A stretch of 64,000 nt of DNA, taken from Crossaster papposus. Its lineage: Eukaryota; Echinodermata; Asteroidea; Velatida; Solasteridae. The notes beneath the pieces were generated by a model. The model did no database searches. It was not told where the DNA came from and saw nothing but the letters and a program-made list of their open reading frames with translations. The stretch lies in contig JBAIAA010000013.1 in the NCBI GenBank assembly GCA_037893245.1, positions 806,001-870,000 on the forward strand, given 5' to 3'. Below, piece by piece: positions 1 through 64,000 of the stretch; the first letter of the stretch is position 1, and each line of letters starts with the position of its first letter. A program made the translations under genes and the position numbers.

Positions 1-1559
1 GATTTCATTTTCATTAAAAATAGTTACGCAGAGTAGTGCAGCGGGAGCGTGATGGGCCCATAGCCCAGAGGTCCGAGGACCAAAACCTCGCTTTGCTAAC
101 TAGGTATTTTTGCTTCACTGCTATTCACATTTAATAAATATTGTAGAATGTTTTTAGAATGTCTGCTTTCATTTTGTTTGCATTTTCTAAATTTACATGA
201 GGCATAGTGGCGCAGTTGAAGCGTGCTGGGCCCATAACCCAGAGGTCCGAGGATCGAAACCTCGCTCTGCTAACAAGTTTTTGGTATGACATGAGGTACT
301 CGACTCGGAGTGACAAAGTAGACACTTTCTCGGTCAGTACCCGAGAGTTTGGTTGACCACAACCTCGGTCTGCTCAGGATAATTATTTCCTTGAAAGTGA
401 TTTTATTTTCATTACAAATAGTTACGCAGAGTGGTGCAGTGGGAAGCGTGATGGGCCCATAACCCAGAGGCCCGAGGACCGAAACCTCGCTCTGCAAACA
501 AGTTTTTGGTATGACATGAGGTACTCGACTCGGAGTGACAAAGTAGACACTTTCTTGGTCAGTACCCGAGAGTTTGGTTGACCACAACCTCGGTCTGCTC
601 AGGATAATTATTTCCTTGAAAGTGATTTCATTTTCATTACAAAAAGTTACGCAGAGTGGTGCAGTGGGAAGCGTGATGGGCCCATTACCCAGAGGCCCGA
701 GGACCGAAACCTCGCTCTGCTAAAAGGTATTTTTGCTTCACTGTTATTCAAATTTAATAATTATTTTAGAATGTTTTTAGAATGTCTGCTTTTATTTTGT
801 TTGTTGTTTTTCTAAATTTACATGAGGCATAGTGGCGCAGTGGAAGCTTGCTGGGCCTATAACCCAGAGTGCCGAGGATCAAAACCTCGTTCTGCTGCTA
901 ATAAGTTTTTGGTATGACTTGAAGTACTCGACTCAGAGTGACAAAGTAGACCCTTTCTTGGTCAGTAACCGAGAGTTTGGATGATCACAACCTCGGTCTG
1001 CTCAGGATAATTTTGTATTTGATAGGGATTTCATTTTCATTAAAAATAGTTACGCAGAGTAGTGCAGCGGGAGCGTGATGGGCCCATAGCCCAGAGGTCC
1101 GAGGACCAAAACCTCGCTTTGCTAAGTAGGTATTTTTGCTTCACTGCTATTCACATTTAATAAATATTGTAGAATGTTTTTAGAATGTCTGCTTTTTATT
1201 TTGTTTGCATTTTCTAAATTTACATGAGGCATAGTGGCGCAGTTGAAGCGTGCTGGGCCCATAACCCAGAGGTCCGAGGATCGAAACCTCGCTCTGCTAA
1301 CAAGTTTTTGGTATGACATGAGGTACTCGACTCGGAGTGACAAAGTAGACACTTTCTTGGTCAGTACCTGAGAGTTTGGTTGACCACAACCTCGGTCTGC
1401 TCAGGATAATTATTTCCTTGAAAGTGATTTCATTTTCATTACAAATAGTTACGCAGAGTGGTGCAATGGGAAGCGTGATGGGCCCATAACCCAGAGGCCC
1501 GAGGACCGAAACCTCGCTCTGCTAAAGAGGTATTTTTGCTTCACTGTTATTCAAATTTA
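1..1559 (+). repeat. Array segment 1, irregular, left of the retrotransposon
   Basis: Module order read from the sequence: D 27-98, A 201-272, E 304-375, B 425-497, extra E then B 650-722, C 826-897, F 932-1003, D 1053-1124, A 1228-1299, E 1331-1402, B 1452-1524. The spacer before the second A is one base longer than usual (an extra T in a T run). The spacer after the last B is cut at 1559 by the retrotransposon. The C copy here begins GGCATAG rather than the usual GGCATGG. Confidence 0.9.
498..722 (+). repeat. Extra 225-bp E-B sub-repeat 1
   Basis: After the B module at 425-497 the sequence continues with the trailer normally found after module A, a second E and a second B (650-722). The first B has CTGCAAAC at its end instead of CTGCTAAC. 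The join lies in the AACCTCGCTCTGC shared by the 3' ends of A and B. Confidence 0.85.
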
Positions 1560-1579
1560 TTATTATTATTATTATTATT
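1560..1579 (-). repeat. (TAA)n 3' tail of the LINE
   Basis: About six to seven TTA/ATT triplets on the + strand, which read as a (TAA)n or (AAT)n tail on the element's own strand. Such triplet tails occur at the 3' ends of some non-LTR retrotransposons and mark this as the 3' end. The neighbouring array sequence is also A/T rich, so the left boundary may be off by a few bases. Confidence 0.8.
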
Positions 1580-1971
1580 CGAAACGTTTATTTCCAAACT
1601 TTTCACAAGCAAGTTAGGTTAGATTTTTTAAATAAACAAAAAGAAATATGCGTAACTATTAATATTAAGAGCACAAAATCTGAAACAATAAACTAGAGAT
1701 TATTGAAGGGAGTGAACAGTTTGGGGCTGTTCAAATAAACCGAGGCTTGTAGAGAACAGCCTGACACAGACAATCATAAGACAGGCAATATACAAACGAT
1801 AGGAATTAACACGAACGAACGGACAAAGAACAAAAAAGACAAAACAAAACAAAACAATGGATGAGACAGTGGAGACTGAGACAGGGAGACAATTCCAATA
1901 AAGATAACAAGTTAGATATAGATTTCACATTGACACCATGCAGCAGAGCAGAGTAGAGCTAAGGAGGGAAG
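1580..1971 (-). other. 3' untranslated region of the LINE
   Basis: About 390 bp lie between the reverse transcriptase stop codon and the (TAA)n tail. I see no convincing coding content or tRNA-like module here. A short A-rich run of repeated AAAAC units lies near 1839-1856 on the + strand. It is unlike the satellite and is explained as the 3' end of the retrotransposon. Confidence 0.7.
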
Positions 1972-2946
1972 CTACGTTACATATTGTGACAGGAGCGCCT
2001 TTTTGTAAGACGATTTAAAACGACCCACAGACGACATTGTTCTAATATCATTGTCAATGGAGTTCCATAAACGAGGACCATAGAAACGGAGAGTAGATGC
2101 AGAATATAAGGTGCGGGTGAATGGAACATATAAATTGTGTCGGGATCTGGTGTTATATACGTGTATGCTTTGGACTGATGAGAAGAATGACGAGAAACTG
2201 TTGGGGAGAAGATTGCGTGCAAATTTGTACATGAATATCGCTGTGTGAAATTTCGTCAAGTCATTAAGAGTGAGAGTACGTAGCCTTGAAAATAAAGGTG
2301 CAGAGTGCTCCCGATAGTGTGAGTTAGTGCAAATACGAATAGCTCTTTTTTGCGTAATGTATAAAGAGTACAGCTTATTAGAGGACGTGTTTGACCAAAC
2401 AATATTACAATAGTTTAAGTAAGGGAGAATAAGTGAATTATAAAGCAAGAACAGGCATCCAGAGGGAAGCCATAAACGAAGTTTGGACAGAACACCGGTA
2501 TTGCGTGAGACTACATTTGTTACAGAGAAGATATGTTCGACCCAGGAGAGTTTATAGTCAAGAGTGACACCAAGAAATTTGACCGAGTCAACCCTTGTGA
2601 TGGAAATATTGTCAATTTTAACTGGAGGTAAGTCGAGATGTTGACGGGAAGAATCTTTGCTGAAGAAAATGAAGTTGGTTTTAGTCAGATTGAGAGAAAG
2701 TTTATTGGCCTTAAACCAAGATGAAACATTGACGAGTTCAGAGTTTAAGGTGTCGACCAGAGAAGAGACATTGGAGCTTGAGTGGAAAATGGTGGTGTCA
2801 TCAGCAAACAGAGTGAAATCTAAGATTTGGGAAGAGAAACATAGGTCATTAATGTAAATCAAGAAAAGAAGAGGACCAAGGATGGACCCTTGAGGGACCC
2901 CATGCTGAATTTCAAGTCGAGTAGAATCAGTATTCTTAATAGAATA
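1972..2946 (-). pseudogene. Reverse transcriptase C-terminal fragment of the LINE
   Basis: The frame is open from the stop at 1972 up to the truncated 5' end of the element, about 325 codons. A TTG at 2860-2862 would give 296 residues, but the real reading frame continues upstream through HGVPQGSILGPLLF (about 2863-2904), a reverse transcriptase palm block, so that TTG is not a natural start. Next come IYINDL and the catalytic FADD motif (about 19 residues after the TTG), then FLGVTLDYKLSW, the conserved block after the palm. The C-terminal region holds LPYLNYCNIVW, a basic segment with QKRAIRI, and GPRLWNSI near the end, typical of animal LINE polyproteins. The fingers part of the domain and the endonuclease are missing. 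There are no internal stops, which suggests a fairly recent insertion. It is not functional because it is only a fragment. Confidence 0.9.
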
Positions 2947-2952
2947 CTGATT
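2925..2952. repeat. Perfect 12-bp inverted repeat at the LINE 5' junction
   Basis: AATCAGTATTCT at 2925-2936 and AGAATACTGATT at 2941-2952 are exact reverse complements around a 4-bp centre (TAAT). The palindrome sits exactly where the truncated 5' end of the retrotransposon meets the array. It probably formed during integration by a short inverted or templated addition. It does not occur in the other spacers. Confidence 0.85.
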
Positions 2953-3250
2953 TAATAATTATTTTAGAATGTTTTTAGAATGTCTGCTTTTATTTTGTTT
3001 GTTGTTTTTCTAAATTTACATGAGGCATGGTGGCGCAGTGGAAGCTTGCTGGGCCTATAACCCAGAGTGCCGAGGATCAAAACCTCGTTCTGCTGCTAAT
3101 AAGTTTTTGGTATGACTTGAAGTACTCGACTCAGAGTGACAAAGTAGACCCTTTCTTGGTCAGTAACCGAGAGTTCGGATGATCACAACCTCGGTCTGCT
3201 CAGGATAATTTTGTATTTGATAGCGATTTCATTTTCATTAAAAATAGTTA

Positions 3251-3323
3251 CGCAGAGTGGTGCAGTGGGAAGCGTGATGGGCCCATAACCCAGAGGCCCG
3301 AGGACCGAAACCTCGCTCTGCTA
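3251..3323 (+). tRNA. B-type module in the D position
   Basis: The leader (TTTCATTTTCATTAAAAATAG) belongs to module D and follows F as normal, but from GTGGTGCAGTGGG onward the sequence is module B, ending with the module A trailer AACAAGTTTTT. The switch is near the 5' end of the module, in TTACGCAGAGT. It thus has both junctions of a recombinant unit. Confidence 0.75.
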
Positions 3324-3548
3324 ACAAGTTTTTGGTATGACATGAGGTACTCGACTCGGATTGACAAAGTAGACACTTTCTTGGTCAGTACCCGAGAGTT
3401 TGGTTGACCACAACCTCGGTCTGCTCAGGATAATTATTTCCTTGAAAGTGATTTCATTTTCATTACAAATAGTTACGCAGAGTGGTGCAGTGGGAAGCGT
3501 GATGGGCCCATTACCCAGAGGCCCGAGGACCGAAACCTCGCTCTGCTA
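3324..3548 (+). repeat. Extra 225-bp E-B sub-repeat 2
   Basis: Same structure after the B-type module at 3251. The E copy has CTCGGATTGAC instead of CTCGGAGTGAC, and the B copy (3476-3548) has CCCATTACCC, a change shared with the B at 650. Confidence 0.82.
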
Positions 3549-4862
3549 AAAGGTATTTTTGCTTCACTGTTATTCAAATTTAATAATTATTTTAGAATGT
3601 TTTTAGAATGTCTGCTTTTATTTTGTTTGTTGTTTTTCTAAATTTACATGAGGCATGGTGGCGCAGTGGAAGCTTGCTGGGCCTATAACCCAGAGTGCCG
3701 AGGATCAAAACCTCGTTCTGCTGCTAATAAGTTTTTGGTATGACTTGAAGTACTCGACTCAGAGTGACAAAGTAGACCCTTTCTTGGTCAGTAACCGAGA
3801 GTTTGGATGATCACAACCTTGGTCTGCTCAGGATAATTTTGTATTTGATAGGGATTTCATTTTCATTAAAAATAGTTACGCAGAGTAGTGCAGCGGGAGC
3901 GTGATGGGCCCATAGCCCAGAGGTCCGAGGACCAAAACCTCGCTTTGCTAAGTAGGTATTTTTGCTTCACTGCTATTCACATTTAATAAATATTGTAGAA
4001 TGTTTTTAGAATGTCTGCTTTTTATTTTGTTTGCATTTTCTAAATTTACATGAGGCATAGTGGCGCAGTTGAAGCGTGCTGGGCCCATAACCCAGAGGTC
4101 CGAGGATCGAAACCTCGCTCTGCTAACAAGTTTTTTGTATGACATGAGGTACTCGACTCGGAGTGACAAAGTAGACACTTTCTTGGTCAGTACCTGAGAG
4201 TTTGGTTGACCACAACCTCGGTCTGCTCAGGATAATTATTTCCTTGAAAGTGATTTCATTTTCATTACAAATAGTTACGCAGAGTGGTGCAATGGGAAGC
4301 GTGATGGGCCCATAACCCAGAGGCCCGAGGACCGAAACCTCGCTCTGCTAAAGAGGTATTTTTGCTTCACTGTTATTCAAATTTAATAATTATTTTAGAA
4401 TGTTTTTAGAATGTCTGCTTTTATTTTGTTTGTTGTTTTTCTAAATTTACATGAGGCATGGTGGCGCAGTGGAAGCTTGCTGGGCCTATAACCCAGAGTG
4501 CCGAGGATCAAAACCTCGTTCTGCTGCTAATAAGTTTTTGGTATGACTTGAAGTACTCGACTCAGAGTGACAAAGTAGACCCTTTCTTGGTCAGTAACCG
4601 AGAGTTCGGATGATCACAACCTCGGTCTGCTCAGGATAATTTTGTATTTGATAGGGATTTCATTTTCATTAAAAATAGTTACGCAGAGTAGTGCAGCGGG
4701 AGCGTAATGGGCCCATAGCCCAGAGGTCCGAGGACCAAAACCTCGCTTTGCTAACTAGGTATTTTTGCTTCACTGCTATTCACATTTAATAAATATTGTA
4801 GAATGTTTTTAGAATGTCTGCTTTCATTTTGTTTGCATTTTCTAAATTTACATGAGGCATAG

Positions 4863-4873
4863 TGGCGCAGTTG
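4863..4873 (+). promoter_or_regulatory. A box of module A, representative
   Basis: TGGCGCAGTTG fits the eukaryotic tRNA gene A-box consensus TRGYNNARNNG. The same box reads TGGTGCAGTGG in B, TGGCGCAGTGG in C and TAGTGCAGCGG in D, all within consensus. E and F have TGACAAAGTAG, which breaks it at the third base. Confidence 0.7.
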
Positions 4874-4905
4874 AAGCGTGCTGGGCCCATAACCCAGAGG
4901 TCCGA

Positions 4906-4916
4906 GGATCGAAACC
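4906..4916 (+). promoter_or_regulatory. B box of module A (TFIIIC site), representative
   Basis: GGATCGAAACC is the initiator-tRNA form of the B box. Among the modules only A keeps it whole; B reads GGACCGAAACC, C GGATCAAAACC and D GGACCAAAACC. In eukaryotes TFIIIC binds this element, so the array could hold a TFIIIC site at least every 802 bp. Confidence 0.7.
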
Positions 4917-4932
4917 TCGCTCTGCTAACAAG

Positions 4933-4937
4933 TTTTT
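4933..4937 (+). terminator. Pol III terminator (T5) after module A, representative
   Basis: Five T begin 6 nt after the discriminator base of module A. This spacing is typical for tRNA genes. Nearly every A copy keeps it. Copies after 4054 and 20316 have six T, and the copy after 53544 is broken to TTATT. Confidence 0.7.
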
Positions 4938-4958
4938 GGTATGACATGAGGTACTCGA

Positions 4959-5030
4959 CTCGGAGTGACAAAGTAGACACTTTCTTGGTCAGTACCCGAG
5001 AGTTTGGTTGACCACAACCTCGGTCTGCTC
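4959..5030 (+). pseudogene. Module E, degenerate tRNA-like relic, representative copy
   Basis: A 72-nt stretch lying where a third tRNA would fit. GAGTG at its 5' side and AACCTCGGTCTGCT at its 3' end match the corresponding ends of module A at 5 of 5 and 13 of 14 positions. The middle CTTGG-TCAGTAC-CCGAG can be read as an anticodon-like stem and loop. The internal promoter boxes are poor: the T arm reads GGTTGACCACAACC instead of a B box. No clean T4 run follows directly. I infer an old, decayed tRNA copy; the T arm has become a perfect 5-bp hairpin with a 4-nt loop. Confidence 0.55.
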
Positions 5031-5079
5031 AGGATAATTATTTCCTTGAAAGTGATTTCATTTTCATTACAAATAGTTA

Positions 5080-5152
5080 CGCAGAGTGGTGCAATGGGAA
5101 GCGTGATGGGCCCATAACCCAGAGGCCCGAGGACCGAAACCTCGCTCTGCTA
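5080..5152 (+). tRNA. Module B, initiator tRNA-Met-like (CAT), representative copy
   Basis: A 73-nt tRNA-like sequence, one base longer than A because the D loop is AGTGGGAA (AATGGGAA in this copy). The acceptor CGCAGAG pairs with CTCTGCT at six of seven positions; only C1:U72 fails. The anticodon loop is CCCATAA with CAT, but the outermost anticodon-stem pair is A:G. The T loop is ACCGAAA, so position 55 is C where T is nearly invariant, and the B box reads GGACCGAAACC. The A box TGGTGCAGTGG fits the consensus. It follows the E relic by 49 bp. It may be transcribed, but the T55 change makes a stable tRNA doubtful. Confidence 0.6.
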
Positions 5153-5256
5153 AAGAGGTATTTTTGCTTCACTGTTATTCAAATTTAATAATTATTTTAG
5201 AATGTTTTTAGAATGTCTGCTTTTATTTTGTTTGTTGTTTTTCTAAATTTACATGA
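5153..5256. other. A/T-rich spacer between module B and module C
   Basis: About 104 bp of mostly A/T sequence with the direct repeat AGAATGTTTTT / AGAATGTCTG. It has a close relative of similar length between D and the next A; half-1 spacers read TTTGCATTTTC near the module and half-2 spacers read TTTGTTGTTTTTC. I see no gene. It supplies the upstream flank of A and C. The retrotransposon inserted in one copy of this spacer. Confidence 0.75.
5161..5165 (+). terminator. Pol III terminator (T5) after module B, representative
   Basis: Five T begin 8 nt after the end of module B, in the sequence GAGGTATTTTTGC. The run is kept in nearly all B copies that are followed by a C module. It is replaced by the module A trailer (AACAAGTTTTT) where an extra E-B block follows. 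Confidence 0.65.
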
Positions 5257-5328
5257 GGCATGGTGGCGCAGTGGAAGCTTGCTGGGCCTATAACCCAGAG
5301 TGCCGAGGATCAAAACCTCGTTCTGCTG
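5257..5328 (+). tRNA. Module C, initiator-like tRNA with TAT anticodon, representative copy
   Basis: A 72-nt relative of module A whose anticodon loop is CCTATAA, so the anticodon is TAT (5289-5291) instead of CAT. On paper TAT would read the Ile codon ATA. The anticodon stem CTGGG/CCCAG is intact and the D loop AGTGGAA keeps both G18 and G19. Lesions: D-stem pair 11:24 is C:T (GCTT instead of GCGT), the T loop is ATCAAAA (G57 to A), the variable region is AGTGC, and the acceptor GGCATGG/TTCTGCT has a mismatch and several G:T pairs. The 3' end is followed by an extra GCTA. I regard it as a diverged pseudogene unless expression is shown. Confidence 0.5.
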
Positions 5329-5335
5329 CTAATAA

Positions 5336-5341
5336 GTTTTT
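5336..5341 (+). terminator. Pol III terminator (T5) after module C, representative
   Basis: A run of five T in AATAAGTTTTTGG, about 8 nt after the module end. The same run is kept in most C copies. Some units have GTTGTTGG (for example near 35614, 59235 and 60659), which breaks it. Confidence 0.6.
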
Positions 5342-5362
5342 GGTATGACTTGAAGTACTCGA

Positions 5363-5434
5363 CTCAGAGTGACAAAGTAGACCCTTTCTTGGTCAGTAAC
5401 CGAGAGTTCGGATGATCACAACCTCGGTCTGCTC
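5363..5434 (+). pseudogene. Module F, degenerate tRNA-like relic, representative copy
   Basis: The half-2 counterpart of E, 72 nt. It shares GAGTGACAAAGTAGAC and the 3' end AACCTCGGTCTGCTC with E. Differences include TCAGAG for TCGGAG, GTAACCGAGAG for GTACCCGAGAG, and GGATGATCACAACC for GGTTGACCACAACC, which breaks the E hairpin. A TTTT run follows about 9 nt later. The B box is not recognisable. It is an old tRNA-like relic by its similarity to E. Confidence 0.55.
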
Positions 5435-5483
5435 AGGATAATTTTGTATTTGATAGGGATTTCATTTTCATTAAAAATAGTTA

Positions 5484-5555
5484 CGCAGAGTAGTGCAGCG
5501 GGAGCGTAATGGGCCCATAGCCCAGAGGTCCGAGGACCAAAACCTCGCTTTGCTA
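5484..5555 (+). tRNA. Module D, initiator tRNA-Met-like (CAT), representative copy
   Basis: A 72-nt half-2 counterpart of B. The anticodon loop is CCCATAG with CAT; the usual A38 is G. The acceptor CGCAGAG/CTTTGCT pairs at six of seven positions with one G:T. The T loop ACCAAAA has lost both T55 and G57, so the B box GGACCAAAACC is the weakest of the four main modules. The A box TAGTGCAGCGG still fits the consensus. In this copy GCGTAATGGG replaces GCGTGATGGG. Most likely a pseudogene. Confidence 0.5.
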
Positions 5556-5563
5556 ACTAGGTA

Positions 5564-5568
5564 TTTTT
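5564..5568 (+). terminator. Pol III terminator (T5) after module D, representative
   Basis: Five T in AGGTATTTTTGC, 8 nt after the module end, matching the position after module B. The run is present in almost every D copy; near 36641 and 51041 the preceding bases read AGGAATTTTTG but the five T remain. Confidence 0.6.
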
Positions 5569-5881
5569 GCTTCACTGCTATTCACATTTAATAAATATTG
5601 TAGAATGTTTTTAGAATGTCTGCTTTCATTTTGTTTGCATTTTCTAAATTTACATGAGGCATAGTGGCGCAGTTGAAGCGTGCTGGGCCCATAACCCAGA
5701 GGTCCGAGGATCGAAACCTCGCTCTGCTAACAAGTTTTTGGTATGACATGAGGTACTCGACTCGGAGTGACAAAGTAGACACTTTCTTGGTCAGTACCCG
5801 GAAGTTTGGTTGACCACAACCTCAGTCTGCTCAGGATAATTATTTCCTTGAAAGTGATTTTATTTTCATTACAAATAGTTA

Positions 5882-5953
5882 CGCAGAGTGGTGCAGTGGG
5901 AAGCGTGATGGGCCCATACCCAGAGGCCCGAGGACCGAAACCTCGCTCTGCTA
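5882..5953 (+). pseudogene. Module B with one base lost in the anticodon loop
   Basis: CCCATACCCAG replaces CCCATAACCCAG, so the anticodon loop has six bases. Its 3' end runs directly into the module A trailer (AACAAGTTTTT) and an extra E-B block. It cannot form a normal anticodon arm. Confidence 0.75.
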
Positions 5954-6177
5954 ACAAGTTTTTGGTATGACATGAGGTACTCGACTCGGAGTGACAAAGT
6001 AGACACTTTCTTGGTCAGTACCGAGAGTTTGGTTGACCACAACCTCGGTCTGCTCAGGATAATTATTTCCTTGAAAGTGATTTCATTTTCATTACAAATA
6101 GTTACGCAGAGTGGTGCAGTGGGAAGCGTGATGGGCCCATAACCCAGAGGCCCGAGGACCGAAACCTCGCTCTGCTA
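5954..6177 (+). repeat. Extra 225-bp E-B sub-repeat 3 (one base shorter)
   Basis: Follows the damaged B at 5882-5953. The E copy has GTACCGAGAG with one C lost. The second B begins at 6105 and is normal. This block accounts for the 1025-bp step between A modules at 5658 and 6683. Confidence 0.82.
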
Positions 6178-9100
6178 AAGAGATATTTTTGCTTCACTGT
6201 TATTCAAATTTAATAATTATTTTAGAATGTTTTTAGAATGTCTGCTTTTATTTTGTTTGTTGTTTTTCTAAATTTACATGAGGCATGGTGGCGCAGTGGA
6301 AGCTTGCTGGGCCTATAACCCAGAGTGCCGAGGATCAAAACCTCGTTCTGCTGCTAATAAGTTTTTGGTATGACTTGAAGTACTCGACTCAGAGTGACAA
6401 AGTAGACCCTTTCTTGGTCAGTAACCGAGAGTTCGGATGATCACAACCTCGGTCTGCTCAGGATAATTTTGTATTTGATAGGGATTTCATTTTCATTAAA
6501 AATAGTTACGCAGAGTAGTGCAGCGGGAACGTGATGGGCCCATAGCCCAGATGTCCGAGGACCAAACCCTCGCTTTGCTAACTAGGTATTTTTGCTTCAC
6601 TGCTATTCACATTTAATAAATATTGTAGAATGTTTTTAGAATGTCTGCTTTCATTTTGTTTGCATTTTCTAAATTTACATGAGGCATAGTGGCGCAGTTG
6701 AAGCGTGCTGGGCCCATAACCCAGAGGTCCGAGGATCGAAACCTCGCTCTGCTAACAAGTTTTTGGTATGACATGAGGTACTCGACTCGGAGTGACAAAG
6801 TAGACACTTTCTTGGTCAGTACCCGAGAGTTTGGTTGACCACAACCTCGGTCTGCTCAGGATAATTATTTCGTTGAAAGTGATTTCATTTTCATTACAAA
6901 TAGTTACGCAGAGTGGTGCAGTGGGAAGCGTGATGGGCCCATAACCCAGAGGCCCGAGGACCGAAACCTCGCTCTGCTAAAGAGGTATTTTTGCTTCACT
7001 GTTATTCAAATTTAATAATTATTTTAGAATGTTTTTAGAATGTCTGCTTTTATTTTGTTTGTTGTTTTTCTAAATTTACATGAGGCATGGTGGCGCAGTG
7101 GAAGCTTGCTGGGCCTATAACCCAGAGTGCCGAGGATCAAAACCTCGTTCTGCTGCTAATAAGTTTTTGGTATGACTTGAAGTACTCGACTCAGAGTGAC
7201 AAAGTAGACCCTTTCTTGGTCAGTAACCGAGAGTTCGGATGATCACAACCTCGGGCTGCTCAGGATAATTTTGTATTTGATAGGGATTTCATTTTCATTA
7301 AAAATAGTTACGCAGAGTAGTGCAGCGGGAGCGTGATGGGCCCATAGCCCAGAGGTCCGAGGACCAAAACCTCGCTTTGCTAACTAGGTATTTTTGCTTC
7401 ACTGCTATTCACATTTAATAAATATTGTAGAATGTTTTTAGAATGTCTGCTTTCATTTTGTTTGCATTTTCTAAATTTACATGAGGCATAGTGGCGCAGT
7501 TGAAGCGTGCTGGGCCCATAACCCAGAGGTCCGAGGATCGAAACCTCGCTCTGCTAACAAGTTTTTGGTATGACATGAGGTACTCGACTCGGAGTGACAA
7601 AGTAGACACTTTCTTGGTCAGTACCCGAGAGTTTGGTTGACCACAACCTCGGTCTGCTCAGGATAATTATTTCCTTGAAAGTGATTTCATTTTCATTACA
7701 AATAGTTACGCAGAGTGGTGCAGTGGGAAGCGTGATGGGCCCATTACCCAGAGGCCCGAGGACCAAAACCTCGCTCTGCTAAAAGGTATTTTTGCTTCAC
7801 TGTTATTCAAATTTAATAATTATTTTAAAATATTTTTAGAATGTCTGCTTTTATTTTGTTTGTTGTTTTTCTAAATTTACATGAGGCATGGTGGCGCAGT
7901 GGAAACTTGCTGGGCCTATAACCCAGAGTGCCGAGGATCAAAACCTCGTTCTGCTGCTAATACGTTTTGGGTATGACTTGAAGTACTCGACTCAGAGTGA
8001 CAAAGTAGACCCTTTCTTGGTCAGTAACCGAGAGTTCGGATGATCACAACCTCGGTCTGCTCAGGATAATTTTGTATTTGATAGGGATTTCATTTTCATT
8101 AAAAATAGTTACGCAGAGTAGTGCAGCGGGAGCGTGATGGGCCCATAGCCCAGAGGTCCGAGGACCAAACCCTCGCTTTGCTAACTAGGTATTTTTGCTT
8201 CACTGCTATTCACATTTAATAAATATTGTAGAATGTTTTTAGAATGTCTGCTTTCATTTTGTTTGCATTTTCTAAATTTACATGAGGCATAGTGGCGCAG
8301 TTGAAGCGTGCTGGGCCCATAACCCAGAGGTCCGAGGATCGAAACCTCGCTCTGCTAACAAGTTTTTGGTATGACATGAGGTACTCGACTCGGAGTGACA
8401 AAGTAGACACTTTCTTGGTCAGTACCCGAGAGTTTGGTTGACCACAACCTCGGTCTGCTCAGGATAATTATTTCGTTGAAAGTGATTTCATTTTCATTAC
8501 AAATAGTTACGCAGAGTGGTGCAGTGGGAAGCGTGATGGGCCCATAACCCAGAGGCCCGAGGACCGAAACCTCGCTCTGCTAAAGAGGTATTTTTGCTTC
8601 ACTGTTATTCAAATTTAATAATTATTTTAGAATGTTTTTAGAATGTCTGCTTTTATTTTGTTTGTTGTTTTTCTAAATTTACATGAGGCATGGTGGCGCA
8701 GTGGAAGCTTGCTGGGCCTATAACCCAGAGTGCCGAGGATCAAAACCTCGTTCTGCTGCTAATAAGTTTTTGGTATGACTTGAAGTACTCGACTCAGAGT
8801 GACAAAGTAGACCCTTTCTTGGTCAGTAACCGAGAGTTCGGATGATCACAACCTCGGGCTGCTCAGGATAATTTTGTATTTGATAGGGATTTCATTTTCA
8901 TTAAAAATAGTTACGCAGAGTAGTGCAGCGGGAGCGTGACGGGCCCATAGCCCAGAGGTCCGAGGACCAAAACCTCGCTTTGCTAACTAGGTATTTTTGC
9001 TTCACTGCTATTCACATTTAATAAATATTGTAGAATGTTTTTAAAATGTCTGCTTTCATTTTGTTTGCATTTTCTAAATTTACATGAGGCATAGTGGCGC

Positions 9101-12100
9101 AGTTGAAGCGTGCTGGGCCCATAACCCAGAGGTCCGAGGATCGAAACCTCGCTCTGCTAACAAGTTTTTGGTATGACATGAGGTACTCGACTCGGAGTGA
9201 CAAAGTAGACACTTTCTTGGTCAGTACCCGAGAGTTTGGTTGACCACAACCTCGGTCTGCTCAGGATAATTATTTCCTTGAAAGTGATTTCATTTTCATT
9301 ACAAATAGTTACGCAGAGTGGTGCAGTGGGAAGCGTGATGGGCCCATTACCCAGAGGCCCGAGGACCGAAACCTCGCTCTGCTAAAAGGTATTTTTGCTT
9401 CACTGTTATTCAAATTTAATAATTATTTTAAAATGTTTTTAGAATGTCTGCTTTTATTTTGTTTGTTGTTTTTCTAAATTTACATGAGGCATGGTGGCGC
9501 AGTGGAAACTTGCTGGGCCTATAACCCAGAGTGCCGAGGATCAAAACCTCGTTCTGCTGCTAATAAGTTTTTGGTATGACTTGAAGTACTCGACTCAGAG
9601 TGATAAAGTAGACCCTTTCTTGGTCAGTAACCGAGAGTTCGGATGATCACAACCTCGGTCTGCTCAGGATAATTTTGTATTTGATAGGGATTTCATTTTC
9701 ATTAAAAATAGTTACGCAGAGTAGTGCAGCGGGGGCGTGATGGGCCCATAGCCCAGAGGTCCGAGGACCAAAACCTCGCTTTGCTAACTAGGTATTTTTG
9801 CTTCACTGCTATTCACATTTAATAAATATTGTAGAATGTTTTTAGAATGTCTGCTTTTTATTTTGTTTGCATTTTCTAAATTTACATGAGGCATAGTGGC
9901 GCAGTTGAAGCGTGCTGGGCCCATAACCTAGAGGTCCGAGGATCGAAACCTCGCTCTGCTAACAAGTTTTTGGTATGACATGAGGTACTCGACTCGGAGT
10001 GACAAAGTAGACACTTTCTTGGTCAGTACCTGAGAGTTTGGTTGACCACAACCTCGGTCTGCTCAGGATAATTATTTCCTTGAAAGTGATTTCATTTTCA
10101 TTACAAATAGTTACGCAGAGTGGTGCAATGGGAAGCGTGATGGGCCCATAACCCAGAGGCCCGAGGACCGAAACCTCGCTCTGCTAAAGAGGTATTTTTG
10201 CTTCACTGTTATTCAAATTTAATAATTATTTTAGAATGTTTTTAGAATGTCTGCTTTTATTTTGTTTGTTGTTTTTCTAAATTTACATGAGGCATGGTGG
10301 CGCAGTGGAAGCTTGCTGGGCCTATAACCCAGAGTGCCGAGGATCAAAACCTTGTTCTGCTGCTAATAAGTTTTTGGTATGACTTGAAGTACTCGACTCA
10401 GAGTGACAAAGTAGACCCTTTCTTGGTCAGTAACCGAGAGTTCGGATGATCACAACCTCGGTCTGCTCAGGATAATTTTGTATTTGATAGGGATTTCATT
10501 TTCATTAAAAATAGTTACGCAGAGTAGTGCAGCGGGAGCATGATGGGCCCATAGCCCAGAGGTCCGAGGACCAAAACCTCGCTTTGCTAACTAGGTATTT
10601 TTGCTTCACTGCTATTCACATTTAATAAATATTGTAGAATGTTTTTAGAATGTCTGCTTTCATTTTGTTTGCATTTTCTAAATTTACATGAGGCATAGTG
10701 GCGCAGTTGAAGCGTGCTGGGCCCATAACCCAGAGGTCCGAGGATCGAAACCTCGCTCTGCTAACAAGTTTTTGGTATGACATGAGGTACTCGACTCGGA
10801 GTGACAAAGTAGACACTTTCTTGGTCAGTACCCGAGAGTTTGGTTGACCACAACCTTGGTCTGCTCAGGATAATTATTTCGTTGAAAGTGATTTCATTTT
10901 CATTACAAATAGTTACGCAGAGTGGTGCAGTGGGAAGCGTGATGGGCCCATAACCCAGAGGCCCGAGGACCGAAACCTCGCTCTGCTAAAGAGGTATTTT
11001 TGCTTCACTGTTATTCAAATTTAATAATTATTTTAGAATGTTTTTAGAATGTCTGCTTTCATTTTGTTTGTTGTTTTTCTAAATTTACATGAGGCATGGT
11101 GGCGCAGTGGAAGCTTGCTGGGCCTATAACCCAGAGTGCCGAGGATCAAAACCTCGTTCTGCTGCTAATAAGTTTTTGGTATGACTTGAAGTACTCGACT
11201 CAGAGTGACAAAGTAGACCCTTTCTTGGTCAGTAACCGAGAGTTTGGATGATCACAACCTCGGGCTGCTCAGGATAATTTTGTATTTGATAGGGATTTCA
11301 TTTTCATTAAAAATAGTTACGCAGAGTAGTGCAGCGGGAGCGTGATGGGCCCATAGCCCAGAGGTCCGAGGACCAAAACCTCGCTTTGCTAACTAGGTAT
11401 TTTTGCTTCACTGCTATTCACATTTAATAAATATTGTAGAATGTTTTTAGAATGTCTGCTTTCATTTTGTTTGCATTTTCTAAATTTACATGAGGCATAG
11501 TGGCGCAGTTGAAGCGTGCTGGGCCCATAACCCAGAGGTCCGAGGATCGAAACCTCGCTCTGCTAACAAGTTTTTGGTATAAAATGAGGTACTCGACTCG
11601 GAGTGACAAAGTAGACACTTTCTTGGTCAGTACCCGAGAGTTTGGTTGACCACAACCTCGGTCTGCTCAGGATAATTATTTCCTTGAAAGTGATTTCATT
11701 TTCATTACAAATAGTTACGCAGAGTGGTGCAGTGGGAAGCGTGATGGGCCCATAACCCAGAGGCCCGAGGACCGAAACCTCGCTCTGCTAAAGAGGTATT
11801 TTTGCTTCACTGTTATTCAAATTTAATAATTATTTTAGAATGTTTTTAGAATGTCTGCTTTTATTTTGTTTGTTGTTTTTCTAAATTTACATGAGGCATG
11901 GTGGCGCAGTGGAAGCTTGCTGGGCCTATAACCCAGAGTGCCGAGGATCAAAACCTCGTTCTGCTGCTAATAAGTTTTTGGTATGACTTGAAGTACTCGA
12001 CTCAGAGTGACAAAGTAGACCCTTTCTTGGTCAGTAACCGAGAGTTCGGATGATCACAACCTCGGTCTGCTCAGGATAATTTTGTATTTGATAGGGATTT

Positions 12101-15100
12101 CATTTTCATTAAAAACAGTTAGGCAGAGTAGTGCAGCGGGAGCGTGATGGGCCCATAGCCCAGAGGTCCGAGGACCAAAACCTCGCTTTGCTAACTAGGT
12201 ATTTTTGCTTCACTGCTATTCACATTTAATAAATATTGTAGAATGTTTTTAGAATGTCTGCTTTCATTTTGTTTGCATTTTCTAAATTTACATGAGGCAT
12301 AGTGGCGCAGTTGAAGCGTGCTGGACCCATAACCCAGAGGTCCGAGGATCGAAACCTCGCTCTGCTAACAAGTTTTTGGTATGACATGAGGTACTCGACT
12401 CGGAGTGACAAAGTAGACACTTTCTTGGTCAGTACCCGAGAGTTTGGTTGACCACAACCTCGGTCTGCTCAGGATAATTATTTCCTTGAAAGTGATTTCA
12501 TTTTCATTACAAATAGTTACGCAGAGTGGTGCAGTGGGAAGCGTGATGGGCCCATAACCCAGAGGCCCGAGGACCGAAACCTCGCTCTGCTAAAGAGGTA
12601 TTTTTGCTTCACTGTTATTCAAATTTAATAATTATTTTAGAATGTTTTTAGAATGTCTGCTTTTATTTTGTTTGTTGTTTTTCTAAATTTACATGAGGCA
12701 TGGTGGCGCAGTGGAAGCTTGTTGGGCCTATAACCCAGAGTGCCGAGGATCAAAACCTCGTTCTGCTGCTAATAAGTTTTTGGTATGACTTGAAGTACTC
12801 GACTCAGAGTGACAAAGTAGACCCTTTTTTGGTCAGTAACCGAGAGTTCGGATGATCACAACCTCGGTCTGCTCAGGATAATTTTGTATTTGATAGGGAT
12901 TTCATTTTCATTAACAATAGTTACGCAGAGTAGTGCAGCGGGAGCGTGATGGGCCCATAGCCCAGAGGTCCGAGGACCAAAACCTCGCTTTGCTAACTAG
13001 GTATTTTTGTTTCACTGCTATTCACATTTAATAAATATTGTAGAATGTTTTTAGAATGTCTGCTTTCATTTTGTTTGCATTTTCTAAATTTACATGAGGC
13101 ATAGTAGCGCAGTTGAAGCGTGCTGGGCCCATAACCCAGAGGTCCGAGGATCGAAACCTCGCTCTGCTAACAAGTTTTTGGTATGACATGAGGTACTCGA
13201 CTCGGAGTGACAAAGTAGACACTTTCTTGGTCAGTACCCGAGAGTTTGGTTGACCACAACCTCGGTCTGCTCAGGATAATTATTTCCTTGAAAGTGATTT
13301 CATTTATATTACAAATAGTTACGCAGAGTGGTGCAGTGGGAAGCGTGATGGGCCCATAACCCAGAGGCCCGAGGACCGAAACCTCGCTCTGCTAAAGAGA
13401 TATTTTTGCTTCACTGTTATTCAAATTTAATAATTATTTTAGAATGTTTTTAGAATGTCTGCTTTTATTTTGTTTGTTGTTTTTCTAAATTTACATGAGG
13501 CATGGTGGCGCAGTGGAAGCTTGCTGGGCCTATAACCCAGAGTGCCGAGGATCAAAACCTCGTTCTGCTGCTAATAAGTTTTTGGTATGACTTGAAGTAC
13601 TCGACTCAGAGTGACAAAGTAGACCCTTTCTTGGTCAGTAACCGAGAGTTCGGATGATCACAACCTCGGTCTGCTCAAGATAATTTTGTATTTGATAGGG
13701 ATTTCATTTTCATTAAGAATAGTTACGCAGAGTAGTGCAGCGGGAACGTGATGGGCCCATAGCCCAGAGGTCCGAGGACCAAACCCTCGCTTTGCTAACT
13801 AGGTATTTTTGCTTCACTGCTATTCACATTTAATAAATATTGTAGAATGTTTTTAGAATGTCTGCTTTCATTTTGTTTGCATTTTCTAAATTTACATGAG
13901 GCATAGTGGCGCAGTTGAAGCGTGCTGGGCCCATAACCCAGAGGTCCGAGGATCGAAACCTCGCTCTGCTAACAAGTTTTTGGTATGACATGAGGTACTC
14001 GACTCGGAGTGACAAAGTAGACACTTTCTTGGTCAGTACCCGAGAGTTTGGTTGACCACAACCTCGGTCTGCTCAGGATAATTATTTCGTTGAAAGTGAT
14101 TTCATTTTCATTACAAATAGTTACGCAGAGTGGTGCAGTGGGAAGCGTGATGGGCCCATAACCCAGAGGCCCGAGGACCGAAACCTCGCTCTGCTAAAGA
14201 GGTATTTTTGCTTCACTGTTATTCAAATTTAATAATTATTTTAGAATGTTTTTAGAATGTCTGCTTTTATTTTGTTTGTTGTTTTTCTAAATTTACATGA
14301 GGCATGGTGGTGCAGTGGAAGCTTGCTGGGCCTATAACCCAGAGTGCCGAGGATCAAAACCTCGTTCTGCTGCTAATAAGTTTTTGGTATGACTTGAAGT
14401 ACTCGACTCAGAGTGACAAAGTAGACTCTTTCTTGGTCAGTAACCGAGAGTTCGGATGATCACAACCTCGGGCTGCTCAGGATAATTTTGTATTTGATAG
14501 GGATTTCATTTTCATTAAAAATAGTTACGCAGAGTAGTGCAGCGGGAGCGTGATGGGCCCATAGCCCAGAGGTCCGAGGACCAAAACCTCGCTTTGCTAA
14601 CTAGGTATTTTTGCTTCACTGCTATTCACATTTAATAAATATTGTAGAATGTTTTTAGAATGTCTGCTTTCATTTTGTTTGCATTTTCTAAATTTACATG
14701 AGGCATAGTGGCGCAGTTGAAGCGTGCTGGGCCCATAACCCAGAGGTCCGAGGATCGAAACCTCGCTCTGCTAACAAGTTTTTGGTATGACATGAGGTAC
14801 TCGACTCGGAGTGACAAAGTAGACACTTTCTTGGTCAGTACCCGAGAGTTTGGTTGACCACAACCTCGGTCTGCTCAGGATAATTATTTCCTTGAAAGTG
14901 ATTTCATTTTCATTACAAATAGTTACGCAGAGTGGTGCAGTGGGAAGCGTGATGGGCCCATAACCCAGAGGCCCGAGAACCGAAACCTCGCTCTGCTAAA
15001 GAGGTATTTTTGCTTCACTGTTATTCAAATTTAATAATTATTTTAGAATGTTTTTAGAATGTCTGCTTTTATTTTGTTTGTTGTTTTTCTAAATTTACAT

Positions 15101-18100
15101 GAGGCATGGTGGCGCAGTGGAAGCTTGCTGGGCCTATAACCCAGAGTGCCGAGGATCAAAACCTCGTTCTGCTGCTAATAAGTTTTTGGTATGACTTGAA
15201 GTACTCGACTCAGAGTGACAAAGTAGACCCTTTCTTGGTCAGTAACCGAGAGTTCGGATGATAACAACCTCGGGCTGCTCAGGATAATTTTGTATTTGAT
15301 AGGGATTTCATTTTCATTAAAAATAGTTACGCAGAGTAGTGCAGCGGGAGCGTGATGGGCCCATAGCCCAGAGGTCCGAGGACCAAAACCTCGCTTTGCT
15401 AACTAGGTATTTTTGCTTCACTGCTATTCACATTTAATAAATATTGTAGAATGTTTTTAGAATGTCTGCTTTCATTTTGTTTGCATTTTCTAAATTTACA
15501 TGAGGCATAGTGGCGCAGTTGAAGCGTGCTGGGCCCATAACCCAGAGGTCCGAGGATCGAAACCTCGCTCTGCTAACAAGTTTTTGGTATGACATGAGGT
15601 ACTCGACTCGGAGTGACAAAGTAGACACTTTCTTGGTCAGTACCCGAGAGTTTGGTTGACCACAACCTCGGTCTGCTCAGGATAATTATTTCGTTGAAAG
15701 TGATTTCATTTTCATTACAAATAGTTACGCAGAGTGGTGCAGTGGGAAGCGTGATGGGCCCATAACCCAGAGGCCCGAGGACCAAAACCTCGCTCTGCTA
15801 AAGAGGTATTTTTGCTTCACTGTTATTCAAATTTAATAATTATTTTAGAATGTTTTTAGAATGTCTGCTTTTATTTTGTTTGTTGTTTTTCTAAATTTAC
15901 ATGAGGCATGGTGGCGCAGTGGAAGCTTGCTGGGCCTATAACCCAGAGTGCCGAGGATCAAAACCTCGTTCTGCTGCTAATAAGTTTTTGGTATGACTTG
16001 AAGTACTCGACTCAGAGTGACAAAGTAGACCCTTTCTTGGTCAGTAACCGAGAGTTCGGATGATCACAACCTCGGTCTGCTCAGGATAATTTTGTATTTG
16101 ATAGGGATTTCATTTTCATTAAAAACAGTTACGCAGAGTAGTGCAGCGGGAGCGTGATGGGCCCATAGCCCAGAGGTCCGAGGACCAAAACCTCGCTTTG
16201 CTAACTAGGTATTTTTGCTTCACTGCTATTCACATTTAATAAATATTGTAGAATGTTTTTAGAATGTCTGCTTTCATTTTGTTTGCATTTTCTAAATTTA
16301 CATGAGGCATAGTGGCGCAGTTGAAGCGTGCTGGACCCATAACCCAGAGGTCCGAGGATCGAAACCTCGCTCTGCTAACAAGTTTTTGGTATGACATGAG
16401 GTACTCGACTCGGAGTGACAAAGTAGACACTTTCTTGGTCAGTACCCGAGAGTTTGGTTGACCACAACCTCGGTCTGCTCAGGATAATTATTTCCTTGAA
16501 AGTGATTTCATTTTCATTACAAATAGTTACGCAGAGTGGTGCAGTGGGAAGCGTGATGGGCCCATAACCCAGAGGCCCGAGGACCGAAACCTCGCTCTGC
16601 TAAAGAGGTATTTTTGCTTCACTGTTATTCAAATTTAATAATTATTTTAGAATGTTTTTAGAATGTCTGCTTTTATTTTGTTTGTTGTTTTTCTAAATTT
16701 ACATGAGGCATGGTGGCGCAGTGGAAGCTTGTTGGGCCTATAACCCAGAGTGCCGAGGATCAAAACCTCGTTCTGCTGCTAATAAGTTTTTGGTATGACT
16801 TGAAGTACTCGACTCAGAGTGACAAAGTAGACCCTTTTTTGGTCAGTAACCGAGAGTTCGGATGATCACAACCTCGGTCTGCTCAGGATAATTTTGTATT
16901 TGATAGGGATTTCATTTTCATTAAAAATAGTTACGCAGAGTAGTGCAGCGGGAGCGTGATGGGCCCATAGCCCAGAGGTCCGAGGACCAAAACCTCGCTT
17001 TGCTAACTAGGTATTTTTGTTTCACTGCTATTCACATTTAATAAATATTGTAGAATGTTTTTAGAATGTCTGCTTTCATTTTGTTTGCATTTTCTAAATT
17101 TACATGAGGCATAGTGGCGCAGTTGAAGCGTGCTGGGCCCATAACCCAGAGGTCCGAGGATCGAAACCTCGCTCTGCTAACAAGTTTTTGGTATGACATG
17201 AGGTACTCGACTCGGAGTGACAAAGTAGACACTTTCTTGGTCAGTACCCGAGAGTTTGATTGACCACAACCTCGGTCTGCTCAGGATAATTATTTCCTTG
17301 AAAGTGATTTCATTTTCATTACAAATAGTTACGCAGAGTGGTGCAGTGGGAAGCGAGATGGGCCCATAACCCAGAGGCCCGAGGACCGAAACCTCGCTCT
17401 GCTAAAGAGGTATTTTTGCTTTACTGTTATTCAAATTTAATAATTATTTTAGAATGTTTTTAGAATGTCTGCTTTTATTTTGTTTGTTGTTTTTCTAAAT
17501 TTACATGAGGCATGGTGGCGCAGTGGAAGCTTGCTGGGTCTATAACCCAGAGTGCCGAGGATCAAAACCTCGTTCTGCTGCTAATAAGTTTTTGGTATGA
17601 CTTGAAGTACTCGACTCAGAGTGACAAAGTAGACCCTTTTTTGGTCAGTAACCGAGAGTTCGGATGATCACAACCTCGGTCTGCTCAGGATAATTTTGTA
17701 TTTGATAGGGATTTCATTTTCATTAAAAATAGTTACGCAGAGTAGTGCAGCGGGAGCGTGATGGGCCCATAGCCCAGAGGTCCGAGGACCAAAACCTCGC
17801 TTTGCTAACTAGGTATTTTTGCTTCACTGCTATTCACATTTAATAAATATTGTAGAATGTTTTTAGAATGTCTGCTTTCATTTTGTTTGCATTTTCTAAA
17901 TTTACATGAGGCATAGTGGCGCACTTGAAGCGTGCTGGGCCCATAACCCAGAGGTCCGAGGATCGAAACCTCGCTCTGCTAACAAGTTTTTGGTATGACA
18001 TGAGGTACTCGACTCGGAGTGACAAAGTAGACACTTTCTTGGTCAGTACCCGAGAGTTTGGTTGACCACAACCTCGGTCTGCTCAGGATAATTATTTCCT

Positions 18101-21100
18101 TGAAAGTGATTTCATTTTCATTACAAATAGTTACGCAGAGTGGTGCAGTGGGAAGCGTGATGGGCCCATAACCCAGAGGCCCGAGGACCGAAACCTCGCT
18201 CTGCTAAAGAGGTATTTTTGCTTCACTGTTATTCAAATTTAATAATTATTTTAGAATGTTTTTAGAATGTCTGCTTTTATTTTGTTTGTTGTTTTTCTAA
18301 ATTTACATGAGGCATGGTGGCGCAGTGGAAGCTTGCTGGGCCTATAACCCAGAGTGCCGAGGATCAAAACCTCGTTCTGCTGCTAATAAGTTTTTGGTAT
18401 GACTTGAAGTACTCGACTCAGAGTGACAAAGTAGACCCTTTCTTGGTCAGTAACCGAGAGTTCGGATGATCACAACCTCGGTCTGCTCAGGATAATTTTG
18501 TATTTGATAGGGATTTCATTTTCATTAAAAACAGTTACGCAGAGTAGTGCAGCGGGAGCGTGATGGGCCCATAGCCCAGAGGTCCGAGGACCAAAACCTC
18601 GCTTTGCTAACTAGGTATTTTTGCTTCACTGCTATTCACATTTAATAAATATTGTAGAATGTTTTTAGAATGTCTGCTTTCATTTTGTTTGCATTTTCTA
18701 AATTTACATGAGGCATAGTGGCGCAGTTGAAGCGTGCTGGACCCATAACCCAGAGGTCCGAGGATCGAAACCTCGCTCTGCTAACAAGTTTTTGGTATGA
18801 CATGAGGTACTCGACTCGGAGTGACAAAGTAGACACTTTCTTGGTCAGTACCCGAGAGTTTGGTTGACCACAACCTCGGTCTGCTCAGGATAATTATTTC
18901 CTTGAAAGTGATTTCATTTTCATTACAAATAGTTACGCAGAGTGGTGCAGTGGGAAGCGTGATGGGCCCATAACCCAGAGGCCCGAGGACCGAAACCTCG
19001 CTCTGCTAAAGAGGTATTTTTGCTTCACTGTTATTCAAATTTAATAATTATTTTAGAATGTTTTTAGAATGTCTGCTTTTATTTTGTTTGTTGTTTTTCT
19101 AAATTTACATGAGGCATGGTGGCGCAGTGGAAGCTTGTTGGGCCTATAACCCAGAGTGCCGAGGATCAAAACCTCGTTCTGCTGCTAATAAGTTTTTGGT
19201 ATGACTTGAAGTACTCGACTCAGAGTGACAAAGTAGACCCTTTTTTGGTCAGTAACCGAGAGTTCGGATGATCACAACCTCGGTCTGCTCAGGATAATTT
19301 TGTATTTGATAGGGATTTCATTTTCATTAAAAATAGTTACGCAGAGTAGTGCAGCGGGAGCGTGATGGGCCCATAGCCCAGAGGTCCGAGGACCAAAACC
19401 TCGCTTTGCTAACTAGGTATTTTTGTTTCACTGCTATTCACATTTAATAAATATTGTAGAATGTTTTTAGAATGTCTGCTTTCATTTTGTTTGCATTTTC
19501 TAAATTTACATGAGGCATAGTGGCGCAGTTGAAGCGTGCTGGGCCCATAACCCAGAGGTCCGAGGATCGAAACCTCGCTCTGCTAACAAGTTTTTGGTAT
19601 GACATGAGGTACTCGACTCGGAGTGACAAAGTAGACACTTTCTTGGTCAGTTCCCGAGAGTTTGATTGACCACAACCTCGGTCTGCTCAGGATAATTATT
19701 TCCTTGAAAGTGATTTCATTTTCATTACAAATAGTTACGCAGAGTGGTGCAGTGGGAAGCGAGATGGGCCCATAACCCAGAGGCCCGAGGACCGAAACCT
19801 CGCTCTGCTAAAGAGGTATTTTTGCTTCACTGTTATTCAAATTTAATAATTATTTTAGAATGTTTTTAGAATGTCTGCTTTTATTTTGTTTGTTGTTTTT
19901 CTAAATTTACATGAGGCATGGTGGCGCAGTGGAAGCTTGCTGGGTCTATAACCCAGAGTGCCGAGGATCAAAACCTCGTTCTGCTGCTAATAAGTTTTTG
20001 GTATGACTTGAAGTACTCGACTCAGAGTGACAAAGTAGACCCTTTCTTGGTCAGTAACCGAGAGTTCGGATGATCACAACCTCGGTCTGCTCAGGATAAT
20101 TTTGTATTTGATAGGGATTTCATTTTCATTAAAAATAGTTACGCAGAGTAGTGCAGCGGGAGCGTGATGGGCCCATAGCCCAGAGGTTCGAGGACCAAAA
20201 CCTCGCTTTGCTAACTAGGTATTTTTGCTTCACTGCTATTCACATTTAATAAATATTGTAGAATGTTTTTAGAATGTCTGCTTTCATTTTGTTTGCATTT
20301 TCTAAATTTACATGAGGCATAGTGGCGCAGTTGAAGCGTGCTGGACCCATAACCCAGAGGTCCGAGGATCGAAACCTCGCTCTGCTAACAAGTTTTTTGT
20401 ATGACATGAGGTACTCGACTCGGAGTGACAAAGTAGACACTTTCTTGGTCAGTACCCGAGAGTTTGGTTGACCACAACCTCGGTCTGCTCAGGATAATTA
20501 TTTCCTTGAAAGTGATTTCATTTTCATTACAAATAGTTACGCAGAGTGGTGCAGTGGGAAGCGTGATGGGCCCATAACCCAGAGGCCCGAGGACCAAAAC
20601 CTCGCTCTGCTAAAGAGGTATTTTTGCTTCACTGTTATTCAAATTTAATAATTATTTTAGAATGTTTTTAGAATGTCTGCTTTTATTTTGTTTGTTGTTT
20701 TTCTAAATTTACATGAGGCATGGTGGCGCAGTGGAAGCTTGTTGGGCCTATAACCCAGAGTGCCGAGGATCAAAACCTCGTTCTGCTGCTAATAAGTTTT
20801 TGGTATGACTTGAAGTACTCGACTCAGAGTGACAAAGTAGACCCTTTTTTGGTCAGTAACCGAGAGTTCGGATGATCACAACCTCGGTCTGCTCAGGATA
20901 ATTTTGTATTTGATAGGGATTTCATTTTCATTAAAAATAGTTACGCAGAGTAGTGCAGCGGGAGCGTGATGGGCCCATAGCCCAGAGGTCCGAGGACCAA
21001 AACCTCGCTTTGCTAACTAGGTATTTTTGTTTCACTGCTATTCACATTTAATAAATATTGTAGAATGTTTTTGGAATGTCTGCTTTCATTTTGTTTGCAT

Positions 21101-24100
21101 TTTCTAAATTTACATGAGGCATAGTGGCGCAGTTGAAGCGTGCTGGGCCCATAACCCAGAGGTCCGAGGATCGAAACCTCGCTCTGCTAACAAGTTTTTG
21201 GTATGACATGAGGTACTCGACTCGGAGTGACAAAGTAGACACTTTCTTGGTCAGTACCCGAGAGTTTGATTGACCACAACCTCGGTCTGCTCAGGATAAT
21301 TATTTCCTTGAAAGTGATTTCATTTTCATTACAAATAGTTACGCAGAGTGGTGCAGTGGGAAGCGAGATGGGCCCATAACCCAGAGGCCCGAGGACCGAA
21401 ACCTCGCTCTGCTAAAGAGGTATTTTTGCTTCACTGTTATTCAAATTTAATAATTATTTTAGAATGTTTTTAGAATGTCTGCTTTTATTTTGTTTGTTGT
21501 TTTTCTAAATTTACATGAGGCATGGTGGCGCAGTGGAAGCTTGCTGGGTCTATAACCCAGAGTGCCGAGGATCAAAACCTCGTTCTGCTGCTAATAAGTT
21601 TTTGGTATGACTTGAAGTACTCGACTCAGAGTGACAAAGTAGACCCTTTCTTGGTCAGTAACCGAGAGTTCGGATGATCACATCCTCGGTCTGCTCAGGA
21701 TAATTTTGTATTTGATAGGGATTTCATTTTCATTAAAAATAGTTACGCAGAGTAGTGCAGCGGGAGCGTGATGGGCCCATAGCCCAGAGGTCCGAGGACC
21801 AAAACCTCGCTTTGCTAACTAGGTATTTTTGCTTCACTGCTATTCACATTTAATAAATATTGTAGAATGTTTTTAGAATGTCTGCTTTCATTTTGTTTGC
21901 ATTTTCTAAATTTACATGAGGCATAGTGGCGCAGTTGAAGCGTGCTGGGCCCATAACCCAGAGGTCCGAGGATCGAAACCTCGCTCTGCTAACAAGTTTT
22001 TGGTATGACATGAGGTACTCGACTCGGAGTGACAAAGTAGACACTTTCTTGGTCAGTACCCGAGAGTTTGATTGACCACAACCTCGGTCTGCTCAGGATA
22101 ATTATTTCCTTGAAAGTGATTTCATTTTCATTACAAATAGTTACGCAGAGTGGTGCAGTGGGAAGCGAGATGGGCCCATAACCCAGAGGCCCGAGGACCG
22201 AAACCTCGCTCTGCTAAAGAGGTATTTTTGCTTCACTGTTATTCAAATTTAATAATTATTTTAGAATGTTTTTAGAATGTCTGCTTTTATTTTGTTTGTT
22301 GTTTTTCTAAATTTACATGAGGCATGGTGGCGCAGTGGAAGCTTGCTGGGTCTATAACCCAGAGTGCCGAGGATCAAAACCTCGTTCTGCTGCTAATAAG
22401 TTTTTGGTATGACTTGAAGTACTCGACTCAGAGTGACAAAGTAGACCCTTTCTTGGTCAGTAACCGAGAGTTCGGATGATCACATCCTCGGTCTGCTCAG
22501 GATAATTTTGTATTTGATAGGGATTTCATTTTCATTAAAAATAGTTACGCAGAGTAGTGCAGCGGGAGCGTGATGGGCCCATAGCCCAGAGGTCCGAGGA
22601 CCAAAACCTCGCTTTGCTAACTAGGTATTTTTGCTTCACTGCTATTCACATTTAATAAATATTGTAGAATGTTTTTAGAATGTCTGCTTTCATTTTGTTT
22701 GCATTTTCTAAATTTACATGAGGCATAGTGGCGCAGTTGAAGCGTGCTGGGCCCATAACCCAGAGGTCCGAGGATCGAAACCTCGCTCTGCTAACAAGTT
22801 TTTGGTATGACATGAGGTACTCGACTCGGAGTGACAAAGTAGACACTTTCTTGGTCAGTACCCGAGAGTTTGGTTGACCACAACCTCGGTCTGCTCAGGA
22901 TAATTATTTCCTTGAAAGTGATTTCATTTTCATTACAAATAGTTACGCAGAGTGGTGCAGTGGGAAGCGTGATGGGCCCATAACCCAGAGGCCCGAGGAC
23001 CGAAACCTCGCTCTGCTAAAGAGGTATTTTTGCTTCACTGTTATTCAAATTTAATAATTATTTTAGAATGTTTTTAGAATGTCTGCTTTTATTTTGTTTG
23101 TTGTTTTTCTAAATTTACATGAGGCATGGTGGCGCAGTGGAAGCTTGCTGGGTCTATAACCCAGAGTGCCGAGGATCAAAACCTCGTTCTGCTGCTAATA
23201 ATTTTTGGTATGACTTGAAGTACTCGACTCAGAGTGACAAAGTAGACCCTTTCTTGGTCAGTAACCGAGAGTTCGGATGATCACAACCTCGGGCTGCTCA
23301 GGATAATTTTGTATTTGATAGGGATTTCATTTTCATTAAAAATAGTTACGCAGAGTAGTGCAGCGGGAGCGTGATGGGCCCATAGCCCAGAGGTCCGAGG
23401 ACCAAAACCTCGCTTTGCTAACTAGGTATTTTTGCTTCACTGCTATTCACATTTAATAAATATTGTAGAATGTTTTTAGAATGTCTGCTTTCATTTTGTT
23501 TGCATTTTCTAAATTTACATGAGGCATAGTGGCGCAGTTGAAGCGTGCTGGGCCCATAACCCAGAGGTCCGAGGATCGAAACCTCGCTCTGCTAACAAGT
23601 TTTTGGTATGACATGAGGTACTCGACTCGGAGTGACAAAGTAGACACTTTCTTGGTCAGTACCCGAGAGTTTGGTTGACCACAACCTCGGTCTGCTCAGG
23701 ATAATTATTTCGTTGAAAGTGATTTCATTTTCATTACAAATAGTTACGCTGAGTGGTGCAGTGGGAAGCGTGATGGGCCCATAACCCAGAGGCCCGAGGA
23801 CCGAAACCTCGCTCTGCTAAAGAGGTATTTTTGCTTCACTGTTATTCAAATTTAATAATTATTTTAGAATGTTTTTAGAACGTCTGCTTTTATTTTGTTT
23901 GTTGTTTTTCTAAATTTACATGAGGCATGGTGGCGCAGTGGAAGCTTGCTGGGCCTATAACCCAGAGTGCCGAGGATCAAAACCTCGTTCTGCTGCTAAT
24001 AAGTTTTTGGTATGACTTGAAGTACTCGACTCAGAGTGACAAAGTAGACCCTTTCTTGGTCAGTAACCGAGAGTTCGGATGATAACAACCTCGGGCTGCT

Positions 24101-26556
24101 CAGGATAATTTTGTATTTGATAGGGATTTCATTTTCATTAAAAATAGTTACGCAGAGTAGTGCAGCGGGAGCGTGATGGGCCCATAGCCCAGAGGTCCGA
24201 GGACCAAATCCTCGCTTTGCTAACTAGGTATTTTTGCTTCACTGCTATTCACATTTAATAAATATTGTAGAATGTTTTTAGAATGTCTGCTTTCATTTTG
24301 TTTGCATTCTTTAAATTTACATGAGGCATAGTGGCGCAGTTGAAGCGTGCTGGGCCCATAACCCAGAGGTCCGAGGATCGAAACCTCGCTCTGCTAACAA
24401 GTTTTTGGTATGACATGAGGTACTCGACTCGGAGTGACAAAGTAGACACTTTCTTGGTCAGTACCCGAGAGTTTGGTTGACCACAACCTCGGTCTGCTCA
24501 GGATAATTATTTCCTTGAAAGTGATTTCATTTTCATTACAAATAGTTACGCAGAGTGGTGCAGTGGGAAGCGTGATGGGCCCATAACCCAGAGGCCCGAG
24601 GACCGAAACCTCGCTCTGCTAAAGAGGTATTTTTGCTTCACTGTTATTCAAATTTAATAATTATTTTAGAATGTTTTTAGAATGTCTGCTTTTATTTTGT
24701 TTGTTGTTTTTCTAAATTTACATGAGGCATGGTGGCGCAGTGGAAGCTTGCTGGGCCTATAACCCAGAGTGCCGAGGATCAAAACCTCGTTCTGCTGCTA
24801 ATAAGTTTTTGGTATGACTTGAAGTACTCGACTCAGAGTGACAAAGTAGACCCTTTCTTGGTCAGTAACCGAGAGTTCGGATGATCACAACCTCGGTCTG
24901 CTCAGGATAATTTTGTATTTGATAGGGATTTCATTTTCATTAAAAACAGTTACGCAGAGTAGTGCAGCGGGAGCGTGATGGGCCCATAGCCCAGAGGTCC
25001 GAGGACCAAAACCTCGCTTTGCTAACTAGGTATTTTTGCTTCACTGCTATTCACATTTAATAAATATTGTAGAATGTTTTTAGAATGTCTGCTTTCATTT
25101 TGTTTGCATTTTCTAAATTTACATGAGGCATAGTGGCGCAGTTGAAGCGTGCTGGACCCATAACCCAGAGGTCCGAGGATCGAAACCTCGCTCTGCTAAC
25201 AAGTTTTTGGTATGACATGAGGTACTCGACTCGGAGTGACAAAGTAGACACTTTCTTGGTCAGTACCCGAGAGTTTGGTTGACCACAACCTCGGTCTGCT
25301 CAGGATAATTATTTCCTTGAAAGTGATTTCATTTTCATTACAAATAGTTACGCAGAGTGGTGCAGTGGGAAGCGTGATGGGCCCATAACCCAGACGCCCG
25401 AGGACCGAAACCTCGCTCTGCTAAAGAGGTATTTTTGCTTCACTGTTATTCAAATTTAATAATTATTTTAGAATGTTTTTAGAATGTCTGCTTTTATTTT
25501 GTTTGTTGTTTTTCTAAATTTACATGAGGCATGGTGGCGCAGTGGAAGCTTGTTGGGCCTATAACCCAGAGTGCCGAGGATCAAAACCTCGTTCTGCTGC
25601 TAATAAGTTTTTGGTATGACTTGAAGTACTCGACTCAGAGTGACAAAGTAGACCCTTTTTTGGTCAGTAACCGAGAGTTCGGATGATCACAACCTCGGTC
25701 TGCTCAGGATAATTTTGTATTTGATAGGGATTTCATTTTCATTAAAAATAGTTACGCAGAGTAGTGCAGCGGGAGCGTGATGGGCCCATAGCCCAGAGGT
25801 CCGAGGACCAAAACCTCGCTTTGCTAACTAGGTATTTTTGTTTCACTGCTATTCACATTTAATAAATATTGTAGAATGTTTTTAGAATGTCTGCTTTCAT
25901 TTTGTTTGCATTTTCTAAATTTACATGAGGCATAGTGGCGCAGTTGAAGCGTGCTGGGCCCATAACCCAGAGGTCCGAGGATCGAAACCTCGCTCTGCTA
26001 ACAAGTTTTTGGTATGACATGAGGTACTCGACTCGGAGTGACAAAGTAGACACTTTCTTGGTCAGTACCCGAGAGTTTGATTGACCACAACCTCGGTCTG
26101 CTCAGGATAATTATTTCCTTGAAAGTGATTTCATTTTCATTACAAATAGTTACGCAGAGTGGTGCAGTGGGAAGCGAGATGGGCCCATAACCCAGAGGCC
26201 CGAGGACCGAAACCTCGCTCTGCTAAAGAGGTATTTTTGCTTCACTGTTATTCAAATTTAATAATTATTTTAGAATGTTTTTAGAATGTCTGCTTTTATT
26301 TTGTTTGTTGTTTTTCTAAATTTACATGAGGCATGGTGGCGCAGTGGAAGCTTGCTGGGTCTATAACCCAGAGTGCCGAGGATCAAAACCTCGTTCTGCT
26401 GCTAATAAGTTTTTGGTATGACTTGAAGTACTCGACTCAGAGTGACAAAGTAGACCCTTTCTTGGTCAGTAACCGAGAGTTCGGATGATCACATCCTCGG
26501 TCTGCTCAGGATAATTTTGTATTTGATAGGGATTTCATTTTCATTAAAAATAGTTA

Positions 26557-26628
26557 CGCAGAGTAGTGCAGCGGGAGCGTGATGGGCCCATAACCCAGAG
26601 GCCCGAGGACCGAAACCTCGCTCTGCTA
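26557..26628 (+). pseudogene. Recombinant D/B tRNA-like module
   Basis: The 5' half (GTAGTGCAGCGGGAGCG) is module D and the 3' half (CATAACCCAGAGGCCCGAGG and ACCGAAACC) is module B. The switch lies between D-specific AGCGGGAGCG and B-specific CATAAC, within the shared GTGATGGGCCCATA around the anticodon. It is followed by a B-type trailer and a C module, so two C-F halves stand in a row. Confidence 0.85.
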
Positions 26629-29600
26629 AAGAGGTATTTTTGCTTCACTGTTATTCAAATTTAATAATTATTTTAGAATGTTTTTAGAATGTCTGCTTTT
26701 ATTTTGTTTGTTGTTTTTCTAAATTTACATGAGGCATGGTGGCGCAGTGGAAGCTTGCTGGGCCTATAACCCAGAGTGCCGAGGATCAAAACCTCGTTCT
26801 GCTGCTAATAAGTTTTTGGTATGACTTGAAGTACTCGACTCAGAGTGACAAAGTAGACCCTTTCTTGGTCAGTAACCGAGAGTTCGGATGATAACAACCT
26901 CGGGCTGCTCAGGATAATTTTGTATTTGATAGGGATTTCATTTTCATTAAAAATAGTTACGCAGAGTAGTGCAGCGGGAGCGTGATGGGCCCATAGCCCA
27001 GAGGTCCGAGGACCAAAACCTCGCTTTGCTAACTAGGTATTTTTGCTTCACTGCTATTCACATTTAATAAATATTGTAGAATGTTTTTAGAATGTCTGCT
27101 TTCATTTTGTTTGCATTCTTTAAATTTACATGAGGCATAGTGGCGCAGTTGAAGCGTGCTGGGCCCATAACCCAGAGGTCCGAGGATCGAAACCTCGCTC
27201 TGCTAACAAGTTTTTGGTATGACATGAGGTACTCGACTCGGAGTGACAAAGTAGACACTTTCTTGGTCAGTACCCGAGAGTTTGGTTGACCACAACCTCG
27301 GTCTGCTCAGGATAATTATTTCCTTGAAAGTGATTTCATTTTCATTACAAATAGTTACGCAGAGTGGTGCAGTGGGAAGCGTGATGGGCCCATAACCCAG
27401 AGGCCCGAGGACCGAAACCTCGCTCTGCTAAAGAGGTATTTTTGCTTCACTGTTATTCAAATTTAATAATTATTTTAGAATGTTTTTAGAATGTCTGCTT
27501 TTATTTTGTTTGTTGTTTTTCTAAATTTACATGAGGCATGGTGGCGCAGTGGAAGCTTGCTGGGCCTATAACCCAGAGTGCCGAGGATCAAAACCTCGTT
27601 CTGCTGCTAATAAGTTTTTGGTATGACTTGAAGTACTCGACTCAGAGTGACAAAGTAGACCCTTTCTTGGTCAGTAACCGAGAGTTCGGATGATCACAAC
27701 CTCGGTCTGCTCAGGATAATTTTGTATTTGATAGGGATTTCATTTTCATTAAAAACAGTTACGCAGAGTAGTGCAGCGGGAGCGTGATGGGCCCATAGCC
27801 CAGAGGTCCGAGGACCAAAACCTCGCTTTGCTAACTAGGTATTTTTGCTTCACTGCTATTCACATTTAATAAATATTGTAGAATGTTTTTAGAATGTCTG
27901 CTTTCATTTTGTTTGCATTTTCTAAATTTACATGAGGCATAGTGGCGCAGTTGAAGCGTGCTGGACCCATAACCCAGAGGTCCGAGGATCGAAACCTCGC
28001 TCTGCTAACAAGTTTTTGGTATGACATGAGGTACTCGACTCGGAGTGACAAAGTAGACACTTTCTTGGTCAGTACCCGAGAGTTTGGTTGACCACAACCT
28101 CGGTCTGCTCAGGATAATTATTTCCTTGAAAGTGATTTCATTTTCATTACAAATAGTTACGCAGAGTGGTGCAGTGGGAAGCGTGATGGGCCCATAACCC
28201 AGACGCCCGAGGACCGAAACCTCGCTCTGCTAAAGAGGTATTTTTGCTTCACTGTTATTCAAATTTAATAATTATTTTAGAATGTTTTTAGAATGTCTGC
28301 TTTTATTTTGTTTGTTGTTTTTCTAAATTTACATGAGGCATGGTGGCGCAGTGGAAGCTTGTTGGGCCTATAACCCAGAGTGCCGAGGATCAAAACCTCG
28401 TTCTGCTGCTAATAAGTTTTTGGTATGACTTGAAGTACTCGACTCAGAGTGACAAAGTAGACCCTTTTTTGGTCAGTAACCGAGAGTTCGGATGATCACA
28501 ACCTCGGTCTGCTCAGGATAATTTTGTATTTGATAGGGATTTCATTTTCATTAAAAATAGTTACGCAGAGTAGTGCAGCGGGAGCGTGATGGGCCCATAG
28601 CCCAGAGGTCCGAGGACCAAAACCTCGCTTTGCTAACTAGGTATTTTTGCTTCACTGCTATTCACATTTAATAAATATTGTAGAATGTTTTTAGAATGTC
28701 TGCTTTCATTTTGTTTGCATTTTCTAAATTTACATGAGGCATAGTGGCGCAGTTGAAGCGTGCTGGGCCCATAACCCAGAGGTCCGAGGATCGAAACCCC
28801 GCTCTGCTAACAAGTTTTTGGTATGACATGAGGTACTCGACTCGGAGTGACAAAGTAGACACTTTCTTGGTCAGTACCCGAGAGTTTGGTTGACCACAAC
28901 CTCGGTCTGCTCAGGATAATTATTTCCTTGAAAGTGATTTCATTTTCATTACAAATAGTTACGCAGAGTGGTGCAGTGGGAAGCGAGATGGGCCCATAAC
29001 CCAGAGGCCCGAGGACCGAAACCTCGCTCTGCTAAAGAGGTATTTTTGCTTCACTGTTATTCAAATTTAATAATTATTTTAGAATGTTTTTAGAATGTCT
29101 GCTTTTATTTTGTTTGTTGTTTTTCTAAATTTACATGAGGCATGGTGGCGCAATGGAAGCTTGCTGGGTCTATAACCCAGAGTGCCGAGGATCAAAACCT
29201 TTGTTCTGCTGCTAATAAGTTTTTGGTATGACTTGAAGTACTCGACACAGAGTGACAAAGTAGACCCTTTCTTGGTCAGTAACCGATAGTTTGGATGATC
29301 ACAACCTCGGTCTGCTCAGGATAATTTTGTATTTGATAGGGATTTCATTTTCATTAAAAATAGTTACGCAGAGTAGTACAGCGGGAGCGTGATGGGCCCA
29401 TAGCCCAGAGGTCCGAGGACCAAAACCTCGCTTTGCTAACTAGGTATTTTTGCTTCACTGCTATTCACATTTAATAAATATTGTAGAATGTTTTTAGAAT
29501 GTCTGCTTTCATTTTGTTTGCATTTTCTAAATTTACATGAGGCATAGTGGCGCAGTTGAAGCGTGCTGGGCCCATAACCCAGAGGTCCGAGGATCGAAAC

Positions 29601-31074
29601 CCCGCTCTGCTAACAAGTTTTTGGTATGACATGAGGTACTCGACTCGGAGTGACAAAGTAGACACTTTCTTGGTCAGTACCCGAGAGTTTGGTTGACCAC
29701 AACCTCGGTCTGCTCAGGATAATTATTTCCTTGAAAGTGATTTCATTTTCATTACAAATAGTTACGCAGAGTGGTGCAGTGGGAAGCGAGATGGGCCCAT
29801 AACCCAGAGGCCCGAGGACCGAAACCTCGCTCTGCTAAAGAGGTATTTTTGCTTCACTGTTATTCAAATTTAATAATTATTTTAGAATGTTTTTAGAATG
29901 TCTGCTTTTATTTTGTTTGTTGTTTTTCTAAATTTACATGAGGCATGGTGGCGCAATGGAAGCTTGCTGGGTCTATAACCCAGAGTGCCGAGGATCAAAA
30001 CCTTTGTTCTGCTGCTAATAAGTTTTTGGTATGACTTGAAGTACTCGACTCAGAGTGACAAAGTAGACCCTTTCTTGGTCAGTAACCGATAGTTTGGATG
30101 ATCACAACCTCGGTCTGCTCAGGATAATTTTGTATTTGATAGGGATTTCATTTTCATTAAAAATAGTTACGCAGAGTAGTACAGCGGGAGCGTGATGGGC
30201 CCATAGCCCAGAGGTCCGAGGACCAAAACCTCGCTTTGCTAACTAGGTATTTTTGCTTCACTGCTATTCACATTTAATAAATATTGTAGAATGTTTTTAG
30301 AATGTCTGCTTTCATTTTGTTTGCATTTTCTAAATTTACATGAGGCATAGTGGCGCAGTTGAAGCGTGCTGGGCCCATAACCCAGAGGTCTGAGGATCGA
30401 AACCTCGCTCTGCTAACAAGTTTTTGGTATGACATGAGGTACTCGACTCGGAGTGACAAAGTAGATACTTTCTTGGTCAGTACCCGAGAGTTTGGTTGAC
30501 CACAACCTCGGTCTGCTCAGGATAATTATTTCCTTGAAAGTGATTTCATTTTCATTACAAATAGTTACGCAGAGTGGTGCAGTGGGAAGCGTGATGGGCC
30601 CATAACCCAGGAACCGAGGACCGAAACCTCGCTCTGCTAAAGAGGTATTTTTGCTTCACTGTTATTCAAATTTAATAATTATTTTAGAATGTTGTTAGAA
30701 TGTCTGCTTTTATTTTGTTTGTTGTTTTTTTAAATTTACATGAGGCATGGTGGCGCAGTGGAAGCTTGCTGGGCCTATAACCCAGAGTGCCGAGGATCAA
30801 AACCTCGTTCTGCTGCTAATAAGTTTTTGGTAAGACTTAAAGTACTCGACTCAGAGTGACAAAGTAGACCCTTTCTTGGTCAGTAACCGAGAGTTCGGAT
30901 GATCACAACCTCGGTCTGCTCAGGATAATTTTGTATTTGATAGGGATTTCATTTTTATTAAAAATAGTTACGCAGAGTAGTGCAGCGGAAGCGTGATGGG
31001 CCCATAGCCCAGAGGTCCGAGGACCAAAACCTCGCTTTGCTAACTAGGTATTTTTGCTTCACTGCTATTCACAT
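26557..31074 (+). repeat. Array segment 4, opens with a D/B recombinant half-unit
   Basis: The segment starts with a recombinant D/B module, so two C-F halves follow one another and the A-to-A step is 1205 bp (25929 to 27134). A modules then begin at 27134, 27936, 28738, 29541 and 30344. The 28738 and 29541 copies carry ACCCCG instead of ACCTCG in the T stem, breaking one pair. The C modules of those two units share CTTTGTTCTGC. The B module of the 30344 unit has a rearranged variable region (CCCAGGAACCGAGG). Confidence 0.88.
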
Positions 31075-31368
31075 TTAATAAATATTGTAGAATGTTTTTA
31101 GAATGTCTGCTTCCATTTTGTTTGCATTTTCTAAATTTACATGAGGCATAGTGGCGCAGTTGAAGCGTGCTGGGCCCATAACCCAGAGGTCCGAGGATCG
31201 AAACCTCGCTCTGCTAACAAGTTTTTGGTATGACATGAGGTACTCGTCTCGGAGTGACAAAGTAGACACCTTCTTGGTCAGTACCCGAGAGTTTGGTTGA
31301 CCACAACCTCGGTCTGCTCAGGATAATTATTTCCTTGAAAGTGATTTCATTTTCATTACAAATAGTTA

Positions 31369-31434
31369 CGCAGAGTGGTGCAGTGGGAAGCGTGATGGGC
31401 CCAGAGGCCCGAGGACCGAAACCTCGCTCTGCTA
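31369..31434 (+). pseudogene. Module B with a 7-bp deletion over the anticodon arm
   Basis: GGGCCCAGAGG replaces GGGCCCATAACCCAGAGG. One CCCA and the seven bases TAACCCA up to the next repeat were lost, most simply by slippage between the two CCCA copies. The 3' side of the anticodon stem and part of the loop are gone. Further copies of this form begin at 32966, 34563, 42973, 44969, 46165 and 48161; the one at 42973 also has GATGAGCCC. The loss explains the 795-bp steps between A modules in this region. Confidence 0.85.
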
Positions 31435-33536
31435 AAGAGGTATTTTTGCTTCACTGTTATTCAAATTTAATAATTATTTTAGAATGTTTTTAGAATGTCT
31501 GCTTTTATTTTGTTTGTTGTTTTTCTAAATTTACATGAGGCATGGTGGCGCAGTGGAAGCTTGCTGGGCCTATAACCCAGAGTGCCGAGGATCAAAACCT
31601 CGTTCTGCTGCTAATAAGTTTTTGGTATGACTTGAAGTACTCGACTCAGAGTGACAAAGTAGACCCTTTCTTGGTCAGTAACCGAGAGTTCGGATGATCA
31701 CAACCTCGGTCTGCTCAGGATAATTTTGTATTTGATAGGGATTTCATTTTCATTAAAAATAGTTACGCAGAGTAGTGCAGCGGGAGCGTGATGGGCCCAT
31801 AGCCCAGAGGTCCGAGGACCAAAACCTCGCTTTGCTAACTAGGTATTTTTGCTTCACTGCTATTCACATTTAATAAATATTGTAGAATGTTTTTAGAATG
31901 TCTGCTTTCATTTTGTTTGCATTTTCTAAATTTACATGAGGCATAGTGGCGCAGTTGAAGCGTGCTGGGCCCATAACCCAGAGGTCCGAGGATCGAAACC
32001 CCGCTCTGCTAACAAGTTTTTGGTATGACATGAGGTACTCGACTGGGAGTGACAAAGTATACACTTTCTTGGTCAGTACCCGAGAGTTTGGTTGACCACA
32101 ACCTCGGTCTGCTCAGGATAATTATTTCCTTGAAAGTGATTTCATTTTCATTACAAATAGTTACGCAGAGTGGTGCAGTGGGAAGCGAGATGGGCCCATA
32201 ACCCAGAGGCCCGAGGACCGAAACCTCGCTCTGCTAAAGAGGTATTTTTGCTTCACTGTTATTCAAATTTAATAATTATTTTAGAATGTTTTTAGAATGT
32301 CTGTTTTTATTTTGTTTGTTGTTTTTCTAAATTTACATGAGGCATGGTGGCGCAGTGGAAGCTTGCTGGGTCTATAACCCAGAGTGCCGAGGATCAAAAC
32401 CTCGTTCTGCTGCTAATAAGTTTTTGGTATGACTTGAAGTACTCGACTCAGAGTGACAAAGTAGACCCTTTCTTGGTCAGTAACCGAGAGTTCGGATGAT
32501 CACAACCTCGGTCTGCTCAGGATAATTTTGTATTTGATAGGGATTTCATTTTTATTAAAAATAGTTACGCAGAGTAGTGCAGCGGAAGCGTGATGGGCCC
32601 ATAGCCCAGAGGTCCGAAGACCAAAACCTCGCTTTGCTAACTAGGTATTTTTGCTTCACTGCTATTCACATTTAATAAATATTGTAGAATGTTTTTAGAA
32701 TGTCTGCTTTCATTTTGTTTGCATTTTCTAAATTTACATGAGGCATAGTGGCGCAGTTGAAGCGTGCTGGGCCCATAACCCAGAGGTCCGAGGATCGAAA
32801 CCTCGCTCTGCTAACAAGTTTTTGGTATGACATGAGGTACTCGTCTCGGAGTGACAAAGTAGACACTTTCTTGGTCAGTACCCGAGAGTTTGGTTGACCA
32901 CAACCTCGGTCTGCTCAGGATAATTATTTCCTTGAAAGTGATTTCATTTTCATTACAAATAGTTACGCAGAGTGGTGCAGTGGGAAGCGTGATGGGCCCA
33001 GAGGCCCGAGGACCGAAACCTCGCTCTGCTAAAGAGGTATTTTTGCTTCACTGTTATTCAAATTTAATAATTATTTTAGAATGTTTTTAGAATGTCTGCT
33101 TTTATTTTGTTGGTTGTTTTTCTAAAGTTACATGAGGCATGGTGGCGCAGTGGAAGCTTGCTGGGCCTATAACCCAGAGTGCCGAGGATCAAAACCTCGT
33201 TCTGCTGCTAATAAGTTTTTGGTATGACTTGAAGTACTCGACTCAGAGTGACAAAGTAGACCCTTTCTTAGTCAGTAACCGAGAGTTCGGATGATCACAA
33301 CCTCAGTCTGCTCAGGATAATTTTGTATTTGATAGGGATTTCATTTTCATTAAAAATAGTTACGCAGAGTAGTACAGCGGGAGCGTGATGGGCCCATAGC
33401 CCAGAGGTCCGAGGACCAAAACCTCGCTTTGCTAACTAGGTATTTTTGCTTTACTGCTATTCACATTTAATAAATATTGTAGAATGTTTTTAGAATGTCT
33501 GCTTTCATTTTGTTTGCATTTTCTAAATTTACATGA

Positions 33537-33608
33537 GGCATAGTGGCGCAGTTGAAGCGTGCTAAGCCCATAACCCAGAGGTCTGAGGATCGAAACCTCG
33601 CTATGCTA
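33537..33608 (+). pseudogene. Damaged module A (anticodon and T stem)
   Basis: GTGCTAAGCCCATAACCC replaces GTGCTGGGCCCATAACCC, breaking two anticodon-stem pairs. GTCTGAGG and GCTATGCTA add mismatches in the T stem and acceptor. The copy at 35134, 1597 bp later, is identical in these features, and 49534 shares the last two. Confidence 0.75.
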
Positions 33609-36600
33609 ACAAGTTTTTGGTATGACATGAGGTACTCGACTCGGAGTGACAAAGTAGATACTTTCTTGGTCAGTACCCGAGAGTTTGGTTGACCACAACC
33701 TCGGTCTGCTCAGGATAATTATTTCCTTGAAAGTGATTTCATTTTTATTACAAATAGTTACGCAGAGTGGTGCAGTGGGAAGCGAGATGGGCCCATAACC
33801 CAGAGGCCCGAGGACCGAAACCTCGCTCTGCTAAAGAGGTATTTTTGCTTCACTGTTATTCAAATTTAATAATTATTTTAGAATGTTTTTAGAATGTCTG
33901 TTTTTATTTTGTTTGTTGTTTTTCTAAATTTACATGAGGCATGGTGGCGCAGTGGAAGCTTGCTGGGTCTATAACCCAGAGTGCCGAGGATCAAAACCTC
34001 GTTCTGCTGCTAATAAGTTTTTGGTATGACTTGAAGTACTCGACTCAGAGTGACAAAGTAGACCCTTTCTTGGTCAGTAACCGAGAGTTCGGATGATCAC
34101 AACCTCGGTCTGCTCAGGATAATTTTGTATTTGATAGGGATTTCATTTTTATTAAAAATAGTTACGCAGAGTAGTGCAGCGGAAGCGTGATGGGCCCATA
34201 GCCCAGAGGTCCGAAGACCAAAACCTCGCTTTGCTAACTAGGTATTTTTGCTTCACTGCTATTCACATTTAATAAATATTGTAGAATGTTTTTAGAATGT
34301 CTGCTTTCATTTTGTTTGCATTTTCTAAATTTACATGAGGCATAGTGGCGCAGTTGAAGCGTGCTGGGCCCATAACCCAGAGGTCCGAGGATCGAAACCT
34401 CGCTCTGCTAACAAGTTTTTGGTATGACATGAGGTACTCGTCTCGGAGTGACAAAGTAGACACTTTCTTGGTCAGTACCCGAGAGTTTGGTTGACCACAA
34501 CCTCGGTCTGCTCAGGATAATTATTTCCTTGAAAGTGATTTCATTTTCATTACAAATAGTTACGCAGAGTGGTGCAGTGGGAAGCGTGATGGGCCCAGAG
34601 GCCCGAGGACCGAAACCTCGCTCTGCTAAAGAGGTATTTTTGCTTCACTGTTATTCAAATTTAATAATTATTTTAGAATGTTTTTAGAATGTCTGCTTTT
34701 ATTTTGTTGGTTGTTTTTCTAAAGTTACATGAGGCATGGTGGCGCAGTGGAAGCTTGCTGGGCCTATAACCCAGAGTGCCGAGGATCAAAACCTCGTTCT
34801 GCTGCTAATAAGTTTTTGGTATGACTTGAAGTACTCGACTCAGAGTGACAAAGTAGACCCTTTCTTAGTCAGTAACCGAGAGTTCGGATGATCACAACCT
34901 CAGTCTGCTCAGGATAATTTTGTATTTGATAGGGATTTCATTTTCATTAAAAATAGTTACGCAGAGTAGTACAGCGGGAGCGTGATGGGCCCATAGCCCA
35001 GAGGTCCGAGGACCAAAACCTCGCTTTGCTAACTAGGTATTTTTGCTTTACTGCTATTCACATTTAATAAATATTGTAGAATGTTTTTAGAATGTCTGCT
35101 TTCATTTTGTTTGCATTTTCTAAATTTACATGAGGCATAGTGGCGCAGTTGAAGCGTGCTAAGCCCATAACCCAGAGGTCTGAGGATCGAAACCTCGCTA
35201 TGCTAACAAGTTTTTGGTATGACATGAGGTACTCGACTCGGAGTGACAAAGTAGATACTTTCTTGGTCAGTACCCGAGAGTTTGGTTGACCACAACCTCG
35301 GTCTGCTCAGGATAATTATTTCCTTGAAAGTGATTTCATTTTTATTACAAATAGTTACGCAGAGTGGTGCAGTGGGAAGCGTGATGGGCCCATAACCCAG
35401 AGGCCCGAGGACTGAAACCTCGCTCTGCTAAAGAGGTATTTTTGCTTCACTGTTATTCAAATTTAATAATTATTTTAGAATGTTTTTAGAATGTCTGCTT
35501 TTATTTTGTTTGTTGTTTTTCTAAATTTACATGAGGCATGGTGGCGCAGTGGAAGCTTGCTGGGCCTATAACCCAGAGTGCCGAGGATCAAAACCTCGTT
35601 CTGCTGCTAATAAGTTGTTGGTATGACTTGAAGTACTCGACTCAGAGTGACAAAGTAGACCTTTTCTTGGTCAGTAACCGAGAGTTCGGATGATCACAAC
35701 CTCGGTCTGCTCAGGATAATTTTGTATTTGATAGGGATTTCATTTTCATTAAAAATAGTTACGCAGAGTAGTGCAGCGGGAGCGTGATGGGCCCATAGCC
35801 CAGAGGTCCGAGGACCAAAACCTCGCTTTGCTAACTAGGTATTTTTGCTTCACTGCTATTCACATTTAATAAATATTGTAGAATGTTTTTAGAATGTCTG
35901 CTTTCATTTTGTTTGCATTTTCTAAATTTACATGAGGCATAGTGGCGCAGTTGAAGCGTGCTGGGCCCATAACCCAGAGGTCCGAGGATCGAAACCCCGC
36001 TCTGCTAACAAGTTTTTGGTATGACATGAGGTACTCGACTCGGAGTGACAAAGTAGACACTTTCTTGGTCAGTACCCGAGAGTTTGGTTGACCACAACCT
36101 AGGTCTGCTCAAGATAATTATTTCCTTGAAAGTTATTTCATTTTCATTACAAATAGTTACGCAGAGTGGTGCAGTGGGAAGCAAGATGGGCCCATAACCC
36201 AGAGGCCCGAGGACCGAAACCTCGCTCTGCTAAAGAGGTATTTTTGCTTCACTGTTATTCAAATTTAATAATTATTTTAGAATGTTTTTAGAATGTCTGC
36301 TTTTATTTTGTTTGTTGTTTTTCTAAATTTACATGAGGCATGGTGGCGCAGTGGAAGCTTGCTGGGCCTATAACCCAGAGTGCCGAGGATCAAAACCTCG
36401 TTCTGCTGCTAATAAGTTTTTAGTATGACTTGAAGTACTCGACTCAGAGTGACAAAGTAGACCCTTTCTTGGTCAGTAACCGAGAGTTCGGATGATCACA
36501 ACCTCGGTCTGCTCAGGATAATTTTGCATTTGATAGGGATTTCATTTTCATTAAAAATAGTTACGCAGAGTAGTGCAGCAGGAGCGTGATGGGCCCATAG

Positions 36601-39600
36601 CCCAGAGGTCCGAGGACCAAAACCTCGCTTTGCTAACTAGGAATTTTTGCTTCACTGCTATTCACATTTAATAAATATTGTAGAATGTTTTTAGAATGTC
36701 TGCTTTCATTTTGTTTGCATTTTCTAAATTTACATGAGGCATAGTGGCGCAGTTGAAGCGTGCTGGGCCCATAACCCAGAGGTCTGAGGATCGAAACCTC
36801 GCCATGCTAACAAGTTTTTGGTATGACATGAGATAATCGACTCGGAGTGACAAAGTAGATACTTTCTTGGTCAGTACCCGAGAGTTTGGTTGACCACAAC
36901 CTCGGTCTGCTCAGGATAATTATTTCCTTGAAAGTGATTTCATTTTCATTACAAATAGTTACGCAGAGTGCTGCAGTGGGAAGCGTGATGGGCCCATAAC
37001 CCAGAGGCCCGAGGACTGAAACCTCGCTCTGCTAAAGAGGTATTTTTGCTTCACTGTTATTCAAATTTAATAATTATTTTAGAATGTTTTTAGAATGTCT
37101 GCTTTTATTTTGTTTGTTGTTTTTCTAAATTTACATGAGGCATGGTGGCGCAGTGGAAGCTTGCTGGGCCTATAACCTAGAGTGCCGAGGATCAAAACCT
37201 CGTTCTGCTGCTAATAAGTTTTTGGTATGACTTGAAGTACTCGACTCAGAGTGACAAAGTAGACCCTTTCTTGGTCAGTAACCGAGAGTTCGGATGATCA
37301 CAACCTCGGTCTGCTCAGGATAATTTTGTATTTGATAGGGATTTCATTTTCATTAAAAATAGTTACGCAGAGTAGTGCAGCGGGAGCGTGATGGGCCCAT
37401 AGCCCAGAGGTCCGAGGACCAAAACCTCGCTTTGCTAACTAGGTATTTTTGCTTCACTGCTATTCACATTTAATAAATATTGTAGAATGTTTTTAGAATG
37501 TCTGCTTTCATTTTGTTTGCATTTTCTAAATTTACATGAGGCATAGTGGCGCAGTTGAAGCGTGCTGGGCCCATAACCCAGAGGTCCGAGGATCGAAACC
37601 CCGCTCTGCTAACAAGTTTTTGGTATGACATGAGGTACTCGACTCGGAGTGACAAAGTAGACACTTTCTTGGTCAGTACCCGAGAGTTTGGTTGACCACA
37701 ACTTAGGTCTGCTCAGGATAATTATTTCCTTGAAAGTGATTTCATTTTCATTACAAATGTTACGCAGAGTGGTGCAGTGGGAAGCGAGATGGGCCCATAA
37801 CCCAGAGGCCCGAGGACCGAAACCTCGCTCTGCTAAAGAGGTATTTTTGCTTCACTGTTATTCAAATTTAATAATTATTTTAGAATGTTTTTAGAATGTC
37901 TGCTTTTATTTTGTTTGTTGTTTTTCTAAATTTACATGAGGCATGGTGGCGCAGTGGAAGCTTGCTGGGCCTATAACCCAGAGTGCCGAGGATCAAAACC
38001 TCGTTCTGCTGCTAAAAAGTTTTTGGTTTGACTTGAAGTACTCGACTCAGAGTGACAAAGTAGACCCTTTCTTGGTCAGTAACCGAGAGTTCGGATGATC
38101 ACAACCTCGGTCTGCTCAGGATAATTTTGTATTTGATAGGGATTTCATTTTCATTAAAAATAGTTACGCAGAGTAGAGCAGCGGGAGCGTGATGGGCCCA
38201 TAGCCCAGAGGTCCGAGGACCAAAACCTCCCTTTGCTAACTAGGTATTTTTGCTTCACTGCTATTCACATTTAATAAATATTGTAGAATGTTTTTAGAAT
38301 GTCTGCTTTCATTTTGTTTGCATTTTCTAAATTTACATGAGGCATAGTGGCGCAGTTGAAGCGTGCTGGGCCCATAACCCAGAGGTCCGAGGATCGAAAC
38401 CTCGCTCTGCTAACAAGTTTTTGGTATGACATGAGGTACTCGACTCGGAGTGACAAAGTAGACACTTTCTTGGTCAGTACCCGAGAGTTTGGTTGACCAC
38501 AACCTCGGTCTGCTCAGGATAATTATTTCCTTGAAAGTGATTTCATTTTCATTACAAATAGTTACGCAGAGTGGTGCAGTGGGAAGCGTGATGGGCCCAT
38601 AACCCAGAGGCCCGAGGACCGAAACCTCGCTCTGCTAAAGAGGTATTTTTGCTTCACTGTTATTCAAATTTAATAATTATTTTAGAATGTTTTTAGAATG
38701 TCTGCTTTTATTTTGTTTGTTGTTTTTCTAAATTTACATGAGGCATGGTGGCGCAGTGGAAGCTTGCTGGGCCTATAACCCAGAGTGCCGAGGATCAAAA
38801 CCTCGTTCTGCTGCTAATAAGTTTTTAGTATGACTTGAAGTACTCGACTCAGAGTGACAAAGTAGACCCTTTCTTGGTCAGTAACCGAGAGTTCGGATGA
38901 TCACAACCTCGGTCTGCTCAGGATAATTTTGCATTTGATAGGGATTTCATTTTCATTAAAAATAGTTACGCAGAGTAGTGCAGCAGGAGCGTGATGGGCC
39001 CATAGCCCAGAGGTCCGAGGACCAAAACCTCGCTTTGCTAACTAGGTATTTTTGCTTCACTGCTATTCACATTTAATAAATATTGTAGAATGTTTTTAGA
39101 ATGTCTGCTTTCATTTTGTTTGCATTTTCTAAATTTACATGAGGCATAGTGGCGCAGTTGAAGCGTGCTGGGCCCATAACCCAGAGGTCCGAGGATCGAA
39201 ACCTCGCTCTGCTAACAAGTTTTTGGTATGACATGAGGTACTCGACTCGGAGTGACAAAGTAGACACTTTCTTGGTCAGTACCCGTGAGTTTGGTTGACC
39301 ACAACTTAGGTCTGCTCAGGATAATTATTTCCTTGAAAGTGATTTCATTTTCATTACAAATGTTACGCAGAGTGGTGCAGTGGGAAGCGAGATGGGCCCA
39401 TAACCCAGAGGCCCGAGGACCGAAACCTCGCTCTGCTAAAGAGGTATTTTTGCTTCACTGTTATTCAAATTTAATAATTATTTTAGAATGTTTTTAGAAT
39501 GTCTGCTTTTATTTTGTTTGTTGTTTTTCTAAATTTACATGAGGCATGGTGGCGCAGTGGAAGCTTGCTGGGCCTATAACCCAGAGTGCCGAGGATCAAA

Positions 39601-42600
39601 ACCTCGTTCTGCTGCTAAAAAGTTTTTGGTTTGACTTGAAGTACTCGACTCAGAGTGACAAAGTAGACCCTTTCTTGGTCAGTAACCGAGAGTTCGGATG
39701 ATCACAACCTCGGTCTGCTCAGGATAATTTTGTATTTGATAGGGATTTCATTTTCATTAAAAATAGTTACGCAGAGTAGAGCAGCGGGAGCGTGATGGGC
39801 CCATAGCCCAGAGGTCCGAGGACCAAAACCTCCCTTTGCTAACTAGGTATTTTTGCTTCACTGCTATTCACATTTAATAAATATTGTAGAATGTTTTTAG
39901 AATGTCTGCTTTCATTTTGTTTGCATTTTCTAAATTTACATGAGGCATAGTGGCGCAGTTGAAGCGTGCTGGGCCCATAACCCAGAGGTCCGAGGATCGA
40001 AACCTCGCTCTGCTAACAAGTTTTTGGTATGACATGAGGTACTCGACTCGGAGTGACAAAGTAGACACTTTCTTGGTCAGTACCCGAGAGTTTGGTTGAC
40101 CACAACCTCGGTCTGCTCAGGATAATTATTTCCTTGAAAGTGATTTCATTTTCATTACAAATAGTTACGCAGAGTGGTGCAGTGGGAAGCGTGATGGGCC
40201 CATAACCCAGAGGCCCGAGGACCGAAACCTCGCTCTGCTAAAGAGGTATTTTTGCTTCACTGTTATTCAAATTTAATAATTATTTTAGAATGTTTTTAGA
40301 ATGTCTGCTTTTATTTTGTTTGTTGTTTTTCTAAATTTACATGAGGCATGGTGGCGCAGTGGAAGCTTGCTGGGCCTATAACCCAGAGTGCCGAGGATCA
40401 AAACCTCGTTCTGCTGCTAATAAGTTTTTAGTATGACTTGAAGTACTCGACTCAGAGTGACAAAGTAGACCCTTTCTTGGTCAGTAACCGAGAGTTCGGA
40501 TGATCACAACCTCGGTCTGCTCAGGATAATTTTGCATTTGATAGGGATTTCATTTTCATTAAAAATAGTTACGCAGAGTAGTGCAGCAGGAGCGTGATGG
40601 GCCCATAGCCCAGAGGTCCGAGGACCAAAACCTCGCTTTGCTAACTAGGTATTTTTGCTTCACTGCTATTCACATTTAATAAATATTGTAGAATGTTTTT
40701 AGAATGTCTGCTTTCATTTTGTTTGCATTTTCTAAATTTACATGAGGCATAGTGGCGCAGTTGAAGCGTGCTGGGCCCATAACCCAGAGGTCCGAGGATC
40801 GAAACCTCGCTCTGCTAACAAGTTTTTGGTATGACATGAGGTACTCGACTCGGAGTGACAAAGTAGACACTTTCTTGGTCAGTACCCGTGAGTTTGGTTG
40901 ACCACAACCTCGGTCTGCTCAGGATAATTATTTCCTTGAAAGTGATTTCATTTTCATTACAAATAGTTACGCAGAGTGGTGCAGTGGGAAGCGTGATGGG
41001 CCCATAACCCAGAGGCCCGAGGACCGAAACCTCGCTCTGCTAAAGAGGTATTTTTGCTTCACTGTTATTCAAATTTAATAATTATTTTAGAATGTTTTTA
41101 GAATGTCTGCTTTTATTTTGTTTGTTGTTTTTCTAAATTTACATGAGGCATGGTGGCGCAGTGGAAGCTTGCTGGGCCTATAACCCAGAGTGCCGAGGAT
41201 CAAAACCTCGTTCTGCTGCTAATAAGTTTTTAGTATGACTTGAAGTACTCGACTCAGAGTGACAAAGTAGACCCTTTCTTGGTCAGTAACCGAGAGTTCG
41301 GATGATCACAACCTCGGTCTGCTCAGGATAATTTTGCATTTGATAGGGATTTCATTTTCATTAAAAATAGTTACGCAGAGTAGTGCAGCAGGAGCGTGAT
41401 GGGCCCATAGCCCAGAGGTCCGAGGACCAAAACCTCGCTTTGCTAACTAGGTATTTTTGCTTCACTGCTATTCACATTTAATAAATATTGTAGAATGTTT
41501 TTAGAATGTCTGCTTTCATTTTGTTTGCATTTTCTAAATTTACATGAGGCATAGTGGCGCAGTTGAAGCGTGCTGGGCCCATAACCCAGAGGTCCGAAGA
41601 TCGAAACCTCGCTCTGCTAACAAGTTTTTGGTATGACATGAGGTACTCGACTCGGAGTGACAAAGTAGACACTTTCTTGGTCAGTACCCGTGAGTTTGGT
41701 TGACCACAACCTCGGTCTGCTCAGGATAATTATTTCCTTGAAAGTGATTTCATTTTCATTACAAATAGTTACGCAGAGTGGTGCAGTGGGAAGCGTGATG
41801 GGCCCATAACCCAGAGGCCCGAGGACCGAAACCTCGCTCTGCTAAAGAGGTATTTTTGCTTCACTGTTATTCAAATTTAATAATTATTTTAGAATGTTTT
41901 TAGAATGTCTGCTTTTATTTTGTTTGTTGTTTTTCTAAATTTACATGAGGCATGGTGGCGCAGTGGAAGCTTGCTGGGCCTATAACCCAGAGTGACGAGG
42001 ATCAAAACCTCGTTCTGCTGCTAATAAGTTTTTGGTATGACTTGAAGTACTCGACTCAGAGTGACAAAGTAGACCCTTTCTTGGTCAGTTACCGAGAGTT
42101 CGGATGATCACAACCTCGGTCTGCTCAGGATAATTTTGTATTTGATAGGGATTTCATTTTCATTAAAAATAGTTACGCAGAGTAGTGCAGCGGGAGCGTG
42201 ATGGGCCCATAGCCCAGAGGTCCGAGGACCAAAACCTCGCTTTGCTAACTAGGTATTTTTGCTTCACTGCTATTCACATTTAATAAATATTGTAGAATGT
42301 TTTTAGAATGTCTGCTTTCATTTTGTTTGCATTTTCTAAATTTACATGAGGCATAGTGGCGCAGTTGAAGCGTGCTGGGCCCATAACCCAGAGGTCCGAG
42401 GATCGAAACCTCGATCTGCCAACAAGTTTTTGGTATGACATGAGGTACTCGACTCGGAGTGACAAAGTAGACACTTTCTTGGTCAGTACCCGAGAGTTTG
42501 GTTGACCACAACCTCGGTCTGCTCAGGATAATTATTTCCTTGAAAGTAATTTCATTTTCATTACAAATAGTTACGCAGAGTGGTGCAGTGGGAAGCGTGA

Positions 42601-42748
42601 TGGGCCCATAACCCAGAGGCCCGAGGACCGAAACCTCGCTCTGCTAAAGAGGTATTTTTGCTTCACTGCTATTCACATTTAATAAATATTGTAGAATGTT
42701 TTTAGAATGTCTGCTTTCATTTTGTTTGCATTTTCTAAATTTACATGA

Positions 42749-42820
42749 GGCAGAGTGGCGCAGTTGAAGCGTGCTGGGCCCATAACCCAGAGGTCCGAGG
42801 ATCGAAACCTCGCTCTGCTA
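42749..42820 (+). tRNA. Best-paired module A variant, copy 1
   Basis: The acceptor here is GGCAGAG, which pairs with CTCTGCT along all seven positions (first pair G:T). Anticodon CAT, anticodon stem, T stem and the initiator T loop ATCGAAA are intact. The remaining difference from a typical animal initiator is T for G18 in the D loop and G for A at position 1. It lies 399 bp after another A module because the C-F-D half is skipped. This is the strongest candidate in the window for a functional initiator tRNA gene. Confidence 0.72.
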
Positions 42821-44744
42821 ACAAGTTTTTGGTATGACATGAGGTACTGGACTCGGAGTGACAACGTAGACACTTTCTTGGTCAGTACCCGAGAGTTTGG
42901 TTGACCACAACCTCGGTCTGCTCAGGATAATTATTTCCTTGAAAGTGATTTCATTTTCATTACAAATAGTTACGCAGAGTGGTGCAGTGGGAAGCGTGAT
43001 GAGCCCAGAGGCCCGAGGACCGAAACCTCGCTCTGCTAAAGAGGTATTTTTGCTTCACTGTTATTCAAATTTAATAATTATTTTAGAATGTTTTTAGAAT
43101 GTCTGCTTTTATTTTGTTTGTTGTTTTTCTAAATTTACATGAGGCATGGTGGCGCAGTGGAAGCTTGCTGGGCCTATAACCCAGAGTGCCGAGGATCAAA
43201 ACCTCGTTCTGCTGCTAATAAGTTTTTGGTATGACTTGAAGTACTCGACTCAGAGTGACAAAGTAGACCCTTTCTTGGTCAGTAACCGAGAGTTCGGATG
43301 ATCACAACCTCGGTCTGCTCAGGATAATTTTGTATTTGATAGGGATTTCATTTTCATTAAAAATAGTTACGCAGAGTAGTGCAGCGGGAGCGTGATGGGC
43401 CCATAGCCCAGAGGTCCGAGTACCAAAACCTCGCTTTGCTAACTAGGTATTTTTGCTTCACTGCTATTCACATTTAATAAATATTGTAGAATGTTTTTAG
43501 AATGTCTGCTTTCATTTTGTTTGCATTTTCTAAATTTACATGAGGCATAGTGGCGCAGTTGAAGCGTGCTGGGCCCATAACCCAGAGGTCCGAGGATCGA
43601 AACCCCGCTCTGCTAACAAGTTTTTGGTATGACATGAGGTACTCGACTCGGAGTGACAAAGTAGACACTTTCTTGGTCAGTACCCGAGAGTTTGGTTGAC
43701 CACAACCTCGGTCTGCTCAGGATAATTATTTCCTTGAAAGTGATTTCATTTTCATTACAAATAGTTACGCAGAGTGGTGCAGTGGGAAGCGAGATGGGCC
43801 CATAACCCAGAGGCCCGAGGACCGAAACCTCGCTCTGCTAAAGAGGTATTTTTGCTTCACTGTTATTCAAATTGAATAATTATTTTAGAATGTTTTTAGA
43901 ATGTCTGTTTTTATTTTGTTTGTTGTTTTTCTAAATTTACATGAGGCATGGTGGCGCAGTGGAAGCTTGCTGGGTCTATAACCCAGAGTGCCGAGGATCA
44001 AAACCTCGTTCTGCTGCTAATAAGTTTTTGGTATGACTTGAAGTACTCGACTCAGAGTGACAAAGTAGACCCTTTCTTAGTCAGTAATCGAGAGTTCGGA
44101 TGATCACAACCTCAGTCTGCTCAGGATAATTTTGTATTTGATAGGGATTTCATTTTCATTAAAAATAGTTACGCAGAGTAGTACAGCGGGAGCGTGATGG
44201 GCCCATAGCCCAGAGGTCCGAGGACCAAAACCTCGCTTTGCTAACTAGGTATTTTTGCTTCACTGCTATTCACATTTAATAAATATTGTAGAATGTTTTT
44301 AGAATGTCTGCTTTCATTTTGTTTGCATTTTCTAAATTTACATGAGGCATAGTGGCGCAGTTGAAGCGTGCTGGGCCCATAACCCAGAGGTCCGAGGATC
44401 GAAACCTCGATCTGCCAACAAGTTTTTGGTATGACATGAGGTACTCGACTCGGAGTGACAAAGTAGACACTTTCTTGGTCAGTACCCGAGAGTTTGGTTG
44501 ACCACAACCTCGGTCTGCTCAGGATAATTATTTCCTTGAAAGTAATTTCATTTTCATTACAAATAGTTACGCAGAGTGGTGCAGTGGGAAGCGTGATGGG
44601 CCCATAACCCAGAGGCCCGAGGACCGAAACCTCGCTCTGCTAAAGAGGTATTTTTGCTTCACTGCTATTCACATTTAATAAATATTGTAGAATGTTTTTA
44701 GAATGTCTGCTTTCATTTTGTTTGCATTTTCTAAATTTACATGA

Positions 44745-44816
44745 GGCAGAGTGGCGCAGTTGAAGCGTGCTGGGCCCATAACCCAGAGGTCCGAGGATCG
44801 AAACCTCGCTCTGCTA
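44745..44816 (+). tRNA. Best-paired module A variant, copy 2
   Basis: Same sequence as the copy at 42749 and exactly 1996 bp downstream of it, including the following E module with TACTGGACTC and GACAACGTAG. It arose by duplication of the larger block, not independently. Confidence 0.72.
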
Positions 44817-45940
44817 ACAAGTTTTTGGTATGACATGAGGTACTGGACTCGGAGTGACAACGTAGACACTTTCTTGGTCAGTACCCGAGAGTTTGGTTGA
44901 CCACAACCTCGGTCTGCTCAGGATAATTATTTCCTTGAAAGTGATTTCATTTTCATTACAAATAGTTACGCAGAGTGGTGCAGTGGGAAGCGTGATGGGC
45001 CCAGAGGCCCGAGGACCGAAACCTCGCTCTGCTAAAGAGGTATTTTTGCTTCACTGTTATTCAAATTTAATAATTATTTTAGAATGTTTTTAGAATGTCT
45101 GCTTTTATTTTGTTGGTTGTTTTTCTAAATTTACATGAGGCATGGTGGCGCAGTGGAAGCTTGCTGGGCCTATAACCCAGAGTGCCGAGGATCAAAACCT
45201 CGTTCTGCTGCTAATAAGTTTTTGGTATGACTTGAAGTACTCGACTCAGAGTGACAAAGTAGACCCTTTCTTGGTCAGTAACCGAGAGTTCGGATGATCA
45301 CAACCTCGGTCTGCTCAGGATAATTTTGTATTTGATAGGGATTTCATTTTCATTAAAAATAGTTACGCAGAGTAGTGCAGCGGGAGCGTGATGGGCCCAT
45401 AGCCCAGAGGTCCGAGTACCAAAACCTCGCTTTGCTAACTAGGTATTTTTGCTTCACTGCTATTCACATTTAATAAATATTGTAGAATGTTTTTAGAATG
45501 TCTGCTTTCATTTTGTTTGCATTTTCTAAATTTACATGAGGCATAGTGGCGCAGTTGAAGCGTGCTGGGCCCATAACCCAGAGGTCCGAGGATCGAAACC
45601 CCGCTCTGCTAACAAGTTTTTGGTATGACATGAGGTACTCGACTCGGAGTGACAAAGTAGACACTTTCTTGGTCAGTACCCGAGAGTTTGGTTGACCACA
45701 ACCTCGGTCTGCTCAGGATAATTATTTCCTTGAAAGTGATTTCATTTTCATTACAAATAGTTACGCAGAGTGGTGCAGTGGGAAGCGAGATGGGCCCATA
45801 ACCCAGAGGCCCGAGGACCGAAACCTCGCTCTGCTAAAGAGGTATTTTTGCTTCACTGTTATTCAAATTGAATAATTATTTTAGAATGTTTTTAGAATGT
45901 CTGTTTTTATTTTGTTTGTTGTTTTTCTAAATTTACATGA

Positions 45941-46012
45941 GGCATGGTGGCGCAGTGGAAGCTTGCTGGGTCTATAACCCAGAGTGCCGAGGATCGAAAC
46001 CTCGCTCTGCTA
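45941..46012 (+). pseudogene. Recombinant C/A tRNA-like module
   Basis: It starts as module C (GGCATGGTGG, GAAGCTTGC, TCTATAACCC, AGAGTGCC) and ends as module A (GAAACCTCGCTCTGCTAACAAG). The switch lies within GCCGAGGATC in the T arm. The E module that follows carries the TACTGGACTC and GACAACG markers of the best-paired A variant. The fusion shortens the local array by half a unit. Confidence 0.85.
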
Positions 46013-47936
46013 ACAAGTTTTTGGTATGACATGAGGTACTGGACTCGGAGTGACAACGTAGACACTTTCTTGGTCAGTACCCGAGAGTTTGGTTGACCAC
46101 AACCTCGGTCTGCTCAGGATAATTATTTCCTTGAAAGTGATTTCATTTTCATTACAAATAGTTACGCAGAGTGGTGCAGTGGGAAGCGTGATGGGCCCAG
46201 AGGCCCGAGGACCGAAACCTCGCTCTGCTAAAGAGGTATTTTTGCTTCACTGTTATTCAAATTTAATAATTATTTTAGAATGTTTTTAGAATGTCTGCTT
46301 TTATTTTGTTTGTTGTTTTTCTAAATTTACATGAGGCATGGTGGCGCAGTGGAAGCTTGCTGGGCCTATAACCCAGAGTGCCGAGGATCAAAACCTCGTT
46401 CTGCTGCTAATAAGTTTTTGGTATGACTTGAAGTACTCGACTCAGAGTGACAAAGTAGACCCTTTCTTGGTCAGTAACCGAGAGTTCGGATGATCACAAC
46501 CTCGGTCTGCTCAGGATAATTTTGTATTTGATAGGGATTTCATTTTCATTAAAAATAGTTACGCAGAGTAGTGCAGCGGGAGCGTGATGGGCCCATAGCC
46601 CAGAGGTCCGAGTACCAAAACCTCGCTTTGCTAACTAGGTATTTTTGCTTCACTGCTATTCACATTTAATAAATATTGTAGAATGTTTTTAGAATGTCTG
46701 CTTTCATTTTGTTTGCATTTTCTAAATTTACATGAGGCATAGTGGCGCAGTTGAAGCGTGCTGGGCCCATAACCCAGAGGTCCGAGGATCGAAACCCCGC
46801 TCTGCTAACAAGTTTTTGGTATGACATGAGGTACTCGACTCGGAGTGACAAAGTAGACACTTTCTTGGTCAGTACCCGAGAGTTTGGTTGACCACAACCT
46901 CGGTCTGCTCAGGATAATTATTTCCTTGAAAGTGATTTCATTTTCATTACAAATAGTTACGCAGAGTGGTGCAGTGGGAAGCGAGATGGGCCCATAACCC
47001 AGAGGCCCGAGGACCGAAACCTCGCTCTGCTAAAGAGGTATTTTTGCTTCACTGTTATTCAAATTGAATAATTATTTTAGAATGTTTTTAGAATGTCTGT
47101 TTTTATTTTGTTTGTTGTTTTTCTAAATTTACATGAGGCATGGTGGCGCAGTGGAAGCTTGCTGGGTCTATAACCCAGAGTGCCGAGGATCAAAACCTCG
47201 TTCTGCTGCTAATAAGTTTTTGGTATGACTTGAAGTACTCGACTCAGAGTGACAAAGTAGACCCTTTCTTAGTCAGTAATCGAGAGTTCGGATGATCACA
47301 ACCTCAGTCTGCTCAGGATAATTTTGTATTTGATAGGGATTTCATTTTCATTAAAAATAGTTACGCAGAGTAGTACAGCGGGAGCGTGATGGGCCCATAG
47401 CCCAGAGGTCCGAGGACCAAAACCTCGCTTTGCTAACTAGGTATTTTTGCTTCACTGCTATTCACATTTAATAAATATTGTAGAATGTTTTTAGAATGTC
47501 TGCTTTCATTTTGTTTGCATTTTCTAAATTTACATGAGGCATAGTGGCGCAGTTGAAGCGTGCTGGGCCCATAACCCAGAGGTCCGAGGATCGAAACCTC
47601 GATCTGCCAACAAGTTTTTGGTATGACATGAGGTACTCGACTCGGAGTGACAAAGTAGACACTTTCTTGGTCAGTACCCGAGAGTTTGGTTGACCACAAC
47701 CTCGGTCTGCTCAGGATAATTATTTCCTTGAAAGTAATTTCATTTTCATTACAAATAGTTACGCAGAGTGGTGCAGTGGGAAGCGTGATGGGCCCATAAC
47801 CCAGAGGCCCGAGGACCGAAACCTCGCTCTGCTAAAGAGGTATTTTTGCTTCACTGCTATTCACATTTAATAAATATTGTAGAATGTTTTTAGAATGTCT
47901 GCTTTCATTTTGTTTGCATTTTCTAAATTTACATGA

Positions 47937-48008
47937 GGCAGAGTGGCGCAGTTGAAGCGTGCTGGGCCCATAACCCAGAGGTCCGAGGATCGAAACCTCG
48001 CTCTGCTA
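47937..48008 (+). tRNA. Best-paired module A variant, copy 3
   Basis: Third copy of the GGCAGAG variant, 3192 bp after the second. The flanking modules carry the same marker variants as the other two copies. Five T follow 6 nt after the end. Confidence 0.72.
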
Positions 48009-51000
48009 ACAAGTTTTTGGTATGACATGAGGTACTGGACTCGGAGTGACAACGTAGACACTTTCTTGGTCAGTACCCGAGAGTTTGGTTGACCACAACC
48101 TCGGTCTGCTCAGGATAATTATTTCCTTGAAAGTGATTTCATTTTCATTACAAATAGTTACGCAGAGTGGTGCAGTGGGAAGCGTGATGGGCCCAGAGGC
48201 CCGAGGACCGAAACCTCGCTCTGCTAAAGAGGTATTTTTGCTTCACTGTTATTCAAATTTAATAATTATTTTAGAATGTTTTTAGAATGTCTGCTTTTAT
48301 TTTGTTGGTTGTTTTTCTAAATTTACATGAGGCATGGTGGCGCAGTGGAAGCTTGCTGGGCCTATAACCCAGAGTGCCGAGGATCAAAACCTCGTTCTGC
48401 TGCTAATAAGTTTTTGGTATGACTTGAAGTACTCGACTCAGAGTGACAAAGTAGACCCTTTCTTGGTCAGTAACCGAGAGTTCGGATGATCACAACCTCG
48501 GTCTGCTCAGGATAATTTTGTATTTGATAGGGATTTCATTTTCATTAAAAATAGTTACGCAGAGTAGTGCAGCGGGAGCGTGATGGGCCCATAGCCCAGA
48601 GGTCCGAGTACCAAAACCTCGCTTTGCTAACTAGGTATTTTTGCTTCACTGCTATTCACATTTAATAAATATTGTAGAATGTTTTTAGAATGTCTGCTTT
48701 CATTTTGTTTGCATTTTCTAAATTTACATGAGGCATAGTGGCGCAGTTGAAGCGTGCTGGGCCCATAACCCAGAGGTCCGAGGATCGAAACCCCGCTCTG
48801 CTAACAAGTTTTTGGTATGACATGAGGTACTCGACTCGGAGTGACAAAGTAGACACTTTCTTGGTCAGTACCCGAGAGTTTGGTTGACCACAACCTCGGT
48901 CTGCTCAGGATAATTATTTCCTTGAAAGTGATTTCATTTTCATTACAAATAGTTACGCAGAGTGGTGCAGTGGGAAGCGAGATGGGCCCATAACCCAGAG
49001 GCCCGAGGACCGAAACCTCGCTCTGCTAAAGAGGTATTTTTGCTTCACTGTTATTCAAATTGAATAATTATTTTAGAATGTTTTTAGAATGTCTGTTTTT
49101 ATTTTGTTTGTTGTTTTTCTAAATTTACATGAGGCATGGTGGCGCAGTGGAAGCTTGCTGGGTCTATAACCCAGAGTGCCGAGGATCAAAACCTCGTTCT
49201 GCTGCTAATAAGTTTTTGGTATGACTTGAAGTACTCGACTCAGAGTGACAAAGTAGACCCTTTCTTAGTCAGTAATCGAGAGTTCGGATGATCACAACCT
49301 CAGTCTGCTCAGGATAATTTTGTATTTGATAGGGATTTCATTTTCATTAAAAATAGTTACGCAGAGTAGTACAGCGGGAGCGTGATGGGCCCATAGCCCA
49401 GAGGTCCGAGGACCAAAACCTCGCTTTGCTAACTAGGTATTTTTGCTTTACTGCTATTCACATTTAATAAATATTGTAGAATGTTTTTAGAATGTCTGCT
49501 TTCATTTTGTTTGCATTTTCTAAATTTACATGAGGCATAGTGGCGCAGTTGAACCGTGCTGGGCCCATAACCCAGAGGTCTGAGGATCGAAACCTCGCTA
49601 TGCTAACAAGTTTTTGGTATGACATGAGGTACTCGACTCGGAGTGACAAAGTAGATACTTTCTTGGTCAGTACCCGAGAGTTTGGTTGACCACAACCTCG
49701 GTCTGCTCAGGATAATTATTTCCTTGAAAGTGATTTCATTTTCATTACAAATAGTTACGCAGAGTGGTGCAGTGGGAAGCGTGATGGGCCCATAACCCAG
49801 AGGCCCGAGGACTGAAACTTCGCTCTGCTAAAGAGGTATTTTTGCTTCACTGTTATTCAAATTTAATAATTATTTTAGAATGTTTTTAGAATGTCTGCTT
49901 TTATTTTGTTTGTTGTTTTTCTAAATTTACATGAGGCATGGTGGCGCAGTGGAAGCTTGCTGGGCCTATAACCTAGAGTGCCGAGGATCAAAACCTCGTT
50001 CTGCTGCTAATAAGTTTTTGGTATGACTTGAAGTACTCGACTCAGAGTGACAAAGTAGACCTTTTCTTGGTCAGTAACCGAGAGTTCGGATGATCACAAC
50101 CTCGGTCTGCTCAGGATAATTTTGTATTTGATAGGGATTTCATTTTCATTAAAAATAGTTACGCAGAGTAGTGCAGCGGGAGCGTGATGGGCCCATAGCC
50201 CAGAGGTCCGAGGACCAAAACCTCGCTTTGCTAACTAGGTATTTTTGCTTCACTGCTATTCACATTTAATAAATATTGTAGAATGTTTTTAGAATGTCTG
50301 CTTTCATTTTGTTTGCATTTTCTAAATTTACATGAGGCATAGTGGCGCAGTTGAAGCGTGCTGGGCCCATAACCCAGAGGTCCGAGGATCGAAACCTCGC
50401 TCTGCTAACAAGTTTTTGGTATGACATGAGGTACTCGACTCGGAGTGACAAAGTAGACACTTTCTTGGTCAGTACCCGAGAGTTTGGTTGACCACAACCT
50501 CGGTCTGCTCAGGATAATTATTTCCCTGAAAGTGATTTCATTTTCATTACAAATAGTTACGCAGAGTGGTGCAGTGGGAAGCGTGATGGGCCCATAACCC
50601 AGAGGCCCGAGGACCGAAACCTCGCTCTGCTAAAGAGGTATTTTTGCTTCACTGTTATTCAAATTTAATAATTATTTTAGAATGTTTTTAGAATGTCTGC
50701 TTTTATTTTGTTTGTTGTTTTTCTAAATTTACATGAGGCATGGTGGCGCAGTGGAAGCTTGCTGGGCCTATAACCCAGAGTGCCGAGGATCAAAACCTCG
50801 TTCTGCTGCTAATAAGTTTTTAGTATGACTTGAAGTACTCGACTCAGAGTGACAAAGTAGACCCTTTCTTGGTCAGTAACCGAGAGTTCGGATGATCACA
50901 ACCTCGGTCTGCTCAGGATAATTTTGCATTTGATAGGGATTTCATTTTCATTAAAAATAGTTACGCAGAGTAGTGCAGCAGGAGCGTGATGGGCCCATAG

Positions 51001-53543
51001 CCCAGAGGTCCGAGGACCAAAACCTCGCTTTGCTAACTAGGAATTTTTGCTTCACTGCTATTCACATTTAATAAATATTGTAGAATGTTTTTATAATGTC
51101 TGCTTTCATTTTGTTTGCATTTTCTAAATTTACATGAGGCATAGTGGCGCAGTTGAAGCGTGCTGGGCCCATAACCCAGAGGTCTGAGGATCGAAACCTC
51201 GCCATGCTAACAAGTTTTTGGTATGACATGAGGTACTCGACTCGGAGTGACAAAGTAGATACTTTCTTGGTCAGTACCCGAGAGTTTGGTTGACCACAAC
51301 CTCGGTCTGCTCAGGATAATTATTTCCTTGAAAGTGATTTCATTTTCATTACAAATAGTTACGCAGAGTGCTGCAGTGGGAAGCGTGATGGGCCCATAAC
51401 CCAGAGGCCCAAGGACTGAAACCTCGCTCTGCTAAAGAGGTATTTTTGCTTCACTGTTATTCAAATTTAATAATTATTTTAGAATGTTTTTAGAATGTCT
51501 GCTTTTATTTTGTTTGTTGTTTTTCTAAATTTACATGAGGCATGGTGGCGCAGTGGAAGCTTGCTGGGCCTATAACCTAGAGTGCCGAGGATCAAAACCT
51601 CGTTCTGCTGCTAATAAGTTTTTGGTATGACTTGAAGTACTCGACTCAGAGTGACAAAGTAGACCCTTTCTTGGTCAGTAGCCGAGAGTTCGGATGATCA
51701 CAACCTCGGTCTGCTCAGGATAATTTTGTATTTGATAGGGATTTCATTTTCATTAAAAATAGTTACGCAGAGTAGTGCAGCGGGAGCGTGATGGGCCCAT
51801 AGCCCAGAGGTCCGAGGACCAAAACCTCGCTTTGCTAACTAGGTATTTTTGCTTCACTGCTATTCACATTTAATAAATATTGTAGAATGTTTTTAGAATG
51901 TCTGCTTTCATTTTGTTTGCATTTTCTAAATTTACATGAGGCATAGTGGCGCAGTTGAAGCGTGCTGGGCCCATAACCCAGAGGTCCGAGGATCGAAACC
52001 CCGCTCTGCTAACAAGTTTTTGGTATGACATGAGGTACTCGACTCGGAGTGACAAAGTAGACACTTTCTTGGTCAGTACCCGAGAGTTTGGTTGACCACA
52101 ACCTAGGTCTGCTCAGGATAATTATTTCCTTGAAAGTGATTTTATTTTCATTACAAATAGTTACGCAGAGTGGTGCAGTGGGAAGCGAGATGGGCCCATA
52201 ACCCAGAGGCCCGAGGACCGAAACCTCGCTCTGCTAAAGAGGTATTTTTGCTTCACTGTTATTCAAATTTAATAATTATTTTAGAATGTTTTTAGAATGT
52301 CTGCTTTTATTTTGTTTGTTGTTTTTCTAAATTTACATGAGGCATTGTGGCGCAGTGGAAGCTTGCTGGGCCTATAACCCAGAGTGCCGAGGATCAAAAC
52401 CTCGTTCTGCTGCTAAAAAGTTTTTGGTATGACTTGAAGTACTCGACTCAGAGTGACAAAGTAGACCCTTTCTTGGTCAGTAACCGAGAGTTCGGATGAT
52501 CACAACCTCGGTCTGCTCAGGATAATTTTGTATTTGATAGGGATTTCATTTTCAATAAAAATAGTTACGCAGAGTAGAGCAGCGGGAGCGTGATGGGCCC
52601 ATAGCCCAGAGGTCCGAGGACCAAAACCTCCCTTTGCTAACTAGGTATTTTTGCTTCACTGCTATTCACATTTAATAAATATTGTAGAATGTTTTTAGAA
52701 TGTCTGCTTTCATTTTGTTTGCATTTTCTAAATTTACATGAGGCATAGTGGCGCAGTTGAAGCGTGCTGGGCCCATAACCCAGAGGTCCGAGGATCGAAA
52801 CCTCGCTCTGCTAACAAGTTTTTGGTATGACATGAGGTACTCGACTCGGAGTGACAAAGTAGACACTTTCTTGGTCAGTACCCGAGAGTTTGGTTGACCA
52901 CAACCTCGGTCTGCTCAGGATAATTATTTCCTTGAAAGTGATTTCATTTTCATTACAAATAGTTACGCAGAGTGGTGCAGTGGGAAGCGTGATGGGCCCA
53001 TAACCCAGAGGCCCGAGGACCGAAACCTCGCTCTGCTAAAGAGGTATTTTTGCTTCACTGTTATTCAAATTTAATAATTATTTTAGAATGTTTTTAGAAT
53101 GTCTGCTTTTATTTTGTTTGTTGTTTTTCTAAATTTACATGAGGCATGGTGGCGCAGTGGAAGCTTGCTGGGCCTATAACCCAGAGTGCCGAGGATCAAA
53201 ACCTCGTTCTGCTGCTAATAAGTTTTTAGTATGACTTGAAGTACTCGACTCAGAGTGACAAAGTAGACCCTTTCTTGGTCAGTAACCGAGAGTTCGGATG
53301 ATCACAACCTCGGTCTGCTCAGGATAATTTTGCATTTGATAGGGATTTCATTTTCATTAAAAATAGTTACGCAGAGTAGTGCAGCAGGAGCGTGATGGGC
53401 CCATAGCCCAGAGGTCCGAGGACCAAAACCTCGCTTTGCTAACTAGGTATTTTTGCTTCACTGCTATTCACATTTAATCAATATTGTAGAATGTTTTTAG
53501 AATGTCTGCTTTCATTTTGTTTGCATTTTCTAAATTTACATGA

Positions 53544-53615
53544 GGCATAGTGGCGCAGTTGAAGCGTGCTGGGCCCATAACCCAGAGGTCCGAGGATCGA
53601 AACCTCGCTCTGCTA
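53544..53615 (+). tRNA. Module A with a broken terminator
   Basis: The tRNA-like part is the ordinary module A, but the trailer reads AACAAGTTATTGG, so the usual five T are lost. The upstream spacer has TTAATCAATATT. If transcribed, Pol III would have to stop further on. Confidence 0.65.
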
Positions 53616-54345
53616 ACAAGTTATTGGTATGACATGAGGTACTCGACTCGGAGTGACAAAGTAGACACTTTCTTGGTCAGTACCCGAGAGTTTGGTTGAC
53701 CACAACCTCGGTCTGCTCAGGATAATTATTTCCTTGAAAGTGATTTCATTTTCATTACAAATAGTTACGCAGAGTGGTGCAGTGGGAAGCGTGATGGGCC
53801 CATAACCCAGAGGCCCGAGGACCGAAACCTCGCTCTGCTAAAGAGGTATTTTTGCTTCACTGTTATTCAAATTTAATAATTATTTTAGAATGTTTTTAGA
53901 ATGTCTGCTTTTATTTTGTTTGTTGTTTTTCTAAATTTACATGAGGCATGGTGGCGCAGTGGAAGCTTGCTGGGCCTATAACCCAGAGTGACAAGGATCA
54001 AAACCTCGTTCTGCTGCTAATAAGTTTTTGGTATGACTTGAAGTACTCGACTCAGAGTGACAAAGTAGACCCTTTCTTGGTCAGTTACCGAGAGTTCGGA
54101 TGATCACAACCTCGGTCTGCTCAGGATAATTTTGTATTTGATAGGGATTTCATTTTCATTAAAAATAGTTACGCAGAGTAGTGCAGCGGGAGCGTGATGG
54201 GCCCATAGCCCAGAGGTCCGAGGACCAAAACCTCGCTTTGCTAACTAGGTATTTTTGCTTCACTGCTATTCACATTTAATAAATATTGTAGAATGTTTTT
54301 AGAATGTCTGCTTTCATTTTGTTTGCATTTTCTAAATTTACATGA

Positions 54346-54417
54346 GGCATAGTGGCGCAGTTGAAGCGTGCTGGGCCTATAACCCAGAGTGCCGAGGATC
54401 AAAACCTCGTTCTGCTG
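54346..54417 (+). pseudogene. Recombinant A/C tRNA-like module
   Basis: It starts as module A (GGCATAGTGGCGCAGTTGAAGCG) and continues from the anticodon loop as module C (CTATAACCCAGAGTGCC, ATCAAAACC, GTTCTGCTGC). The switch lies in TGCTGGGCC, just before the anticodon, and the anticodon is TAT. It is the mirror product of the C/A fusion and deletes the E-B part of the half-unit. Confidence 0.85.
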
Positions 54418-57400
54418 CTAAAAAGTTTTTGGTATGACTTGAAGTACTCGACTCAGAGTGACAAAGTAGACCCTTTCTTGGTCAGTAACCGAGAGTTCGG
54501 ATGATCACAACCTCGGTCTGCTCAGGATAATTTTGTATTTGATAGGGATTTCATTTTCATTAAAAATAGTTACGCAGAGTAGAGCAGCGGGAGCGTGATG
54601 GGCCCATAGCCCAGAGGTCCGAGGACCAAAACCTCCCTTTGCTAACTAGGTATTTTTGCTTCACTGCTATTCACATTTAATAAATATTGTAGAATGTTTT
54701 TAGAATGTCTGCTTTCATTTTGTTTGCATTTTCTAAATTTACATGAGGCATAGTGGCGCAGTTGAAGCGTGCTGGGCCCATAACCCAGAGGTCCGAGGAT
54801 CGAAACCTCGCTCTGCTAACAAGTTTTTGGTATGACATGAGGTACTCGACTCGGAGTGACAAAGTATACACTTTCTTGGTCAGTACCCGAGAGTTTGGTT
54901 GACCACAACCTCGGTCTGCTCAGGATAATTATTTCCTTGAAAGTGATTTCATTTTCATTACAAATAGTTACGCAGAGTGGTGCAGTGGGAAGCGTGATGG
55001 GCCCATAACCCAGAGGCCCGAGGACCGAAACCTCGCTCTGCTAAAGAGGTATTTTTGCTTCACTGTTATTCAAATTTAATAATTATTTTAGAATGTTTTT
55101 AGAATGTCTGCTTTTATTTTGTTTGTTGTTTTTCTAAATTTACATGAGGCATGGTGGCGCAGTGGAAGCTTGCTGGGCCTATAACCCAGAGTTCCGAGGA
55201 TCAAAACCTCGTTCTGCTGCTAATAAGTTTTTAGTATGACTTGAAGTACTCGACTCAGAGTGACAAAGTAGACCCTTTCTTGGTCAGTAACCGAGAGTTC
55301 GGATGATCACAACCTCGGTCTGCTCAGGATAATTTTGCATTTGATAGGGATTTCATTTTCATTAAAAATAGTTACGCAGAGTAGTGCAGCAGGAGCGTGA
55401 TGGGCCCATAGCCCAGAGGTCCGAGGACCAAAACCTCGCTTTGCTAACTAGGTATTTTTGCTTCACTGCTATTCACATTTAATCAATATTGTAGAATGTT
55501 TTTAGAATGTCTGCTTTCATTTTGTTTGCATTTTCTAAATTTACATGAGGCATAGTGGCGCAGTTGAAGCGTGCTGGGCCCATAACCCAGAGGTCCGAGG
55601 ATCGAAACCTCGCTCTGCTAACAAGTTTTTGGTATGACATGAGGTACTCGACTCGGAGTGACAAAGTAGACACTTTCTTGGTCAGTACCCGAGAGTTTGG
55701 TTGACCACAACCTCGGTCTGCTCAGGATAATTATTTCCTTGAAAGTGATTTCATTTTCATTACAAATAGTTACGCAGAGTGGTGCAGTGGGAAGCGTGAT
55801 GGGCCCATAACCCAGAGGCCCGAGGACCGAAACCTCGCTCTGCTAAAGAGGTATTTTTGCTTCACTGTTATTCAAATTTAATAATTATTTTAGAATGTTT
55901 TTAGAATGTCTGCTTTTATTTTGTTTGTTGTTTTTCTAAATTTACATGAGGCATGGTGGCGCAGTGGAAGCTTGCTGGGCCTATAACCCAGAGTGACAAG
56001 GATCAAAACCTCGTTCTGCTGCTAATAAGTTTTTGGTATGACTTGAAGTACTCGACTCAGAGTGACAAAGTAGACCCTTTCTTGGTCAGTTACCGAGAGT
56101 TCGGATGATCACAACCTCGGTCTGCTCAGGATAATTTTGTATTTGATAGGGATTTCATTTTCATTAAAAATAGTTACGCAGAGTAGTGCAGCGGGAGCGT
56201 GATGGGCCCATAGCCCAGAGGTCCGAGGACCAAAACCTTGCTTTGCTAACTAGGTATTTTTGCTTCACTGCTATTCACATTTAATAAATATTGTAGAATG
56301 TTTTTAGAATGTCTGCTTTCATTTTGTTTGCATTTTCTAAATTTACATGAGGCATAGTGGCGCAGTTGAAGCGTGCTGGGCCCATAACCCAGAGGTCCGA
56401 GGATCGAAACCTCGCTCTGCTAACAAGTTTTTGGTATGACATGAGGTACTCGACTCGGAGTGACAAAGTATACACTTTCTTGGTCAGTACCCGAGAGTTT
56501 GGTTGACCACAACCTCGGTCTGCTCAGGATAATTATTTCCTTGAAAGTGATTTCATTTTCATTACAAATAGTTACGCAGAGTGGTGCAGTGGGAAGCGTG
56601 ATGGGCCCATAACCCAGAGGCCCGAGGACCGAAACCTCGCTCTGCTAAAGAGGTATTTTTGCTTCACTGTTATTCAAATTTAATAATTATTTTAGAATGT
56701 TTTTAGAATGTCTGCTTTTATTTTGTTTGTTGTTTTTCTAAATTTACATGAGGCATGGTGGCGCAGTGGAAGCTTGCTGGGCCTATAACCCAGAGTTCCG
56801 AGGATCAAAACCTCGTTCTGCTGCTAATAAGTTTTTAGTATGACTTGAAGTACTCGACTCAGAGTGACAAAGTAGACCCTTTCTTGGTCAGTAACCGAGA
56901 GTTCGGATGATCACAACCTCGGTCTGCTCAGGATAATTTTGCATTTGATAGGGATTTCATTTTCATTAAAAATAGTTACGCAGAGTAGTGCAGCAGGAGC
57001 GTGATGGGCCCATAGCCCAGAGGTCCGAGGACCAAAACCTCGCTTTGCTAACTAGGTATTTTTGCTTCACTGCTATTCACATTTAATCAATATTGTAGAA
57101 TGTTTTTAGAATGTCTGCTTTCATTTTGTTTGCATTTTCTAAATTTACATGAGGCATAGTGGCGCAGTTGAAGCGTGCTGGGCCCATAACCCAGAGGTCC
57201 GAGGATCGAAACCTCGCTCTGCTAACAAGTTTTTGGTATGACATGAGGTACTCGACTCGGAGTGACAAAGTAGACACTTTCTTGGTCAGTACCCGAGAGT
57301 TTGGTTGACCACAACCTCGGTCTGCTCAGGATAATTATTTCCTTGAAAGTGATTTCATTTTCATTACAAATAGTTACGCAGAGTGGTGCAGTGGGAAGCG

Positions 57401-58353
57401 TGATGGGCCCATAACCCAGAGGCCCGAGGACCGAAACCTCGCTCTGCTAAAGAGGTATTTTTGCTTCACTGTTATTCAAATTTAATAATTATTTTAGAAT
57501 GTTTTTAGAATGTCTGCTTTTATTTTGTTTGTTGTTTTTCTAAATTTACATGAGGCATGGTGGCGCAGTGGAAGCTTGCTGGGCCTATAACCCAGAGTGA
57601 CAAGGATCAAAACCTCGTTCTGCTGCTAATAAGTTTTTGGTATGACTTGAAGTACTCGACTCAGAGTGACAAAGTAGACCCTTTCTTGGTCAGTTACCGA
57701 GAGTTCGGATGATCACAACCTCGGTCTGCTCAGGATAATTTTGTATTTGATAGGGATTTCATTTTCATTAAAAATAGTTACGCAGAGTAGTGCAGCGGGA
57801 GCGTGATGGGCCCATAGCCCAGAGGTCCGAGGACCAAAACCTTGCTTTGCTAACTAGGTATTTTTGCTTCACTGCTATTCACATTTAATAAATATTGTAG
57901 AATGTTTTTAGAATGTCTGCTTTCATTTTGTTTGCATTTTCTAAATTTACATGAGGCATAGTGGCGCAGTTGAAGCGTGCTGGGCCCATAACCCAGAGGT
58001 CCGAGGATCGAAACCTCGCTCTGCTAACAAGTTTTTGGTATGACATGAGGTACTCGACTCGGAGTGACAAAGTGGACACTTTCTTGGTCAGTACCCGAGA
58101 GTTTGGTTGACCACAACCTCGGTCTGCTCAGGATAATTATTTCCTTGAAAGTGATTTCATTTTCATTACAAATAGTTAAGCAGAGTGGTGCAGTGGGAAG
58201 CGTGATGGGCCCATAACCCAGAGGCCCGAGGCCCGAAACCTCGCTCTGCTAAAGAGGTATTTTTGCTTCACTGTTATTCAAATTTAATAATTATTTTAGA
58301 ATGTTTTTAGAATGTCTGCTTTTATTTTGTTTGCATTTTCTAAATTTACATGA

Positions 58354-58425
58354 GGCATAGTGGCGCAGTTAAAGCGTGCTGGGCCCATAACCCAGAGGTC
58401 CGAGGATCGAAACCTCGCTCTGCTA
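58354..58425 (+). tRNA. A-type module in the C position
   Basis: This A module (with TTAAAGCG instead of TTGAAGCG) lies where C is expected after the B at about 58179. It is followed by a mixed E/F relic: GACATGAAGTACTCGACTCAG then ACCCTTTC. So A sequence was pasted into a half-2 context by conversion or double crossover. The preceding spacer switches from half-2 to half-1 type near TTATTTTGTTTGC. Confidence 0.75.
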
Positions 58426-59850
58426 ACAAGTTTTTGGTATGACATGAAGTACTCGACTCAGAGTGACAAACTAGACCCTTTCTTGGTCAGTAACCGAGAG
58501 TTCGGATGATCACAACCTCGGTCTGCTCAGGATAATTTTGTATTTGATAGGGATTTCATTTTCATTAAAAATAGTTACGCAGAGTAGTGCAGCGGGAGCG
58601 TGATGGGCCCATAGCCCAGACGTCCGAGGACCAAAACCTCGCTTTGCTAACTAGGTATTTTTGCTTCACTGCTATTCACATTTAATAAATATTGTAGAAT
58701 GTTTTTATAATGTCTGCTTTCATTTTGTTTGCATTTTCTAAATTTACATGAGGCATAGTGGCGCAGTTGAAGCGTGCTGGGCCCATAACCCAGAAGTCCG
58801 AGGATCGAAACCTCGCTCTGCTAACAAGTTTTTGGTATGACATGAGGTACTTGACTCGGAGTGACAAAGTAGACACTTTCTTGGTCAGTACCCGAGAGTT
58901 TGGTTGACCACAACCTCGGTCTGCTCAGGATAATTATTTCCTTGAAAGTGATTTCATTTTCATTACAAATAGTTACGCAGAGTGGTGCAGTGGGAAGCGT
59001 GATGGGCCCATAACCCAGAGGCCCGAGGACCGAAACCTCGCTCTGCTAAAGAGGTATTTTTGCTTCACTGTTATTCAAATTTAATAATTATTTTAGAATG
59101 TTTTTAGAATGTCTGCTTTTATTTTGTTTGTTGTTTTTCTAAATTTACATGAGGCATGGTGGCGCAGTGGAAGCTTGCTGGGCCTATAACCCAGAGTGCC
59201 GAGGATCAAAACCTCGTTCTGCTGCTAATAAGTTGTTGGTATGACTTGAAGTACTCGACTCAGAGTGACAAAGTAGACCCTTTCTTGGTCAGTAACCGAG
59301 AGTTCGGATGATCACAACCTCGATCTGCTCAGGATAATTTTGTATTTGATAGGGATTTCATTTTCATTAAAAATAGTTACGCAGAGTAGTGCAGCGGGAG
59401 CGTGATGGGCCCATAGCCCAGAGGTCCGAGGACCAAAACCTCGCTTTGCTAACTAGGTATTTTTGCTTCACTGCTATTCACATTTAATAAATATTGTAGA
59501 ATGTTTTTAGAATGTCTGCTTTCATTTTGTTTGCATTTTCTAAATTTACATGAGGCATAGTGGCGCAGTTGAAGCGTGCTGGGCCCATAATCCAAAGGTC
59601 CGAGGATCGAAACCTCGCTCTGCTAACAAGTTTTTGGTATGACATGAGGTACTCGACTCGGAGTGACAAAGTAGACACTTTCTTGGTCAGTACCCGAGAG
59701 TTTGGTTGACCACAACCTCGGTCTGCTCAGGATAATTATTTCCTTGAAAGTGATTTCATTTTCATTACAAATAGTTACGCAGAGTGGTGCAGTGGGAAGC
59801 GTGATGGGACCATAACCCAGAGGCCCGAGGACCGAAACCTCGCTCTGCTA

Positions 59851-60075
59851 ACAAGTTTTTGGTATGACATGAGGTACTCGACTCGGAGTGCCAAAGTAGA
59901 CACTTTCTTGGTCAGTACCCGAGAGTTTGGTTGACCACAACCTCAGTCTGCTCAGGATAATTATTTCCTTGAAAGTGATTTCATTTTCATTACAAATAGT
60001 TACGCAGAGTGGTGCAGTGGGAAGCGTGATGGGCCCATTACCCAGAGGCCCGAGGACCGAAACCTCGCTCTGCTA
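59851..60075 (+). repeat. Extra 225-bp E-B sub-repeat 4
   Basis: Lies between the B at 59778 (with GGGACCATAAC) and the B at 60003 (with CCCATTACCC). The E copy has GAGTGCCAAAG and CCTCAGTCTG. It is followed by an A module behind a mixed spacer. Confidence 0.82.
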
Positions 60076-60176
60076 AAAGGTATTTTTGCTTCACTGTTAT
60101 TCAAATTTAATAATTATTTTAGAATGTTTGTAGAATGTCTGCTTTAATTTTGTTTGCATTTTCTAAATTTACATGA

Positions 60177-60248
60177 GGCATAGTGGCGCAGTTGAAGCGT
60201 GCTGGGCCCATAACCCAGAGGTCCGAGGATCGAAACCTCGCTCTGCTA
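60177..60248 (+). tRNA. Module A behind a hybrid half-2/half-1 spacer
   Basis: The spacer starts as the B-to-C type (CAAATTTAATAATTATTTT) and becomes the D-to-A type (TTTGCATTTTC) after CTGCTTTAATTTTG. The A module itself is ordinary. It is followed by an E with GACTTGAAGTACTCGACTCGG, an F-to-E mix. Equivalent copies begin at 61602 and 63829, the last running into the window end. Confidence 0.75.
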
Positions 60249-61275
60249 ACAAGTTTTTGGTATGACTTGAAGTACTCGACTCGGAGTGACAAAGTAGACA
60301 CTTTCTTGGTCAGTACCCGAGAGTTTGGTTGACCACAACCTCGGTCTGCTCAGGATAATTATTTTCTTGAAAGTGATTTCATTTTCATTACAAATAGTTA
60401 CGCAGAGTGGTGCAGTGGGAAGCGTGATGGGCCCATAACCCAGAGGCCCGAGGACCGAAACCTCGCTCTGCTAAAGAGGTATTTTTGCTTCACTGTTATT
60501 CAAATTTAATAATTATTTTAGAATGTTTTTAGAATGTCTGCTTTTATTTTGTTTGTTGTTTTTCTAAATTTACATGAGGCATGGTGGCGCAGTGGAAGCT
60601 TGCTGGGCCTATAACCCAGAGTGCCGAGGATCAAAACCTCGTTCTGCTGCTAATAAGTTGTTGGTATGACTTGAAGTACTCGACTCAGAGTGACAAAGTA
60701 GACCCTTTCTTGGTCAGTAACCGAGAGTTCGGATGATCACAACCTCGATCTGCTCAGGATAATTTTGTATTTGATAGGGATTTCATTTTCATTAAAAATA
60801 GTTACGCAGAGTAGTGCAGCGGGAGCGTGATGGGCCCATAGCCCAGAGGTCCGAGGACCAAAACCTCGCTTTGCTAACTAGGTATTTTTGCTTCACTGCT
60901 ATTCACATTTAATAAATATTGTAGAATGTTTTTAGAATGTCTGCTTTCATTTTGTTTGCATTTTCTAAATTTACATGAGGCATAGTGGCGCAGTTGAAGC
61001 GTGCTGGGCCCATAATCCAAAGGTCCGAGGATCGAAACCTCGCTCTGCTAACAAGTTTTTGGTATGACATGAGGTACTCGACTCGGAGTGACAAAGTAGA
61101 CACTTTCTTGGTCAGTACCCGAGAGTTTGGTTGACCACAACCTCGGTCTGCTCAGGATAATTATTTCCTTGAAAGTGATTTCATTTTCATTACAAATAGT
61201 TACGCAGAGTGGTGCAGTGGGAAGCGTGATGGGACCATAACCCAGAGGCCCGAGGACCGAAACCTCGCTCTGCTA

Positions 61276-61500
61276 ACAAGTTTTTGGTATGACATGAGGT
61301 ACTCGACTCGGAGTGCCAAAGTAGACACTTTCTTGGTCAGTACCCGAGAGTTTGGTTGACCACAACCTCAGTCTGCTCAGGATAATTATTTCCTTGAAAG
61401 TGATTTCATTTTCATTACAAATAGTTACGCAGAGTGGTGCAGTGGGAAGCGTGATGGGCCCATTACCCAGAGGCCCGAGGACCGAAACCTCGCTCTGCTA
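61276..61500 (+). repeat. Extra 225-bp E-B sub-repeat 5
   Basis: Copy of the block at 59851, exactly 1425 bp later, with the same GAGTGCCAAAG and CCATTACCC variants. The B modules begin at 61203 and 61428. Confidence 0.82.
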
Positions 61501-63502
61501 AAAGGTATTTTTGCTTCACTGTTATTCAAATTTAATAATTATTTTAGAATGTTTTTAGAATGTCTGCTTTAATTTTGTTTGCATTTTCTAAATTTACATG
61601 AGGCATAGTGGCGCAGTTGAAGCGTGCTGGGCCCATAACCCAGAGGTCCGAGGATCGAAACCTCGCTCTGCTAACAAGTTTTTGGTATGACTTGAAGTAC
61701 TCGACTCGGAGTGACAAAGTAGACACTTTCTTGGTCAGTACCCGAGAGTTTGGTTGACCACAACCTCGGTCTGCTCAGGATAATTATTTTCTTGAAAGTG
61801 ATTTCATTTTCATTACAAATAGTTACGCAGAGTGGTGCAGTGGGAAGCGTGATGGGCCCATAACCCAGAGGCCCGAGGACCGAAACCTCGCTCTGCTAAA
61901 GAGGTATTTTTGCTTCACTGTTATTCAAATTTAATAATTATTTTAGAATGTTTTTAGAATGTCTGCTTTTATTTTGTTTGTTGTTTTTCTAAATTTACAT
62001 GAGGCATGGTGGCGCAGTGGAAGCTTGCTGGGCCTATAACCCAGAGTGCCGAGCATCAAAACCTCGTTCTGCTGCTAATAAGTTGTTGGTATGACTTGAA
62101 GTACTCGACTCAGAGTGACAAAGTAGACCCTTTCTTGGTCAGTAACCGAGAGTTCGGATGATCACAACCTCGATCTGCTCAGGATAATTTTGTATTTGAT
62201 AGGGATTTCATTTTCATTAAAAATAGTTACGCAGAGTAGTGCAGCGGGAGCGTGATGGGCCCATAGCCCAGAGGTCCGAGGACCAAAACCTCGCTTTGCT
62301 AACTAGGTATTTTTGCTTCACTGCTATTCACATTTAATAAATATTGTAGAATGTTTTTAGAATGTCTGCTTTCATTTTGTTTGCATTTTCTAAATTTACA
62401 TGAGGCATAGTGGCGCAGTTGAAGCGTGCTGGGCCCATAATCCAAAGGTCCGAGGATCGAAACCTCGCTCTGCTAACAAGTTTTTGGTATGACATGAGGT
62501 ACTCGACTCGGAGTGACAAAGTAGACACTTTCTTGGTCAGTACCCGAGAGTTTGGTTGACCACAACCTCGGTCTGCTCAGGATAATTATTTCCTTGAAAG
62601 TGATTTCATTTTCATTACAAATAGTTACGCAGAGTGGTGCAGTGGGAAGCGTGATGGGACCATAACCCAGAGGCCCGAGGACCGAAACCTCGCTCTGCTA
62701 AAGAGGTATTTTTGCTTCACTGTTATTCAAATTTAATAATTATTTTAGAATGTTTTTAGAATGTCTGCTTTTATTTTGTTTGTTGTTTTTCTAAATTTAC
62801 ATGAGGCATGGTGGCGCAGTGGAAGCTTGCTGGGCCTATAACCCAGAGTGCCGAGGATCAAAACCTCGTTCTGCTGTTAATAAATTTTTGGTATGACTTG
62901 AAGTACTCGACTCAGAGTGACAAAGTAGACCCTTTCTTGGTCAGTAACCGAGAGTTCGGATGATCACAACCTCGATCTGCTCAGGATAATTTTGTATTTG
63001 ATAGGGATTTCATTTTCATTAAAAATAGTTACGCAGAGTAGTGCAGCGGGAGCGTGATGGGCCCATAGCCCAGAGGTCCGAGGACCAAAACATCGCTTTG
63101 CTAACTAGGTATTTTTGCTTCACTGCTATTGACATTTAATAAATATTATAGAATGTTTTTAGAATGTCTGCTTTCATTTTGTTTGCATTTTCTAAATTTA
63201 CATGAGGCATAGTGGCGCAGTTGAAGCGTGCTAGGCCCATAACCCAGAGGTCCGAGGATCGAAACCTCGCTCTGCTAACAAGTTTTTGGTATGACATGAG
63301 GTACTCGACTCGGAGTGACAAAGTAGACACTTTCTTGGTCAGTACCCGAGAGTTTGGTTGACCACAACCTCGGTCTGCTCAGGATAATTATTTCCTTGAA
63401 AGTGATTTTATTTTCATTACAAATAATTACGCAGAGTGGTGCAGTGGGAAGCGTGATGGGCCCATAACCCAGAGGCCCGAGGACCGAAACCTCGCTCTGC
63501 TA

Positions 63503-63727
63503 ACAAGTTTTTGGTATGACATGAGGTACTCGACTCGGAGTGCCAAAGTAGACACTTTCTTGGTCAGTACCCGAGAGTTTGGTTGACCACAACCTCAGTC
63601 TGCTCAGGATAATTATTTCCTTGAAAGTGATTTCATTTTCATTACAAATAGTTACGCAGAGTGGTGCAGTGGGAAGCGTGATGGGCCCATTACCCAGAGG
63701 CCCGAGGACCGAAACCTCGCTCTGCTA
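63503..63727 (+). repeat. Extra 225-bp E-B sub-repeat 6
   Basis: Same variants in E and in the second B (63655) as the previous two copies, but the first B (63430) has the normal GGGCCCATAAC and the leader AAATAATTACG. So the block was joined to a different B copy. Confidence 0.82.
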
Positions 63728-64000
63728 AAAGGTATTTTTGCTTCACTGTTATTCAAATTTAATAATTATTTTAGAATGTTTTTAGAATGTCTGCTTTAAT
63801 TTTGTTTGCATTTTCTAAATTTACATGAGGCATAGTGGCGCAGTTGAAGCGTGCTGGGCCCATAACCCAGAGGTCCGAGGATCGAAACCTCGCTCTGCTA
63901 ACAAGTTTTTGGTATGACTTGAAGTACTCGACTCGGAGTGACAAAGTAGACACTTTCTTGGTCAGTACCCGAGAGTTTGGTTGACCACAACCTCGGTCTG

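Follow-up and report, generated by a model that had tools for sequence, protein, structure and literature searches.

Organization of the Array

The window considered here, i.e., the whole 64-kb stretch of DNA analyzed from Crossaster papposus (Asteroidea), lies inside a single tandem array of tRNA-like modules. A consensus unit of 802 bp tiles it head-to-tail and in one orientation over 62.6 kb, with an identity of 99.3% (99.27%), and no inverted 30-mer of the unit was found in the window. The array is broken only once, by a 1,390-bp LINE insert. When this insert and its edges (1555-2951) are set aside, the identity to the consensus is at least 97% in every 200-bp interval (step 50). The first base of the window corresponds to unit position 603 and the final base to unit position 172. 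Since both edges of the array fall outside the window, the figure of more than 64 kb gives its minimum length. The positions of the main features are collected in Table 1.

Table 1. Features of the array and of representative modules (window coordinates).
Feature	Position	Strand	Evidence or remark
Array left of the LINE insert	1..1559	+	Modules and path to the 802-bp consensus
225-bp junction (example), with a switch from class B to class A sequence inside the T-arm	480..496	+	
5'-truncated LINE (reverse transcriptase) in the array	1560..2949	-	PF00078, E 4.1e-15; junctions
Array right of the LINE insert, continuing past the window end	2950..64000	+	Modules and path to the 802-bp consensus
Regular 802-bp unit (example), A-d-B-C-g-E	4054..4855	+	
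Module A, initiator tRNA-Met-like, anticodon CAT	4054..4125	+	Rfam tRNA, 49.8 bits; ARAGORN
Module d, degenerate	4157..4228	+	More A-like than 5,000 shuffles (z 7.2 for the class consensus)
Module B, initiator-like, anticodon CAT, one additional base in the D loop	4278..4350	+	Rfam tRNA, 38.1 bits
Module C, initiator-like, anticodon TAT	4455..4526	+	Rfam tRNA, 35.5 bits
Module g, degenerate counterpart of d	4560..4631	+	Class consensus z 9.8
Module E, initiator-like counterpart of B	4682..4753	+	Rfam tRNA, 32.4 bits
B module lacking the anticodon through a 7-bp deletion (one of 7/86)	31370..31435	+	
A copy with all 20 cloverleaf pairs	42749..42820	+	Rfam, 55.3 bits; best among the matches listed, tied with 44745 and 47937
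Nested higher-order repeat, 2,993-bp exact copies from 43003 and 46195 (spacing 3,192)	43003..49187	+	

The unit is a dimer of two 401-bp halves, the consensus sequences of which differ at 20 of 215 sites in the modules and at 19 of 183 sites in the linkers, i.e., by about 10% overall. Whole units differ by 1.6% on average and by 3.7% at most in a set of 66, which was defined by a length of 790-805 bp, with irregular intervals dropped and module labels taken from an earlier clustering. By the final labels, the number of regular units is 64, so chimeric modules probably form the bounds of two of the 66. This set also served for the comparisons of site variability and of module flanks given below. 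The distance from one A module to the next is exactly 802 bp in 51 of the 78 intervals, and the full order A-d-B-C-g-E is found at 795-803 bp in 64 of them.

Nested higher-order repeats are real but patchy. Apart from the longest exact copies, exact repeats of 1,141-1,833 bp occur at spacings of 1,597, 1,603, 1,604, 1,996, 2,406, and 1,425 bp. Additionally, the array contains 18 register jumps. Twelve of these amount to half a unit (about 400 bp), and the remaining six, of 225 bp, share a single recurring junction inside the T-arm, which is seen at 3306, 5936, 59833, 61258, and 63485 as well as in the tabulated example. The jumps represent nine distinct junction types, four of which fall in near-canonical modules (classes A, B, C, and E). 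These modules were considered as recombination hot spots, but they span about 36% of the unit, and no enrichment is claimed. A long head-to-tail array of one unit, nested higher-order repetition, and homogenization are all present, as in satellite DNA. The preliminary description, which had seen the window as filled with a satellite of initiator tRNA-Met descent, composed of 802-bp dimeric units with nested higher-order repeats, was borne out, with the LINE as a qualification.

The LINE is flanked by a target-site duplication, ATTTA (1555-1559 and 2950-2954), and carries (TTA)n at its 3' end. A search for its protein in viral contigs gave 18 pattern matches, none of which was confirmed.

tRNA-Like Modules

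The six modules fill just over half of the unit. By best-match assignment, 471 modules were distinguished, namely 79 A, 85 d, 86 B, 74 C, 74 g, and 73 E. This is in line with the earlier estimates of about 79 A modules and roughly 300 near-canonical modules (312 were counted) and with six modules per dimer, two of which, d and g, are degenerate. Class A is identical at 68 of 72 positions to an insect-type initiator tRNA-Met. ARAGORN predicted 51 tRNAs in the window (50 Met and 1 Ile), all on the + strand, and none in any of 20 dinucleotide shuffles. Rfam gave 201 matches above the gathering threshold, and among the matches listed (150 of 201), all were to the tRNA family RF00005 on the + strand. 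In the one unit tested (4054..4855), four tRNA matches were above this threshold, and d and g had no match at E<=10 because both are so decayed. Nevertheless, the consensus of each degenerate class is significantly similar to class A.

The A and B modules are much alike, whereas their flanks have no detectable likeness. When eight class pairs were compared with 1,000 shuffles each, likeness as good as that of the flanks was obtained in 26 shuffles for A-d upstream, 74 for A-B upstream, and 67 for B-d downstream. Outside the array, one unit gave partial matches to 11 phage records, eight of them from Campylobacter phages at 18% cover (two with an annotated tRNA-Met) and three weak and short, and to three plasmid records at 8-9% cover. 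These records were rejected as relatives of the array, and their matches were read as tRNA similarity. No match was found for the linker pattern or the initiator T-arm pattern in viral contigs, nor for the d-module pattern in the genome contigs searched.

Decay of the Modules

All 20 cloverleaf pairs are kept in only 4 of the 312 near-canonical modules, all of which belong to class A (4/79; at 42749, 44745, 47937, and 49534). In general, the intact cloverleaf of an initiator tRNA-Met gene is not what the modules display, and the class A consensus itself has a mismatch at 5:68. The A1:U72 pair is a hallmark of eukaryotic initiators. Position 1 is A in just 1 of the 312 modules and G in every class A module (79/79). 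The anticodon is CAT in 79/79 A modules and TAT in 74/74 C modules, and 7 of the 86 B modules have lost it. The T-loop is unaltered in 79/79 A modules, and it is altered in the consensus sequences of B, C, and E.

Variable non-CpG sites are no rarer in the near-canonical modules than in the linkers. The counts are 41/139 versus 33/89 for G/C sites (p 0.25) and 13/118 versus 28/272 for A/T sites (p 0.86). Within class A, 14 of 40 stem sites and 5 of 32 loop sites are variable (p 0.105), which, if anything, speaks against constraint. No double-sided compensatory change was found in 75 distinct variants. The changed stem cells comprise 18 that stay paired, 7 mismatches turned into pairs, and 26 broken pairs, a balance that was counted against a pseudogene nature. 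Transitions affect 18 of 52 C/G sites in CpG and 64 of 288 elsewhere (p 0.077), a difference at most suggestive of CpG decay as a mark of methylation. The minimum-energy fold was the standard cloverleaf in none of seven modules (z -1.93 to -0.24), and this result neither supports nor refutes tRNA descent. As a whole, the modules look like pseudogenes.

Of the sequence signals for Pol III, box B shows no change in 78 of the 79 A modules and is altered in classes B, C, and E. A run of at least four T within 16 nt follows 307 of the 312 near-canonical modules (78/79 for class A), counts that refer to homogenized and not to independent copies. Because class A keeps box B and T-runs stand behind most near-canonical modules, some engagement of Pol III or TFIIIC is possible, and it may be an inherited side effect.

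Origin of the Array

The array is probably satellite DNA of tRNA-pseudogene origin, derived from an initiator-tRNA cluster and multiplied by unequal crossover. This reading is supported by the equal divergence of modules and linkers, the site variability, the rarity of full pairing and of A1, the uniform TAT of class C, the loss of the anticodon in B modules, the absence of compensatory change, the register jumps, and the nested near-identical blocks. Against it stand the box B and T-loop of class A and the T-runs. The likeness of the A and B modules without likeness of their flanks counts in the same direction, since it fits conservation or repeated module conversion at an earlier stage.

The process may have started with a small group of tandem initiator tRNA-Met genes, with three tRNA modules per 401 bp, which then would have lost constraint. 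The 401-bp unit would have doubled to 802 bp, with the halves drifting about 10% apart, and the 802-bp unit would have been amplified and held about 98% uniform by unequal crossing-over, the presumed driver of the array, and gene conversion. The array presumably makes no useful initiator tRNA.

It is unlikely that the array is instead a working tandem cluster of initiator-tRNA genes, with class A as the genes and the other classes as relics. The Rfam scores of A modules, their constant CAT and initiator T-loop, and their box B and T-runs would suit such a cluster, and dosage clusters of tRNA genes are known (PMC11067881, PMC2652664). However, the 5:68 mismatch and the G1 of class A, the scarcity of fully paired copies, and divergence and variability without a sign of constraint argue against it.

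Another improbable reading is that of a maintained Pol III/TFIIIC platform, in which hundreds of modules, class A above all, would still bind TFIIIC or yield a non-translating initiator-like RNA, and the array would be kept for this activity, e.g., as a chromosome-organizing domain or as a sink for initiator-tRNA maturation or binding factors. Box B in class A and the T-runs agree with a platform, and a human tRNA tandem repeat has been proposed as a boundary element (PMC4041453). Nevertheless, the modules show no constraint relative to the linkers, and box B is altered in the other near-canonical classes.

A tandemized SINE whose head was an initiator tRNA is also an unlikely source. SINE-derived satellites are described for squamates in PMC10702118, and modules without common flanks might be left by separate retroposition events. 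However, the modules reach the tRNA 3' end and have T-runs behind them instead of a SINE body; in the unit, neither a tail nor a target-site duplication was seen next to the modules; and exact matches between the only LINE of the window and the unit are no longer than 12 bases among those listed. Inflation of a shorter locus by mis-assembly, which exact repeats as long as 2,993 bp might suggest, is extremely improbable given the differences among the 66 units, the uneven placement of variants, deletions, and register jumps, and the LINE at one place with its target-site duplication.

With a tRNA-pseudogene satellite as the preferred reading, the array would show a route from a tRNA gene cluster to a higher-order satellite. 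It appears to hold three layers of age: modules that are alike without common flanks, half-units with a divergence of about 10%, and units with one of about 1.6%. Additionally, such satellites can inflate eukaryotic tRNA counts, as 64 kb alone gives 51 tRNAs in ARAGORN and 201 matches in Rfam.

Comparison with Known Systems

Several tandem repeats with tRNA-related sequence are described in PMC10702118. PolIII/TAN of the newt Cynops pyrrhogaster contains a tRNA-like sequence and reportedly can be transcribed in vitro. Its unit of about 360 nt is tied to tRNA-Glu by the reference list of that paper, whereas each 802-bp unit of the Crossaster array has six modules resembling initiator tRNA-Met, and the array has nested repeats. 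In Xenopus OAX (satellite I), a central segment is said to be tRNA-derived, i.e., one segment per unit, in contrast to six modules that fill just over half of the Crossaster unit. Both comparisons were made by description. The array unit shares tRNA-derived sequence with these repeats, and Rana/polIII is a further tandem repeat with a tRNA-related segment. The units of squamate SINE-derived satellites are described there as parts of known SINEs. In some families they contain tRNA-derived sequence, and such sequence is what the Crossaster unit shares with them.

Tandem arrays of tRNA genes are also known. Hydractinia and Nematostella have large, evenly spaced arrays with many copies (PMC11067881, PMC2888827). 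They are described as holding tRNAs for each amino acid, whereas the Crossaster array holds one isotype, mostly decayed, in a higher-order unit. In Entamoeba, long head-to-tail arrays have homogenized units with up to five tRNA genes (PMC2652664). They carry nearly all tRNA genes of the organism, unlike the initiator-derived, pseudogene-like modules of Crossaster. The human tRNA VNTR at 1q23.3 is a macrosatellite of 9-43 units (PMC4041453), each of 7.3 kb and carrying five tRNA genes (one Leu, two Gly, one Glu, and one Asp; four isotypes), compared with an initiator-derived unit of 802 bp. Units of intact tRNA genes, as in a functional array, were not found in Crossaster, where the modules are decayed.

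The novelty suggested by the preliminary description holds in part. In a literature search that covered few of the subscription papers, no described satellite had a unit composed of six initiator-derived modules. However, tRNA-related tandem repeats, SINE-derived satellites, and tandem tRNA-gene arrays are already in print (PMC10702118, PMC11067881). Since tRNA-related tandem repeats have been published, the Crossaster array adds a variant and not a separate kind, and the decay of tRNA genes combined with unequal recombination looks like a rare yet precedented origin of satellite DNA.

Structure and extent of the array

The window is a single tandem array in one orientation. The array includes both window ends, and inverted 30-mers of its 802-bp repeat unit are absent from the window. 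When the alignment to the 802-bp consensus was allowed to jump in register, with positions 1555-2951 set aside beforehand, 62,603 bases aligned at an identity of 99.27%; the alignment contains 454 mismatches and 26 small indels, together with 18 register jumps, i.e., shifts in unit position. Each unit carries six tRNA-like modules in the order A-d-B-C-g-E, and best-match assignment gives 471 of them (79 A, 85 d, 86 B, 74 C, 74 g and 73 E). The spacing between successive A modules is exactly 802 bp in 51 of 78 intervals, and the regular module order is kept at 795-803 bp in 64. The remaining 14 comprise half-unit changes (398-399 and 1,196-1,205 bp), a 225-bp duplication (623, 1,025 and 1,027 bp) and a single 2,826-bp interval, which also holds a LINE. 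The reverse-transcriptase frame of this element is still open over the whole extent present (325 residues; PF00078, E 4.1e-15), which suggests that the insertion is recent. Its longest exact match to the unit is 12 bases among the matches listed. The 5' end of the LINE has a short palindrome with the arms AGTATTC/GAATACT.

Features located in the window
Feature	Position	Strand	Remarks
5'-truncated non-LTR retrotransposon (LINE)	1560-2949	-	target-site duplication ATTTA, (TTA)n end
225-bp junction	480, 3306, 5936, 59833, 61258, 63485		three near each window end
Anticodon-deleted B module	31370, 32967, 34564, 42974, 44970, 46166, 48162		spread with nested repeats
Chimeric A/C module	45941		at half-unit junction; the single tRNA-Ile call
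Chimeric A/C module	54346		at half-unit junction
Zone with units more unlike each other	28801-37000		mean 2.3%, gaps counted
Zone with units more unlike each other	42001-50000		mean 2.0%, gaps counted; other six zones compared, 0.5-1.2%

Identity of the modules

Of the 51 tRNAs that ARAGORN predicts in the window, 50 are Met and one is Ile; 20 dinucleotide shuffles yielded none. The Rfam search has 201 matches above the gathering threshold, and every one of the 150 listed is a tRNA on the plus strand. Over 72 positions, the class consensus sequences share 68 (A), 66 (B), 61 (C and E), 49 (g) and 44 (d) with an insect-type initiator tRNA-Met, and A shares 62 with a human one, neither reference being the host's own. 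Hallmarks of initiator tRNAs include A at position 1, A54, A60 and three G:C pairs in the anticodon stem. They are retained in part by the 312 near-canonical modules (classes A, B, C and E): A54 and A60 are present in 307, the three G:C pairs in 295 (an alignment count that takes in loop-deleted B copies) and A at position 1 in only one. The degenerate classes d and g had no Rfam match at E<=10 in the one unit tested, and their alignments to A beat every one of 5,000 shuffles each (z of 7.2 for d and 9.8 for g). Given the tRNA matches, the class identities and these shuffle scores, all six modules appear to be of initiator-tRNA ancestry, two of them past recognition by tRNA models.

Decay and retained features

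All 20 cloverleaf pairs are intact in 4 of the 312 near-canonical modules. The C-module anticodon is TAT in 74 of 74 copies, and a 7-bp deletion removes the anticodon from 7 of 86 B modules, all between 31 and 49 kb. In 75 distinct variants, no double-sided compensatory change was found; 26 stem cells are broken, 18 are altered yet paired, and 7 consensus mismatches have become pairs. Variable non-CpG sites are not depleted in modules relative to linkers, and the regional mean diversity ranges from 0.0154 to 0.0197 across the four near-canonical modules and from 0.0062 to 0.0194 across the linkers. Together, the lost pairs, the TAT anticodon, the anticodon deletions, the missing compensation and the unconstrained variability are evidence, at the level of sequence, against working modules. 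In class A, box B is unaltered in all but one of the 79 copies and the T-loop in every copy, counts that, like those of the T-runs, are not independent because the copies are homogenised. An altered box B is the consensus state in classes B, C and E. A run of at least four T occurs within 16 nt 3' of 78 of 79 A, 86 of 86 B, 70 of 74 C and 73 of 73 E modules (307 of the 312 near-canonical copies in all), of 74 of 74 g modules and of 2 of 85 d modules. The class A box B and T-loop, with the T-runs, leave room for some remaining module function.

Recombination and layers of history

Twelve of the 18 register jumps are by about a half-unit (398-401) and six by 225 bp. The latter share one identical junction, where B sequence passes into A sequence inside the T-arm with 16 or 19 bases of identity at the switch. 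Because A and B have only the module in common, this junction shows recombination in which the tRNA module itself served as homology, at least once. All six copies lie within 6 kb of the window's left end or 5 kb of its right end, and the junction is absent in between. Its clustering at the ends may reflect shared descent of the outer layers or transfer, and we favour neither. From the jump and junction footprints, the array probably grew by unequal crossing-over.

The pairs A/C, B/E and d/g make the unit a dimer of 401-bp halves. The halves differ at 20 of 215 module sites and 19 of 183 linker sites, so the modules evolved no slower than the spacers after the dimer was formed. Differences across 66 units average 1.6% (range 0-3.7%), with 1.50% between successive units in the list and 1.16% between next-but-one units. 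The largest nested block is 2,993 bp, exact at a spacing of 3,192, and further blocks lie at spacings of 1,597, 1,603, 1,604, 1,996, 2,406 and 1,425; higher-order repetition is therefore patchy, with no single period.

The flanks of A and C and of B and E are clearly related (0 of 1,000 shuffles as good); relatedness of the A and B flanks was not detectable (74 and 740 of 1,000 as good). As the A and B modules are alike but their flanks not detectably so, module likeness without the flanks would predate the 401-bp doubling: the modules presumably stayed or became alike before it, and the flanks did not. This fits a former gene cluster, from which a tRNA-pseudogene satellite probably arose.

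Comparison with known tRNA-related arrays

Tandem repeats containing tRNA-related segments (newt PolIII/TAN, Xenopus OAX and Rana/polIII) and SINE-derived satellites are described in PMC10702118. Other papers report tRNAs in tandem arrays in Hydractinia and Nematostella, termed unusual outside Entamoeba (PMC11067881), a Nematostella complement of more than 17,000 tRNA genes and pseudogenes, 89% of them clustered (PMC2888827), a human tRNA tandem repeat (PMC4041453) and the tRNA-gene arrays of Entamoeba (PMC2652664). A satellite with six initiator-derived modules per unit was not found in the literature searched, which lay mostly outside subscription papers. Tandem repeats related to tRNA are thus already known, and within that literature we rate the six initiator-derived modules per unit as the new element.
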